Assembly (NCBI RefSeq): GCF_000384315.1
Contig: NZ_ARVW01000001.1
Span: 1,869,746-1,933,745 of the forward strand
DNA length: 64,000 bases
Direction of reading: 5' to 3'
Origin: Amycolatopsis nigrescens CSC17Ta-90
GTDB taxonomy: Bacteria; Actinomycetota; Actinomycetes; Mycobacteriales; Pseudonocardiaceae
The position numbers and the translations under genes were made by a program. This document shows positions 1 to 64,000 of the stretch, one piece after another. A model generated the notes under the pieces. It did no database searches. It was given only the letters and a program-made list of their open reading frames with translations, and was not told where the DNA came from. Numbering within the stretch: position 1 is the stretch's first letter; each line of letters opens with the position of its first letter.

Positions 1-3000
1 TTCGGCGAGGCCGAACATGGTCCGCTGCAACGGGGTCTGCGGCCAGATGTCCGCCGTGCGCGGGTACGCGCCGATCAGCTCGTCCACTTCGGACTGAGCC
101 AGGGCGACCAGCGGGAAGTCCGACGGACTGTGTCCACCGGCGCCCTCTTGTCCGATATGGACGGACAACGCGCGCAGGGCGTCGAACCAGCGCCGGGCCA
201 GCTCGGCCACCTCGGCCTCGCGCAGGATGCCACCGGCGAAGGACCACTGCGCGACCAGCTCCGGGCCGCCGGCACCATCCCTGGTCAGCGCGTTCAGGTC
301 CAGCACGTGCGGCGCGGGCATCGCCGGGTCGAGTGCGCCACCCAGCACGCCCGCCTCCGGCGCGGGCGTCCACGGCGCCTCGTCCGCCCGGCCGGCGTCG
401 AAGCGGCCGAGGTAGTTGAACCCGATCTCCGGCCGGGGATGGCGGGCCAGGGTGTCGCGGGTGTCCGGGTTGAGGTGCCTCAGCATGCCGAAGCCGAGCC
501 CACTGTCCGGAATGGACCTCAGGCTTTCCTTGACCCGCTTGACGATCGTGCCCAGCACCGGCCCACTGGCCAGTGCCTCGTCCAGTACTGCGTCCTCGGT
601 CGGATGCACGTCCAGCCGGAACGGGAAGACGCTGGTGAACCAGCCGACCGTGCGGGAGAGGTCGGCACCGGGTACGGCCTGCTCCTCGCGGCCGTGTCCT
701 TCCAGCTCGACCAGTACCGGCCCCGCCGGCCCGCCCCGGTCCCGCCGCCAGGCGGCCAGCGCCACCGCGAGACCCGCGAGCAGGACCTCGTTCACCCCCG
801 CGTGGAAAGCGGCCGGGACCTTGGTGAGCAAGGGTTCCACGTGCTCGGCGGGAAGCGTCAAGCTGAGCTGTCCCAGCCCGGCAGCGGTGTCGGTGGCCGG
901 GTCCAGCGCGCGGTCGCCCAGCGGGGACCGCGGGCCGTCGAGCATGCCGGTCCACAGCTCCAGCTCGGCTACCCGCTCCGGGGCCGCGGCCAGCTCGGCG
1001 AGCCGGGTCGCCCAGGTCCGGAACGAGGTGCCGGTCCGCTCCAGGACCCCGGCTTCCCAGGCTGCCGCGAGGTCCTCGCGCAGCACCCGCCAGGACACCC
1101 CGTCCACGGCGAGGTGGTGCACCGCGAGCAGCAGCCGTCCCTGTTCCACTGGCCCCGCGTCGAACCAGACTCCCCGCACCAGCACGCCCGCGGCGGGATC
1201 GAGACCGTCGAAGGCCGCCCGCGCGCCGTCGGCGAGCACGTCCCGCCGCCGCTGTTCGTCGAGGCCGCGGAAGTCGACCCTGGTCAGCACGGACTCCGCC
1301 GGCACCGAACCGGGAGGCCGGAACTCCAGGCGCCACGGGCTCCCGTGCACCCGGCCGCGCAAGGCGTCGTGGCGGTCCAGCACCGCCCGCAGCGCGGCGA
1401 TCAGCCGGGGCAGCTCGGCCCCGGCGGGGGTCCGCAGCAGCATCGACAGACTGAAGCGGTCCGGCACCGGGCCGTCCTCGGCCAGCCGCAGCAGGATCGG
1501 CGTCAGTGGCACCGGGCCGGTGCCGGCGTCCGGATCGTCCACTTCGGACGGATCGCCGATCTCGGTGGCCAGCTCGGCGATCCCGGCGACGGTCTTGCCC
1601 TCGAACACCTGCCGGGGCGTGATCCGCAGACCGGCCGCCCGTGCCCTGCTGGTGAGCTGGATGGAGATGATGCTGTCCCCGCCGAGGGAGAAGAACCCGT
1701 CCTCGGCGCCGACCTGTGCCACGCCGAGGATCTCGGCGAACAGCCCGGCCACCAGCTCTTCGCGCGGGCCGCGCGGAGCCCTGCGGTCGGCCGCCCCGGA
1801 GAAGTCCGGCACCGGCAGCGCCGCCCGGTCCACCTTGCCGTTCGTGGTCACCGGCAGCCGGTCCAGCGGCACCAGCGCGGCCGGCACCAGGTAGTCCGGC
1901 AGCACCTCCGCGACCCGGCGGCGCAGCTCGCCGAGGTCGAGCCGGACTCCGTCGCGGGGCACCAGATAGCCCACCAGGCGGCGGATCCCCGGCTGGTCCT
2001 CGCGCACGATCACCACCGACTGGGCGACCCCGTGCTGCGCCGACAGCGCGGCTTCGACCTCACCCGGCTCGATCCGGAAACCGCGGATCTTGACCTGGTC
2101 GTCCACCCGGCCGAGGAAGTCCAGCTCGCCGGTGTCCCGCCAGCGGACCAGGTCCCCGGTGCGGTACAGCCGGGCGCCCGGTGTCCCGAACAGATCGGCT
2201 ACGAATCGGGTCGCGGTCAAGCCGTGCCTGCGGTGGTAGCCGCGGGCCAGCCCGGCCCCGCCGAGGTAGAGCTCACCGGCCACACCGACCGGGACCGGGC
2301 GCAGGAACTCGTCCAGCACATAGGCACGGGTGCCGGGGTCGGGACGGCCGATCGGCACCGGCCCCGGAGCCCAGCCCGGCCCCCGGATCCAGGTCGTGGA
2401 GTTCACCGTGGCCTCGGTCGGGCCGTAGAAGTTGATCAGCCGCCGTCCGGTGAACCGGGTGACCAGCTCGGGTGGCATCCGCTCCGCCCCGACGGCGAGG
2501 ATCGCGCCGTCCGGCAGCTCGGCCTCCACCGGCAGCATCCCGATGAACGACGGCGGCACGTTGATCACGTTCACCCGGTGCTCACGCAGGTACTCGACGA
2601 ACGGCTCGTCCGGCACTCGGCGGTCCTCCGGCGCGACGACCAGTGCGCCGCCGGAGACCAGCGGGATCATCATCTGCCAGAAGGACAGGTCGAAGCTGAT
2701 CGAGACGAAGTGCAGCATCCGGGTTGACTCGCCGGCACCATAGGCGATCTGTTGCAGGGCAACGAGTTTCGCCACTCCTTCATGGGTGACCAGCACGCCC
2801 TTGGCCGCGCCGGTCGAACCCGAGGTGTAGATCAGGTAGGCCGCGTTGTGCACCCGCAGCGGCGCGGTGCGGTCCGCGTCGGACGGCTGGGTCGAAGCGA
2901 AGCCGGACAGCGGATCTTCGTCGAGCACCACGCGCCGCATCCCGGCCGGGGCGCCGATCCGGCCGGTCAGCGCCGAGACCGTGACCAGTGCGACCGGGCC

Positions 3001-6000
3001 GGCGTCGGCCAGCATGGTCGCAATCCGCGCGTCCGGGTAGTCCGGGTCCAGCGGCAGGTAGGCGGCACCGGACTTGAGCACGGCGAGCATCGCGACGATC
3101 ATCTCGGCCGAGCGCGGCAGCGCGATCGCCACCACCCGTTCCGGGCCGGCCCCGGCCGCGATCAGCGCGTGCGCGAGCCGGTTCACCCGCGCGTCCAGCT
3201 CCGCGTAGGTCAGCTCCACGTCCTCGAACACCAGCGCGGTGTTGCCCGGGGTGCTGGCCACCTGCGCGTCGAACAGCTCCGGCAGCGTCACCGGCTCCGG
3301 GATCGCCCCGCTTTTCCCATCGTTCCAGTCGTTCCACGCCACCAGCAGCCGGTCTTGCTCCGCCGGGGCGAGCAGGTCGAGATCGCGCACCGTCCGGTCC
3401 GGCTCGGCGACCGCGTCCGACAGCAGCCGGACCAGCCAGCCGGCGATCCGCTCGGCGGTGGCGCGGTCGAACAGGCCGGTGCGGTAGTTCACCGAACCGG
3501 TGATCGCGCCCTCGCGCCGTTCGGTGAACACGAAGGTGAGGTCGAACCTGGCCACCTCGTCCGGCGCCGCCACCGCGGTGGTGACCAGCCCCGGCAGCGA
3601 AACCCCGCCACCGTCGCGGTTCTGGTACACGACCATCACCTGGAACAGCGGATGCCTTGCCAGTGAGCGCTCCGCCCCGACCACCTCGACGAGCCGTTCG
3701 AAGGGCACGTCCTGATGGGCGTAGGCGGCCAGGCTGGTCTCCCGGACCCTGGCCAGCAGCTCGCGGAAGGACGGGTCACCGGAGACGTCCGTACGCAGCA
3801 CCAGGGTGTTCACGAAGAACCCGACCAGGTCCTCCAGCGCCTGGTCGCCGCGCCCGGCCACCGGACTGCCCAGCGGGATGTCCTCCCCCGCACCGAGGCG
3901 CTTGAGCAGCGCGGCGACCGCGGCCTGTGCCACCATGAACCCGCTCGCCCCGGACTCCAGCGCCAGCGCGCGCAGCCGGTCGGCCACCGGCTCGGCCAGC
4001 CGGAACGGCACCGATGCACCCGCGGTGTCGGTGAACGCCGGGCGCGGCCGGTCCAGTGGCAGCGCCAGCTCCGGCGGCAGGTCCGCGAGCGCTTCCCGCC
4101 AGTACGCGACCTGCTGGGAAAGCACGCTGTCCGGATCGTCCTCGGTGCCGAGCAGTTCCCGTTGCCACAACGCGTAGTCCGCGTACTGCACCGGCAGCGG
4201 CGCGAACTCCGGCGCGGCGCCGGCGACTCGCGCCTCGTACGCGGTGGCGAGATCACGCAGCAACGGCCCCGCCGACCACTCGTCTGCCGCGATGTGGTGC
4301 ACCAGCAGCAGCAACGCGGACTCGCCGTGGCCGAGGTCGAAGAGCCAGGCCCGCAAGGGAATCTCCGCGGACAGGTCGAACCGGTACCTGGCGGCTTCGG
4401 CGAGCCGGTCCGCCAGCACCGCCTCGGTCACCGGCCGCACCGGCAGTGCGAAGTCCACTTCGGACGGTTCGAGCACGGACTGGTAGCCCTTGCCGTCCTC
4501 CTCGCCGAACACCGTGCGCAGGCTCTCGTGCCGGGCCAGCAGATCGCCGACGGCGGCCCGCAGCGCGGCGACGTCCAGGTCACCGTGCAGCCGCGCGGCC
4601 AGCGGGATGTTGTAGGTGTGGTGCGGCCCCTGCAGCCGGTCGAAGAACCACAGCCGCTGCTGGGCGAAGGACAGCGGGATCCGCCGCGGCCGCGGCATCG
4701 GCACCAGGGCCGGTCCGCCAGGCGCGGTCTCGGCGGGCAGTGCCGCCAGCCCGGCCACCGTGGGCTGGTCGAAAAGCCGGCGCAGCGACACCTCGATGCC
4801 GAGCGCGGCCCTGATCCGGGACACCAGCCGGGTGGCCAGCAGCGAATGGCCGCCCAGTGCGAAGAAGTCGTCGTGCACGCCGACCTCCGGCACACCGAGC
4901 ACCTCGGCGAAAAGTCCGGCCAGCGCCCGTTCCCGCTCATCGCGCGGCCGCGCACCCGCGTCGGTGACCCGGTGCTCCGGAGCCGGCAGTGCCGCGCGGT
5001 CAACCTTGCCGTTGGGGGTCAGCGGCAGCGCGTCCAGCACCACGATCGCGGAAGGGACCAGGTAGTCCGGCAGCACCCCGGCGAGGTAGCCGCGCAGCTC
5101 GGCCGGTTCGCAGTCCCCGGCGGACGAAGGCACCACGTAGGCGGCGAGACGGCGGTCGCCGGGCACGTCCTCGCGGTCGATCACCACCCCGTGCGCCACC
5201 GCGGGATGGCGCAGCAGCACGGACTCGATCTCGCCGAGCTCGATCCGGAAACCGCGGATCTTCACCTGGTCGTCGGCCCGGCCGTGGAACTCCAGCTCAC
5301 CTTCGGCGTTCCAGCGCACCAGGTCCCCGGTGCGATAGAGCTGGGCGCCCGGCCTGCCGAACGGGTCCGCGACGAACCGGGTGGCGGTCAGGCCGGGACG
5401 TTCGAGATAGCCCCTGGCCAGCCCGGAGCCACCCACGTACAGTTCGCCGAGCACGCCGGGCGGGACCGGCCGGAGCGCGGTGTCCAGCGCGTAGACCGCG
5501 GTGTTGTCCACCGGCAGCCCGATCGGCACCGCGCCGGACCCGCCGGGACGGCACTCCCACAGCGTGCTGTCCACGGTGGTCTCGGTCGGCCCGTAGGAGT
5601 TGAACATCCGGTGCGTGCCGGCCCAGCGGTCCACCAGCTCCGCGGTGCACGCCTCCCCCGCGACGATCACCGTCACCCCGGCGGGCAGGGCGTCGTCCCC
5701 CGGCAGGGAGGCCAGTGCGGCGGGCGGCAGGGTGACATGGGTGATCCGGTGTTCGGTCAGGAACTCGGCCAGTTCGGCGCCCAGCCGCCGTTCCGCCGGC
5801 ACGATCACGCAGGCGGCCCCGGCCAGCAGGGCCATGTAGATCTCCCACACCGACGTATCGAAGCTGATCGAAGCGAACTGCAGCACCCGCGAACCGGGCT
5901 CGACCGCGAAACGCTCGGTCATGGTGGCGGACAGGCTGGGCAGGCCGGCGTGCGAGACGACCACGCCCTTCGGCCTGCCGGTCGAGCCGGAGGTGTAGAT

Positions 6001-9000
6001 GACGTAAGCGGCGTTACCCGGTCGCAGCGGGCAGCTCCGCTCCGCGTCCGTCGGGTCGGTGCCGGGCATGGCGGCGATCCGGCCCGCCGTCTCCGGGTCG
6101 TCGAGCGGGATCAGCGGCGCCACCTCGGGCAGCGTTCCGGCGAGCGAACCGGTCGTGAGCACCGCGGACGGCTCGGCGTCCCAGAGCAGATAACCGATCC
6201 GCTCGGCCGGGTAGGACGGATCCACCGGCAGGTAGGCGGCTCCGGCCTTCAGCACCGCGAGCATGGCCACGATGGTGTCCACCGAACGGGGCAGTGCCAC
6301 CGCGACCGTGCGCTCCGGGCCGATCCCCCGCGCGATCAGCGCGTGCGCGAGCCGGTTGGCCCTGGTGTTGAGTTCCTGGTAGCTCAGCACGGTGCCGTCG
6401 AACTCGACCGCGGTCGCGGACGGGCCGCGGCGCGCGTGCGCTTCGAACAGCTCCGGCAGGGTGGCCTCGGGCACCGCGCGCCCGGTGTCGTTGCGGAACA
6501 CCAGCAGCTCCGCCAGCTCGTCCCGGCCGAGCAGGTCGAGCCCGCCGACCGGACGGCTCGGCTCGGCCAGCGCGGCGCCGAACAGGGTCGCCAGCCAGCC
6601 GGCGATGCGCTCGGCGGTGGCCGCGTCGAACTGGTCGGTGCTGTAGTTGAGCGCGGCGTCCATTCCGTCGCCGCGCTCCGCGAAGGAGAACGTGAGGTCG
6701 AACTTGGCCGCGCCGGTGCCCGCGGCGACCGGTTCGGTCACCAGCCCGGGCAGGCCCACCGCCGAGGCGGCGCGGTTCTCGTAGGTCACGCCCACCTGGA
6801 ACAGCGGGTGCCGCGAAACCGAGCGGGCCGGGTTGAGCAGGTCCACCAGCCGTTCGAAGGGCACGTCCTGGTTCGCATACGCGGCCAGGCTGGACTCCCG
6901 GACCCGCGACACCAGCTCGCGGAACGACGGGTCGCCCGACACGTCCGCCCGCAGCACCAGCGTGTTCACGAAGAACCCGACCAGCTCGTCCAACGCCTCG
7001 TCGCCGCGCCCGGCAACCGGGCTGCCCAGCGGGATGTCCTCCCCGGCACCGAGCCTCGCCAGCAGCGCGGCCACCGCGGCCTGTGCCACCATGAACACGC
7101 TCGCGCCGGACTCCAGCGCCAGCTTGCGCGCACGCCGGTGCAGTTCGGGCGGCAGCGGGACGGAGACCGACGCGCCCCGGTAGCTCGGCCGCGCCGGACG
7201 CGGACGGTCCCGTGGCAGCTCCAACTCATCCGGCAGCCCGGCCAGCGCCTTCTCCCAGTACGCCAGCTGCCCGGCGAGCACACTGCCGGGATCGTCCTCG
7301 GTGCCGAGGAATTCCCGTTGCCACAGCGTGTAGTCCGCGTACTGCACCGGCAGCGGCGCGAAATCCGGGGCCACACCGGCGACCCGCGCCGCGTACGCGG
7401 TGGCCAGATCACGCAGCAACGGCCCCGCCGACCACTCGTCCGCCGCGATGTGGTGCACCAGCAGCAGCACCGCGTGCTCCCCCGGCCCGAGGGTGAACAC
7501 CCAGGCGCGCAAGGGAATCTCCCGTTCCAGGTCGAACTCGTGGCGGGCCGCCGCGGCGAGCGCCGCGGACAGCTCGTCCTCGGTGCAGCGCGACTCCACC
7601 AGCTCGGGCGAAGCGGCTTCGAGCACCACCTGGCGGGCATGGGTATCGGACTCGGCGAACACGGTGCGCAGGCTTTCCTGCCGGGTCACCAGATCGCCTA
7701 CCGCGGCCCGCAGCGCGGTGACGTCCAGGTCACCGCGCAGCCGTGCGGCCAGCGGGATGTTGTAGGTCGCGCTCGGCCCCTCCAACCGGTGCAGGAACCA
7801 CAGGCGCTGCTGGGCGAAGGACAACGGCAGCTCATCCGGGCGAGCCATCGGCCGGATCGGTGGACGGATCGCCGCGGTCTCATCCAGCCGCCCGGCCACC
7901 CCGGCGACCGTGCGGGCGTCGAAGAGCACCCGGATCGGCAGCTGCACCCCGAGCATGGCGCGGATCCGACTGACCAGCCGGACCCCGAGCAGCGAATGCC
8001 CGCCGAGGGCGAAGAAGTCGTCGTCGATCCCCACCGAGGCGACGCCGAGCACCTCCGCGAACAACTCCGCCAGCAGCTCTTCCTGCGGCGAACGCGGCGC
8101 CCGGCCCGCCTTCTCCACCACCCGGCGCGTCAGGGTCAACGCCTGGCGATCGAGCTTTCCATTGGCGTTCAACGGAAGCTCGTCCAGTACGACGACCGAA
8201 GAAGGCACCATGTACGACGGCAGCAGCGACTCGACGTGCGCGGTGAGCGCGGCCGGTCCGGCGCCGGGTCCGGTCACGAAAGCCGCCAGCGCACCGGTTT
8301 CGTCCAGCACCACGGCGGCGTTGGCCACTTCGGGATGGCGCAGCAGGGCCGCTTCCACCTCGCCAAGCTCGATCCGGAAACCGCGGATCTTCACCTGGTC
8401 GTCCACCCGGCCGAGGAACTCGAGCTGTCCCGCCGGGCTCCACCGCGCCAGGTCCCCGGTGCGGTAGAGCGGGGTGCCCGGCGCACCGAAGGGGTTCGCG
8501 ACGAACCGGCTTGCGGTCAGCGCGGGCCGGTTCCGGTAGCCCGCCGCGATCCCGGGCCCGGCGAGGTACAGCTCTCCGGTCACCCCCGGCGGCACCGGCG
8601 CCAGTGCCGCGTCCAGCACGTAGGCCCTGGAGTTCCCGATCGGGCGGCCGATCGGCGGCGCGGCTTCTTCCTCGGCCGCGCCCTCGGCGTACCAGGCCGT
8701 CGCGTACACGGTGGCCTCGGTGGGCCCGTAGATGTTGGCCACCTTGGCCTCGGGCAGCCGCTCCCGCAGCCGCCGGACCAGGCTGCCCGGCAGCGCTTCC
8801 CCGGCCAGCACCACGATCCCGGCCGAAAGCTCCAGCCGGTCGTCGTCCAGCACCGTGGCCAGCACCGAGGGAACCCCGCTGAGCAGGCTGAAAGCACGCG
8901 GCCCGGTAACCTCGGCGAGTTCGAGCAGGTCCCGCACCAGCTCGATCGAACCACCGGAGAGCAGCGGCGCGAAGATCTCGAACACCGACACGTCGAAGGT

Positions 9001-10916
9001 GAGCGAGGTGGACGCGAGCACGTAGGCCAGCCCGTCCCGGCCGAACTCGGCACGGGCCCATGCGACGAGCGCGGCCACGTTCTCGTGCGCGACCACGACA
9101 CCCTTGGGCCTGCCGGTGGAACCGGAGGTGTAGATCGTGTAGGCGGGATGCACCGGACACAGTGGACGGACGCGCTCAGCGTCGGTGAGGTCTGCCGCGG
9201 AGTATCCGGCCAGTTCCGCAGCCACGTCGTCGAGCATCAGCGGCGTGAGCACCAGCCCCGGGCTCGCGTCCGCCAGCACGAAGGCAAGGCGCTCGGCCGG
9301 ATGCGCCGGGTCCAGCGGCAGGTAGGACGCCCCGCACTTGAGCACCCCGAGCAGGGCGACGACCAGCCCGGCATTCCTCGGCAGCGCCACCCCCACCGAG
9401 CCCCCCGGCCCCACTCCCCTGGCCAGCAGCAACCTGGCGAGCCGGTTGGCGCGCTCGTTGAGCTCGCGGTAGCTCAGCATCTCCCCGTCACAGCGCACCG
9501 CCGTGGCGTCCGGGTCCCGCGCCACCTCGGCCTCGAACAACGCCGGGATCGTCTCCGCGGGCACTTCGAAGGCGCTGCCCTGCCACTCGTGCAGCACGTT
9601 CCGGCGCTCGGCCGCGGTGAGCACGCTGAGGTCGGCGAGTTTGCGGCCGGGGTCGGCGAGCACCGTGCGGAACAGCGCACCGAGCCGGCCGGCGAGTTCC
9701 TCGGCGGTGGCCGCGGACAGCACATCCGGCCGGTACTTCAGCTGCAGTCGCAGCTTTCGCCCCGGCACGACCACCACGGTCAGCGGGTAGTGCGTGGCGT
9801 CCCGGCCACCCGCTGCGGAGACGCGGAGCCCGGTTTCTTCGGCGGGCCCCTGTCCTGGCGGGTAGTTCTCGAATACGAAGAGGGTGTCGAACGCTTCGCC
9901 GGTGCCTGCCGCCGCCTGGATCTCGGCCAGCCCGAGGTGCTGGTGTTCCAGCAGCCCGGCCTGTTCCCGCTGCAACCCGGCCAGTACCTCGCGCACCGGG
10001 GCGGACGCGGGCAGCCGGACCCGGACCGGCACCGTGTTCACGAACAGCCCGAGCATCGATTCGACCCCGGCGAGCTGGGCGGGACGGCCGGAAACCGTGC
10101 TGCCGAAGACCACGTCGTCGCGGCCGGTGACCGCGCCGAGCAGGATCGCCCACACGCACTGGACGATCGTGTTCGAGGTGAGCCGGTCCAGCTTGGCCAG
10201 CGCGTCCAGCCGCTCGGTGTCCTCTTCGGACAGTTCCACGGTGACCTGCTCGGGCAGGACCGCCCCGGCCGCGGAGCCGGGCGGGGTGAGCAGCGTCGGC
10301 TCGGTCAGCCCGGATAGGGACTCCCGCCACGCCTCTCGCGCGGCATCGGCATCCTGGCCGGCCAGCCAGCTCAGGTAGTCCCGGTACGGACGCGGCCGCG
10401 GCGGCTCGGTGCCCGGCTCGGCGTACAGCGTGAGCAGCTCGCGGATCACCAGCGGCAGCGACCAGCCGTCCAGCACGATGTGGTGATGGGTGAACAGCAG
10501 CCGGTGACGGGCGGGGGCGAGCTTCAGCAGGGTGAAGCGCACCAGCGGCGGCTGGGTGAGGTCGAACCGGCGGGTCCGGTCGGCATCGCGGATGCGGTCG
10601 GCCTCCGCCGCGCGGTCCGCTTCCGGCAGCCCGGTGAGGTCGGCCGAGTGCCACGGCAGCTCCACCTGGCGGGGCACCAACTGCACCGGCTCGCCGTTCT
10701 TCCGCCGCCGGAAACAGGCCCGCAGCACCGAATGCCGCGTCACCAGCCGTTCCGCCGCGGCCCGCAGCCCCGCTTCGTCCAGCTCGCCGTCGAGATCCAC
10801 CGCGAGCTGGACCAGGTACACGTCCGGTTCCCCAGTGGTGCCGGCGGTCGCGTGGAAGAGCAACCCCTGCTGCAACGGGGACAGCGGCAAGATGTCCTCG
10901 AGGCCCTGCTCCGTGC

Positions 10917-10920
<4 letters not shown>
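1..10920 (-). CDS. Nonribosomal peptide synthetase, modules 8-10 plus start of 11 (NRPS3, 3' end outside window)
   Basis: Third NRPS of the assembly line, open for 3640 codons to the window edge. The GTG start (10918-10920) overlaps the stop of NRPS2 by 4 bp (GTGA). Domains by approximate residue: C8 1-450, D-accepting type with HHIVLDGWS near 155; A8 454-950, [10 protein letters not shown] near 601; T8 near 974 (GGHS); C9 1030-1480, HHIAADEWS near 1161; A9 1484-2000; T9 near 2025; C10 2084-2540; A10 2548-3060; T10 near 3081 (GGDS); E10 3137-3610, [10 protein letters not shown] near 3268. The next C domain then begins with WPQTPLQ, so the protein has at least one more module. Pocket codes read by eye: A8 DVFSVAIVYK, A9 DTWTIASVDK, A10 DLWNAGFVNK; none is assigned with confidence. 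Residue 10 should be D. No release domain is visible. Confidence 0.95.
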
Positions 10921-18659
<7,739 letters not shown>

Positions 18660-18661
18660 TG

Positions 18662-21600
18662 TCACTGGTCCCTCCATTTGCTTTCCAGCAGGTCGATCTG
18701 GGCCTGGCTGAGCGAAACCAGCGACAGGTCCGACGGGGTGTGCCCGCCCGCGCCCGGCCCTTCGGTGTGCCGGGCGAGACCGTCCAGCGCGGTGAACCAC
18801 AGTTCGGTGAGCCGGTCGATCTCCTCGGCGGACCACAGCGCCGGCGCGAACACCCAGTGCACCCGCAGTTCCGGCCCGTCCGGCCCCGGCACCGCGGAGG
18901 AGTTGACGGTCAGCCCGTGCGACAACGGCAGCGCGCCGTCGGCCGCGCCGCCGAGCCCGCCGCTCCCCGGCACCGGCGACCAGTCGCCACCGGCGGCGGC
19001 CGCGTCCATCCGGCCCAGGTAGTTGAAGGCGATGCCCGGCGCGGGATAAGCCGCCAGCTCCGCCGAGGTGACCGGGTTGAGCCGCCGCAGCAGCCCGAAG
19101 CCGATGCCGTCGTCCGGCAGGGAACGCAGTCGCTCCTTGACCCGTTTGAGCGCGGTACCCGCGTCCGCGCCACCGGCCATCGCGCCGGCGACGTCGATCC
19201 CGTCCAGGCCGAAGCGCACCGGGAACGCGGTGGTGAACCAGCCAAGGGTGGCGGAAAGGTCCGTGCCATCGGCGATCTCCTCCGCCCGTCCGTGCCCTTC
19301 GATCTCCAGCAGGACGGAGTTCGCCGGCCGGTAGCGGCCCAGTGCGAGCACCAGCCCGGTGAGCAGCACCTCGTGCGTCCCGGCGTGGAACGCGGACGGC
19401 ACCGCGGTCAGCAGCGCGGCGGTGCGGGCGGCCGGCAGCGTCCTGGTGACGTGCCCGGCGGCGCCCACCGTGTCCCGCCGCGGATCGAGCCGCGGTGACG
19501 GCTCCGCACCGGCGAGCATCCCGGTCCACAGCGGCAGTTCGGCGGACCGGCGGGCCGAGACGGCCTCCGCGGCCAGCAGCCCGGCCCACCGCCGGAACGG
19601 GGTGCCGGTCGCGGGCAGTGCTGCACCCGTCGTGTCCGCCTCGGCGAGGTCGGCCAGCAGGATCCGCCAGGACACCCCGTCTACCGCGAGGTGGTGCACC
19701 ACCAGCAGCAGGTAGCCGGGGTCGAGCCAGACGAACCTGGCCAGCGTCCCGGCTTCCGGATCGAGCAGCCCGGCCGCCCTGTCCAGTTCCCGCGCGGCGG
19801 TCCCGGTCAGGTCGTCCCCGGTGTGCGCGACCCGGTCGAGCAGGGTCGCGGCCAGGCTGGGACTCGGCGGTTCGATCCGGAAACCGTGCCCGCCAACGGG
19901 TTCGGGTACCAGCCGCCCCCGCAGCACGTGGTGCCGGTCCAGCACCGCCTGCAGCACGCCGGTCAGCGACTCGCGGGTGATCCCGGCCGGCAGGGACACC
20001 AGCATCGACTGGCAGTACCGGCCGATCGGCCCGCCGCGGTCCAGCAGCCGGGCCATCACCGGGGTGAGCGGCAGCGCGCCCACCGCATCCCGGCCGTCCG
20101 CGGCGACGGCGCCGGTGGTGGTCGCGACCTGGGCCAGCGCGGCCGGTGTCCGGTGCTCGAACACCTGCCGCGGGGTGAGCCGCAGTCCGGCCGCCCTGGC
20201 CTTGGCGACCAGCTGGATGGACAGGATGCTGTCGCCGCCCAGGGTGAAGAACTCGTCGTGCACCCCCGCTTCGGGCAGCCGGAGCAGTTCGGCGAACAGG
20301 CCGGTCAGGACCTCCTCACGCTCGTCACGCGGGCGTTCCCTGGCGGCGGTCCCGCCGAAGTCCGGCTCCGGCAGCCGGCCGGCGTCGAGCTTGCCGTTCG
20401 GGCTCAGCGGCAGCTCGTCCACCGGCACGAAAGCGGCCGGTATGAGGTAGTCCGGCAGGGCGGCCGAGACCAGCTCCCTGATCGCCGATTCGTCCACAGT
20501 GGACCCCGACTTCGGTACCAGGTAGGCCACCAGCCGGGAATCCTTGAGCAGCACCGCACTTGCGGCCACCGACGGGTGCCTGGCCAGCGCGGCCTCGACC
20601 TCGGCCGGCTCGATCCGGAAACCGCGGATCTTGACCTGTCGGTCGGCCCGGCCCGCGAACTCCAGCCGCCCCTGCCCGTCCCGACGGGCCAGGTCCCCGG
20701 TCCGGTAAAGCTGGGCACCGGGCGCACCGAACGGATCGGCCACGAACCGTTCCGCGGTCAACCCCGGGCGGTTCAGATAGCCGCGCGCGAGCTGCGGCCC
20801 GCCGACGTAGAGCTCACCGGTCACGCCGTCGGGTACCGGGCGCAGCCAGGGATCCAGCAACCGCACCACCGTGTTGGGCACCGGATGTCCCAGCGCCGGG
20901 CGGACACCGGGTTCCACCGGCGCACTCAGAACGTCCACAGTGGACTCCGCCGGACCGTAGAGGTTGACCGCGGGTACGGCCGCGGCCAGCCGGTCCCACA
21001 GCGCCGGTGACACCGCCTCCCCACCCAGCGCGATCAGCACCTGCGGGGTCGGGCCGGTCAGCAGCCCGGCGTCGAGCAGCGGCTCGACCTGCGAGGGGGT
21101 GGCCTGGAACTGGTCGATCCCGACCGCGGCGAACGCGGCGAGCACCAGCTCCGGGTCCCGCCGCATCTCTTCGCCGAGCAGGTGCAGCTCGTGCCCTGCC
21201 ACCATCCACAGCAACGGGTTCAGCGAGGCGTCGAAGGAGAACGACGCCAGGTGCGCCACCCGGAGCCGCCGGCCAGCCGGCACCCGTCCGAACAGCGTCC
21301 GCTGATGCCCGGCATACAGGTTGGCCAGCGCCCCGGCCGAAACCGCGACCCCCTTCGGCCTGCCGGTCGAGCCGGAGGTGTAGACGACGTAGGCCAGGTT
21401 GCCCGCGTGCCACCTCGGCGACGGCACCGGGCCTGGCGCAGTGGCCTCCTCGATCAGCAACGTCCGTGCACCCGAGGGCAGCGCGCCGCGGGTCGATTCC
21501 GTGGCGAGGACCAGCGCCGGTGCGGAATCGGCCAGCATGAACTCGATGCGCTCGGCCGGATAGCCCGGATCGATCGGCAGGAACGCGGCCCCGGACCTGG

Positions 21601-24600
21601 CCACCGCGAGCACCGCGACCACGAACTCGGCCGTGCGAGGCAGCGCGACGGCAACCAGCCGCTCCGGACCCGCGCCCTCGGCGACCAGCCGCCCGGCCAG
21701 CGCCGCGGCCCGGCGGTCCACCTCGGCGTAGCTGAGCCGGACCCCGCCCGCCACCACAGCGGTCTCGTCGGGCCGCTGGGCCACCTGCTCGGCGAAGAGT
21801 TCCGCCAGCGACTTCTCAGGGACGGGCAGCGTCACACCGCATTCGCCGGCATCCAGCCGCTCACCGGCTAGCGGATCAACCTCGGTGAGCGGGCTGTCCG
21901 ACCGCCGCGCCAGCTCCGCCAGCAGCCCGAGCAGGCGCTCCGCGATCCGCGCGGTCTCGGTCGCCGGCAGCAGATCCGGCCGGTGCTTGAAGTGCAGCCG
22001 CAGCCGGTTCCCTTGCTGCGCAACCAGAATGCTCAACGGGTAGTGCGTGGCGTCCTGCCCGGTGACCCCGGTGACCGACAGCCCACCATCGTGGCGCTCC
22101 GCCGGGTCGAGCGGGTAGTTCTCCACCACGAGCAGGGTGTCGAACAGCTCGCCGGTGCCCGCCGCGCGCTGCACCTCGGCGAGCCCGAGGTGCTGGTGCG
22201 CCAGCAGCCCGGCCTGCTCGCGCTGCACCGCGGCGAGCAGTCCGGCCACGGTGTCCCGCCCGGTGAGCCGGACCCGGACCGGCAGCGTGTTCACGAACAG
22301 GCCGATCATCGACTCCACCCCGGCCAGCTCCGCGGGCCGGCCGGAGACCACGGTGCCGAACACCACGTCGGTCCGCCCGGTCAGCCTGCCGAGGAGCAGC
22401 GCCAAGGCGGCCTGCAGCACGGTGCTCGTGGTCACCCCGTGCCGGCGGGCGAGCGCGGTCAGCGCGGCGGTGGCCGGTTCGGACAACTCCGTGACGATCT
22501 CCTCCGGCACCACGGGAGTGCGCACCGCGGCGTCGGCACCGGCGAGCAGGGTGGGTTCCACCGGACCGGCGAGCGCCTCCGCCCAGGCTGCTTCCGCGGC
22601 CGCCTTGTCCTGCGCGCCCAGCCAGGACAGGTAGTCGCGATAGGGCCGCGGCCGCGGCAGCGCGGTTCCGTCGTAGTGCGCGAGCAGTTCCCGTACCAGC
22701 AACGGGTTCGACCAGCCGTCGGTGACCAGGTGGTGGCTGGTGAGCGCCAGCCGGTGCGCCCCGTCCGGCAGCCGGATCAGCAGGAAACGCAGCAGCGGGC
22801 CGGTTTCCGGGTCGAACCGCTCGGTCCGGTCCCGCCGCAGCAGCTCGGTCAACGCGGCCTCGGGGTCCCCGGTCAGGTCCGCTTCCGTCCACGGCACCTC
22901 GATCGCAGCGGGGATCACCTGCACGGCCGCACCGGACGTCAGATACCGGAACCTGGCCCGCAGCGGCGGATGCCGGTCCAGCACGGCCCTCGCCGCGGCA
23001 CGCAGCCGCTCGGCGTCCACCGGCCCGGCCAGTTCGAGCACCAGCTGCACGGTGTAGACGTCCAAGCCACCCTCGTCGAACAGCGAGTGGAACAGCAGTC
23101 CCTGCTGCAACGGGGTGAGCGGCCAGACCTCGTCGTCGCCGTTGCCCAGCTCGTCCACATCGGACTGGGTCAGCGAGAGCAGCGGGAAGTCCGAGGGGCC
23201 GCGAAGCCCGGCGCCGGGCCCAGCGGCCGCGGCGGCCAGTGCGTCCAGCGCCGCGAACCAGGCGTCCGCGAAGTCCTCCACTTCGGACTCGTCGAGAACC
23301 CCCTTGGCGAAGGACCACCGCACCCGCAGCTCCGGCCCGCGCTCACCATCCACAGTGGACGCGTTGATGTCCAGCACGGCGGCCGCGGCCATCCCGGGGT
23401 CCACCCCGTCCCCGGCCCCGGCCTCCGGCGCCGGTGTCCAGTCCGCGCCACCGGCGGCGACCCGGCCGAGGTAGTTGAACGAGATCTGCGGCGCCGCAGC
23501 CGCAAGGTCGGCGGCTTCGGCGCCGCCGAAGTACCGGAGCTGCCCGAATCCGATCCCGCCCGAGGGCACCGCGCGCAGGTGCTCCTTGACCCGCAGCACC
23601 GCCTGGCCCGCCTCGGCGCCGCCGGCCAGCGCCGCGGCGAGATCCAGTTCGCCGAGGTCCAGCCGCACCGGGTACAGGCTGGTGAACCAGCCAACGGTGC
23701 GGGCCAGATCGGTGTCCCCGGCATCCCGGCCGTGTCCCTCGACCGCGATCAGCACCGGCGCCCGCGCCGGCCGCCGGTCGCGGACCGCCAGTGCGAGCGC
23801 GGTGAGCAGCACCTCGTGCACCCGCGCGTGAAAGGCCCGCGGCACCGTGGTCAGCAGCGGCGCGGTGCGCTCGGCAGGCAACGTCCGCTGGACGTGGCCG
23901 GTAGCGGCGACGGTGTCCCGTCGCGGGTCCAGCGCCCGGCGGCCGAGCAGCGGGTCCGGCCCGGTCAGCTGGGCGCGCCACAGCGGCAGCTCGGCGGAGA
24001 AGTCCTTCGCGTGCAGCCGTTGCGCCCATTCCCGGAACGAAGTGCCGACCGGGTCGAGCAGCACCGGTTCGCCCGCGGTCGCCGCCCGCCACGCGGCCGC
24101 GAGGTCGGGCAGCAGGATCCGCCAGGACACCCCGTCGACCACCAGGTGGTGCAGCACCGCGAGCAACCGGCCACGCTCCTCGCCGCGGTCCAGCCAGACG
24201 AACCGGACGAGGTCACCGTGCTCCGGGTCCAGCTCGCCGAGCGCCCTGGTGTGCTCGGCCGCCACCAGCTCGGCCAGCTCCGCCCCGCGCGCGTCCACAC
24301 GCCGCACCATCGGACCGGCCGGCACGGTACCCGGCTCGGCCACCTCCAGCACCCAGCTTCCGTCCACAGTGGACTTGACCAGGGTGGACCGGAGCAGGTC
24401 GTGCCGGTCGGCCAGCGCGGCCACCAGCGATTCCAACCGATCGAGGCCGAGACCCGCCGGGGTGTACAGCACGGCATGCTGGGCGAAGCGTCGATAGTCC
24501 CCGCCTCGGTCAGCGAGCCAGCGCATGATCGGCGTGGCCGGTACCCGTCCGGTGCCGTCGGACTCCCCGACCGCCCCCACGCGGCCGGCGACAGCGGCGA

Positions 24601-27600
24601 GCGCCGCCACGGTCGGATGGTCGAACACGTCCTTCGGGCGCACCAGCAGGCCGGCCGCGCGGGCCCGGCTGACCAGCTGGATGGACACGATGCTGTCCCC
24701 GCCCAGCGCGAAGAAGTCGTCGTCGAGGCCGACCGGCCCGGTGCCGAGCAGTTCGGCGAAGATCCCAGCAAGCGTGGTCTCCGTCTGCGACTCCGGACCG
24801 CGGTAGGCAACCTCGGGCCGTTCCGGGACGGGCAACGCCGCCCGGTCCAGCTTGCCGCTCGGGTTCAGCGGCAGCGCGTCCAGCACGACCGTCGCGGCGG
24901 GCAGCATGTGCTCCGGCAGACTCGCCGCGGCGTGCGCGCGCACCCGCACCGGATCGAGCACCGCACCGTTTTCCGGCACCAGGTAGGCCACCAGCCGCCG
25001 CTCACCGGGACTGTCTTCGCGGACCACGACCACGGCCCTGCTGACCGAGGGCGCGGAGCCGAGCGCCGCCTCGATCTCGCCCGGTTCGATCCGGAACCCG
25101 CGCAGCTTCACCTGCTCGTCGACCCGGCCGAGGAACTCCACCTCGCCGTTCTCCCGCCAGCGGGCCAGGTCCCCGGTGCGGTACATGTGAGCGCCGGGCT
25201 TGCCGAACGGATCGGCGACGAACCGCTCGGCGGTGAGCCCCGGCCGGTTCAGATAGCCACGAGCCAGCCCGCTCCCACCGAGATAGAGCTCACCGGCGAC
25301 ACCGGGCGGCACCGGTCGCAGCGCACCGTCCACTATGTACACCCGGGTGCCGGCGGCCGGGCGGCCGATGGCAGGCGTGGCGGCGCCTTCCGCCGGAGCG
25401 TGCCACGCGGTGGCGTACACCGTGGCCTCGGTCGGCCCGTAGGCGTTGACCACCCGCGCACCGGGCAGCGCCGCGCGGACCCGCTCCAGCGACCGCGCCC
25501 CGAAAGCCTCCCCGGCGGCCACCACCAGCCCGGTGTCCAGCCGCAACCCAGGCTCCAAGAACACGGCATCCAGCACGGTGTCCAAAACCGAAGGCACCCC
25601 GCTGATCGCGCTCGGCCGCCAGTCCCGGTCCGTCCGCTCCACGGTTTCCAGCAGGTCGCGGACCAGTTCCACCGAACCACCGCAGAGCAGCGGCGCGAAG
25701 ATCTCGAACACCGACACGTCGAAGTTGAGCGAGGTGGACACCAGCATCCGGCTCAGGTCCTCGCCCCCGAATTCCGCACGGGCCCAGTCCGCCAGCCCGG
25801 CCACCGCGCGCTGCGGCACCACGACGCCCTTGGGCCGCCCGGTGGAACCCGAGGTGTAGATCGCATACGCGGGGTGCTCCGGCAGCACCGGCACCAGCCG
25901 CTCGGACTGGTCCAGGTCGTGTCCCGGCAGGTCCGGGTCGTCGCCCAGATGCAGGGACGGGACCTCCAGCGGGAGGCCGGAACCCAGCACCAGCACCGGT
26001 TCCGCGTCGGCGGCCATGAAGGCCAGCCGGTCCGGCGGATAGGCGGGGTCCAGCGGCAGGTACCCGGCCCCGGACTTGAGCACCGCGAGCACGGCCACCA
26101 GCAGGTCGGGGGTGCGCGGCAGGCAGATCCCGACGAACCGTTCTGGCCCGGCACCGTGCGCGACCAGCAGCCTGGCCAGCCGGTTCGACCTGGTGTTCAG
26201 CTCCCGGTAGCTCAGCGGCGACTCTTCCGCGAGCACCGCGGTCCGGTCCGGGGTCCGCGCGACCTGCGCCTCGAACAGCTCGGCCAGGGTCGCTTCGACC
26301 CCGGTTGTGGTGCCGCCGGCCCAGTCGCCGAGCACCTTCTCGCGTTCATCCCCGGAAAGCAGCTCGAACCGGCTCAACGGGGTTTCCGGCGCACCGACCA
26401 TCGCGGCCAGCAGCGACCGCCAGCCCTCGGCCAGCCGCCGCGCGGTGCCGTGGCCGAAGATCCCGGCATCCGCGACGACCGCGCCGGAAATGCCCGCGCC
26501 GTCGGGCTCATCGGTCAGCGCGAAGGTCAGGTCGAACTTCGCGGTGCCGGTGTCGATCAGGTCCACTTCGGACCGCAGCCCCGGCATCGACGGCGCATCG
26601 CCGCCGCGGCGCTGATACGACACCAGCACCTGGAACAACGGATGCCTCGCCAGCGAGCGCATCGGCCGCAGTTCGTCCACGAGCTGTTCGAAGGGCACGT
26701 CGGCGTGGTCGAGCGCGCCGAGCACGGTGCGCCGCGACCGCTCGGCCAGCTCGCGCAGGCTCGGGTCGCCGGCGAGGTCGTTGCGCAGCACCAGGGTGTT
26801 CACGAAGAACCCGACCAGTTCCGCCTGCGCCTCGTCCTCACGACCGGCGACCGGAGTGCCCAGCGGAATGTCGGTACCGGCACCGAGCCTGCTCAGCAAG
26901 GCGGCGACCACGATCTGGCAGACCATGAACACGCTGCTGCCGCTGCGCACCGCGAACTCGCGCAGCTGCTTCGCCTGCTCCGGCGGCAGCCGGAAATCCG
27001 CGACCTCGCCGCGGTACGACGGGGTGGCCGGGCGCGGCCCGGCCCAGGGCAGGGTCAGCTCCTCGGGCAGCCCGCGCAGCTCGTCCCGCCAGTACCGGAC
27101 CTGCCCGGCCAGCACGCTGTCCGGATCGGCCTGGTCGCCGAGCAGTTCCCGTTGCCAGAGCGTGTAGTCCGCGTACTGCACCGGAAGCGGCGGCCAGGAC
27201 GGCGCGGCACCGCCGAGCCGTGCCCGGTAGGCGGTGGCCAGGTCCTGCACCAGCGGCCGCAGGGACCACTCGTCCGCGACGATGTGATGGGCCACCAGCA
27301 GCAGCACCCGCTCCCGCGGCCCGGTGCTGAACAGGGTCGCCCTCAGCTGGATCCCGTCCGCCAGATCGAAGGGAACCCGAGCGGCGGCGGCCAGTTCCTC
27401 GTCGAGACGACCGGGGGCGACGTCCACCTCCTCGATTTCGAGCGGCACGTCCGCGGCGGGCAGGATCCGCTGCCGGGGCCGCCCGCCGTCATCGGGGAAG
27501 ACGGTGCGCAGGCTCTCGTGCCGGGCGAGCACGTCCCGCAGCGCCGCGGCCAGCGCGGCGTGGTCCAGCTCGCCGGACAGCCGAAGCACGATCGGCACGT

Positions 27601-30600
27601 GATACGTCGGGCTGGCCCCCTCCAGCTGGTGCAGGAACCACAGCCGCTGCTGGGCGAAGGACAGCGGCAACCGGTCTGGACGCGGCCGTGCCCGCAGCGG
27701 GAGCCGGTCGCGACCGCCGGCGCCGAGCAGCGCGGACAATCCGGCCACGGTGGGCGCCTCGAACACGGCCCGCACCGAAAGCCGGGCGTCGAAGGCCGAG
27801 CGCAGCCGGGAGACCAGCCGGATCGCCAGCAGCGAATGCCCGCCCAAGGCGAAGAAGTCGTCGTCGATCCCGAGCTGCTCGCGGCCGAGCAGGTCGGCGA
27901 ACACCTCGCACAACAGCTCTTCGCGCGGGGTGCGCGGCCTTCGCGACTCGGCCGTTTCTCCAGCTTCCGGCGCGGGAAGGGCGGCCAGGTCGAGCTTTCC
28001 GTTGGCAGTCAACGGAAACTCGTCCAGGGTCAGGAAGATCTCGGGCACCAACTGCTTCGGCAGGCGTTCGCCGAGGTACGCGCGCAGCTCACCGGGTTCC
28101 GGACGCACACCGGGCTCCGGCAGCAGGTACGCCACCAGGCGCCGGTCACCGGGAGCGTCCTCGCGGGCGGCCACCGCGGCCCGACGCACCCCGGGATGCC
28201 CGGTCAGCGCGGCCGCCACCTCGCCGGGTTCGATCCGGAACCCGCGGATCTTGAGCTGCTCGTCCGCGCGCCCGGCGAACTCGATCGTGCCGTCCGGCCG
28301 CCACCTGGCCAGGTCCCCGGTCCGGTAAAGAAGCCCACCCGTCGCCCGACCACCACCCCCCAACGAGGCGCTTCGCGCCGCAGTGTCTCCCTCACCGAAC
28401 GGGTCAGCTACGAACCGCTCGGCGGTCAGGCCGGGCCGGTTGAAGTAACCGCGTGCCAGCCCCGCCCCGGCCAGGTACAGCTCGCCGGTCACTCCGGCGC
28501 CGACCGGGCGCAGCGCCGAGTCGAGCAGGTACGCGCGCATGCCGTCCAGCGGACGGCCGATCGGCACCACGGCGGCCGGGGGCGCGTCCGGGGAAACCTG
28601 GTGCGCGACGGCGAAGGTGGTGGTCTCGGTCGGCCCGTAGCCGTTGACCACGGCGACCTCCGGCGCGGCCGCGAGCACCCGCCGCACCGCCCCGGCCGGC
28701 ACCACGTCCCCGCCGGTCCACACCTCGCGCAGCCCGCGGAAGGTCTCCGGCGCCTCTTCGGCCACCACGGCGAACAGCCCCGCGGTGAGCCAAAGTCCGG
28801 TGACCTCGTGCTCGGTGATCAGCGCGCGCAGCGCCCCGGCGTCCAGTTCGGTGTCCGGGGCGAGGATCACCCGGCCGCCGGTGAGCAGCGGCACCCACAG
28901 CTCGTAGGTGACCGCGTCGAAGGAGTGCGGCGAGTGCAGCAGCACCCGCTCGTGCGCGCCCCCGCGCCAGCGGCTGTCGGCGGCCAACGCGGTCACGTCG
29001 CCCATGGTCACCGCCACGCCCTTCGGCGTGCCGGTGGAGCCCGAGGTGAACATGACGTAGGCCAGCTGCGCCGGGTGCCCGGAGGGGAAGGTGACCTCGC
29101 GCTGGTCCGGATCGGGCAGGTCGGTATGCAGCACCGGCACCTCGCCGACACCGGGCACCGAGCCATGACCGGACGTGGTCAGTACGAGCGCGGCACCGGT
29201 CTCGCGGAGCAGCAGGGCCGTCCGCGCGGCGGGCAAGTCCGGCTGCACCGGGACGTAGGCGGCACCGGCGCGGCCGGCCGCGAGCATGGCCACCACCAGT
29301 TCCACGGACCGGCGGTAGGCCAGCGCGACCCGGCTCTCCCGGCCGATCCCGTGCCGCCGCAGCCGGGCGGCCAGCGCGGTGACGCGCACGTCCAGCTCGG
29401 CATAGCTCAGCCGGACGTCACCGGCCACCAACGCGATCGCGTCCGGATGGTGCCGGACACCCGCGGCGAACAGCTCGTCCGGGGTGCTTTCGCTTTCGGG
29501 ATGCCCGGTGCTGTTCCACTCCACCAGCACGCGCCGCCGCTCGTCGGCGGAAAGCAGCTCCACCGAGCCGATCCGGGTTTCCGGGGCGTGCACCACCGCT
29601 TCGAGGAACCGGCAGAACCAGCCGGCGAGGCGTGCCACGTCGGCCCGCTGGAACAGGGCGGACCGGTAGTTGATCGTGCCGTCCAACCGGGTGCCGTCGC
29701 CGTGCTCGGCGAAGGCGAAGGTGAGGTCGAACTTCGCGGTCGGCGTCCGCACCGGCGTCACCCGCGCGGCGAGCGCGCCCCAGTCGGCGTCTCCCGGCCG
29801 GTTCTGGTGCACCAGCATCACCCGGAACAGCGGGTTCGCCGCCTCCGAGCGGTCCGGGTTGAGCACCTCCACCAGCCGGTCGAAAGGCAGCTCCTGCCGG
29901 GCGAAGGCGGCGAGGTCGGTCTCCCGCACCCGGCCGAGCAGTTCCCGGAAAGCGGGGTCACCGCCGGTGTCGGTGCGCAGCACCAGGGTGTTCACCAGGA
30001 AGCCGACCATCCCGTCGAGCGCGGCCTCGCCCCGGCCCGCCACCGGGGTGCCGAGCGGGACGTCCGTGCCGGCACCCAGCCTGGTGAGCAGCGCGGCGAC
30101 CGCGGCCTGCAACACCATGAACGGCGTGGTTCCCGTTTCGGCGGCCAGCCGCCGCACCCCGCGCAGGGCCTGCTCGGACGGGGTGAAGTCGACGTACCCG
30201 CCGTCGGACGAACTCGACGCCCCGCGCGTGAACGGCAGCTCGTGCGCGGCAGGCATCCCGTCCAGCCGGGCCGACCAGTAACCGGCCTGCCGGGCGAGCA
30301 GGCTCGCCGGGTCGGCGCCGTCACCGAGCAGTTCTCGTTGCCACAGCGTGTAGTCCGCGTACTGCACGGGCAACGGCCGCCACCGCGGTTCGGTGCCGGC
30401 GGCCCGCGCCCGGTAGGCCGCCGCGAGGTCGCCCAGCAGCGGTTCGAGCGACCATTCGTCGCAGGCGATGTGGTGCAGCAGCAGGAAAAGCGTGTGCTCC
30501 TCCGGTCCGGCCCGCAGGATTCGCGCCCGCAGCGGCGGTTCCGCGGCCAGGTCGAACCGGTGCTCCCGGCCGAGTCGGGCCAGCAGCGTCTCGAGCGACG

Positions 30601-33600
30601 CCGGCCCGGCCACCACCAGCTCCGGGTCGAAGCACCGCGCGAGCAGGTCCTCGCCCGGCGGCAGCACCCGCTGCCACGGCACGCCGTCGCGCTCCGGGTA
30701 CACCGTGCGCAGGATCTCGTGCCGGGCCATTACGTCGCCGAGCGCGGCGCGCAGGGCGGCCCGATCGAACGGGCCGCTCAGCTCCACCGCGACCGGCACG
30801 TTGTAGGTCGCCCCGCCGTCGAGCCGATCGGCGAGCCAGAGCCGGTGCTGTGCAGGGGAAAGCGGCAACCGCTCCGGGCGTGCCATCGGCCGCGGCGCGA
30901 GTCGTGGCGTTCCGTCGGCGGCCCGCATTGCCAGCTCCCGCACCGTCGGCGCCTCGAACACGTCCCGCAGCGACACCGCCGCGGACAGCTCGGCGCGGAT
31001 CAACCCGATCAGCCTGGTCGCCAGCAGGGAATGCCCGCCCACGGCGAAGAAGTCGTCGTCGATGCCGATCTCGGGGAGGCCGAGCACCTCGGCGAACAGC
31101 TCGCACAGCCGCCGCTGGAGCGCCGTGCGCGGTGCGGTGCCGGTGACCTGTCCGCCCGGTTCGGGGTCGGGCAGCGCTCGGCGGTCCACCTTCCGGTTCG
31201 GCAGCAGCGGCAGTTCGTCGAGCACCACGAAGGCCGCCGGAACCTGGTGCGCGGGCAGCAGCGCCGCGGTGTGCCGGCGCAGCTCGGCCGGCTCCAACCG
31301 CTCGCCAACCACATAGCCGACGAGCTGTTTGCCGGCAAGGTCGTGGTCACGGGCGACCACGACGGCCTCCGTGACGTCCGGGTGGCCGAGCACGGCGGCC
31401 TCCACCTCCGCGGGCTCCACCCGGAAGCCCCGGATCTTGACCTGGTCGTCGACCCGGCCGAGCATCTCCAGCTGCCCGTCCGGCGTCCACCGCACCCGGT
31501 CACCGGTCCGGTAAACCTGGTCGCCCGAGCCAAAGGGATCGGCCACGAACCGCTGCGCGGTCAGGCCCGGCTGGTGCAGATAACCCCGCGCCAGCCCGGC
31601 GCCGCCGAGGTACAGCTCACCGGCCACGCCCGGCGGCACCGGGCGCAACCCGTCGTCGAGCACGTAGGCGGTCTTGTCCACGTCCGGGCGGCCGATCGCG
31701 ACCCGGCCGCCGTCGAACCCGCGCGGACAGGTCCACAGCGTGGAGTTCACCGTGGACTCGGTCGGGCCGTAGGCGTTGAACATCGGGTGCCCGGGAGACC
31801 AGCGCTCGAACAGGGTGGGCGGGCAGTGGTCCGCGCCGACGATCACGGTCATCCCGGCGGGCAGGCTGCCGGCCGGCACGGTGGCCAGCGCCGATGGCGG
31901 CACGTCGAGATGAGTGAGGCGATGCCGGGTGACGAAGGCGGCCAGCTCCGGGCCGAGCCGCTGTTCGGCGGGCACCACCGCCAGCGCGCCACCGGAGAAC
32001 ACGCTCATCGCCAGCTCGGAGAACATCATGTCGAAACTCGGTGAGGCGAACTGGAGGTGCCGGGTGCCGGGGCCGGCGGTCACCGTGCTGTCCCAGGTCT
32101 CCACCAGCCCGGCGATGCCCTCGTGGGTGGACACCACGCCCTTGGGGCGGCCGGTGGACCCGGAGGTGTAGATCAGGTAGGCCGCGTTCGCCGGGCGCAG
32201 CGGCGCGAGCCGGTCCGCGTCGGTGGGGTCGGAGTCGGGCAGCCCGGCAAGTTCGGCCAGGGTTTCCTGGTCGTCGAGCACCAGCCGGGGCAGCTCCACC
32301 GGCATCTCGATGGCACCCGTGGTCAGCACCAGTTCGGGCGCGGAGTCCGCCAGTACGTACCCGACCCGCTCGGCCGGGTAGTCCGGGTCCACCGGCACGA
32401 ACACGGCACCGGCCTTGTGCACCGCGAGCAGCGCCACCACCACGTCGATGGACCGGGGCAGCAGCACCGCGACGGTCCGCTCCGGCCCGGCACCCCGCCG
32501 GATGAGCGCGTGCGCGAGGCGGTTGGCGCGCGCGTTGAGCTCGGCGTAGGAAAGTTCGGTCTCGTCGTCGAGCAGCGCGACCGCCGACGGGTTCGCCGTC
32601 ACCTGCCGTTCGAAGATCGACGGTGTGGTCTCCGGCGCCAACCCGGCCATCCGTCCTTTGCCGAGCCGGACCCGCTCGGCCAGCTCGTCTTCGCACAGCA
32701 CATCCAGTGTCGCGAGTGGACGGTCGGGTTCGGCGGTGGCGCGGTCCAGCAGGGTGACCAGCCACCTGGCGATCCCGGCCACGGTGTCCCGGTCGAACAG
32801 CTCGGTGCTGAACTCGATCTCGCCGGACAGCCCGGCCGTCCCGGCCCGCTCGATGAGCGCGAACGCGAGGTCGAACTTGGCGGTGCCGGTCCGGACCAGC
32901 TCACGGTTCAGCCCGAGGTCGCCGAAACCGAGGCCGTCCGTGCCCTCGGTGCGAAAGTCGAGCATCACCTGGAACAGCGGATGACGCGCGGTCGAGCGCA
33001 CCGGGTTCAGCGCCTCGACCAGCCGAGCGAACGGGAGGTCCTGGTGCGCGAGCGCGGCCAGGTCGGTGTCGCGGACCCGGTCCAGCAACTCGGCGAAGCT
33101 GGGATTGCCGGCCAGATCGGTGCGCAGCACCAGCGGGTTCACGAAGAAACCCACCACGCGGTCGAGGGCGTCGTCGGTCCGTCCCGCCGCCGGCACCCCG
33201 ATCGGCAGGTCGGTACCCGCGCCGAGCCTGTTCAGCAGGGCCGCCAGTGCGGCGTGAACCAGCATGAACATGCTCACCCGGTACCGGGACGCGCAAGCCC
33301 GCAGGCGGGCGTGCAGCTCCTCCGGCACGGTGAAGGCGAGCGCGTCACCGGCGCCGGTCGGACGAGCGGGCCGCGACCGGTCGGCGGGCAGCTCCAGCTC
33401 CTCGGGCAGGCCGGCCAGCTGCCCGCGCCAGTAGTCCAGCTGGGCGGCGGCGACGCTGCCGGGATCGCCGGGGTCGCCGAGCAGTTCGGTCTGCCAGCGG
33501 GTGAAATCCCGGTAGCACAACGGAAGCCGCGGCCAAGCGGGCTCGGTGCCGCCGAGCCGGGCGGTGTAGGCCTCGGCCAGTTCCTCGACCAGCACGTCGA

Positions 33601-36600
33601 GGGACCACTCGTCGGCCACGATGTGGTGCAGCAGCACCAGCAGTACGTGTTCTTCGTCCCCGAGGTGGAAAAGGCGGAACTCCACCGGCGGCGCGGAACC
33701 CAGGTCCAACGGCCGCCGGGCCGCGGCCGCCAGCGCCGCCGGGAAACCGTCCATTTCGGACTCCACGATGACCAGCTCCGGGCCGTCGTCGAGCACGACC
33801 TGCGCCACCTGGCCGGTGTCGCCGTCGAACACGGTGCGCAGGCTTTCGTGCCGTGCCACCAGATCAGCCACCGCGGCGGCCAGCGCGGGCACGTCCAGCG
33901 CACCGGTGAGCCGCAGCGCCAGCGGCACGTTGTAGGTGGCGCCGTGGCCGGACATCCGGTCGGAGAACCACAACTGCTCCTGCGCGTACGACAGCGGGAC
34001 CCGGCCGGTGGCACCCGCCACGGGCGACGGGCGGGCGACGGCCGTGCCGGTCAGCTCCCCGACGAGTCCGGCCGGGGTCGGCGAATCGAACACCTTGCGC
34101 ACCGGCGGAGCGGCCCCGAGCACCGCCCTGATCCTGGCCACCAGCCGGATCGCGGACAGCGAGTCGCCGCCGAGGCCGAAGAAGTCGTCGCCGGGCCCGA
34201 CCGACGCCAGCCCGAGCACCTCACCGAAGAGCCGGCACAGCACCTGCTCCGCCGGAGTGCCGGTGACCCGATCGGTACCGGCCTGCCCGGACGCGGACGT
34301 GGGCGCGGGCAGCGCCGCGCGGTCGATCTTGCCGTTCGGCGTCAGCGGAAGCTCGTCCAGCACGACGAACGCCGAGGGCACCAGGTAATCGGGCAGCACC
34401 TCGCCGAGCGCCTTGCGCAGCCCCGCCGGGTCCAGGTCCGGCGCGGCGACCAGGTAGGCCACCAGCCGCTGCCGGCCGCCGGGGTCGGCGACCACCACCG
34501 CGCGGGTCACCTCGGGTCGGCGCAGCAACTCGGCTTCGATCTCCCCCGGCTCGATCCGGAACCCGCGCACCTTCACCTGGTGGTCGGCCCGGCCGAGTAC
34601 GTCGAAGGTGCCGTCTCCCCGACTGCGGGCAAGGTCGCCGGTCCGGTAGCACACCGAACCCGGCGGCCCGTAGGGATCGGCGACGAACCGTTCCGCGGTC
34701 AGCGCCGCGCGGCCGAGATAGCCGCGGGCCACCCCCGCCCCGGCGATGTACAGCTCCCCCACGGTGCCCGTGCCGACCGGGGCCAGCGCACGGTCCAGCA
34801 CGTACAGCCGGGTGTTCAGCACCGGCGCGCCGATCGGCGGGTCGCCCTCGGTGGCATCGAGCTGATGTGCGGCAGACCAGATGGTGGTTTCGGTCGGGCC
34901 GTAGAGGTTGCTGACCACCGCACCGGCGCCGCGCAGCCGGTCGGCGAGTGCGGCGGGCAGCCGCTCACCCCCGGCCAGCACCCGCCGCCCGCGCAGCACC
35001 TCGGCGTCGTGCCCGGCCAACGTTTCCCATAACGACGGGGTCGCTTGCACTACCCCCGCGTCGGTGCGTCTGAGCAGCTCGGTCAGCAGGGCCGGATCGC
35101 GGACCTGCTCGCGGTCGGCGAGCACCACCGTCGCGCCCTGGACCAGTGGCAGGTACAGCTCCAGCGCGGCGATGTCGAAGCCGACGGTGGTCACCGCGAG
35201 CAGCCGGTCGCCGGGCCCGAGCGGCACCTGCGTACGCATCGCGTGCAGGAAGTTCGCCAGGTTCGCCGAGGACACCACCACGCCCTTGGGTCGCCCGGTG
35301 GAACCCGAGGTGTAGATGACGTACGCGGCGTGTTCCGGCCTCCGGCGTACCGGTGCCTCGACGGCGCTCGTCGGGTGCTCGTCGTCCAGCCGGAGCCTGG
35401 CGACCCCCGCGGGCACCTCCAGCTCGGTTTCCGATTCCGTCACCAGCACCGCGGGTCCGGCGTCGGCCAGCATCGCGGCCAGCCGCCGGGGCGGGAACTC
35501 CGGGTCCAGCGGCAAGTAGGCCGCGCCGGTCTTGGCCACCGCGAGCAGAGTCGCCACCAGGTCCGCGGACCGCGGCAGCAGCACGGCGACCAGCCGCTCA
35601 GCGGTAGCGCCGAGGCCGGACAGCCGCCGCGCCAGCCGGTCTGCCCGCGCGTTCAAGTCCTGATAGGACAGTTCCAGCCCACCGGCGAGCAGTGCGGGCG
35701 CATCTGGGGTACTGGCGACCTGGGCCTGGAACAGCTCCGCCAGCCCGGCCTCGGGCAGCTCCCGAACCGGCCCTTCGCTGGTCGCGACCGGCTCATCCCC
35801 GGCGGTCACGGTCAGCGCGCCGACCGGGAGCGAACCGCGTCCTTCGGCGAACTGGCCCAGCAGTCCGGTGAACGCGCGCAGGTGCCGGTCCAGCTCTTCG
35901 ACCCGGTAGCCCCGCGGGTTTCCGTCCAGCTGGGCCAGCAACTCGTCCCCCGGCGACTTGCTCACGGTGAACGAGAGGTCCTCCACCGCGCCCGCGGCCA
36001 GGTAGTGCGACACCCCGCGATGCGCGCCGAAACGCAGTTCCGGGTCGAACGGCTTGATGTTGATCCACGGCCCCACCAGCCGCCGCCGTTCCCCGAGCAG
36101 CCGGAGGTCGCGCCGCAGTTCCTCGCCCCGGTAGCGCTGGTGCGGCCGCTGCGCGCGCAGCTCCGCCCGCACCGAGGCGGTCAGCTCGGCCACCGTCGTC
36201 CATGGACTCACCGCCAGCCGCAGCGGCACCACGTTGACCGCGGTCGCCGGCACCCTGGCCGCGACCGAGCCCAGCCTGCCCATCACCGGCAGCCCCAGCA
36301 CCACCTCGTCGGCACCGGCGCACCGGTGCAGATAGGCTGCGGCCGCCGCGATCAGCACCTCCGCCCAGGTCGACTTCAGCTCCGCGGCGAGCCCGCTCAG
36401 CTCGCGCGCACCGCCAAGCGCGACCGATCTCCGGTGGAACGAGTGATCCGGCGCGGCGTACTGGTCGCTCAGGCCGGGGACCCCGGATAGCCCAGCCAGC
36501 CGCTCTGTCCAAAAGCGACGGTCGCGGTCCAGGTCCGCGGAGCCGCGGTAGGCGAGGTCTTCCTCGACCAGTTCCCGCAACGGTCGGAACGGTGACGGTC

Positions 36601-37105
36601 CGGGGCTTTCCCCGGCGGCCAGTGCCGTGTAGACCTCGGCGACCCGGCCGGTGACCATGGTGAAGCCGTAGGCGTCGAGCAGGATGTGGTGGAACCGCTG
36701 GAACCAGAAGTAGCGCTCGTCGCCCAGCCGCAGCAGGGCTTCGGTGTAGAGCCGGTCGGCCAGCAGGTCGACCGGCGCCGCCAGGTCCGCCCGCATCCAG
36801 TCCCGTGCCGCCGCTTCCGGGTCGGCTTCGCCGCGCAGATCGACCAGCACCAGCGGGGATCCCGCCAGCGGCCGAACCCGTTGCACAGGGCCGTCGGTGC
36901 CGTCGGAGAACCGGACTCGCAGGCCGTCCGCCTCCGCCAGCACGTGGTGCACGGCGGTGACGAACACGGACTCGTCGACCGCTCCGGTGATCTCCACGTA
37001 CTCGGCGGTGTTGTAGGTCGGGTTCAGCTCGTCCACCTGCTGGGCGAGCCAGATTCCGGCCTGCGCGCCGGTGAGGGCCAGTGTCGGTTCCTCGGGGACG
37101 GTCAT
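18662..37105 (-). CDS. Five-module nonribosomal peptide synthetase that starts the DHB peptide (NRPS1)
   Basis: A 6147-residue NRPS, C-A-T/C-A-T/C-A-T/C-A-T-E/C-A-T-E. C1 (1-440) carries HHILLDAYG near 139, resembling EntF/DhbF starter C domains, so it should take DHB from the separate aryl carrier protein. A domains (core TSGSTG near 598, 1647, 2687, 3749, 5241) have codes: A1 DILQLGLIWK (Gly); A2 DMSDIGAVNK (unassigned); A3 DAYWWGGTFK (Val-like); A4 DVFSVAAVYK (unassigned); A5 DANQAGLVDK (unassigned). Carrier serines lie near 980, 2026, 3089, 4137 and 5623. E4 ([10 protein letters not shown] near 4319) and E5 ([10 protein letters not shown] near 5804) follow T4 and T5. C2-C4 read HHxxxDEWS; C5, after E4, reads HHLVTDGWS, matching a D donor. 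A3 has an in-frame insertion of about 18 residues (2904-2926). The start is 49 bp after the oxidase stop. Product by colinearity: DHB-Gly-X-Val-D-X-D-X. Confidence 0.96.
28325..28400. repeat. Palindromic repeat-like insertion inside the A3 coding sequence
   Basis: Where the other A domains go directly from FVADPFG to YRTGD, A3 of NRPS1 has about 18 extra residues rich in Gly, Ala, Arg and Ser. The DNA contains a perfect hairpin, GGCGC-TTC-GCGCC, at 28367-28379, next to a run of C on the plus strand. The inserted length keeps the frame. The segment looks like an intergenic REP-type palindrome that has landed in a surface loop between adenylation motifs A6 and A7; its family is not identified here. 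Confidence 0.5.
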
Positions 37106-37154
37106 CGGCGGGGCTCCACGGTCTCGGTGATCAGTGGCGGGCTGGCGAACGGAC

Positions 37155-39176
37155 TCAGTGCCCCATGCCGTGCCCGCCGGGTCGGTGCGGGTCCATCTGC
37201 AGCACTTCGGCCGGCATCACCACGAAGGGCCGCATCATCGCCATGTCCTCGTGTTCGTAGTTGTGGCAGTGGTAGACGTACCGGCCGCTCACTCCGGTGA
37301 AACGCGGCGCCACGGTGATCTTCTCGCCGGGCGAGAGCGACACGACGTCCTTCCAGCCCTGCTCACCCGGCTTGACCACGCCCGGCCCCTTGCGCTTGAT
37401 CGGGGTCACCGTGCCGCCGCCGAACCGCACCCCGTCCGGCAGCCGGAAGTAGCGGAAACCGGTGACGTCCCATGCTTCCCGGCTCAGTACCTGGAAGGCG
37501 GTGGCATGCAGGTGCATCGGGTGCGGGAACGCGCCCGCGGCCGGTTCGAGGCTGAGGAAGGACCAGCGTTCCCAGCTGTCCCGCGCCACGTAGTAGTTGA
37601 CCGCCTCGGTGGGCAGGGTGGCGATCCGCCGGTAGGTGGTCACCGTGCCGTCGTCCCCGGCGATCTGCACGATGCCGTCCACCGGCAGCGGGCCCGGCGG
37701 CGGCTCGGTCTGCTCCATCTCCCACATCTGCGCGTCCGGCGGGGCGACCGGGGTGACCATCACCAGCCGCTCGGGCGCCGCCGCCAGGTCCTTCTCGGTC
37801 ACCTTGGTGAACGAAGTGGAAACCTTGGCGGGCAACCGGAATCCGTCGGAGACCGGACCGCCGCCGACCCGGAACTCCAGCACGTACGGAACCGGCGGCG
37901 TGGCGTACTGGTTGGTCACCCTGATCTTCTTGCCGCGCAGGGCTTTGAAGTCCACCAGCAGGTCCACCCGCTCGGCCGGGAGCACCACCAGATCGGTGTC
38001 CACCGGAACCGGCGCGGGCAGCAGCCCGGCGTCCGCGCCGATCTGCTGGATCGTGCCCGGCGGGATCCGGTTGCCGGCCTCGTCCACGAACCGCAGGCTG
38101 TACGGCCGCATGTTCGAGGCGTTCAGCAGCCGGAACCGGTACCAGCGCGGCTCCACCTCGAAGTACGGCCAGATGACGCCGTTGACCACCGAGTACGGGC
38201 CGGTGAACGGGCGGACCAGCCGGACCCCCTCCGGCTCGGTGACGATCGTCTTGTAGAGCAGTCCCCCGTTGAGCCTGCCCTTGTCATCGGCGTCCAGGTT
38301 CTGATCGGACAGCACCAGCGGCACCTCGTAGCGGCCCGACGGCAGCCCGAGCGCCTCTTCCTCGTCGTCCCGGATCAGGTACATGCCGGCGGTCAGCCCG
38401 GTCAGCACGTTCAGATGCGTGATGTGCATCGCGTGGTCGTGGTACCAGAGGGTGGCCGCCGCCTGGTCGTTGGCGTACTCGGAAAGCTGGGAGTCCCCCG
38501 GCAGCACTGCGTTCTCCGGCCAGCCGTCCTGCCCACCGCCGGTCAGCGCGCCGTGCAGGTGCACCGCTACCCAGGGCGGCAGGGCGGCCACGTCCTCCCG
38601 CGGCACCCCGCCCTCACGACCGGGACGATCCCATTGGTAGGGCTTGCTCCCGCTGACGAACGGCAGTTCGACCACCGGCAGCGGGTACTCGCCGGTGAGC
38701 TCGTTGGTCCAGGTGACCCGCAACCGCTGGCCCCGTCGCACCTCGATGGTCGGCCCCGGGTAGCGGCCGTCGTAGGCCCAGACCCTGGTGTGCGGCAGCT
38801 GGGAGTGCAGCCGGACCCAGGACGTGCGCATCCGGACCGTGCCGTAGGAGATCCCGTCCCGTTCGCGCAGCGGGAGCACCGGCGGGATGGGCAACGGATC
38901 GCGGAAGGGTTCCAGCTCGGTGACCGTCGGCGCGCTGTCGCCGTCAGGCCGCACAGGTGCGGGGTCCACCGGGGTCGCCGCCTGCTGCACACCGCCGTGC
39001 GCATGCCCACCCTGCCCCGCCGCACCAGCACTCGCCGAGCCCGCCGGGTTGTTGGTCACCACCCCGTAGCCGAGCAGGGCCAGCGAACCGAGGCCGACCG
39101 CGCCACCGAAGAGCTCACGGCGGTTCAGGCCACGTCGGGGAACGAACTCCTCCTGGCCTCCCGTTTCTGCGGCCAT
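37155..39176 (-). CDS. Tat-exported multicopper oxidase, phenoxazinone synthase/CotA type
   Basis: A 673-residue three-domain multicopper oxidase. All four copper-ligand regions are present: HLHG at 206-209, WYHDH at 244-248, HPMHLH near 553, and HCHNYEHEDM near 638 with a following methionine that could be the axial type 1 ligand. The N-terminus has twin arginines (R19-R20 in NRRELFGG) before a hydrophobic stretch to about residue 40, a Tat-like signal, so it probably acts outside the membrane. Family members oxidise phenols, aminophenols or metal ions with O2; CueO-type oxidases can oxidise catechol siderophores. It starts 4 bp after mbtH and ends 49 bp before NRPS1, so it belongs to the iron-regulated operon. 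The substrate here is inferred: the catechol peptide, free DHB or Fe(II). Aminophenol coupling as in actinomycin is possible, but no aminophenol pathway is seen. Confidence 0.93.
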   Translation of the reverse strand: MAAETGGQEEFVPRRGLNRRELFGGAVGLGSLALLGYGVVTNNPAGSASAGAAGQGGHAHGGVQQAATPVDPAPVRPDGDSAPTVTELEPFRDPLPIPPVLPLRERDGISYGTVRMRTSWVRLHSQLPHTRVWAYDGRYPGPTIEVRRGQRLRVTWTNELTGEYPLPVVELPFVSGSKPYQWDRPGREGGVPREDVAALPPWVAVHLHGALTGGGQDGWPENAVLPGDSQLSEYANDQAAATLWYHDHAMHITHLNVLTGLTAGMYLIRDDEEEALGLPSGRYEVPLVLSDQNLDADDKGRLNGGLLYKTIVTEPEGVRLVRPFTGPYSVVNGVIWPYFEVEPRWYRFRLLNASNMRPYSLRFVDEAGNRIPPGTIQQIGADAGLLPAPVPVDTDLVVLPAERVDLLVDFKALRGKKIRVTNQYATPPVPYVLEFRVGGGPVSDGFRLPAKVSTSFTKVTEKDLAAAPERLVMVTPVAPPDAQMWEMEQTEPPPGPLPVDGIVQIAGDDGTVTTYRRIATLPTEAVNYYVARDSWERWSFLSLEPAAGAFPHPMHLHATAFQVLSREAWDVTGFRYFRLPDGVRFGGGTVTPIKRKGPGVVKPGEQGWKDVVSLSPGEKITVAPRFTGVSGRYVYHCHNYEHEDMAMMRPFVVMPAEVLQMDPHRPGGHGMGH

Positions 39177-39180
39177 CTGC

Positions 39181-39393
39181 TCAGGACTCTTCCATCGCCG
39201 CGATCAGGCTCTTCGGCCGCATGTCGGTCCAGTGCGTCTCGACGTAGTCCAGGCAGTCCTGCCTGGACGCCTCGCCGTGCACCCGGGTCCAGCCCGCCGG
39301 TATGTCTATAAAGGACGGCCAGAGGGAATGCTGGCCCTCGTCGTTGACCAGCACCAGAAAGGGCTTGCTCTCGTCCTCGAAGGGATTGGTCAT
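39181..39393 (-). CDS. mbtH: MbtH-like protein, NRPS adenylation partner
   Basis: A 70-residue protein of the MbtH family, which binds A domains and helps them fold and activate amino acids. Recognisable features are the N-terminal NPFEDE, the [13 protein letters not shown] core, the PAGW turn, and the C-terminal WTDMRPKSL; the conserved tryptophans are present. The ATG at 39393 has GGAGG 5 nt upstream; an in-frame upstream extension to 39447 lacks family similarity. First gene of the NRPS operon, 65 bp downstream of an iron box, and the only MbtH in the window, so it probably serves all the visible A domains. Confidence 0.97.
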
Positions 39394-39458
39394 GACCGCC
39401 TCCACGTCGCATAGGCCGCCAGGAAACGGCGTGCGCCCCCATGGCAATAACTCGCAAG

Positions 39459-39477
39459 TTAGGTAAGGGTAACCTAA
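39459..39477. promoter_or_regulatory. Iron box (IdeR/DmdR site) controlling mbtH-oxidase-NRPS
   Basis: TTAGGTAAGGGTAACCTAA matches 17 of 19 positions of the actinobacterial iron-box consensus TTAGGTTAGGCTAACCTAA and is a near-perfect palindrome. It lies in the 135 bp gap between the permease stop and mbtH, 65 bp upstream of the mbtH start. Known role of such sites: Fe(II)-loaded IdeR or DmdR1 binds and represses; iron starvation should therefore induce the NRPS operon. Confidence 0.9.
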
Positions 39478-39528
39478 TTACTTGCAGACCGGTAGGGCTT
39501 TTCGGTGCAACCAAAGCCACACTCGCCA

Positions 39529-40593
39529 CTAAACCCGGCCGGCGCGATGCTCCCTCGCCATCAGCCAGGCCAGATAGGCGCCGCCGATCACCAGCGTGGT
39601 CGCGCCGACCGGCAGCTGACTGGGCGCGAAAGCGTGCTGTGCCACCAGATCCGCGGTGGCCAGCAGCAGCGCGCCCATCAGTGCGGTACTGAGCAGCGCC
39701 GAACCCGCCGTTCTGCTGAGCCGCCGGGCAAGTTGCGGGGCGGCGAGCGCGATGAAATGGATCGGCCCGGAATACGCGACGGCGAACGCGGTCAGCGTCA
39801 CCGCGAGCAGCAGCAACATGATCTGCGTCCGCTGCACCGGAACCCCCAGCGCGCCAACCAGATCGTCGCCCATCTCCAGCAGGCCGAGCCGCCTGCTCAA
39901 CGGCAGCAGCAGGAGCACCGCGCCGAGCACCCCGCCGAGCACCGGCCTCGCCTGTTCCCAGCCGAGACCGTTCAAACTGCCAACCAGCCAGGTCATCGCC
40001 CCCTGCGCCGCGGTCAGGTCGGACCGGGTGAGCAGATAGGACCGGACCGAGGCGAGCATCGCGCTGACCCCGATGCCCACCAGCACCAGCCGCAGGCCGT
40101 GCACCCCGCGCTGGAAGGCCAGCACGTAAACCAGCACCGCGGCCACCATGCCGCCCGCCATCGCGCCGAGCGGGGCCGAAACCACGGCACCACCGAGCGC
40201 CAGGGTGACCAGCAGCGCACCGGTTGCCGCGCCGTCGTTGAAGCCGACGATGTCCGGGCTGCCCAGCGGATTCCGGGACAGCCGCTGGAAGATCGCCCCG
40301 GCGAGCGCGAGTGCCGCGCCGATGGTGATCGCCAGCAGCGCCCTCGGCAGCCGCACCCCGGTCACGAAGAACAGGTCCAGCCGGGTGCCTTCGCCGGCCA
40401 GCGCCAGCAGCACCCGCGGCACCGGGATCGGGTAGTCGCCGAGCATCAGGCTCAGCACGAACACCACCGCGATCGCCAGCGCCAGTCCGGTGCAGGCCAG
40501 CACGGAACGCCGGTGCACGCGCAGCGAAACGACTTCCCCCCACAGCCGTAGCGGCCTGCCGAAAACGTCTCGCCGCATTTCGTCGGTCTTCAC
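39529..40593 (-). CDS. FecCD-family iron-siderophore ABC permease, subunit 2
   Basis: A 354-residue integral membrane protein of the FecCD/BtuC family, which forms one half of the transmembrane pore of a ferric-siderophore importer. The family signature region is clear: RLPRALLA, then LAGAIFQRLSRNPLGSPDIVG, and a C-terminal GAALLATADLV-like helix with QLPVGATT. About nine or ten hydrophobic segments follow a short basic N-terminus. The GTG start (40591-40593) overlaps the previous permease stop by 4 bp, so the two are translationally coupled. No ATPase or substrate-binding lipoprotein is encoded nearby, so these subunits must come from elsewhere or lie beyond the left edge. Confidence 0.94.
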   Translation of the reverse strand: MKTDEMRRDVFGRPLRLWGEVVSLRVHRRSVLACTGLALAIAVVFVLSLMLGDYPIPVPRVLLALAGEGTRLDLFFVTGVRLPRALLAITIGAALALAGAIFQRLSRNPLGSPDIVGFNDGAATGALLVTLALGGAVVSAPLGAMAGGMVAAVLVYVLAFQRGVHGLRLVLVGIGVSAMLASVRSYLLTRSDLTAAQGAMTWLVGSLNGLGWEQARPVLGGVLGAVLLLLPLSRRLGLLEMGDDLVGALGVPVQRTQIMLLLLAVTLTAFAVAYSGPIHFIALAAPQLARRLSRTAGSALLSTALMGALLLATADLVAQHAFAPSQLPVGATTLVIGGAYLAWLMAREHRAGRV

Positions 40594-41642
40594 AGCCGCA
40601 CCGTCTTCCGACGCCGCACCAGCATGATGAACAGCGGCCCGCCGACGAACGCCGTCACCACCCCGACCTCCAGCTCGTCCGGCCTGGCGACCAGCCGCCC
40701 GATGATGTCGGCGGCCACCAGCAGTACCGGGGCCAGCACCATCGAGTAGACGAGCAACCACCGCTGGTCGCTGCCGGCGAACAGCCGCACCGCGTGCGGC
40801 ACCACCAGCCCGACGAAACCGATCGGCCCGGCGATCGCGGTCGCGGTGCCGCAGAGCAGCACCACGGCCGCCCCGCACAGCACCCTGGTCAGCCCGATCC
40901 GCGCGCCCACCGCTTCGCCGAGCTCGTCGCCGAGCGCGAGCGCGTTCAACGGACGCGCCAGCCCCGCGGTGAGCAGCACACCGGCCAGCAGGAACGGCGC
41001 CAGTTGGACCACAATGGACAGTTCGCGGCCGGCAAGCGAGCCGATCTGCCACAGCCGGACGACCTCGAGGGTGGCCGCGTCCCGCACCAGCACGGTGGAG
41101 GTGAACCCGCCGAGCACCGCGGCCACCGCGGTACCGGCCAGCGCCAGCCGGACCGGGCTGTCCGAGCCGGTGCCCCGGAAGCCGAGCAGGTAGACCACCA
41201 CCGACGCGATGGCCGCGCCGGCGAAGGAGAACCACACGTAGGAAAGCGGGGACGCCGCGCCGAGGAAGCCGATCGCGAACACCACCGCGCAGGCGGAACC
41301 CGCGTTCACCCCGAGGATTCCGGGGTCGGCGAGCGGGTTCCTGGTCAGCGCCTGCATCAGGGCGCCGGCCAGTCCCAGCGCCATGCCCGCGGCCAGGCCG
41401 ACCAGCGTGCGCGGCAGCCGCAGATCCAGGATCACCTTGCTGTCGTAGTCCGCGCCGCCGGAGAACACCGCGTGCCAGACCGCGGACAACGGGATGTTCT
41501 CCACCCCGACGGCGATGCTGAGCAATGAGATGAACCCGAGCAGCGCCACCGCGAACACCAGCCCGGCCAGCCGAAAGGCCGTCCGTCGCCGGCGGGTTGC
41601 GGCCGGCGGCGCGGGCGCCGGCGGGGAAACGGTCGCCGTCAC
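40590..41642 (-). CDS. FecCD-family iron-siderophore ABC permease, subunit 1
   Basis: A 350-residue FecCD-type permease, partner of the gene that overlaps its stop. The motifs RLPRTLVGLAAGMALGLAG and LTRNPLADPGILG mark the conserved cytoplasmic coupling region, and GPIGFVGLVVPH is the usual later signature. The GTG at 41642 puts the first hydrophobic helix about 25 residues in and lies 25 bp after the stop of the siderophore-interacting protein. The frame stays open upstream, but that stretch reads as low-complexity Pro/Arg sequence overlapping the neighbour. Probable role: import of the ferric peptide made by the locus, or of a related xenosiderophore. Confidence 0.93.
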   Translation of the reverse strand: MTATVSPPAPAPPAATRRRRTAFRLAGLVFAVALLGFISLLSIAVGVENIPLSAVWHAVFSGGADYDSKVILDLRLPRTLVGLAAGMALGLAGALMQALTRNPLADPGILGVNAGSACAVVFAIGFLGAASPLSYVWFSFAGAAIASVVVYLLGFRGTGSDSPVRLALAGTAVAAVLGGFTSTVLVRDAATLEVVRLWQIGSLAGRELSIVVQLAPFLLAGVLLTAGLARPLNALALGDELGEAVGARIGLTRVLCGAAVVLLCGTATAIAGPIGFVGLVVPHAVRLFAGSDQRWLLVYSMVLAPVLLVAADIIGRLVARPDELEVGVVTAFVGGPLFIMLVRRRKTVRL

Positions 41643-41667
41643 GCCGCCCGAACACCGCCCGCTCCGG

Positions 41668-42495
41668 TCATGATGACAGCTCACCGGCCTTCCAATATCC
41701 GGAGAAGTACAGGGATTCCTTGTCCAGGCTTCGTTCGGTGACGAGGTGGCGGCGCAACTGCCGAACCCCGCCTGCTTCGCCGGCGATCCAGGCGTACGGG
41801 GTCCCGTCGGGGAACTCGGCCTCGCGCACGGCGTCGAGCAGACTGCCGGGCCTCGCTGCGCCGGCCCGGCAGGCCCAGGTGAACCGAACGTCCGCCGCGG
41901 TGGCGAAAACCTGGATCTCGGACGGCTCGGCAACCTCGGCGAACACCAGAGCCCGCTGCCCGGCCGCGAGCGACTCCACGATCGCGCCGATCGCGGGCAG
42001 CGCGGTTTCGTCCCCGGCGATCAGCGACCAGGCGTGCTCCGGCGACGGGCGGTACTCGTACCCGACGATCGGGTCGTGCCGCCGGTCCGGTGCGACAATC
42101 GCCAGCCGGTCCCCCGGCCGCGCGGCACCGGCCCAGCGGGATGCCGGGCCGGTGTCACCATGCAGCACGAAATCCACGTCGAGCTCGCCGTCGGACGGCC
42201 GGAAGCCGCGCACGGTGTAGGTGCGCATCGGCGGCCGGACCTCGTCCGGCAGCTCCTGGTACGCCTGGTACCACGCACTTCCGCTGGGCACCACGGGCTC
42301 GTCCTGGCCGGGCAGCGGGAACAGCATCTTGATCCGCTGGTCCAGACCTCCGCTGGTGATCGTGGCCAGCTCCGGCCCGCCCACCGTGATCCGCCGCATC
42401 CGCGGGGTCACCTGCGCCGTGCGGAGCACATGCACTCGGCACACCCGATAAGGACGCACCACGTCCAGTGCCGGTACCAGCGCTGGGCTGCTCAT
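41668..42495 (-). CDS. Siderophore-interacting protein (ViuB-type FAD ferric reductase)
   Basis: A protein of about 275 residues of the SIP family, cytoplasmic flavoproteins that reduce iron(III) in imported siderophores to release it. Visible family features are a flavin-binding RTYTVRGF stretch, the HGDTGPAS segment, the AGDETALPAI nucleotide-binding region, and the C-terminal AWIAGE and GYWK motifs. The start is uncertain: ATG at 42495 fits family length, but a GTG at 42555 is also in frame. It is the first gene of a minus-strand unit with both FecCD permeases, and an iron box lies 96 bp upstream of the chosen start, so reductase and permeases should be made together when iron is short. 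Confidence 0.93.
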   Translation of the reverse strand: MSSPALVPALDVVRPYRVCRVHVLRTAQVTPRMRRITVGGPELATITSGGLDQRIKMLFPLPGQDEPVVPSGSAWYQAYQELPDEVRPPMRTYTVRGFRPSDGELDVDFVLHGDTGPASRWAGAARPGDRLAIVAPDRRHDPIVGYEYRPSPEHAWSLIAGDETALPAIGAIVESLAAGQRALVFAEVAEPSEIQVFATAADVRFTWACRAGAARPGSLLDAVREAEFPDGTPYAWIAGEAGGVRQLRRHLVTERSLDKESLYFSGYWKAGELSS

Positions 42496-42590
42496 CTCCC
42501 GAACCAATCCCCTCAGAATCTTGCGGGCAAGGCCGCCGATGCCGCGCCACCTCACTACGAAGATGCTTCACTTCAGCACAAACAGTAAGC

Positions 42591-42609
42591 TTAGGCAAGC
42601 ATCACCTAA
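42591..42609. promoter_or_regulatory. Iron box upstream of the siderophore-interacting protein/permease unit
   Basis: TTAGGCAAGCATCACCTAA matches 15 of 19 positions of the DmdR1-type consensus TTAGGTTAGGCTCACCTAA, with both outer TTAGG/CCTAA arms intact. It is the nearer of two boxes to the minus-strand genes, lying in the divergent region, and is the likely control site for the reductase and permeases. Confidence 0.82.
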
Positions 42610-42655
42610 GTGGCGGCTCTCGTCACACGTCTGCTTGCTTTGCAATCCTAACTAC

Positions 42656-42674
42656 TTAGGCTAGCCTCACCTAA
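42656..42674. promoter_or_regulatory. Iron box upstream of the dhb operon
   Basis: TTAGGCTAGCCTCACCTAA matches 17 of 19 positions of the DmdR1-type consensus and ends 28 bp before the dhbA ATG, so it probably overlaps the promoter or transcription start. Together with the box at 42591 it brackets a 46 bp core holding two divergent promoters. One repressor could shut off catechol synthesis and iron uptake together. Confidence 0.9.
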
Positions 42675-42702
42675 ACGTGGACGGAATCTGGTGGGGCGAT
42701 CG

Positions 42703-43476
42703 ATGAAGAATCCTTGCGGCGACGGTCCGGAACTGGGTGGCAGGGTCGCCCTGGTCACCGGTGCGGCCCAGGGCATCGGCGCGGCCGTGGCGACGGCACT
42801 GGCCGCGGCGGGCGCGCGGGTCGCGGCGATCGATCTCCAGGCTCCCGGGAATCTCGACCCCGGGGTGCGCGGCTACCGGGCGGACGTCGCCGATGCCGTT
42901 GCGGTGGAACGGATCGTGGCCCGCGCCGAGGACGAGCTCGGCCCGATCGACGTGCTGGTGAACGTGGCCGGGATCCTGCGCGAAGCCGACGTCGCCGAGC
43001 TGACCGACGCCGACTGGCGCGCGACCTTCGCGGTCAACGCGGACGGGGTCTTCCACTTCTCCAGGGCGGTCGCGCAGCGGATGATCCCGCGACAGCGCGG
43101 AACCGTGGTGACGGTCGGCTCGAATGCCGCCGGGGTCCCGAGAATGGGCATGTCCGCCTACGCCGCCTCGAAGGCCGCGGCCGCCATGTTCACCCGCTGT
43201 CTCGGGTTGGAGCTGGCAGGCCACGGCATCCGGTGCAACGTGGTCTCCCCCGGTTCCACCGACACCCCGATGCAGCGCGCGCTGTGGGCCGAGCAGGACG
43301 AGGGGCGCAGGGTGATCGAGGGTTCGCCGGAGTCCTTCCGGGTCGGCATCCCACTCGGCAGGCTCGCCGCACCGGAGGACATCGCGGACGCCGTGCTCTT
43401 CCTCGTCTCCGACCGGGCGCGGCACATCACCATGCAGGACATCTACGTCGACGGCGGCGCGACCCTGCGCGCCTGA
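42703..43476 (+). CDS. dhbA: 2,3-dihydro-2,3-dihydroxybenzoate dehydrogenase
   Basis: A 257-residue short-chain dehydrogenase, EntA/DhbA-like, that oxidises 2,3-dihydro-DHB to 2,3-dihydroxybenzoate with NAD+. It has the cofactor motif TGAAQGIG (19-26), NVAG near 87, and the catalytic Ser/Tyr/Lys set with YAASK near 153. Assignment within the broad SDR family rests on the four other dhb genes that follow it directly. The ATG at 42703 follows a GGTGGGG stretch; an in-frame GTG at 42691 adds only four residues. First gene of the dhb operon, behind an iron box. Confidence 0.93.
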
Positions 43477-43516
43477 GCAGCGAAATTCTGGACAGCACAA
43501 GGGAAAAGGGGAACCC

Positions 43517-44707
43517 ATGGTGGAACGTTCGGGACAGGCCGGGCGAACCGCGGCGACCGGCCTGGCACGACCGCCGGTGGACCTCATCGGCGACTACCGG
43601 CCGGGGGACTTCTTCCTCGCCTCCCGGAACGGAATGCTGCTCGCCACGGGCTCCGAGGACGCCGGAGCTTCCGGGGAAACGGCGGCCGATCCGGCCGGCC
43701 GGATCAGGGCGATGCTGGCCGCGGCCAAACCGGGTTCCCTCGTGGTCGGCGCCATCCCGTTCGACGCGAACCGCCCCGCCTGCCTGACCGTGCCGAGGGT
43801 GATCCACCGCGGCCCGCCGCCGCGGGCGGCCCGCAGCTCGGCCCGGCATCCCGGCCCGGTTTCGGTGCACGCCGAGCCGGCGCCGGAGGTCTACACCGCG
43901 GGGGTGCGGACCGCGCTCGCCAGGATGTCCGGCACCGAGCTGGAAAAGGTGGTGCTGGCCCGCTCGCTCGCGGTCAACGCCGGCGCACCGGTGGAGGTCG
44001 CCGCCGTGCTGCGGGCGCTCGCCGGCCCGGACCCGTTCGGCTACACCTTCGCCGTCGGCCTCGGGGACAGCACGCTCGTCGGCGCCAGTCCCGAGCTGCT
44101 GGTTTCCCGGCGCGGCAACGGGGTCTTCGCCAACCCGCTCGCGGGTACGCGGCCCCGTCACGCCGATCCGGTGCGGGACGGCAGGCACGCGACCAGCCTG
44201 CTCGGCTCGGCCAAGGACCGGCTGGAGCACGGGATCGTGGTGGAGGCGATCGCGGACGGGCTGCGGCCCTTCGTGCGCAAGCTGACCGTGTCGGCGCCGG
44301 AGCTGCTGCCGACCAGCGCGCTGTGGCATCTGTCCACCCGGATCTCCGGCGAGCTGGTCGACGACGAGGTCTCCTCCGCCGATCTCGCCCTCGCACTGCA
44401 TCCCACACCCGCGGTCTGCGGCACGCCGCCGTCGGTGGCCAGGGACACCATCACCGAGATCGAGACCTTCGACCGCGGTTTCTACACCGGGCTGGTGGGC
44501 TGGTGCGACGACACCGGCGACGGCGAGTGGGTGGTGGCCATCCGCTGCGGTGCGGTGCACGACGACACGGTCCGGCTGTTCGCCGGCGCCGGGATCGTGC
44601 CCGGTTCCCGGCCGGAGGAGGAACTGGCCGAAACCTCGGCGAAGTTCCGCACGCTGATGTCCGCGCTGGGCTATCCGGACGAAGATCTCGGCCGGAGCAC
44701 GAAATGA
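43517..44707 (+). CDS. dhbC: Isochorismate synthase
   Basis: A 396-residue chorismate-utilising enzyme that converts chorismate to isochorismate, the first committed step to DHB. Family motifs are clear: [32 protein letters not shown] (KDRxEH type), HPTPAVCG, and the C-terminal GFYTGLVGW with [17 protein letters not shown] with GFYTG is typical of EntC/DhbC and unlike anthranilate synthase. The ATG at 43517 is preceded by AAGGGG. Its stop overlaps the dhbE start by 4 bp (ATGA), so the two are translationally coupled. Confidence 0.96.
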
Positions 44708-46320
44708 CCGCTTTCACGCCGTGGCCCGCCGAGTTCGCGGAACACTACCGCGCCTCGGGTTACTGGCTCGGACAGAACTTTCCACAGTGGATCGCCGAAC
44801 TGACCGCGCGGCACGGCGACCGGATCGCGGTCTGCGACGAGCGCCACCGCTGGACCTACGCCGACCTGGACCGTCGATCCGGCAAGCTGGCCGCGGGCCT
44901 GCGCGCGACGGGCATCGGCGACGGCGACCGGGTCGTGGTCCAGCTGCCCAACGTCGCGGAGTTCGTCGAACTGGTCTTCGCCTTGTTCAAGATCGGTGCG
45001 CTGCCGGTCTTCGCGCTGCCCGCGCACCGGCACCAGGAGATCAGCTACTTCTGCCGGTTCACCGGCGCCGCCGCGTATGTCATCGCCGACCGGCACGGCG
45101 GGTTCGACTACCGCGCGCTGGCAAGGACGGTCCGGGCGGAAGTGCCCGGCCTTCGGCACGTGGTGGTGCTGGGCGAAGCGGCGGAGTTCAGCGCGTGGGC
45201 GGATATTCCCGCCGACGGCGAGGCCAAGACCGAGCGGACCGCCGGCGAGCCCGCCTTCCTGCAGTTGTCCGGCGGCAGTACCGGCCTGCCGAAGCTCATC
45301 CCGCGCACCGCCGACGACTACCTCTACAGCGTCCGGGAAAGCGCGCGGATCTGCCGGCTCGGCCCGGACACCCGGTATCTGGTCACCCTGCCCGCCGCGC
45401 ACAACTTCGCGCTCAGCTCACCCGGCATCCTGGGCGTGCTGCACGCCGGCGGGCGGATCGTGATGTCCCCCGCGCCCAGCCCCGACGTCGCCTTCCCGCT
45501 GATCGAAGCCGAACGCGTGACGATGACCGGGGTGGTTCCCCCGGTGGCGCTGACCTGGATGGCGTCCTCGGCCCGGCAGCGGCACGACCTCTCCAGCCTC
45601 CGGCTGCTCCAGGTCGGCGGTGCGAAGTTCGCCGCCGAGGCCGCCCGGCGGGTGCGCGGCGAACTCGGCTGCGAGCTCCAGCAGGTGTTCGGCATGGCCG
45701 AGGGGCTGGTGAACTACACCAGGCGCGACGATCCGGAAGACGTCGTGCACAGCTCCCAGGGCAGCCCGATCTCACCGGCCGACGAGATCCGCGTGGTCGG
45801 CGAAGACGGGACCGAGGTGGCGCCCGGCGAGCAGGGCGAACTGCTCACCCGTGGCCCCTACACCATCCGCGGCTACTACCGCGCCGCCGAGCACAACGCC
45901 ACCGCGTTCACCGAGGACGGCTTCTACCGGACCGGGGATGTGGTGCGACGGCTCCCGTCCGGGCATCTCGTGGTCGAGGGCAGGGCGAAGGACCAGATCA
46001 ACCGCGGTGGCGAGAAGGTCGCCCCCGAGGAGGTGGAGAACCACCTGCTGGCCCACCCCGGCGTGCACGACGCCGCCGTGGTCTCGATGCCGGACCGCTT
46101 CCTCGGCGAACGGACCTGCGCCTTCGTCATCCCCGTCGGCGAACCGGCACCGACCGGCACCGAGCTGCGCGCCTTCCTGCGGCAGCGGGGCCTTGCCCTG
46201 TTCAAGGTGCCCGACCGGGTGGAGATCGTGCCCGCCTTCCCGCACACCGGGGTCGGCAAGGTGAGCCGGCGGGAGCTCCGGCGAAACCTCAGCAACTACC
46301 TGTCCCAGCGAACCACCTGA
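44704..46320 (+). CDS. dhbE: 2,3-dihydroxybenzoate-AMP ligase
   Basis: A 538-residue stand-alone aryl acid adenylating enzyme (EntE/DhbE family). It activates DHB as the AMP ester and loads it on the phosphopantetheine arm of the aryl carrier protein. The ATP-binding loop SGGSTGLPK lies near 189; the substrate-region motif [10 protein letters not shown] near 233 contains the Asn that contacts the aryl hydroxyl in Dhb[13 protein letters not shown] lies near 330. From memory, Val in GLVNYT favours DHB over salicylate. YRTGDVVR (near 409) and GVGKVSR with the catalytic Lys (near 518) complete the set. The start overlaps dhbC by 4 bp. Confidence 0.96.
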
Positions 46321-46338
46321 ACGCACCAGGAGCCGACC

Positions 46339-46986
46339 ATGGGCCTGCCACAGATCGCGCCTTACGCGATGCCGACCGAGTCGCAGCTGCCGGACAACCG
46401 GGTGTCGTGGCAATGCGATCCCGATCGCGCGGTGCTGCTCATCCACGACATGCAGAACCATTTCCTCCGCGCCTTTCCCCCGCACGGCTCCCCGATGACC
46501 GAGCTGGTCACCAACATCGGCCTGCTCCGAGCGGCCGCGGCGAAACTGGGCATCCCCACCGTCTACTCCGCACAGCCCGGCGGCCAGACCCCGGAGCAAC
46601 GCGGGCTGCAGCTGGACATGTGGGGCGGCGGGATCGGCGACGACCCAGCGGACGCCGAAATCATCGGCGAGTTGTCCCCCACCGATGGCGATATTCGGCT
46701 GACGAAATGGCGGTACAACGCCTTCCACCGCACCGATCTCGGCGACATCCTGCGCCGGCACCAGCGCGACCAGCTCATCGTCACCGGGGTCTACGCGCAC
46801 ATCGGCTGCCTGCTCACCGCGGCCGACGCGTTCATGCAGGACCTGCAACCGTTCTTCGTCGCGGACGCGGTCGGCGACTTCTCCCGCCGCCACCACGAGA
46901 TGGCGCTGGACTACGCCGCGTCGCGCTGCGCCATGACCGTCCCGGCCCGCCTGCTGGCCGAACAACTCGAAGGAGCCCAGGTATGA
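46339..46986 (+). CDS. dhbB: Isochorismatase (without fused aryl carrier domain)
   Basis: A 215-residue isochorismatase that hydrolyses isochorismate to 2,3-dihydro-DHB and pyruvate. The cysteine-hydrolase triad is in place: Asp37 in LIHDMQNHF, Lys near 123 in TKWRYNAF, and Cys near 156 in YAHIGC. In Bacillus DhbB and E. coli EntB this domain is fused to an aryl carrier domain. Here the protein ends after the catalytic domain, and the carrier is a separate gene whose ATG overlaps this stop by 4 bp. AGGAG lies 7 nt before the ATG. Confidence 0.96.
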
Positions 46987-47228
46987 CCGAGCGGACCGAG
47001 CTGCTCCGGACCCAGATCGCCGAACTGCTCGAAACGAGCCCGACCGAGATCGGCGACCTCGACCAGCTCCTCGACCACGGACTCGACTCGATCAGGGTGA
47101 TGCAGCTGATGGAAACCTGGGCGGCGGAGGGCATCACCGTCTCGTTCGCCGAACTGGCCGAGAACCCCACCATCTCCGCCTGGGCCACCCTCCTGGAAAC
47201 CGCCGCTCCGACTGACAACTCCGCGTGA
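46983..47228 (+). CDS. Stand-alone aryl carrier protein for DHB
   Basis: An 81-residue acyl/aryl carrier protein. Ser36 in HGLDSIRVM is the expected phosphopantetheine attachment site, and the LDSIR form is typical of aryl carrier domains such as the C-terminus of EntB. It should accept DHB from DhbE and present it to the first C domain of NRPS1. The start overlaps the dhbB stop by 4 bp, so the carrier is a split-off equivalent of the DhbB C-terminal domain. Last gene of the dhb operon; no clear terminator hairpin follows. Confidence 0.95.
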   Translation: MTERTELLRTQIAELLETSPTEIGDLDQLLDHGLDSIRVMQLMETWAAEGITVSFAELAENPTISAWATLLETAAPTDNSA

Positions 47229-47334
47229 CCTTTCGCCGCCTTCCCTGAATTCCTCACCCTATCGATAATCCGCCATTTTGGCCATTTCGAGTATTATGGA
47301 GATTATCCACGGGAAACGTTTCAGGGGGTTGGTC

Positions 47335-48594
47335 ATGTTACGACGATTAGGTCCGGAACCGGGAGACGAGCTGTTGTCGCCGCCCCAGTTCTTCGGGTTT
47401 TCCAACCAGACGATCGGCCGTCCCGACGATGCCGCTTCGGTGGATGCCGTGGTGTCTGCGCGCCGGTTGCGGTGTCGGCTCGACGCGGCCGAAGTCCGTG
47501 CGATAGCTCGACTTTCCGCCATTCGAGGCGGGGCGCGGTCGGTGGTGGATGAACTGGCGCCCGAGCTGCGGTTGTCCCGCGAGGCGACCGCGACCCGAGT
47601 GGCGTTGTCGACCACGCTGGTAACCCGGATGCCCTGCCTGCTGGCGGCAATGGACGCGGGCGAGCTGGATATCGGCAAGGCCCGTCAGGCCTTCGACGGT
47701 ATTGCCGTTCTGCCTGATTCCTTGGCGCGCGAAGCCGACCGGCTTCTGGCCGAGCGGATCGGCCAGAAGAGCCCGTCGAATTGGCGTAAAGCGATTACTC
47801 ACGTAGTGGCGGGACTGGATCCCGATGGCCAGAAGTCTCGCGCCGCTGCCCGCCGCCAGGACCGCAAACTGGAGCTGATCCACGAGCCGGACTCGATGGC
47901 CTCATTATGGGCCTACCTTCCCGCCGAGATCGCCACCGCCGTCTACGCCCGAGTGGATACCCTGGCCCGCAAACTCCACAGCCGGGATGAACCACGCACA
48001 ATGGACCAGCTTCGCGCCGATATGTTCACCGAACTGCTGCTCGGCCAGCACGGCGGTATCGATGGTGTCGCCGCGCAGGTCTTCATCCACATCCCCCTCG
48101 ACACCGCCCTCGGCCTCCGCGAAGACGGCTGCGAACTGGTGGGCCACGGCCCCATCCCCGGTGAGGTCGGCCGCCACCTCATGAACCACCCCGACTCGAT
48201 CTGGCGCAAAGTCCTGACCGACCCGGTCACGGGCACGGTTCGTGATGTGGGCCGGACTCGCTATCGCCCACCCGCCGACCTCGCCGAACTGGTCCAAGTC
48301 CGCGACCGCACCTGCCGAGCCCCCGGCTGCAACCGCCCAGCACAGCGCTGCGACACCGACCACTGCACCGCCTGGTCTCAGGATGGCGACACCTGCGAAC
48401 ACAACCTCTGCTGCCTCTGCCGCTACCACCACCGCCTGAAAGACCAACCCGGCTGGACCTTCGACTTCAACCCCACCACCGCCGACCTCACCGTCACCAC
48501 CCCCACCGGCCGCACCTACACCACCCGCCCCGCACCCCTCGTCGAACCAGCGGCGCCGTCGTCGAAAACCGACGACGAGCCCCCACCCTTCTAG
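47335..48594 (+). CDS. DUF222/HNH endonuclease family protein
   Basis: A 419-residue protein of the DUF222 (13E12 repeat) family common in actinobacteria, with a C-terminal HNH nuclease-like domain. The HNH region shows CRAPGC, TDHCTAW, then a central Asn, CLCRYHH and a histidine-rich end, consistent with a Zn-supported ββα-metal fold. The biological role of this family is not established; copies are often multiple and repeat-like. The ATG at 47335 has GGGGG 7 nt upstream; an in-frame start at 47278 has no good ribosome-binding site. Its 3' end is duplicated about 440 bp downstream. Confidence 0.9.
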   Translation: MLRRLGPEPGDELLSPPQFFGFSNQTIGRPDDAASVDAVVSARRLRCRLDAAEVRAIARLSAIRGGARSVVDELAPELRLSREATATRVALSTTLVTRMPCLLAAMDAGELDIGKARQAFDGIAVLPDSLAREADRLLAERIGQKSPSNWRKAITHVVAGLDPDGQKSRAAARRQDRKLELIHEPDSMASLWAYLPAEIATAVYARVDTLARKLHSRDEPRTMDQLRADMFTELLLGQHGGIDGVAAQVFIHIPLDTALGLREDGCELVGHGPIPGEVGRHLMNHPDSIWRKVLTDPVTGTVRDVGRTRYRPPADLAELVQVRDRTCRAPGCNRPAQRCDTDHCTAWSQDGDTCEHNLCCLCRYHHRLKDQPGWTFDFNPTTADLTVTTPTGRTYTTRPAPLVEPAAPSSKTDDEPPPF

Positions 48595-48664
48595 ACGCCC
48601 GAGTGTGGAACTCGCCCACGCCCAACGTTCGACTCGCCCAGCGCGAACGCAGAACTCCGCGAGT
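48446..48664 (+). repeat. Direct repeat, copy 1 (3' end of the HNH gene and flank)
   Basis: About 219 bp covering the last 50 codons of the HNH gene and about 70 bp beyond its stop are repeated 436 bp downstream without visible insertions or deletions and with only scattered mismatches. This is the intact copy. Confidence 0.93.
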
Positions 48665-48881
48665 CCCACCTTCCAGCAACGCGAGTCCCACGTACGCCTC
48701 CCGCGAGTTCCACGTTCCGGCGGTGCGAGTCCTGCGTTCGAGCCGTCGTCGAAGAACGGCGACGGGAGACTACGGGGTGTCTGGGGGGACGGCGTGCAGG
48801 CGGCGTGCGCGGGGTGGTTCGTCTTCGAGGGGCTGGACCATGCGGATGAGGTCGGCGCGGGCCCTGGCAACCCGGGATACG

Positions 48882-49030
48882 AACCCGGCTGGATCTTCGA
48901 CTTCAACCCCACCACCGCCGACCTCACCGTGACGACTCCGACCGGCCGCACCTACACCACCCGCCCCGCACCCCTCGTCGAACCAGCGGCGCCGTCGTCG
49001 AAAACCGACGACGAGCCCCCACCCTTCTAG
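48882..49030 (+). pseudogene. Truncated HNH-protein C-terminal remnant
   Basis: The last 50 or so codons of the upstream DUF222/HNH gene recur in frame, ending in the same DDEPPPF and stop. No ribosome-binding site or start of its own is visible, and the HNH residues are missing. Best read as debris from a duplication. Confidence 0.8.
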
Positions 49031-49100
49031 ACGCCCGAGTGTGGAACTCGCCGACCCCCAACGTTCGACTCGCCCAGCGCGAACGCAGAACTCCGCGAGT
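48882..49100 (+). repeat. Direct repeat, copy 2 (duplicated 3' end of the HNH gene)
   Basis: Second copy at a constant offset of 436 bp. It keeps the reading frame and the stop codon (stop at 49028-49030) but lacks the start and the whole catalytic region, so it is a tail-only remnant. The sharp left boundary at the codons for PGW suggests a recombination or partial tandem duplication. Confidence 0.93.
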
Positions 49101-49301
49101 TCCACGTTCCGCCAGCGTGAGTTCCACGTTCGAGACGGCGACAGCCAGCTAACCGTCTACTTTGTACTGAACCTGCGTCTGTTACGCCCCATAAGACCTG
49201 AAACCGACTTCTGTCGCGCCGTTCACTCGTTGTGCGGACACCGGCCGGCGGCGTGGAGTCCTACAGTGAGATCGGCAGGGCCTACGGTGGGAAGGCGGAA
49301 A

Positions 49302-49979
49302 ATGAGCGTCGAGGCACAGTTGTACGCACAGGCCCTGGTGTGGGGGCAAGGCGACAATCGCATCGCGGTTCTTGTCATGGAAGGCGAAACTCCTGACACT
49401 TCCGGGCTGACGGTGTCGCGTGAGGACGTTCTGCTGACGGTGGCGCTCGCGCGCGGGATGAAGCTGGTCACCGACGTCGACCGGTTGCGGCTGTCCCGGC
49501 CGGGAGGGTGGCGGATCAGCCTCGGTGCCGCCGGGATGACCGTCGGCTGGCCGCATTCCTCTCCTCTACTGCGCGACGCAGCGATCGAGCTGCCCGGCGT
49601 ATGGCGCTGGGCGGCGCGGCGCCGGCAGGCCGCCGTGCTGCTCGCCGGGTCCGGTCTCGGACTCGGTTCCGGCGTCCGCGCGAACGGGACGGGCCCGTCC
49701 GACCTGCTCCGCCGACGGGCGAAGAGCGGCGCGCTGGCCGGTGGAGCGGTCGCTTTCACCGAGCACGGCGCCGGACCGGCGCTGTCCTACAGTTGGGGGC
49801 AAGGTCATCCGGTGAGCAGCGAGGTAGGCGATGGGCGGGTCCACCGCGGACGAAGACGCGACGATGCTGGCGGTCGCGAAGGTGATGGTCGCCTTCTCCG
49901 TGCAGGCCACCGCGGCCGTGGAGGGCCGGGTCTCCCCGGCACAGCTGCGCACCCTGACCGTGCTGGACGAACTCGGTGA
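49302..49979 (+). CDS. Hypothetical protein, unrecognised, running into the MarR gene
   Basis: An open frame of 225 codons from ATG 49302, with GGAAGGCGG just upstream. I do not recognise the family. The first 165 residues or so look like a real globular protein with mixed composition (VEAQLYAQALVWGQG, TVGWPHSSPLL, GVWRWAARR). The final 50 residues become Arg/Gly-rich and overlap the MarR gene by 149 bp in another frame, which suggests the original stop was lost by a frameshift or that the C-terminus is not native. A short DNA- or ligand-binding partner of the regulator is possible but unsupported. Confidence 0.55.
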   Translation: MSVEAQLYAQALVWGQGDNRIAVLVMEGETPDTSGLTVSREDVLLTVALARGMKLVTDVDRLRLSRPGGWRISLGAAGMTVGWPHSSPLLRDAAIELPGVWRWAARRRQAAVLLAGSGLGLGSGVRANGTGPSDLLRRRAKSGALAGGAVAFTEHGAGPALSYSWGQGHPVSSEVGDGRVHRGRRRDDAGGREGDGRLLRAGHRGRGGPGLPGTAAHPDRAGRTR

Positions 49980-50361
49980 CGCGAACCTCGGCGAGCTCGC
50001 CGACCGCCTCGGCATCGTGGCGTCGGCGACCAGCAGGCTGTGCGAACGACTGGTCGACGCCGGCCTGGTGACCCGCGGCCCATCGCCGCGCAGCCGGCGG
50101 GAGGTCCTGCTGCGCATCACCGCGAACGGCCGTGCCGTGCTCGCCGAGGTGAACGCGCTGCGGCTGGAACGCCTGCGCGCGACGCTCGACCGGCTGCCGG
50201 CGGCACGGCGGGGCACGGTCGTGCGCGCGTTGCGCTCGTTCGCCGACGCCGCGGATGCGGTGGTGTGGGGCGAGAACGAGGCCGACAACGACGTCGCAGC
50301 CGTCGCGGACGGCACCTGGGGAACGCCACCGCCCACCGCGCGGCGACCACGCCTGCGGTAG
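49831..50361 (+). CDS. MarR-family transcriptional regulator
   Basis: A 176-residue MarR-type winged-helix regulator. LRTLTVLDELGDANLGELADRLGI forms the helices before the recognition helix, SATSRLCERLVDAGLV is the recognition helix region, and SRRE-VLLRITANGRAVL is the wing. The C-terminal helices would form the dimer interface. ATG 49831 has GAGG 6 nt upstream; ATG 49864 is an alternative. It overlaps the unknown upstream gene. Its targets are not shown; candidates are its own region or the nar operon 575 bp downstream, where two inverted repeats lie. Confidence 0.9.
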   Translation: MGGSTADEDATMLAVAKVMVAFSVQATAAVEGRVSPAQLRTLTVLDELGDANLGELADRLGIVASATSRLCERLVDAGLVTRGPSPRSRREVLLRITANGRAVLAEVNALRLERLRATLDRLPAARRGTVVRALRSFADAADAVVWGENEADNDVAAVADGTWGTPPPTARRPRLR

Positions 50362-50615
50362 CCCGGCGCCGCTTGCCGCAACACGCACTGTTGCCGTATG
50401 GTCACTGTTGCCACTCGGCAAACGTTGAGCCCGGTGTCCGGCACGACCGCGCGACATACGCGCCGCCTCGTGCCGACCGCGGCATTTCTTCCTTTTCTCA
50501 TGCAGCCTTTTCACAGGCTTGAGACCATTCTTCCGACCATATACTTTTAACGAATTATCAACAGTACTGGATATGTCCTTTTCGCTCCGGCTGACCATTT
50601 CCACAAAGACATCCA

Positions 50616-50631
50616 GCGCTCACCTGAGCGC
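50616..50631. promoter_or_regulatory. Inverted repeat upstream of narG (site 1)
   Basis: GCGCTCA-CC-TGAGCGC, a perfect 7-bp-arm palindrome with a 2 bp centre, about 305 bp upstream of the narG start. It is a candidate operator; a short RNA hairpin is also possible, but no U-run follows. Confidence 0.4.
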
Positions 50632-50684
50632 CGGAAATGACACCCGGAACGGATCTGGCTGACACTTGCGGTTCTGTTTAAATC

Positions 50685-50699
50685 TGTTGTGCCACAACA
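50685..50699. promoter_or_regulatory. Inverted repeat upstream of narG (site 2)
   Basis: TGTTGTG-C-CACAACA, a perfect 7-bp-arm palindrome with a single central base, about 237 bp upstream of narG in A+T-rich DNA. The short, tight symmetry suits a MarR- or TetR-like dimer; the MarR gene just upstream is an obvious candidate. Confidence 0.45.
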
Positions 50700-50935
50700 T
50701 GTCCGCAGGTCATCGACCATCGCAACCTCCCCGAATCGACATTCTCCTTACCTTTCTTTACTCGTCCTTTTTGGAGTTACCCGGATCGGGTGATGCGCAA
50801 AACAGTTGAGCAGACGCGGCAGCGCGGTACGCGATTCGGCGCTAGCATCGACTTGTTCCCGAAATCCGCAGGATGGCGCTTTTCCTCGCGGGTCATGACT
50901 GTGCTCACCGTCGAATGGATGGAGGCCGTGCGAAC

Positions 50936-53900
50936 GTGGCTGGTGGAATGAAGGAGCGAGCGGACGACGCACGGGAGACGGTGGACGCGCTCGCCTCCGA
51001 CACCCTGCTCCGCCTCGGCCGGTACCTGACCCGGTGGGAGAACTCGGCCGACCTGCGCGCGGTCTACCGGACCGGTGGCCGCGACGGCGACACCTTCTAC
51101 CGGGACCGGTGGAGCCACGACAAGGTGGTGCCGTCCACGCACGGGGTGAACTGCACCGGCTCCTGCCGGTGGAAGGTCTACGTCTCGGACGGGATCATCA
51201 CCTGGGAGAGCCAGGATCCGGACTACCCCTCGGTGGGGCCGGACAAACCGGAGTACGAGCCGCGCGGCTGCCCGCGCGGGGCGTCGTTCTCCTGGTACTC
51301 CTACTCCCCGACCAGGGTGAAGTTCCCCTACGCTCGTGGCGTTCTGGTCGAGATGTACCGGGAAGCGATGCGCCGCCACGGCGATCCCGTGCCGGCCTGG
51401 GCGTCCATTATGGACGATCCGATGAAGCGGCGCTGCTACCAGAAGGCGCGCGGCAAGGGCGGGCTGGTCCGGGTCTCCTGGGACGAGGCCGCCGAGATGG
51501 CGGCCGCGGCGCATGTGCACGCCATCGCGCGGTACGGGCCGGACCGGGTGGCCGGGTTCTCCCCGATCCCGGCGATGTCGATGGTGTCCCACGCGATCGG
51601 TTCCCGGTTCATGGCGTTGATCGGGGCACCGATGCTGTCCTTCTACGACTGGTACGCCGATCTGCCGGTCGCCTCACCGCAGGTGTTCGGCGACCAGACC
51701 GACGTGCCGGAGTCCGCGGACTGGTGGGACGCGGCCTACCTGATGATGTGGGGTTCCAACGTCCCGGTCACCCGCACTCCGGACGCGCACTGGATGGTCG
51801 AGGCGCGCTACCGGGGACAGAAGGTCGTGGTGGTTTCCCCGGACTACGCGGACAACACCAAGTTCGCCGACGAGTGGCTGGCACCGCATCCCGGCACCGA
51901 CGCCGCGTTGGCCATGGCGATGGGGCATGTGGTGCTCAAGGAGTTCTTCGTCGAGCGGGAAACCCCGTACTTCACCGACTACGTGCGGAAGTTCACCGAT
52001 CTGCCGTTCCTGGTGACGCTGACCGAGCACGACGGTGCCTTGGTGCCGGGCAAGTTCCTCACCGAGGCCGACCTCGGCGGCGCCGGCGCGTCGCCGGAGT
52101 GGAAAACCGTGCTGATCGACGACAGCACCGGGGAACCGGTGGTGCCCGGCGGGTCGGTGGGTTTCCGCTGGAACGAACGGGATCACGGCCGGTGGAACCT
52201 CGAACTCGGCGACGTGGTGCCCCGGCTGAGCATGCTCGCCGACTCCGCGCACGAAGGCGTCGAGGTGCTGCTTCCGCGGTTCGACGAGACCGAGGGCGGC
52301 GTGCTGCGCCGCGGCGTGCCCGCGGCCAGGGTGGCCGGGCGGCTGGTGACCACGGTGTTCGACCTGCTGCTGGCCCAGTACGGCGTGCACCGCGGTGACC
52401 TGCCCGGTTCCTGGCCCTCGGGCTATGACGATCCCAGCGAGCCGTGCACGCCGGCCTGGCAGGAACATCTCACGTCGGTCCCGGCCGGGCGGGTGGCCAG
52501 GATCGCGCGCAAGTTCGCCAACACGGCCGAGGCGTCCCGTGGCCGGTGCATGATCCTGATGGGCGCGGGCACCAACCACTGGTTCCACTCCGACACCATC
52601 TACCGCTCCTTTCTCGCGCTGCTCACGATGACCGGCTGCCAGGGCCGCAACGGCGGCGGCTGGGCGCACTACGTCGGGCAGGAGAAGGTCCGGCCGCTGA
52701 CCGGGCACGCCACCCTGGCCGCCGCGACGGACTGGGTCCGGCCCGCCCGCCAGATGATCGGCACCGCCTACTGGTACCTGCACACCGGCCAGTGGCGCTA
52801 CGACGCGATGCGCAACGACACCCTGCTCTCCCCGCTCGCGAAGGGCACCCTGGCCGGCACCACCGCGGCCGACACCCTGGCCACTTCGGCCCGGCTGGGC
52901 TGGATGCCGTCCTTCCCCACCTTCGACCGCAACCCGCTGGAGCTGGTGGACGAGGCGGAAGCCGTCGGCGTCGAGCCGGGGCACTACGTGGTGGACCAGT
53001 TGCGGGAGGGTCGCCTCGGGTTCGCCGCCGAGGACCCCGACGCCCCGGAGAACTGGCCGAGGGTGCTCACCGTGTGGCGGTCCAACCTGCTGGGCTCTTC
53101 GGCGAAGGGGCACGAGTACTTCCTTCGCCACCTGCTGGGCACCGACGCGAACCTGCGCGCGGACGAGGCCCCCGCCGCACTCCGACCGTCGAGCCTGCGC
53201 TGGCGCGAGCAGGCCCCGGAGGGCAAGCTCGACCTGCTGCTGGCCCTGGACTACCGGATGACCAGCACCACCCTGTTCGCCGACCTGGTGCTGCCGGCCG
53301 CGACCTGGTACGAGAAGCACGACCTGTCCTCGACCGACATGCACCCGTTCGTGCATTCCTTCAACGCCGCGGTCGATCCGCCGTGGCAGACCAGAACCGA
53401 CTTCGACGCCTTCCACACCATCGCGCGGAAGTTCAGCGAACTCGCGGAAGAGCACCTCGGCGTCCGCCAGGACCTGGTCGCCACCCCGATGGTGCACGAC
53501 ACCCCCGGCGAGACCGCCCAGCCCGGCGGTGTCGCCCGCGACTGGCGCACCGGTGACGTCGAGCCGATTCCCGGCGTGACCATGCCCCAGCTGACCGTCG
53601 TCGAGCGCGACTATCCCGCGGTGGCCGCGAAACTGGCCACCCTCGGCCCATTGCTGGACAAGCTCGGCACCACCAGCAAGGGCATCACCTACGACGTGAG
53701 CGACGAAATCGACTGGCTGCGCGCGAAGAACGGCGCCGCGGTGTCCGGGCCGGCCAGGGGACGGCCGCGGATCGACACGGACATCCGGGCCGCGGACGCG
53801 ATACTCGCGCTGTCCGGCACCACCAACGGGCGGCTGGCCACCCAGGGGTTCCGCACGCTGGGCGAACGGGTCGGCCAGGAGCTGGCGCACCTTTCCGCTG

Positions 53901-54637
53901 AGCACGAAGGAAAACGGATCTCCTTCGCGGACACCCGCACCCAGCCCGCCGCCGTGATCACCAGCCCGGAATGGTCCGGCAGCGAGAGCGGCGGCCGGCG
54001 CTACTCAGCGTTCGTGATCAACGTCGAGCACCGCAAGCCGTGGCACACCCTGACCGGGCGCCAGCAGTTCTTCCTCGACCACGACTGGATGCACGAGCTC
54101 GGCGAGGCGCTGCCGGTGTACCGGCCGCCGCTGGACATGCACCAGCTCTTCGGCGAGCCGCGGATCGGCCCGGCCGGGGCCGAGGTGACCGTGCGGTACC
54201 TGACCCCGCACAGCAAGTGGTCCATCCACTCCACCTACCAGGACAACCTGATCATGCTCACGCTTTCCCGCGGCGGGCAGGCGATCTGGATGAGCCCGGC
54301 GGACGCCGACGCGATCGGTGTCCGCGACAACGACTGGATCGAGGCGGTGAACCGCAACGGGGTGGTGGTAGCCCGCGCGATCGTCTCGCACCGGATGCCC
54401 ACCGGCACGGTTTTCCTTTACCACGCACAGGATCGGGCGGTGAACGTGCCGCGCAGCGAGGCCACCGGCAAACGGGGCGGCACGCACAACTCGTTGACAA
54501 GGCTGCTGATGAAACCCACCCACCTGATCGGTGGCTACGCGCAGCTGACCTTCGGCTTCAACTATCTCGGCCCGACCGGCAACCAGCGCGACGAGGTCAC
54601 CGTGATCCGCCGCCGCGACCAGGAGGTGACCTACTGA
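50936..54637 (+). CDS. narG: Respiratory nitrate reductase, alpha subunit
   Basis: A 1233-residue molybdopterin catalytic subunit that reduces nitrate to nitrite at the inner face of the membrane with quinol electrons. The N-terminal FS0 cluster motif (HGVNCTGSC near 69-77, then Cys in GCPRG near 112) has the histidine ligand typical of NarG. YDWYADLP near 237 contains the Asp that binds molybdenum in NarG. Length fits the family (about 1230). The GTG at 50936 has GGAGG 10 nt upstream; an ATG at 50948 is also possible but its ribosome-binding site is too close. There is no Tat signal peptide, as expected. The stop overlaps the narH start by one base (TGATG). Confidence 0.97.
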   Translation: MAGGMKERADDARETVDALASDTLLRLGRYLTRWENSADLRAVYRTGGRDGDTFYRDRWSHDKVVPSTHGVNCTGSCRWKVYVSDGIITWESQDPDYPSVGPDKPEYEPRGCPRGASFSWYSYSPTRVKFPYARGVLVEMYREAMRRHGDPVPAWASIMDDPMKRRCYQKARGKGGLVRVSWDEAAEMAAAAHVHAIARYGPDRVAGFSPIPAMSMVSHAIGSRFMALIGAPMLSFYDWYADLPVASPQVFGDQTDVPESADWWDAAYLMMWGSNVPVTRTPDAHWMVEARYRGQKVVVVSPDYADNTKFADEWLAPHPGTDAALAMAMGHVVLKEFFVERETPYFTDYVRKFTDLPFLVTLTEHDGALVPGKFLTEADLGGAGASPEWKTVLIDDSTGEPVVPGGSVGFRWNERDHGRWNLELGDVVPRLSMLADSAHEGVEVLLPRFDETEGGVLRRGVPAARVAGRLVTTVFDLLLAQYGVHRGDLPGSWPSGYDDPSEPCTPAWQEHLTSVPAGRVARIARKFANTAEASRGRCMILMGAGTNHWFHSDTIYRSFLALLTMTGCQGRNGGGWAHYVGQEKVRPLTGHATLAAATDWVRPARQMIGTAYWYLHTGQWRYDAMRNDTLLSPLAKGTLAGTTAADTLATSARLGWMPSFPTFDRNPLELVDEAEAVGVEPGHYVVDQLREGRLGFAAEDPDAPENWPRVLTVWRSNLLGSSAKGHEYFLRHLLGTDANLRADEAPAALRPSSLRWREQAPEGKLDLLLALDYRMTSTTLFADLVLPAATWYEKHDLSSTDMHPFVHSFNAAVDPPWQTRTDFDAFHTIARKFSELAEEHLGVRQDLVATPMVHDTPGETAQPGGVARDWRTGDVEPIPGVTMPQLTVVERDYPAVAAKLATLGPLLDKLGTTSKGITYDVSDEIDWLRAKNGAAVSGPARGRPRIDTDIRAADAILALSGTTNGRLATQGFRTLGERVGQELAHLSAEHEGKRISFADTRTQPAAVITSPEWSGSESGGRRYSAFVINVEHRKPWHTLTGRQQFFLDHDWMHELGEALPVYRPPLDMHQLFGEPRIGPAGAEVTVRYLTPHSKWSIHSTYQDNLIMLTLSRGGQAIWMSPADADAIGVRDNDWIEAVNRNGVVVARAIVSHRMPTGTVFLYHAQDRAVNVPRSEATGKRGGTHNSLTRLLMKPTHLIGGYAQLTFGFNYLGPTGNQRDEVTVIRRRDQEVTY

Positions 54638-56214
54638 TGCGGGTCTTGGCGCAGCTGGCCATGGTGATGAACCTGGACAAGTGCATCGGCTGCCACACCT
54701 GTTCGGTGACCTGCAAACAGGCCTGGACCAACCGCGCTGGCACCGAGTACGCCTGGTTCAACAACGTGGAGACCAGGCCGGGCCAGGGCTACCCTCGCCG
54801 GTACGAGGACCAGGACCGGTGGAAGGGCGGCTGGGAGCGCACCAGGGGCGGCCGGCTGCGGCTGCGCGCGGGCGGGCGGCTGAAGCGGCTGGCGTCGATC
54901 TTCGCCAACCCCGATCTGCCCGAAATCGGCGACTACTACGAGCCGTGGACCTACGACTACGCCACCCTGATCGAGGCCCCGCTCGGGGACGACGTGCCCA
55001 CCGCGGCACCGCGCTCGGCGATCACCGGCAAGCCGACGCAGCCGGAGTGGGGGCCGAACTGGGACGACGACCTCGGCGGCTCCCCCGAGCACGGCGCCAG
55101 CGACCCGCTCGTCGAACGCCTCCGCGACCAGCACGGCGTCAGGATCAAGTTCGAGTTCGAGCAGAGCTTCATGTTCTACCTGCCGCGGATCTGCGAGCAC
55201 TGCCTCAATCCCTCGTGCGTGGCCAGTTGTCCTTCCGGTGCGATGTACAAGCGCGAGGAGGACGGGATCGTGCTGGTCGACCAGGACCAGTGCCGCGGCT
55301 GGCGGATGTGCGTCACCGGCTGTCCGTACAAGAAGGTCTACTTCAACCACAAGACCGGCAAGGCCGAGAAGTGCACGTTCTGCTACCCGCGGGTGGAAGC
55401 CGGGCAGCCGACCGTCTGCTCGGAGACCTGCGTCGGGCGGCTGCGCTACATCGGCGTGGTGCTCTACGACGCCGACCGGGTCACCGCGGCAGCGTCGGTC
55501 GCCAAGGAGCACGACCTCTACCCCGCCCAGCTCGACATCATGCTGGACCCGCACGACCCCGCCGTGGTCAAGGCCGCCGAACGGGCCGGTATCCCGCACG
55601 ATTGGATCACCGCGGCGCAGCGTTCCCCGGTCTACGCGCTCATCCACGACTACCGGCTCGCGCTGCCGCTGCATCCGGAATACCGCACCATGCCGATGGT
55701 CTGGTACATCCCGCCGTTGTCCCCCGTGGTCGACGCGGTCAGCGGCAGCGGCTACGACGGCGAAGACAGCCACAACCTGTTCGGCGCGATCGACTCGCTG
55801 CGCATTCCCATCGAGTACCTCGCCGAGCTGTTCACCGCCGGGGACACCGGGCCGGTCCGCACCTCGCTGCGCCGGCTCGCCGCCATGCGCTCCTACATGC
55901 GCTCGGTCAACCTCGGCCAGGAACCGAGCGCCCGCACGGCGCGCTCGGTCGGCCTCACCGGTGAAGAGATCTTCGGCATGTACCGGCTGCTCGCACTGGC
56001 CAAGTACGAGGAGCGCTACGTCATCCCGACCGCCGGCATCGGGCAGGCGCACGACCTCGAGGGCATCGCCACCCAGTGCAGCCTCGACGTGGACGGCGGA
56101 CCGGGCATGGGCGCGCCCGCACCGGCGAACGGCCAGGTGGACCTGTTCAGCTGGACCGCCGAGACCCGCCCGGACGCGTTGTTCCCGACGCTCGGCAAGG
56201 GAGAGGGCCGATGA
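54637..56214 (+). CDS. narH: Respiratory nitrate reductase, beta subunit
   Basis: A 525-residue iron-sulfur subunit carrying electrons from NarI haem to NarG. Cysteine groups are complete: CIGCHTCSVTC near 16-26, CEHCLNPSC near 187, CRGWRMC near 219, CTFC near 248 and CSETC near 262. The Trp in CRGWRMC replaces a cysteine and marks the [3Fe-4S] cluster, a NarH hallmark. It starts on the last base of the narG stop and its own stop overlaps narJ by 4 bp, so synthesis of the subunits is tightly coupled. Confidence 0.97.
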   Translation: MRVLAQLAMVMNLDKCIGCHTCSVTCKQAWTNRAGTEYAWFNNVETRPGQGYPRRYEDQDRWKGGWERTRGGRLRLRAGGRLKRLASIFANPDLPEIGDYYEPWTYDYATLIEAPLGDDVPTAAPRSAITGKPTQPEWGPNWDDDLGGSPEHGASDPLVERLRDQHGVRIKFEFEQSFMFYLPRICEHCLNPSCVASCPSGAMYKREEDGIVLVDQDQCRGWRMCVTGCPYKKVYFNHKTGKAEKCTFCYPRVEAGQPTVCSETCVGRLRYIGVVLYDADRVTAAASVAKEHDLYPAQLDIMLDPHDPAVVKAAERAGIPHDWITAAQRSPVYALIHDYRLALPLHPEYRTMPMVWYIPPLSPVVDAVSGSGYDGEDSHNLFGAIDSLRIPIEYLAELFTAGDTGPVRTSLRRLAAMRSYMRSVNLGQEPSARTARSVGLTGEEIFGMYRLLALAKYEERYVIPTAGIGQAHDLEGIATQCSLDVDGGPGMGAPAPANGQVDLFSWTAETRPDALFPTLGKGEGR

Positions 56215-56855
56215 CACCGAGCCTCGCCAAGGCGGGTACCGACACGCGGACCAGGGCGGTGCTGCGCCAGATCGCCGGCTGGTGCCTGCAGTACCCGGAC
56301 CACTCGGTACTGGCCAAACTCGGTCTGCTGCAAGCGGCTTTGCACGAACTCGGCCCCGCCGCGCCAGGTCACGCCGAGCTGACCCGCACCCTGCGCTACC
56401 TCCGCGACGGCGAACCCGGTCCGCTGGCCGAGCGGTACGTCGAGGTGTTCGACCGCCGACCACGCCGCACCCTGCACCTGAGCTGGTTCCTCGACGGGGA
56501 CACCCGGCGCCGCGGCGGTTCGCTGGCCGGGCTGCGGTCCTTCTACCGCGAGCACGGGTTCGCGCCGGCGGAGAACGAGCTGCCCGACTACCTGCCGGTG
56601 GTACTCGAGTTCGCGGCCGCCGCCGGCCCGGCCGCCGCCGACGCGGTGCTGGTGCGCTTCCAGGCCGGGCTGGACCTGTTGCACCGCAACCTCGACGGCA
56701 CCCCGTACCAGGACGCCGTCGCGGCCGTGCTCGCCACCATGCCACCGTCCACACCGGACACCGAGCGGCTCGCCGCGGCCATCCTGGGCAACGGCCCGCC
56801 CACCGAACTCGTCGGACTCGACCCGTTCCCTACCGGCGCCGGAGGCAGGCCATGA
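56211..56855 (+). CDS. narJ: Nitrate reductase assembly chaperone
   Basis: A 214-residue NarJ/TorD-type chaperone that binds apo-NarG and helps molybdenum cofactor insertion and membrane attachment. WCLQYPD at the start, RYVEVFDRRPRRTLHLSWF near 80 and LPDYLPVVLEF near 120 are family-like stretches, including the conserved acidic LPDYLP segment. The ATG at 56211 overlaps the narH stop by 4 bp. GGAGG at 56841-56845 inside its 3' end precedes the next start codon. Confidence 0.95.
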   Translation: MTPSLAKAGTDTRTRAVLRQIAGWCLQYPDHSVLAKLGLLQAALHELGPAAPGHAELTRTLRYLRDGEPGPLAERYVEVFDRRPRRTLHLSWFLDGDTRRRGGSLAGLRSFYREHGFAPAENELPDYLPVVLEFAAAAGPAAADAVLVRFQAGLDLLHRNLDGTPYQDAVAAVLATMPPSTPDTERLAAAILGNGPPTELVGLDPFPTGAGGRP

Positions 56856-56893
56856 GCACCGACGACGCACTCTTTACCGCGGAGGAGCCATGA
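56852..56893 (+). other. 13-codon mini-ORF with duplicated start signal between narJ and narI
   Basis: ATG at 56852 overlaps the narJ stop (ATGA) and reads MSTDDALFTAEEP, then its TGA overlaps the narI ATG (ATGA). GGAGG lies 6 nt before this start and 4 nt before the narI start; both starts share GCCATGAGCACCG, so the initiation region has been duplicated 38 bp apart. It may pass ribosomes from narJ to narI; the peptide itself need not have a function. Confidence 0.5.
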
Positions 56894-57615
56894 GCACCGG
56901 TATCACCTTGCTGTTGTGGGGCGCGGCCCCTTACGCGTCGCTGGCACTGCTCGTCTTCGGCACGATCTGGCGCTACCGCTACGACAAGTTCGGTTGGACC
57001 AGTCGTTCCTCGCAGCTGCACGAGTCGAAACTGCTCAAGGTGGCCAGCCCGGTGTTCCACATCGGACTGTTCATGGTGCTCGGCGGGCACGTGCTCGGGC
57101 TGGTGATCCCGAAGAACCTGACCGAGCTGGTCGGCATCGACGAGCACGCCTACCACCTGATCTCGCTGACGGCGGGCTCGATCGCCGGGCTGGTCGCGGT
57201 GGGCGGGCTCGCGCTGTTGCTGGTGCGGCGGCTGCGTACTCCCGCGGTCCGCGCGTCGAGCACGTACAGCGACAAGTACATGTACCTGGTGCTCGGCATC
57301 GGCATGCTGGCCGGCCTGGCCACCACCCTGCTCGACAACGGGGTGCGCGGCGGGTACGACTACCGGGAGACCGTCGGGCCGTGGTTCCGCGGGATCTTCC
57401 TGCTCGACCCGCATCCCGAGCTGATGGCGGCTGCCCCGCTGGACTACCAGCTGCACACCGCGCTCGGCATGCTGCTGTTCGCGCTCTGGCCGTTCTCCCG
57501 GCTGGTGCACGCTTTCAGCGCACCCGTGCACTATCTGCTGCGGCCCTACATCGTCTACCGCCGCCGCGCCCCCGGCCAGGTCGGCAACCGGACACCCCGG
57601 CGCGGCTGGGAATGA
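56890..57615 (+). CDS. narI: Respiratory nitrate reductase, gamma subunit (cytochrome b)
   Basis: A 241-residue membrane subunit with about five transmembrane helices, holding two b haems and oxidising quinol. Candidate haem histidines are in FHIGLFMVLGGHVLG near 57-66 and in the pair LHTALGM (near 196) and RLVHAFSAP (near 207-211). The C-terminal PVHYLLRPYIVYR segment is typical for NarI facing NarGH. GGAGG lies 4 nt before the ATG. It completes narGHJI in the usual order; no narK transporter or narXL pair is present in the window. Confidence 0.96.
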   Translation: MSTGITLLLWGAAPYASLALLVFGTIWRYRYDKFGWTSRSSQLHESKLLKVASPVFHIGLFMVLGGHVLGLVIPKNLTELVGIDEHAYHLISLTAGSIAGLVAVGGLALLLVRRLRTPAVRASSTYSDKYMYLVLGIGMLAGLATTLLDNGVRGGYDYRETVGPWFRGIFLLDPHPELMAAAPLDYQLHTALGMLLFALWPFSRLVHAFSAPVHYLLRPYIVYRRRAPGQVGNRTPRRGWE

Positions 57616-57640
57616 CCGGTCGGCTTCCCCTGGCCGAATC

Positions 57641-58183
57641 GTGATCGTGCAGCGGCGCCGTGCCGAACGGCGAGCGCGGAGCCGCACGGCGGCGGCCCTC
57701 TATCCTTCGGCCTGCGCCTTCGCCGCGATGGTCCTGATCGCGGTGGTGGCCATGGCCACCGGCGAGCCGTTCCTGTTCCCCTCCCTCGGCCCGACCGCGT
57801 TCCTGCTGTTCGCCACCCCGCTGCAGCCGACCGCGTGCCCGCGCAACACCCTGCTCGGCCACCTCATCGGGGTAGTGGCCGGAGCCATCGGCCTTGCCGC
57901 CTTCGGGTTGCTCGACACCGGACCCGACCTCACGCACATCGGCTGGCAGCGGGCCGGAGCCACCGCCGTCGCCCTCGCGCTGACCTGCGGCGGCATGACC
58001 CTGCTCGCGGTGCCGCACCCGCCGGCCGGGGCCACCACCCTGATCGTCGCGCTCGGCCTCCTGCACACCCCCGCCCAGCTGCTCACCGTGCTCGCCGGGG
58101 TCCTCATGCTCACCGTCCTCGGCGCCACCATCAACCGCCTTGCCGGTATCCGCTACCCGCTCTGGCGACCGGCCGCGGCATAG
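57641..58183 (+). CDS. HPP-family membrane protein, possible nitrite transporter
   Basis: A 180-residue integral membrane protein with four to five hydrophobic helices. It carries the HPP-family marks: SLGPTAFLLFATP near 49, RNTLLGHLIG near 68, and PHPPAGATTLIVALG near 126. HPP proteins in plants and cyanobacteria have been shown to carry nitrite. Being 25 bp downstream of narI, it may export or balance nitrite made by NarGHI; this is inference from position. The GTG start at 57641 is weakly supported because no clear ribosome-binding site precedes it. Its 3' end overlaps the convergent TPR-like gene by 31 bp. Confidence 0.82.
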   Translation: MIVQRRRAERRARSRTAAALYPSACAFAAMVLIAVVAMATGEPFLFPSLGPTAFLLFATPLQPTACPRNTLLGHLIGVVAGAIGLAAFGLLDTGPDLTHIGWQRAGATAVALALTCGGMTLLAVPHPPAGATTLIVALGLLHTPAQLLTVLAGVLMLTVLGATINRLAGIRYPLWRPAAA

Positions 58184-59178
58184 TCGTGGGGCCGTCGGTT
58201 TTCGGCGACGAAACGCTGATACAGGCCGCTGACGCCGGAATGGGTGCGGTGCGCGGCGGCCGCTTGCCGTAGTGGTTGCAGCCGGTCGGTGACGCGGACG
58301 GACTCGAGCCCGGCGCACAGCATCGCGGCCCGGTGGCCGATCCGGGCCCCTTCGTCGAGGTCGCCGTCGAGGAGATGGCAGGTGGCCAGCGCGGTCAGGG
58401 TGAACGCCTGGCTTCGGGTCATCTCCTCGCGGTAACCCGCCACGGCGGCACTCAGCGCGGGGATCGCGGTGCGGGCGTGGCGAGGGTGCACGGTCTGACC
58501 GAGGTCGGCATACACACTGCCGGTCATGGCCGACAGGTCGGTCTCGCCGAAGAACACCGCCCAGGGGCCGAGCTGCTCGGGACGCGCGGCGGTGAACTCC
58601 TCGGCCGCCTGGCCCAGCAGCGCCGCGGCCCGGTCGGCGTGGCCCAGCTTGGCCTGTGCCCATGCCTGGTTCGCGCTGAGCAGGGCGATCGGGTGGTGCG
58701 AACCGCTCGCGCGGGCGGCGACCCGGCCGAGGTGGAAACTCGTCGCGGCGGCGCCAGGCAAATGGTGGTGCAGGTGAACGCGGCCGATCCGGTAGTGGAT
58801 GTTGGCCACCAGATCGTCGCGCCTGGCGTCACCGGCCAAACTCAGTGCGCGGCGGAAATGGCGGCGTGCCGCCGGGACGAGGCCGGTGTCGAAACAGGCC
58901 CACCCGGCCAGATTGTGCAGATCCGCCACCGCCGTCGCCAGCAGCGCGGCGACCCGGTCGGTGACCGGCGACCCGAGCAGGGCGCGGGCCCGTGGCAGAT
59001 AGCCGAGCACGGTATCCCGGCAACGGCCACCGCCGTACCGGTAATCCACCATCCGCAAGGCGGCGGTCACGGCTTCGATCCGCGCGACATCGCCCGCCCC
59101 CACCCGCCCGGCGACCTCCGGAAAGGCAGGAAGCACCGGCTCAGGGTCAGGCTGCGCAGAGCGGTCCTGCATCGACAT
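58153..59178 (-). CDS. TPR-like regulatory or sensor protein without a helix-turn-helix
   Basis: A 341-residue protein built mostly of paired helices like the C-terminal region of Streptomyces-type XRE/TPR regulators (DLHNLAGWACFDTGL, RRHFRRALSLAGDA, LLSANQAWAQAKLG, ALSAAVAGYREEM). Those relatives have an N-terminal DNA-binding domain, which is absent here. ATG 59178 has GGAGGG 7 nt upstream; the open frame continues to 59268 without a helix-turn-helix. It could work through a partner protein. An inverted repeat lies 69-91 bp upstream. The gene converges on, and overlaps, the HPP gene. Confidence 0.72.
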   Translation of the reverse strand: MSMQDRSAQPDPEPVLPAFPEVAGRVGAGDVARIEAVTAALRMVDYRYGGGRCRDTVLGYLPRARALLGSPVTDRVAALLATAVADLHNLAGWACFDTGLVPAARRHFRRALSLAGDARRDDLVANIHYRIGRVHLHHHLPGAAATSFHLGRVAARASGSHHPIALLSANQAWAQAKLGHADRAAALLGQAAEEFTAARPEQLGPWAVFFGETDLSAMTGSVYADLGQTVHPRHARTAIPALSAAVAGYREEMTRSQAFTLTALATCHLLDGDLDEGARIGHRAAMLCAGLESVRVTDRLQPLRQAAAAHRTHSGVSGLYQRFVAENRRPHDYAAAGRQSG

Positions 59179-59246
59179 CGGGCAGCCCTCCACAGACGCA
59201 GACCGGTAGGTCGGATACGCCGGGGGCCGGGGCGCGCGCATCGCAC

Positions 59247-59269
59247 AATGATCACCGTGAGAGATCATT
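59247..59269. promoter_or_regulatory. Inverted repeat upstream of the TPR-like gene
   Basis: AATGATC and GATCATT, perfect 7-bp arms separated by 9 bp, lie 69-91 bp before the ATG of the TPR-like gene in its 158 bp upstream gap. The position suits a promoter-proximal operator; the regulator is unknown. Confidence 0.45.
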
Positions 59270-59336
59270 TAGATACGTACTGTTAATAGTGCCACAGCTC
59301 GGCACCCCGGGCAGCCCCCTTCCGGCGGCAGGCCGC

Positions 59337-60284
59337 TCAGCCGTGGAAGGCGGTGCGATAAGCCCTCGGGGTGGTGCCGACGTGCTTCGCGAAGTGGTGC
59401 CGGAGGGTCTCGACCGACCCGAAACCCGTGGCGCCGGCGATCCGGTCCACCGACAGCTCGGTCGTCTCGAGCAATTCCCTGGCCCGTTGCAGGCGCCGGT
59501 CGAGCAGCCAGCGCAGCGGTGTGGTGCCGATCTGCGCGCGGAACCGCCGGGACAGGCTGCGGGGGCTCATCGCCGCCATGGCCGCGATATCGGCGATGGC
59601 CAGCGGGGCACCGAGGTTGTCCTGCATCCACCCCAGGACCGGACCGAGGTCGTCGGTGTCGCCGACCGGGTCGCGGTGCTCGATGAACTGGGCCTGACCG
59701 CCGGTGCGCTGCGGCGCCATCACGATCGCCCGCGCGGTGTCCGCCGCGACGGCCGCGCCGTGATCGTGCCGGACCATGTGCAGGCAAAGGTCGAGTCCCG
59801 CGGCGATACCGGCGGAGGTCAGGATCTGCCCGTCGTCGACGAAGAGCACCGAAGGGTCCACGTCGACGTCCGGAAAGGTTTCGGCCAGCAGGGCGGCGAC
59901 CTGCCAGTGGGTGGTCGCCCGGCGGCCGTCGAGCAGACCGGCCGCGGCGAGCACGAACGCCCCGGTGCAGATCGACGCCACACGCGCGCCCCCGGCGGCC
60001 AGGTCGCGGATCAGCCGCAGTGCCCGCGGCCGCGGCGGCTGCTCCGGCGAGACACCGGGCACGATCACCGTGTCGGCTTCGCGGGCGTCTTCCAGGCCGT
60101 AGTGCGACTGGATCCGAAAGGACTCCTGTTCGCAGGCGGTCGCGGTAACCGTCCGCTCGGCGCACACCCGGATCTCGTAGGCGGGCGTCCCGTCCGGACG
60201 CCGCACCGAGGCGAACACCTGGCACGGAATGGTCAGGTCGAAGCCCACCACGCCTTCGAGGGCGAGAACAGCGACTAGGTGCAT
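59337..60284 (-). CDS. GlxA-type AraC regulator with DJ-1/PfpI domain
   Basis: A 315-residue regulator with an N-terminal DJ-1/PfpI (GATase1-like) sensory domain and a C-terminal AraC double helix-turn-helix. ICTGAFVLAAAGLLDG near 104 has the nucleophile-elbow cysteine, and TTHW follows as in GlxA proteins. IADIAAMAAMSPRSLSRRF near 225 and IAGATGFGSVETLRHHF near 277, with GTTPRAYR at the end, are the two helix-turn-helix units. It diverges from a Tat-exported DJ-1 protein of similar fold across a 112 bp gap, a common arrangement in which the regulator controls its neighbour. Confidence 0.93.
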   Translation of the reverse strand: MHLVAVLALEGVVGFDLTIPCQVFASVRRPDGTPAYEIRVCAERTVTATACEQESFRIQSHYGLEDAREADTVIVPGVSPEQPPRPRALRLIRDLAAGGARVASICTGAFVLAAAGLLDGRRATTHWQVAALLAETFPDVDVDPSVLFVDDGQILTSAGIAAGLDLCLHMVRHDHGAAVAADTARAIVMAPQRTGGQAQFIEHRDPVGDTDDLGPVLGWMQDNLGAPLAIADIAAMAAMSPRSLSRRFRAQIGTTPLRWLLDRRLQRARELLETTELSVDRIAGATGFGSVETLRHHFAKHVGTTPRAYRTAFHG

Positions 60285-60396
60285 GTGACTGGATCTTACG
60301 CATTATGGGCGTTCGTGCCACTGTTCGACGATCTGGGACGACGACATACTCAATGCGCAATCACCTTGTCCGACAACACTTTTCGGGAGAATCGAC

Positions 60397-61086
60397 GTGC
60401 GCAGACGAGACCTTCTCCGCTCCGGAGCAGTCGCCACCGCCGGCCTCGGCCTCGGCCTGATCGCCACCGGGCCGGCATCGGCCGCCACCCCGCGCCGCCA
60501 CCCCCTTCGCGTGCACACCGTGCTCTTCGACGAGGTGGAGGAACAGGACTTCGCGGGCCCGGTCGAGGTTTTCGGCATCATCGGGGCCGAGCAGAGCTTC
60601 GTCACCGCCGACGGCCCGCGCACGGTGACCACCGCGTCCGGCATCGAGCTCGTGGTCCGCACGCCGTGGTCGCCGCGGTCCGCCGACATCATCGTGGTGC
60701 CCGGCGCCGGTTATGGGCCGGGCTCCGGGATCGACGAGCAGATCCGCCGCGGCGTGCTGCCCAAGGCGCTGGCCGCCGCGCGACGGCCGGGCCTGGTGCT
60801 GTCGTCGGTGTGCACCGGGACGATGCTGCTCTCCGCGGCCGGCCTCACCGCCGGACGGCCGTGCACGACACACCACGTCGCCAAGGAGGACCTGCGGGCG
60901 CAAGGCGGGAAGGTGGTCAGCGGCCGGGTGGTCGACGACGGCGACCTGGTCACCTCCGGCGGGGTCACCTCCGGTATCGACCTCGGCGTGTGGCTCGTCG
61001 AGCGCTTCCACGGCGCCGAAGCCGCCCTTTCCGTCGAAACGGTGCTCGAATACGAGCGACGTGGCACCGTCTGGCGGTCGTCCTGA
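60397..61086 (+). CDS. Exported DJ-1/PfpI-family protein
   Basis: A 229-residue DJ-1/PfpI protein with an N-terminal Tat-like signal (MRRRDLLRSG, then a hydrophobic stretch ending in ASAA near 30). The core shows FDEVEEQDFAGPVEVFG, VVPGAGYGPG and VCTGTMLLSAAG with the elbow cysteine near 139, and CTTHH after it, giving a Cys-His pair. Family members include isonitrile hydratases, amidases and glyoxalases; which applies cannot be told. GTG 60397 has GGGAG about 8 nt upstream. Divergent from the GlxA-type regulator. Confidence 0.88.
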   Translation: MRRRDLLRSGAVATAGLGLGLIATGPASAATPRRHPLRVHTVLFDEVEEQDFAGPVEVFGIIGAEQSFVTADGPRTVTTASGIELVVRTPWSPRSADIIVVPGAGYGPGSGIDEQIRRGVLPKALAAARRPGLVLSSVCTGTMLLSAAGLTAGRPCTTHHVAKEDLRAQGGKVVSGRVVDDGDLVTSGGVTSGIDLGVWLVERFHGAEAALSVETVLEYERRGTVWRSS

Positions 61087-61221
61087 CAGCGGTGTTGTGC
61101 CCCGGCACAGTCGGCGTTGGGCCCGGTCACAGAATTGTGAACACTTCTGTACACGATCACTACCCGCTGGTAACTTGCGCAGAGGTCAATTCCGTGATCC
61201 AGCTCACGATTCAGGGGAGCC

Positions 61222-62568
61222 ATGTACCGAAAAGCTAATCGCCTGCTGGCCGCCGCGGTGGCCGGCACGCTGGCCTTCGTCGCCGCCCCGGCGGCCATGG
61301 CCACCTCCGCCGCCCCCGCCGAAGCCGCCACCCAGGCGGCGACCGACCCGTTCTACGCCTACGACGGCAGTGCGCCGCTGTCCTCGTTCGCCCCTGGCGA
61401 CGTGCTGAAAACCAGGACGCTGCCGTACCACGTGATCGGCATTCCGACGCCGCTGCAGGCGATCCAGTTGCTCTACCGCAGCACGGACGCGCAGGGCCGC
61501 CCGTCCGCCAACGTCACCTCGGTGGTGCGCAACCTCAGCGGCGACGGCAGCAAAGCCATTTCGTACCAGTCGTTCTACGACTCGCTCGACCCCGAGCACG
61601 GCCCGTCAAGGGCGATCGCCGGCGACGTCAGCCTCGGTGGCCTGATCGCGAACGCGGAGTCCTTCGTGCTGGCCCCCGCGCTGGCACTGGGCTACAACGT
61701 GGTCATCCCCGATACCGAAGGGCAGTCGGCGAACTTCGCGGCGGGACCGGAGTACGGCACCAACACCCTGGACTCGATCCGCGCGGTGACCCGGTTTTCG
61801 GGCACCGGCCTGAACTCCAGCACCAAGTTCGGCATGATCGGCTACTCGGGCGGCGCCATCGCCACCAACTGGGCGGCCACGCTGGCGCCGAGCTACGCGC
61901 CCGAGGTCAACCGGAACCTGGTCGGCTTCGCCGAGGGCGGGGTGCTGGTGGCCCCGGCGCACAACCTCAAGTACGTGGACGGCAGCCTGGTCTGGGCCGG
62001 CATCATCCCGATGGCGCTGATCGGGGTCGCCCGCTCCTACGACATCGACCTCGAACCTTATGCGAACGAGTACGGCCTGGAAGTGCTGGAGAAGTTGAAG
62101 CACGCGTCGATCGCCAACGTGCTCGCCCAATACCCGGGGCTGACCTGGCAGAAGATGGTCAAGCCGGAGTACGCGAACCCGAACTCGGTGCCGGAGTTCG
62201 TCGAAGCCGTGAACAGGGTCAACCTCGGCCAGGCGGCCACCCCGACGATTCCCGGGCTGATCGGCCAGGGCAACGGCGGCGTACTGGAGGGCACCTTCAA
62301 CAACCCGCCCGGTATCGGCACCGGCGACGGCGTGATGGTCGCCGGCGATGTGCGGGCACTGGCCAGGCAGTATTGCGCCACCGGCAACAAGTCGATCCAG
62401 TACACCCAGTACGACGCGCTCAGCCACGTCGGCGCGGCGCTGCCGTGGGTGCCCACCGCGATCGCCTGGCTCAACGACCGGTTCGACGGGAAGGCGGCGC
62501 CGTCGAACTGCGGCCAGATCCCGGAAGGCAACTCCCTCGCCCCGGAAACCCCGGTCACCACCCCGTAA
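61222..62568 (+). CDS. Secreted lipase (secretory lipase/LIP family)
   Basis: A 448-residue α/β-hydrolase with a Sec-type signal peptide (YRKANR, hydrophobic core, cleavage probably after an AxA near residues 30-37). The catalytic serine sits in GYSGG near 209, and downstream DALSHVGAALPW near 410 offers the histidine, as in the secretory lipase family (PF03583 type) of actinobacteria and fungi, which hydrolyses triacylglycerols or other esters outside the cell. GGGGAG precedes the ATG closely. The 135 bp gap upstream shows no clear operator. Confidence 0.9.
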   Translation: MYRKANRLLAAAVAGTLAFVAAPAAMATSAAPAEAATQAATDPFYAYDGSAPLSSFAPGDVLKTRTLPYHVIGIPTPLQAIQLLYRSTDAQGRPSANVTSVVRNLSGDGSKAISYQSFYDSLDPEHGPSRAIAGDVSLGGLIANAESFVLAPALALGYNVVIPDTEGQSANFAAGPEYGTNTLDSIRAVTRFSGTGLNSSTKFGMIGYSGGAIATNWAATLAPSYAPEVNRNLVGFAEGGVLVAPAHNLKYVDGSLVWAGIIPMALIGVARSYDIDLEPYANEYGLEVLEKLKHASIANVLAQYPGLTWQKMVKPEYANPNSVPEFVEAVNRVNLGQAATPTIPGLIGQGNGGVLEGTFNNPPGIGTGDGVMVAGDVRALARQYCATGNKSIQYTQYDALSHVGAALPWVPTAIAWLNDRFDGKAAPSNCGQIPEGNSLAPETPVTTP

Positions 62569-62584
62569 CCCCGGCCCCGATACC

Positions 62585-62639
62585 GGCAAATAGCCGACTT
62601 CTTGCCCTCCCAAGACGGGCAAAAAGTCGGCTATTTGCC
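62585..62639. terminator. Strong hairpin between convergent lipase and hydrolase genes
   Basis: A 23-bp-arm inverted repeat with a 9 nt loop (arms 62585-62607 and 62617-62639) and a single mismatch. It contains the stop codon of the minus-strand hydrolase and begins 16 bp after the lipase stop, so it could end transcription from both sides. Short A and T runs lie within the stem rather than after it, so a mobile palindrome is an alternative. Confidence 0.72.
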
Positions 62640-63812
62640 CGTGATGAGCCGTCTTTCGAGGTCTACCAAGGGTTTCAGATCGCAGTCGTAGTTGGCGAGC
62701 AGGACCGCGTCCCAGTCGAGGTCGGGGAAGCTGTCGATGTTGGTCGCCACCCCGGCACCGCGACCGGAATGCCCGAAGACGTGCTGGCCCCCGGTGATGA
62801 CCACCCGGTGCCCGTAGCCGTAGAACCGGTTCGGGCTCGGGTCGGCCGGAGAGTCCGAAGAGGACAGTGCGACCTTGCCGGAGGTCGCCAGTTCGACGAA
62901 CGGGCGGGACAGCAGCCTGCCGTCGCGCAGTGCACCGGCGAACCGGAGCAGATCCGCCGCGGTGGAGTACACGCCGTCCGCGGGACCACCGCAGAACCCG
63001 AAGTACTCGCTCGTGGTGAAGTCGGCGCGCTCCCCCGACGGCAGCGTCCAGTACGGGTGGGCGATGCGGCCGTCGGCGAGCACCTGCGGCCTGGTGCGGA
63101 AGTCCGAACCGGCCATGCCCGCCGGGCCGAACACCCGCCGGCGGAGGTAGTCGGCATAGGACTGCTTCGAGACACCCGCCACGATCGCACCGAGCAGGAA
63201 GAATCCCGAGTTGCTGTAGCCGTTCCTGGTGCCGGGGGTGAACCGCAGCGGCGACTTCCGGATGATCGCCATGATGCCGTCCCACACCTCGGCCGCACTG
63301 CCCCAGGTGCGCAACCCTTCCGTGAAGTCCGGGGACTGGCTGTAGTCGCCCATCCCGGAGGTGTGCGTGAGCAGCTGGTGCACCGTGACCGTGTTCGCGA
63401 TCTCGGCCGGGAAGCCGTCGAGATAGCGCCCGATCGGATCGGCGAAGGACACCGCGCCCTGCTCGGCGAGCTGCGCGACCGCCACCCCGGCGAAGCACTT
63501 GGACACCGACGCGAGGTTGAAGATGGTGTCGTGCCGGTTCGGTCTCCCGGCCGACTTGTCGGCCATCCCGTGCGAGCGGAGCAGCACCGGCCGTCCCCGG
63601 TGGGCGAGCAGCACGGTCCCGGAGAACGCGTCCTCGGCGGCCAGCCGCGCCAGGAACCGGTCGAACTCGCCACCGGGCAACAGATCCCTCGGCACCCGGT
63701 CGAGCGAGGACGCCTCGGCCGTCCCGGATGCCGCCAGCACGCCACCGGCGGCCAGCAGGCCGAGAGTGGCGCGCCGGGACCACTGCGTCAGGGGCGGGTT
63801 GTCCGCGGCCAT
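62631..63812 (-). CDS. Exported serine hydrolase, class C beta-lactamase/esterase fold
   Basis: A 393-residue member of the serine beta-lactamase-like superfamily (D-Ala-D-Ala peptidase, esterase EstB type). The SxxK nucleophile is SVSK near 103, and GYSN near 199 supplies the Tyr-x-Asn motif. The N-terminus has SRRATLGLLAAGG, a Tat-like signal of about 35 residues. ATG 63812 has GGGAG 7 nt upstream; an in-frame extension to 63866 is less likely. Substrate unknown; antibiotic resistance should not be assumed. Its stop lies in the hairpin shared with the lipase gene. Confidence 0.9.
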   Translation of the reverse strand: MAADNPPLTQWSRRATLGLLAAGGVLAASGTAEASSLDRVPRDLLPGGEFDRFLARLAAEDAFSGTVLLAHRGRPVLLRSHGMADKSAGRPNRHDTIFNLASVSKCFAGVAVAQLAEQGAVSFADPIGRYLDGFPAEIANTVTVHQLLTHTSGMGDYSQSPDFTEGLRTWGSAAEVWDGIMAIIRKSPLRFTPGTRNGYSNSGFFLLGAIVAGVSKQSYADYLRRRVFGPAGMAGSDFRTRPQVLADGRIAHPYWTLPSGERADFTTSEYFGFCGGPADGVYSTAADLLRFAGALRDGRLLSRPFVELATSGKVALSSSDSPADPSPNRFYGYGHRVVITGGQHVFGHSGRGAGVATNIDSFPDLDWDAVLLANYDCDLKPLVDLERRLITGK

Positions 63813-63914
63813 GCGCGAACTCCCTTCGGTAGGGAACAAGACGGTCAGGCACACCGTGCCAGGCAACCAGTGAGAGAAACCTGGCCGGAGGCTGAAAAGA
63901 CGATGAGAGCGCGA

Positions 63915-64000
63915 CTACCCGCGCCGCAGGTCCGCGGCGCGCCGGAAGACCGCGCGGTAATCCCTCGGCCGTCGTCCCATGTGCTTGGCGAAGAGCGCAG
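63915..64000 (-). CDS. AraC-family regulator, C-terminal end only
   Basis: The last 27 codons of a minus-strand gene entering from the right edge. FAKHMGRRPRDYR followed by a basic tail and TAG matches the end of the AraC helix-turn-helix domain (FxxxxGxxPxxYR), and resembles the end of the GlxA-type regulator at 59337. Too little is present to say more. Confidence 0.7.
   Translation of the reverse strand, partial: ALFAKHMGRRPRDYRAVFRRAADLRRG

What the first reader, a model, noticed from the sequence alone, without database searches (positions are those of the whole stretch)
1..37105. Very long DHB-primed NRPS line with at least eleven modules
The sequence shows ten complete modules and the start of an eleventh C domain in three coupled genes, fed by a complete DHB pathway. 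Well-known DHB siderophores (bacillibactin, enterobactin, griseobactin, heterobactin, fuscachelin) use far fewer modules. By colinearity the product begins DHB-Gly-X-Val-D-X-D-X-Thr-D-Ser-X-X-D-X. A single catechol cannot fill iron's coordination sphere, so other ligands must come from unassigned residues, or the peptide has a further role. I know of no described product with this order.
Basis: partly seen in the sequence, partly recalled or inferred. Interest (0 to 1): 0.78.

Follow-up and report, generated by a model that had tools for sequence, protein, structure and literature searches.

The report
Ten-module catechol siderophore assembly line
A soil actinobacterium carries a ten-module enzyme line, apparently switched by iron, that probably makes a large ring-shaped iron scavenger related to the known siderophore megalochelin but shorter, with a bigger predicted ring and an unusual ending.

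Summary
In detail: three coupled NRPS genes carry ten complete modules beside a full DHB pathway. But the line is not "at least eleven": the last gene ends 1,175 bases left of the window with a lone condensation (C) domain, no eleventh adenylation domain and no thioesterase found. The same domain order exists in Prauserella cavernicola and Goodfellowiella coeruleoviolacea. The closest described product is megalochelin (PMC10127220), a 13-residue siderophore whose DHB cap is C-C bonded to a histidine, a bond its authors ascribe tentatively to a multicopper oxidase. The window has a related oxidase, a DHB-type starter C domain, and module 9 with the megalochelin histidine code. Of 26 oxidase-adjacent NRPS clusters examined, 25 had exactly one such module. 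Missing iron ligands are probably hydroxamates: modules 2, 5 and 10 group with ornithine-type modules; Goodfellowiella carries hydroxylase and formyltransferase in its cluster, the window genome at 2.86 Mb. Iron boxes precede both operons. I call it a new variant of the megalochelin kind: predicted nine-residue ring, one-residue tail, release by a terminal C domain. Structure, ring and release are inferred, not shown.

The parts
18662..37105 (-). NRPS gene N1, modules 1-5: C-A-T / C-A-T / C-A-T / C-A-T-E / C-A-T-E
10917..18659 (-). NRPS gene N2, modules 6-7: C-A-T / C-A-T-E
   Evidence: start ATG at 18659 chosen because the C domain begins just after it and the longer ORF overlaps N1
1..10932 (-). 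NRPS gene N3, modules 8-10 plus terminal C domain; gene continues to position -1175 outside the window
1..54 (-). first residues of the terminal C domain (whole hit -1166..54), motif HHLVLDG, gene ends after it
35831..37090 (-). starter C domain of the DHB-accepting kind; 48% to that of the S. buecherae 13-module line, 28-33% (local) to the ten other C domains of this line
34271..35665 (-). A domain module 1, DILQLGLIWK, Gly
31130..32548 (-). A domain module 2, DMSDIGAVNK; in the clade that holds the fhOrn-type codes, acidic residue at 278; basic or hydroxamate-forming ornithine-like residue (uncertain)
27938..29404 (-). A domain module 3, DAYWWGGTFK, Val
24818..26209 (-). A domain module 4, DVFSVAAVYK, unassigned (E domain, so D)
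20330..21730 (-). A domain module 5, DANQAGLVDK, nearest to hydroxyornithine-type domains (E domain, so D); uncertain
15801..17210 (-). A domain module 6, DFWNIGMVHK, Thr
12639..14066 (-). A domain module 7, DVWHLSLVDK, Ser (E domain, so D)
8095..9471 (-). A domain module 8, DVFSVAIVYK, unassigned, same clade as module 4
4945..6381 (-). A domain module 9, DTWTIASVDK, identical code to module 7 (D-His) of the S. buecherae 13-module line; no E domain here, so L-His expected
   Evidence: PMC10127220 section 8
1774..3207 (-). A domain module 10, DLWNAGFVNK, in the clade that holds the fhOrn-type codes (E domain, so D); uncertain
37155..39176 (-). multicopper oxidase with twin-arginine-like N-terminus and the copper-ligand motifs, phenoxazinone-synthase-like; proposed DHB-His cross-linking enzyme
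39181..39447 (-). MbtH-like protein
39529..40545 (-). FecCD permease subunit
40590..41933 (-). FecCD permease subunit (ORF probably over-extended at its 5' end)
41668..42555 (-). siderophore-interacting protein (FAD_binding_9 and SIP domains)
42691..43476 (+). 2,3-dihydro-2,3-dihydroxybenzoate dehydrogenase (DhbA)
43517..44707 (+). isochorismate synthase (DhbC)
44704..46320 (+). 2,3-dihydroxybenzoate-AMP ligase (DhbE), above curated cut-off
   Evidence: searches used a wrong frame
46339..46986 (+). isochorismatase without carrier domain
46983..47228 (+). free-standing aryl carrier protein
39459..39477 (+). IdeR/DmdR-type iron box before mbtH-oxidase-NRPS (2 mismatches; consensus recalled)
42656..42674 (-). 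IdeR/DmdR-type iron box before dhbA (2 mismatches on this strand); a weaker copy (4 mismatches) at 42591-42609

Best explanation
The region is a complete, iron-regulated biosynthesis and uptake cluster for a megalochelin-type mixed catechol/hydroxamate siderophore. DHB made by the adjacent operon is loaded on the free carrier protein and joined to Gly1 by the starter C domain; ten modules then build DHB-Gly-X2-Val-D-X4-D-X5-Thr-D-Ser-X8-His-D-X10 (domain order shown; residues from codes). X2, X5 and X10 are ornithine-type, and at least two of them probably supply hydroxamates, using an ornithine N-hydroxylase and a formyltransferase encoded at 2.86 Mb in another siderophore cluster (inferred). 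The oxidase, which has an export signal, then bonds the DHB ring to the His9 imidazole, closing a nine-residue ring (inferred from megalochelin and from co-occurrence). No thioesterase was found: a terminal C domain, kept in three genera, releases the D-X10 thioester, most likely by joining it to an amine such as putrescine or to an internal nucleophile (inferred, least certain step).
For: Ten modules, a terminal C domain with intact motif and no further module in the complete genome. Same order and same or near-same codes in Prauserella (35 domain hits) and in Goodfellowiella (37 hits: two C domains are hit in two pieces across ORF borders); HHxxxDG of the terminal C kept in the three. Starter C 48% to that of S. 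buecherae AC541, a strain whose cluster the megalochelin paper compares, versus 28-33% to the ten other C domains here. M9 code identical to S. buecherae module 7; 34-residue signature 0.95 to that module in other Streptomyces. Exactly one DTWT[IV]AS-type module in 25 of 26 oxidase-adjacent NRPS clusters, one of them read only as a partial code; 0 of 25 codes in NRPSs without linked oxidase that I happened to read. Hydroxylase plus formyltransferase at the Goodfellowiella cluster and 3 of 10 Streptomyces clusters, hydroxylase alone at S. XM4193 and A. antarctica; stretches of the others may stop short. DHB cassette beside the NRPS in Kutzneria, G123, G085 and G169 and some 14 kb from the hydroxylase in HNM0575. 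Iron boxes before both operons, none in 100 shuffles, and before mbtH in both orthologous clusters.
Against: No chemistry or expression data. I found no print assignment for the codes of M2, M4, M5, M8 and M10, and the signatures of M2, M5 and M10 are only 0.56-0.71 similar to their nearest non-orthologs, against 0.8-0.98 for the other modules. M10 is 55% identical to its own neighbour M9, more than to any assigned domain. A near-identical code, DTWTIASVSK, is listed as software-predicted Phe in a Serratia line (PMC3547906, passage). Hydroxylase and formyltransferase lie about 0.95 Mb away in the window genome, and the DHB genes are unlinked in Goodfellowiella and Prauserella, so co-supply is indirect. 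No iron box at the same threshold in the 2.80-Mb cluster, Kutzneria, HNM0575 or S. buecherae stretches. The oxidase is 53-58% identical to the Streptomyces ones, and the role of MclF is a speculation of its authors. The terminal C is the least conserved domain compared (57% and 60%). One oxidase-adjacent NRPS fragment (G180) showed one complete A domain, not His-type, and one oxidase with DHB genes had no NRPS within 40 kb.
Confidence: 0.62

Rival explanations
1. Same siderophore, but the multicopper oxidase makes no cross-link: it is a secreted ferroxidase or catechol/copper-protection enzyme, and the peptide stays linear.
For: Best PDB match is phenoxazinone synthase and then spore-coat laccase CotA; it scores under the PhsA cut-off (730 vs 950) and has a twin-arginine-like signal. 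Related oxidases also occur with no NRPS nearby: five of nine genomes picked by oxidase similarity. Linear megalochelin occurs as a minor form.
Against: Oxidase-adjacent NRPSs carry exactly one His-type module in 25 of 26 clusters, which a general ferroxidase would not require.
Confidence: 0.17
2. The terminal C domain attaches a diamine (putrescine-like) to D-X10, as in glidonin, rather than closing a ring or cyclising X10.
For: M10 sits in the clade with the fhOrn-type codes, whose formylated nitrogen could not cyclise on its own. PMC10587159 shows a C domain joining putrescine to the last residue and cites a terminal C domain for malleobactin (passages). The 17 relatives whose hOrn-coded (DAWEGG[FL]VDK) last module was read end in E (10) or T (7), with no terminal C.
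Against: I recognised no amine-making gene among the cluster genes annotated, without a dedicated search; M10 specificity is uncertain; the acceptor pocket was not modelled.
Confidence: 0.35
3. The DHB genes and the NRPS work in separate pathways: DHB serves only the second line at 2.83 Mb.
For: That line has a starter C related to the window's (38%), and the NRPS orthologs in Goodfellowiella and Prauserella are not next to DHB genes. The 2.80-Mb stretch showed no iron box at the threshold used.
Against: Iron boxes precede both operons here; the window starter C is of the DHB kind; the second-best isochorismate-synthase match (4.48 Mb, 50%) has no DhbA, E or B in 20 kb; the best-matching DHB cassettes of Goodfellowiella and Prauserella have no NRPS module in 60 kb (weaker DhbE matches in Goodfellowiella were not read).
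Confidence: 0.05
4. Modules 4 and 8 load piperazic acid.
For: Module 4 shares DVFSVAA with published piperazic-acid codes DVFSVAAYAK (passages of PMC9866976, PMC3943440, PMC5031334).
Against: The last two code positions differ in the alignment, though the himastatin domain compared has a one-residue gap there. A. anabasis and A. antarctica, which carry the same module clade, have no match to FMN_bind_2, the family that I recall holding the piperazate synthase; other carriers have a match.
Confidence: 0.1

Closest known systems
Megalochelin (mcl cluster, Streptomyces ID71268; S. buecherae AC541)
   Same: FecCD-MbtH-multicopper oxidase-NRPS order, DHB-type starter C, Gly1, one DTWTIASVDK module (His), no thioesterase, hydroxyornithine ligands, ABC and ViuB-like genes
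   Different: 13 modules against 10; D-His at position 7 against L-His expected at 9; six-residue tail against one residue; ends without a terminal C; DHB supplied in trans and hydroxylase/formyltransferase in cluster, the reverse of the window
Edaphochelin A
   Same: megalochelin analogue with one extra Gly (seen only as passages of PMC12834688)
   Different: Streptomyces product, longer; no cluster read
Qinichelin (Streptomyces sp. MBT76)
   Same: catecholate-hydroxamate, DHB supplied in trans, ends in cyclic hOrn without thioesterase (as cited in PMC10127220)
   Different: original paper not held; no DHB-His ring as far as I recall
Chlorodactyloferrin
   Same: DHB-type cap, Gly first, hydroxyornithines, cyclic hOrn end; the figure legend lists C, A, T and E domains only (passages of PMC10683483)
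   Different: 7 modules, chlorinated cap, no in-cluster oxidase candidate, linear
Glidonin termination by a C domain
   Same: a C domain joins an amine to the finished peptide (passages of PMC10587159)
   Different: lipopeptide, C-A*-T-TE module; here a bare C domain
Phenoxazinone synthase (3GYR)
   Same: closest solved relative of the oxidase by sequence
   Different: below the PhsA equivalog cut-off; no aminophenol pathway recognised among the cluster genes annotated

Membership tests
megalochelin-type siderophore cluster | FecCD-MbtH-multicopper oxidase directly before a multi-gene NRPS | tested here: met
megalochelin-type siderophore cluster | DHB-accepting starter C domain followed by a Gly module | tested here: met
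megalochelin-type siderophore cluster | one His-type module (DTWTIASVDK) | tested here: met
megalochelin-type siderophore cluster | in-cluster ornithine hydroxylase and formyltransferase | tested here: not met
   no match within 40 kb left and 10 kb right of the window; present at 2.859 Mb. Goodfellowiella ortholog has both in cluster
megalochelin-type siderophore cluster | terminal DAWEGG[FL]VDK hydroxyornithine module, no terminal C, no thioesterase | tested here: not met
   no thioesterase found, but the last module is DLWNAGFVNK and is followed by a C domain
[quoted passage not shown]
   needs the compound
mixed catecholate-hydroxamate siderophore | DHB pathway plus ornithine hydroxylase in one genome | tested here: met
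mixed catecholate-hydroxamate siderophore | at least two hydroxamate-forming modules | tested here: inconclusive
   M2, M5 and M10 fall in ornithine-type clades with low signature similarity; no print assignment found
iron-regulated siderophore locus | IdeR/DmdR boxes before the biosynthetic operons | tested here: met
   consensus recalled, binding not tested
bacillibactin/enterobactin-type | few modules with iterative thioesterase trimerisation | tested here: not met
   ten modules and no thioesterase found

The most novel reading that the evidence does not exclude
A dispersed actinobacterial family of DHB-capped peptides in which one exported copper oxidase closes DHB-His rings of different size, set by where the single His module stands (position 4, 7 or 9, apparently also 3), so the oxidase is tolerant of ring size. 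In the window lineage the ring takes in nearly the whole peptide, hydroxamate ligands lie inside it, and a terminal C domain caps the one-residue tail with an amine or a macro-hydroxamate bond. That would be a siderophore architecture I have not found described.
Probability: 0.3. Interest if true: 0.72.

Novelty: new variant of a known kind. Interest (0 to 1): 0.52.

Why it matters
It suggests that the published DHB-His ring siderophore of Streptomyces has relatives in Amycolatopsis, Goodfellowiella, Prauserella, Kutzneria and others, with His at different positions. That makes two open points testable: whether the multicopper oxidase makes the catechol-imidazole bond, and what the ring is for. 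It also offers a natural terminal C domain as a possible release device in a siderophore line, and a case of two siderophore clusters that seem to share DHB and hydroxyornithine supply in both directions.

Tried and rejected
Piperazic acid at M4/M8 was considered and thought unlikely. A test of the His-oxidase link from the His side (150 family genomes) was not usable as a census: only 11 candidates per genome were scored, at its threshold it missed the known His module of G020, and three of its six hits (G137, G158, G176) turned out not to have the His code. A thioesterase or eleventh module left of the window was looked for and not found. The second ornithine hydroxylase at 6.47 Mb has no NRPS domain in 60 kb and was set aside as supplier. 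Structure prediction, fold search and the large protein search were not used.

The 26 oxidase-adjacent NRPS clusters: window, Goodfellowiella, Prauserella, G020, G008, A. anabasis, Kutzneria; A. antarctica, HNM0575, S. griseus, S. buecherae, A. rubida; S. tagetis, physcomitrii, alboflavus, typhae, anulatus, XM4193, pyxinae, Streptosporangium, Sinosporangium, Pseudonocardia CNS-139 (partial; His code read only as TVASIDK); G123, G085, G169 have one His-type module; G180 (26.8-kb contig, one complete A domain, opposite strand) does not show one. Left out: L045, which is oxidase-adjacent but was not extended; Pseudonocardia TRM90224 and G133, G101, G144, G164, G090, which had no NRPS in the 40 kb read. 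Of the 34 places listed only part was read. The 25 control codes are 6 (2.80 Mb) and 2 (beside the A. antarctica cluster), 2, 6, 9; they are what I happened to read, not a random sample.
Full report
What is there. The window is positions 1869746-1933745 of a one-contig 9.11-Mb genome. Its genus is that of Amycolatopsis anabasis: G021, given as same genus, has a contig of the same length (116,937) as the A. anabasis record. Three coupled minus-strand genes hold ten C-A-T modules with E domains after modules 4, 5, 7 and 10. The last gene runs 1,175 bases past the left edge and ends with a C domain. The next genes are a periplasmic-binding-protein gene and two ABC-transporter genes. So the count is ten modules plus a terminal C domain, with no thioesterase found.

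Precursors and uptake. A divergent operon makes DHB: DhbA, DhbC, DhbE, an isochorismatase without carrier domain, and a separate aryl carrier protein. The cluster also has MbtH, two FecCD permeases, a siderophore-interacting protein and a multicopper oxidase with a twin-arginine-like start. Boxes matching the IdeR/DmdR consensus (recalled) lie before mbtH and before dhbA; 100 shuffles of the window gave none. Both orthologous clusters have a box before mbtH, Goodfellowiella also one before the siderophore-interacting protein and one at its DHB locus; none was found at this threshold in the stretches of the 2.80-Mb and 6.44-Mb loci of the same genome, Kutzneria, HNM0575, S. buecherae or the Prauserella DHB locus.

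Relatives. In 20 of these 80 the oxidase lies beside NRPS domains within the flanks held, 10 kb or less. Prauserella cavernicola has the same 35 domains in the same order on four ORFs. Goodfellowiella coeruleoviolacea has the same order on five ORFs, with two C domains hit in two pieces across ORF borders (37 hits; split genes or draft errors, not resolved). C, A and E identities to the window are 57-78%, lowest for the terminal C (57% and 60%), whose HHxxxDG motif is kept. A sister type with ten modules and no terminal C occurs in A. anabasis, A. antarctica, A. rubida, G008, G020 and Kutzneria viridogrisea. A 13-module type occurs in Streptomyces, and its S. buecherae AC541 member is compared with the megalochelin cluster in the original paper.

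Link to megalochelin. I read the abstract, sections 6, 7 and 8 and passages of PMC10127220. [quoted passage not shown] Its authors suggest, without proof, that the oxidase makes the bond. Mapping its 13 residues on the S. buecherae codes gives DTWTIASVDK for His, DVCVIGAVNK for fhOrn and DAWEGGLVDK for hOrn (my mapping). DAWEGGLVDK is also given for hOrn in PMC7692728 (passage). Module 9 of the window has exactly the His code, and its 34-residue signature is 0.95-0.98 similar to His-coded modules of relatives. Against this, DTWTIASVSK is listed as software-predicted Phe in PMC3547906 (passage).

Test of the oxidase-His link. In 25 of 26 oxidase-adjacent NRPS clusters there is exactly one His-type module; the exception, G180, shows one complete A domain on a short contig. 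Nine genomes were picked from the 150-genome oxidase search for oxidase similarity alone: five had no NRPS in 40 kb, three (G123, G085, G169) had an NRPS with one His-type module, and one was G180. None of 25 codes from NRPSs without linked oxidase that I happened to read is of this type. The His module stands at position 9 in the window lineage, 7 in Streptomyces, 4 in the sister type, and apparently 3 in Streptosporangium, where the starter C is on the third gene. This is correlation, not proof of the reaction.

Hydroxamates. The window and flanks gave no match to the ornithine hydroxylase or formyltransferase of Goodfellowiella. The genome has two strong hydroxylases: at 2.859 Mb with a formyltransferase beside a six-module NRPS whose starter C is 38% identical to the window's, and at 6.47 Mb. 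Goodfellowiella has hydroxylase and formyltransferase directly next to its cluster, where the window has the DHB genes; its best-matching DHB cassette, and that of Prauserella, sit elsewhere with no NRPS module in 60 kb. Modules 2 and 10 fall in a clade that holds the fhOrn-type codes (support 0.91, 30 leaves); module 5 falls with hOrn-like domains (support 0.71, 6 leaves); signature similarities of the three are low, 0.56-0.71. I therefore expect at least two hydroxamates, but which of the three residues form them is open.

Release. Of the relatives, I read the end of 17 whose last module has the code DAWEGG[FL]VDK: ten end in E, seven in T, none has a terminal C. The window line and its two orthologs end in E-C. 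The terminal C groups with the C domains that follow E domains. If residue 10 is formylated it cannot cyclise by itself, so an amine or internal nucleophile is the likely partner; glidonin gives a shown precedent for an amine (passages).

How sure. Order, genes, box sequences and orthology are shown. The residues Gly, Val, Thr, Ser and His rest on codes. Iron control, ring, hydroxamate positions, shared supply and release are inferred. In the 150 family genomes sampled, 3 (own, and two whose coordinates match Goodfellowiella and Prauserella) carry both the window-type oxidase (74% or more) and the window-type His domain (70% or more). In print, searches of the open-licence library gave no description of this ten-module order in what I saw (mostly listings); subscription papers were not searchable.

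Noticed in passing
G000:C1 2832919-2861293 (L007-L009, L128): Second siderophore NRPS of the same genome, six modules (fhOrn-like, D-Ser, hOrn-like, Ser, Ser, hOrn-E by code), starter C 38% to the window's, with ornithine hydroxylase and formyltransferase; may share DHB with the window line.
   Followed up: partly
L192-L197 (G123), L198-L201 (G085, G169): A further oxidase-linked type with two VDTTISLGDK-like codes (beta-alanine-like, recalled), a His-type module and a DHB cassette in cluster.
   Followed up: partly
L160-L165 (Streptosporangium saharense, Sinosporangium album): Short oxidase-linked NRPSs with a His-type module; in Streptosporangium the starter C lies on the third gene, so His may be residue 3; large C-terminal tails not analysed.
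   Followed up: partly
L177-L178 (Pseudonocardia sp. TRM90224): Related oxidase beside dhbE and dhbA but no NRPS within the 40 kb read.
   Followed up: no
L223-L226 (Streptomyces himastatinicus, 1.10-1.18 Mb): Another long NRPS with modules coded DVFSVA[IM]VYK like modules 4 and 8 of the window; its product might reveal that residue.
   Followed up: no
L111-L115 (Goodfellowiella), ORF borders in the NRPS: Two C domains are hit in two pieces across neighbouring ORFs; split genes or draft-sequence errors, not resolved.
   Followed up: no
window 47278-49105: DUF222 gene followed by repeated copies of its C-terminal part (seen in the ORF list).
   Followed up: no
window 50873-57615: Apparent respiratory nitrate reductase operon (judged by eye, not searched).
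   Followed up: no
window 37155-39176: The oxidase has a twin-arginine-like N-terminus, as do 11 of the 14 relatives printed (three ORFs are over-extended and unresolved), so a cross-link may be made outside the cytoplasm.
   Followed up: partly
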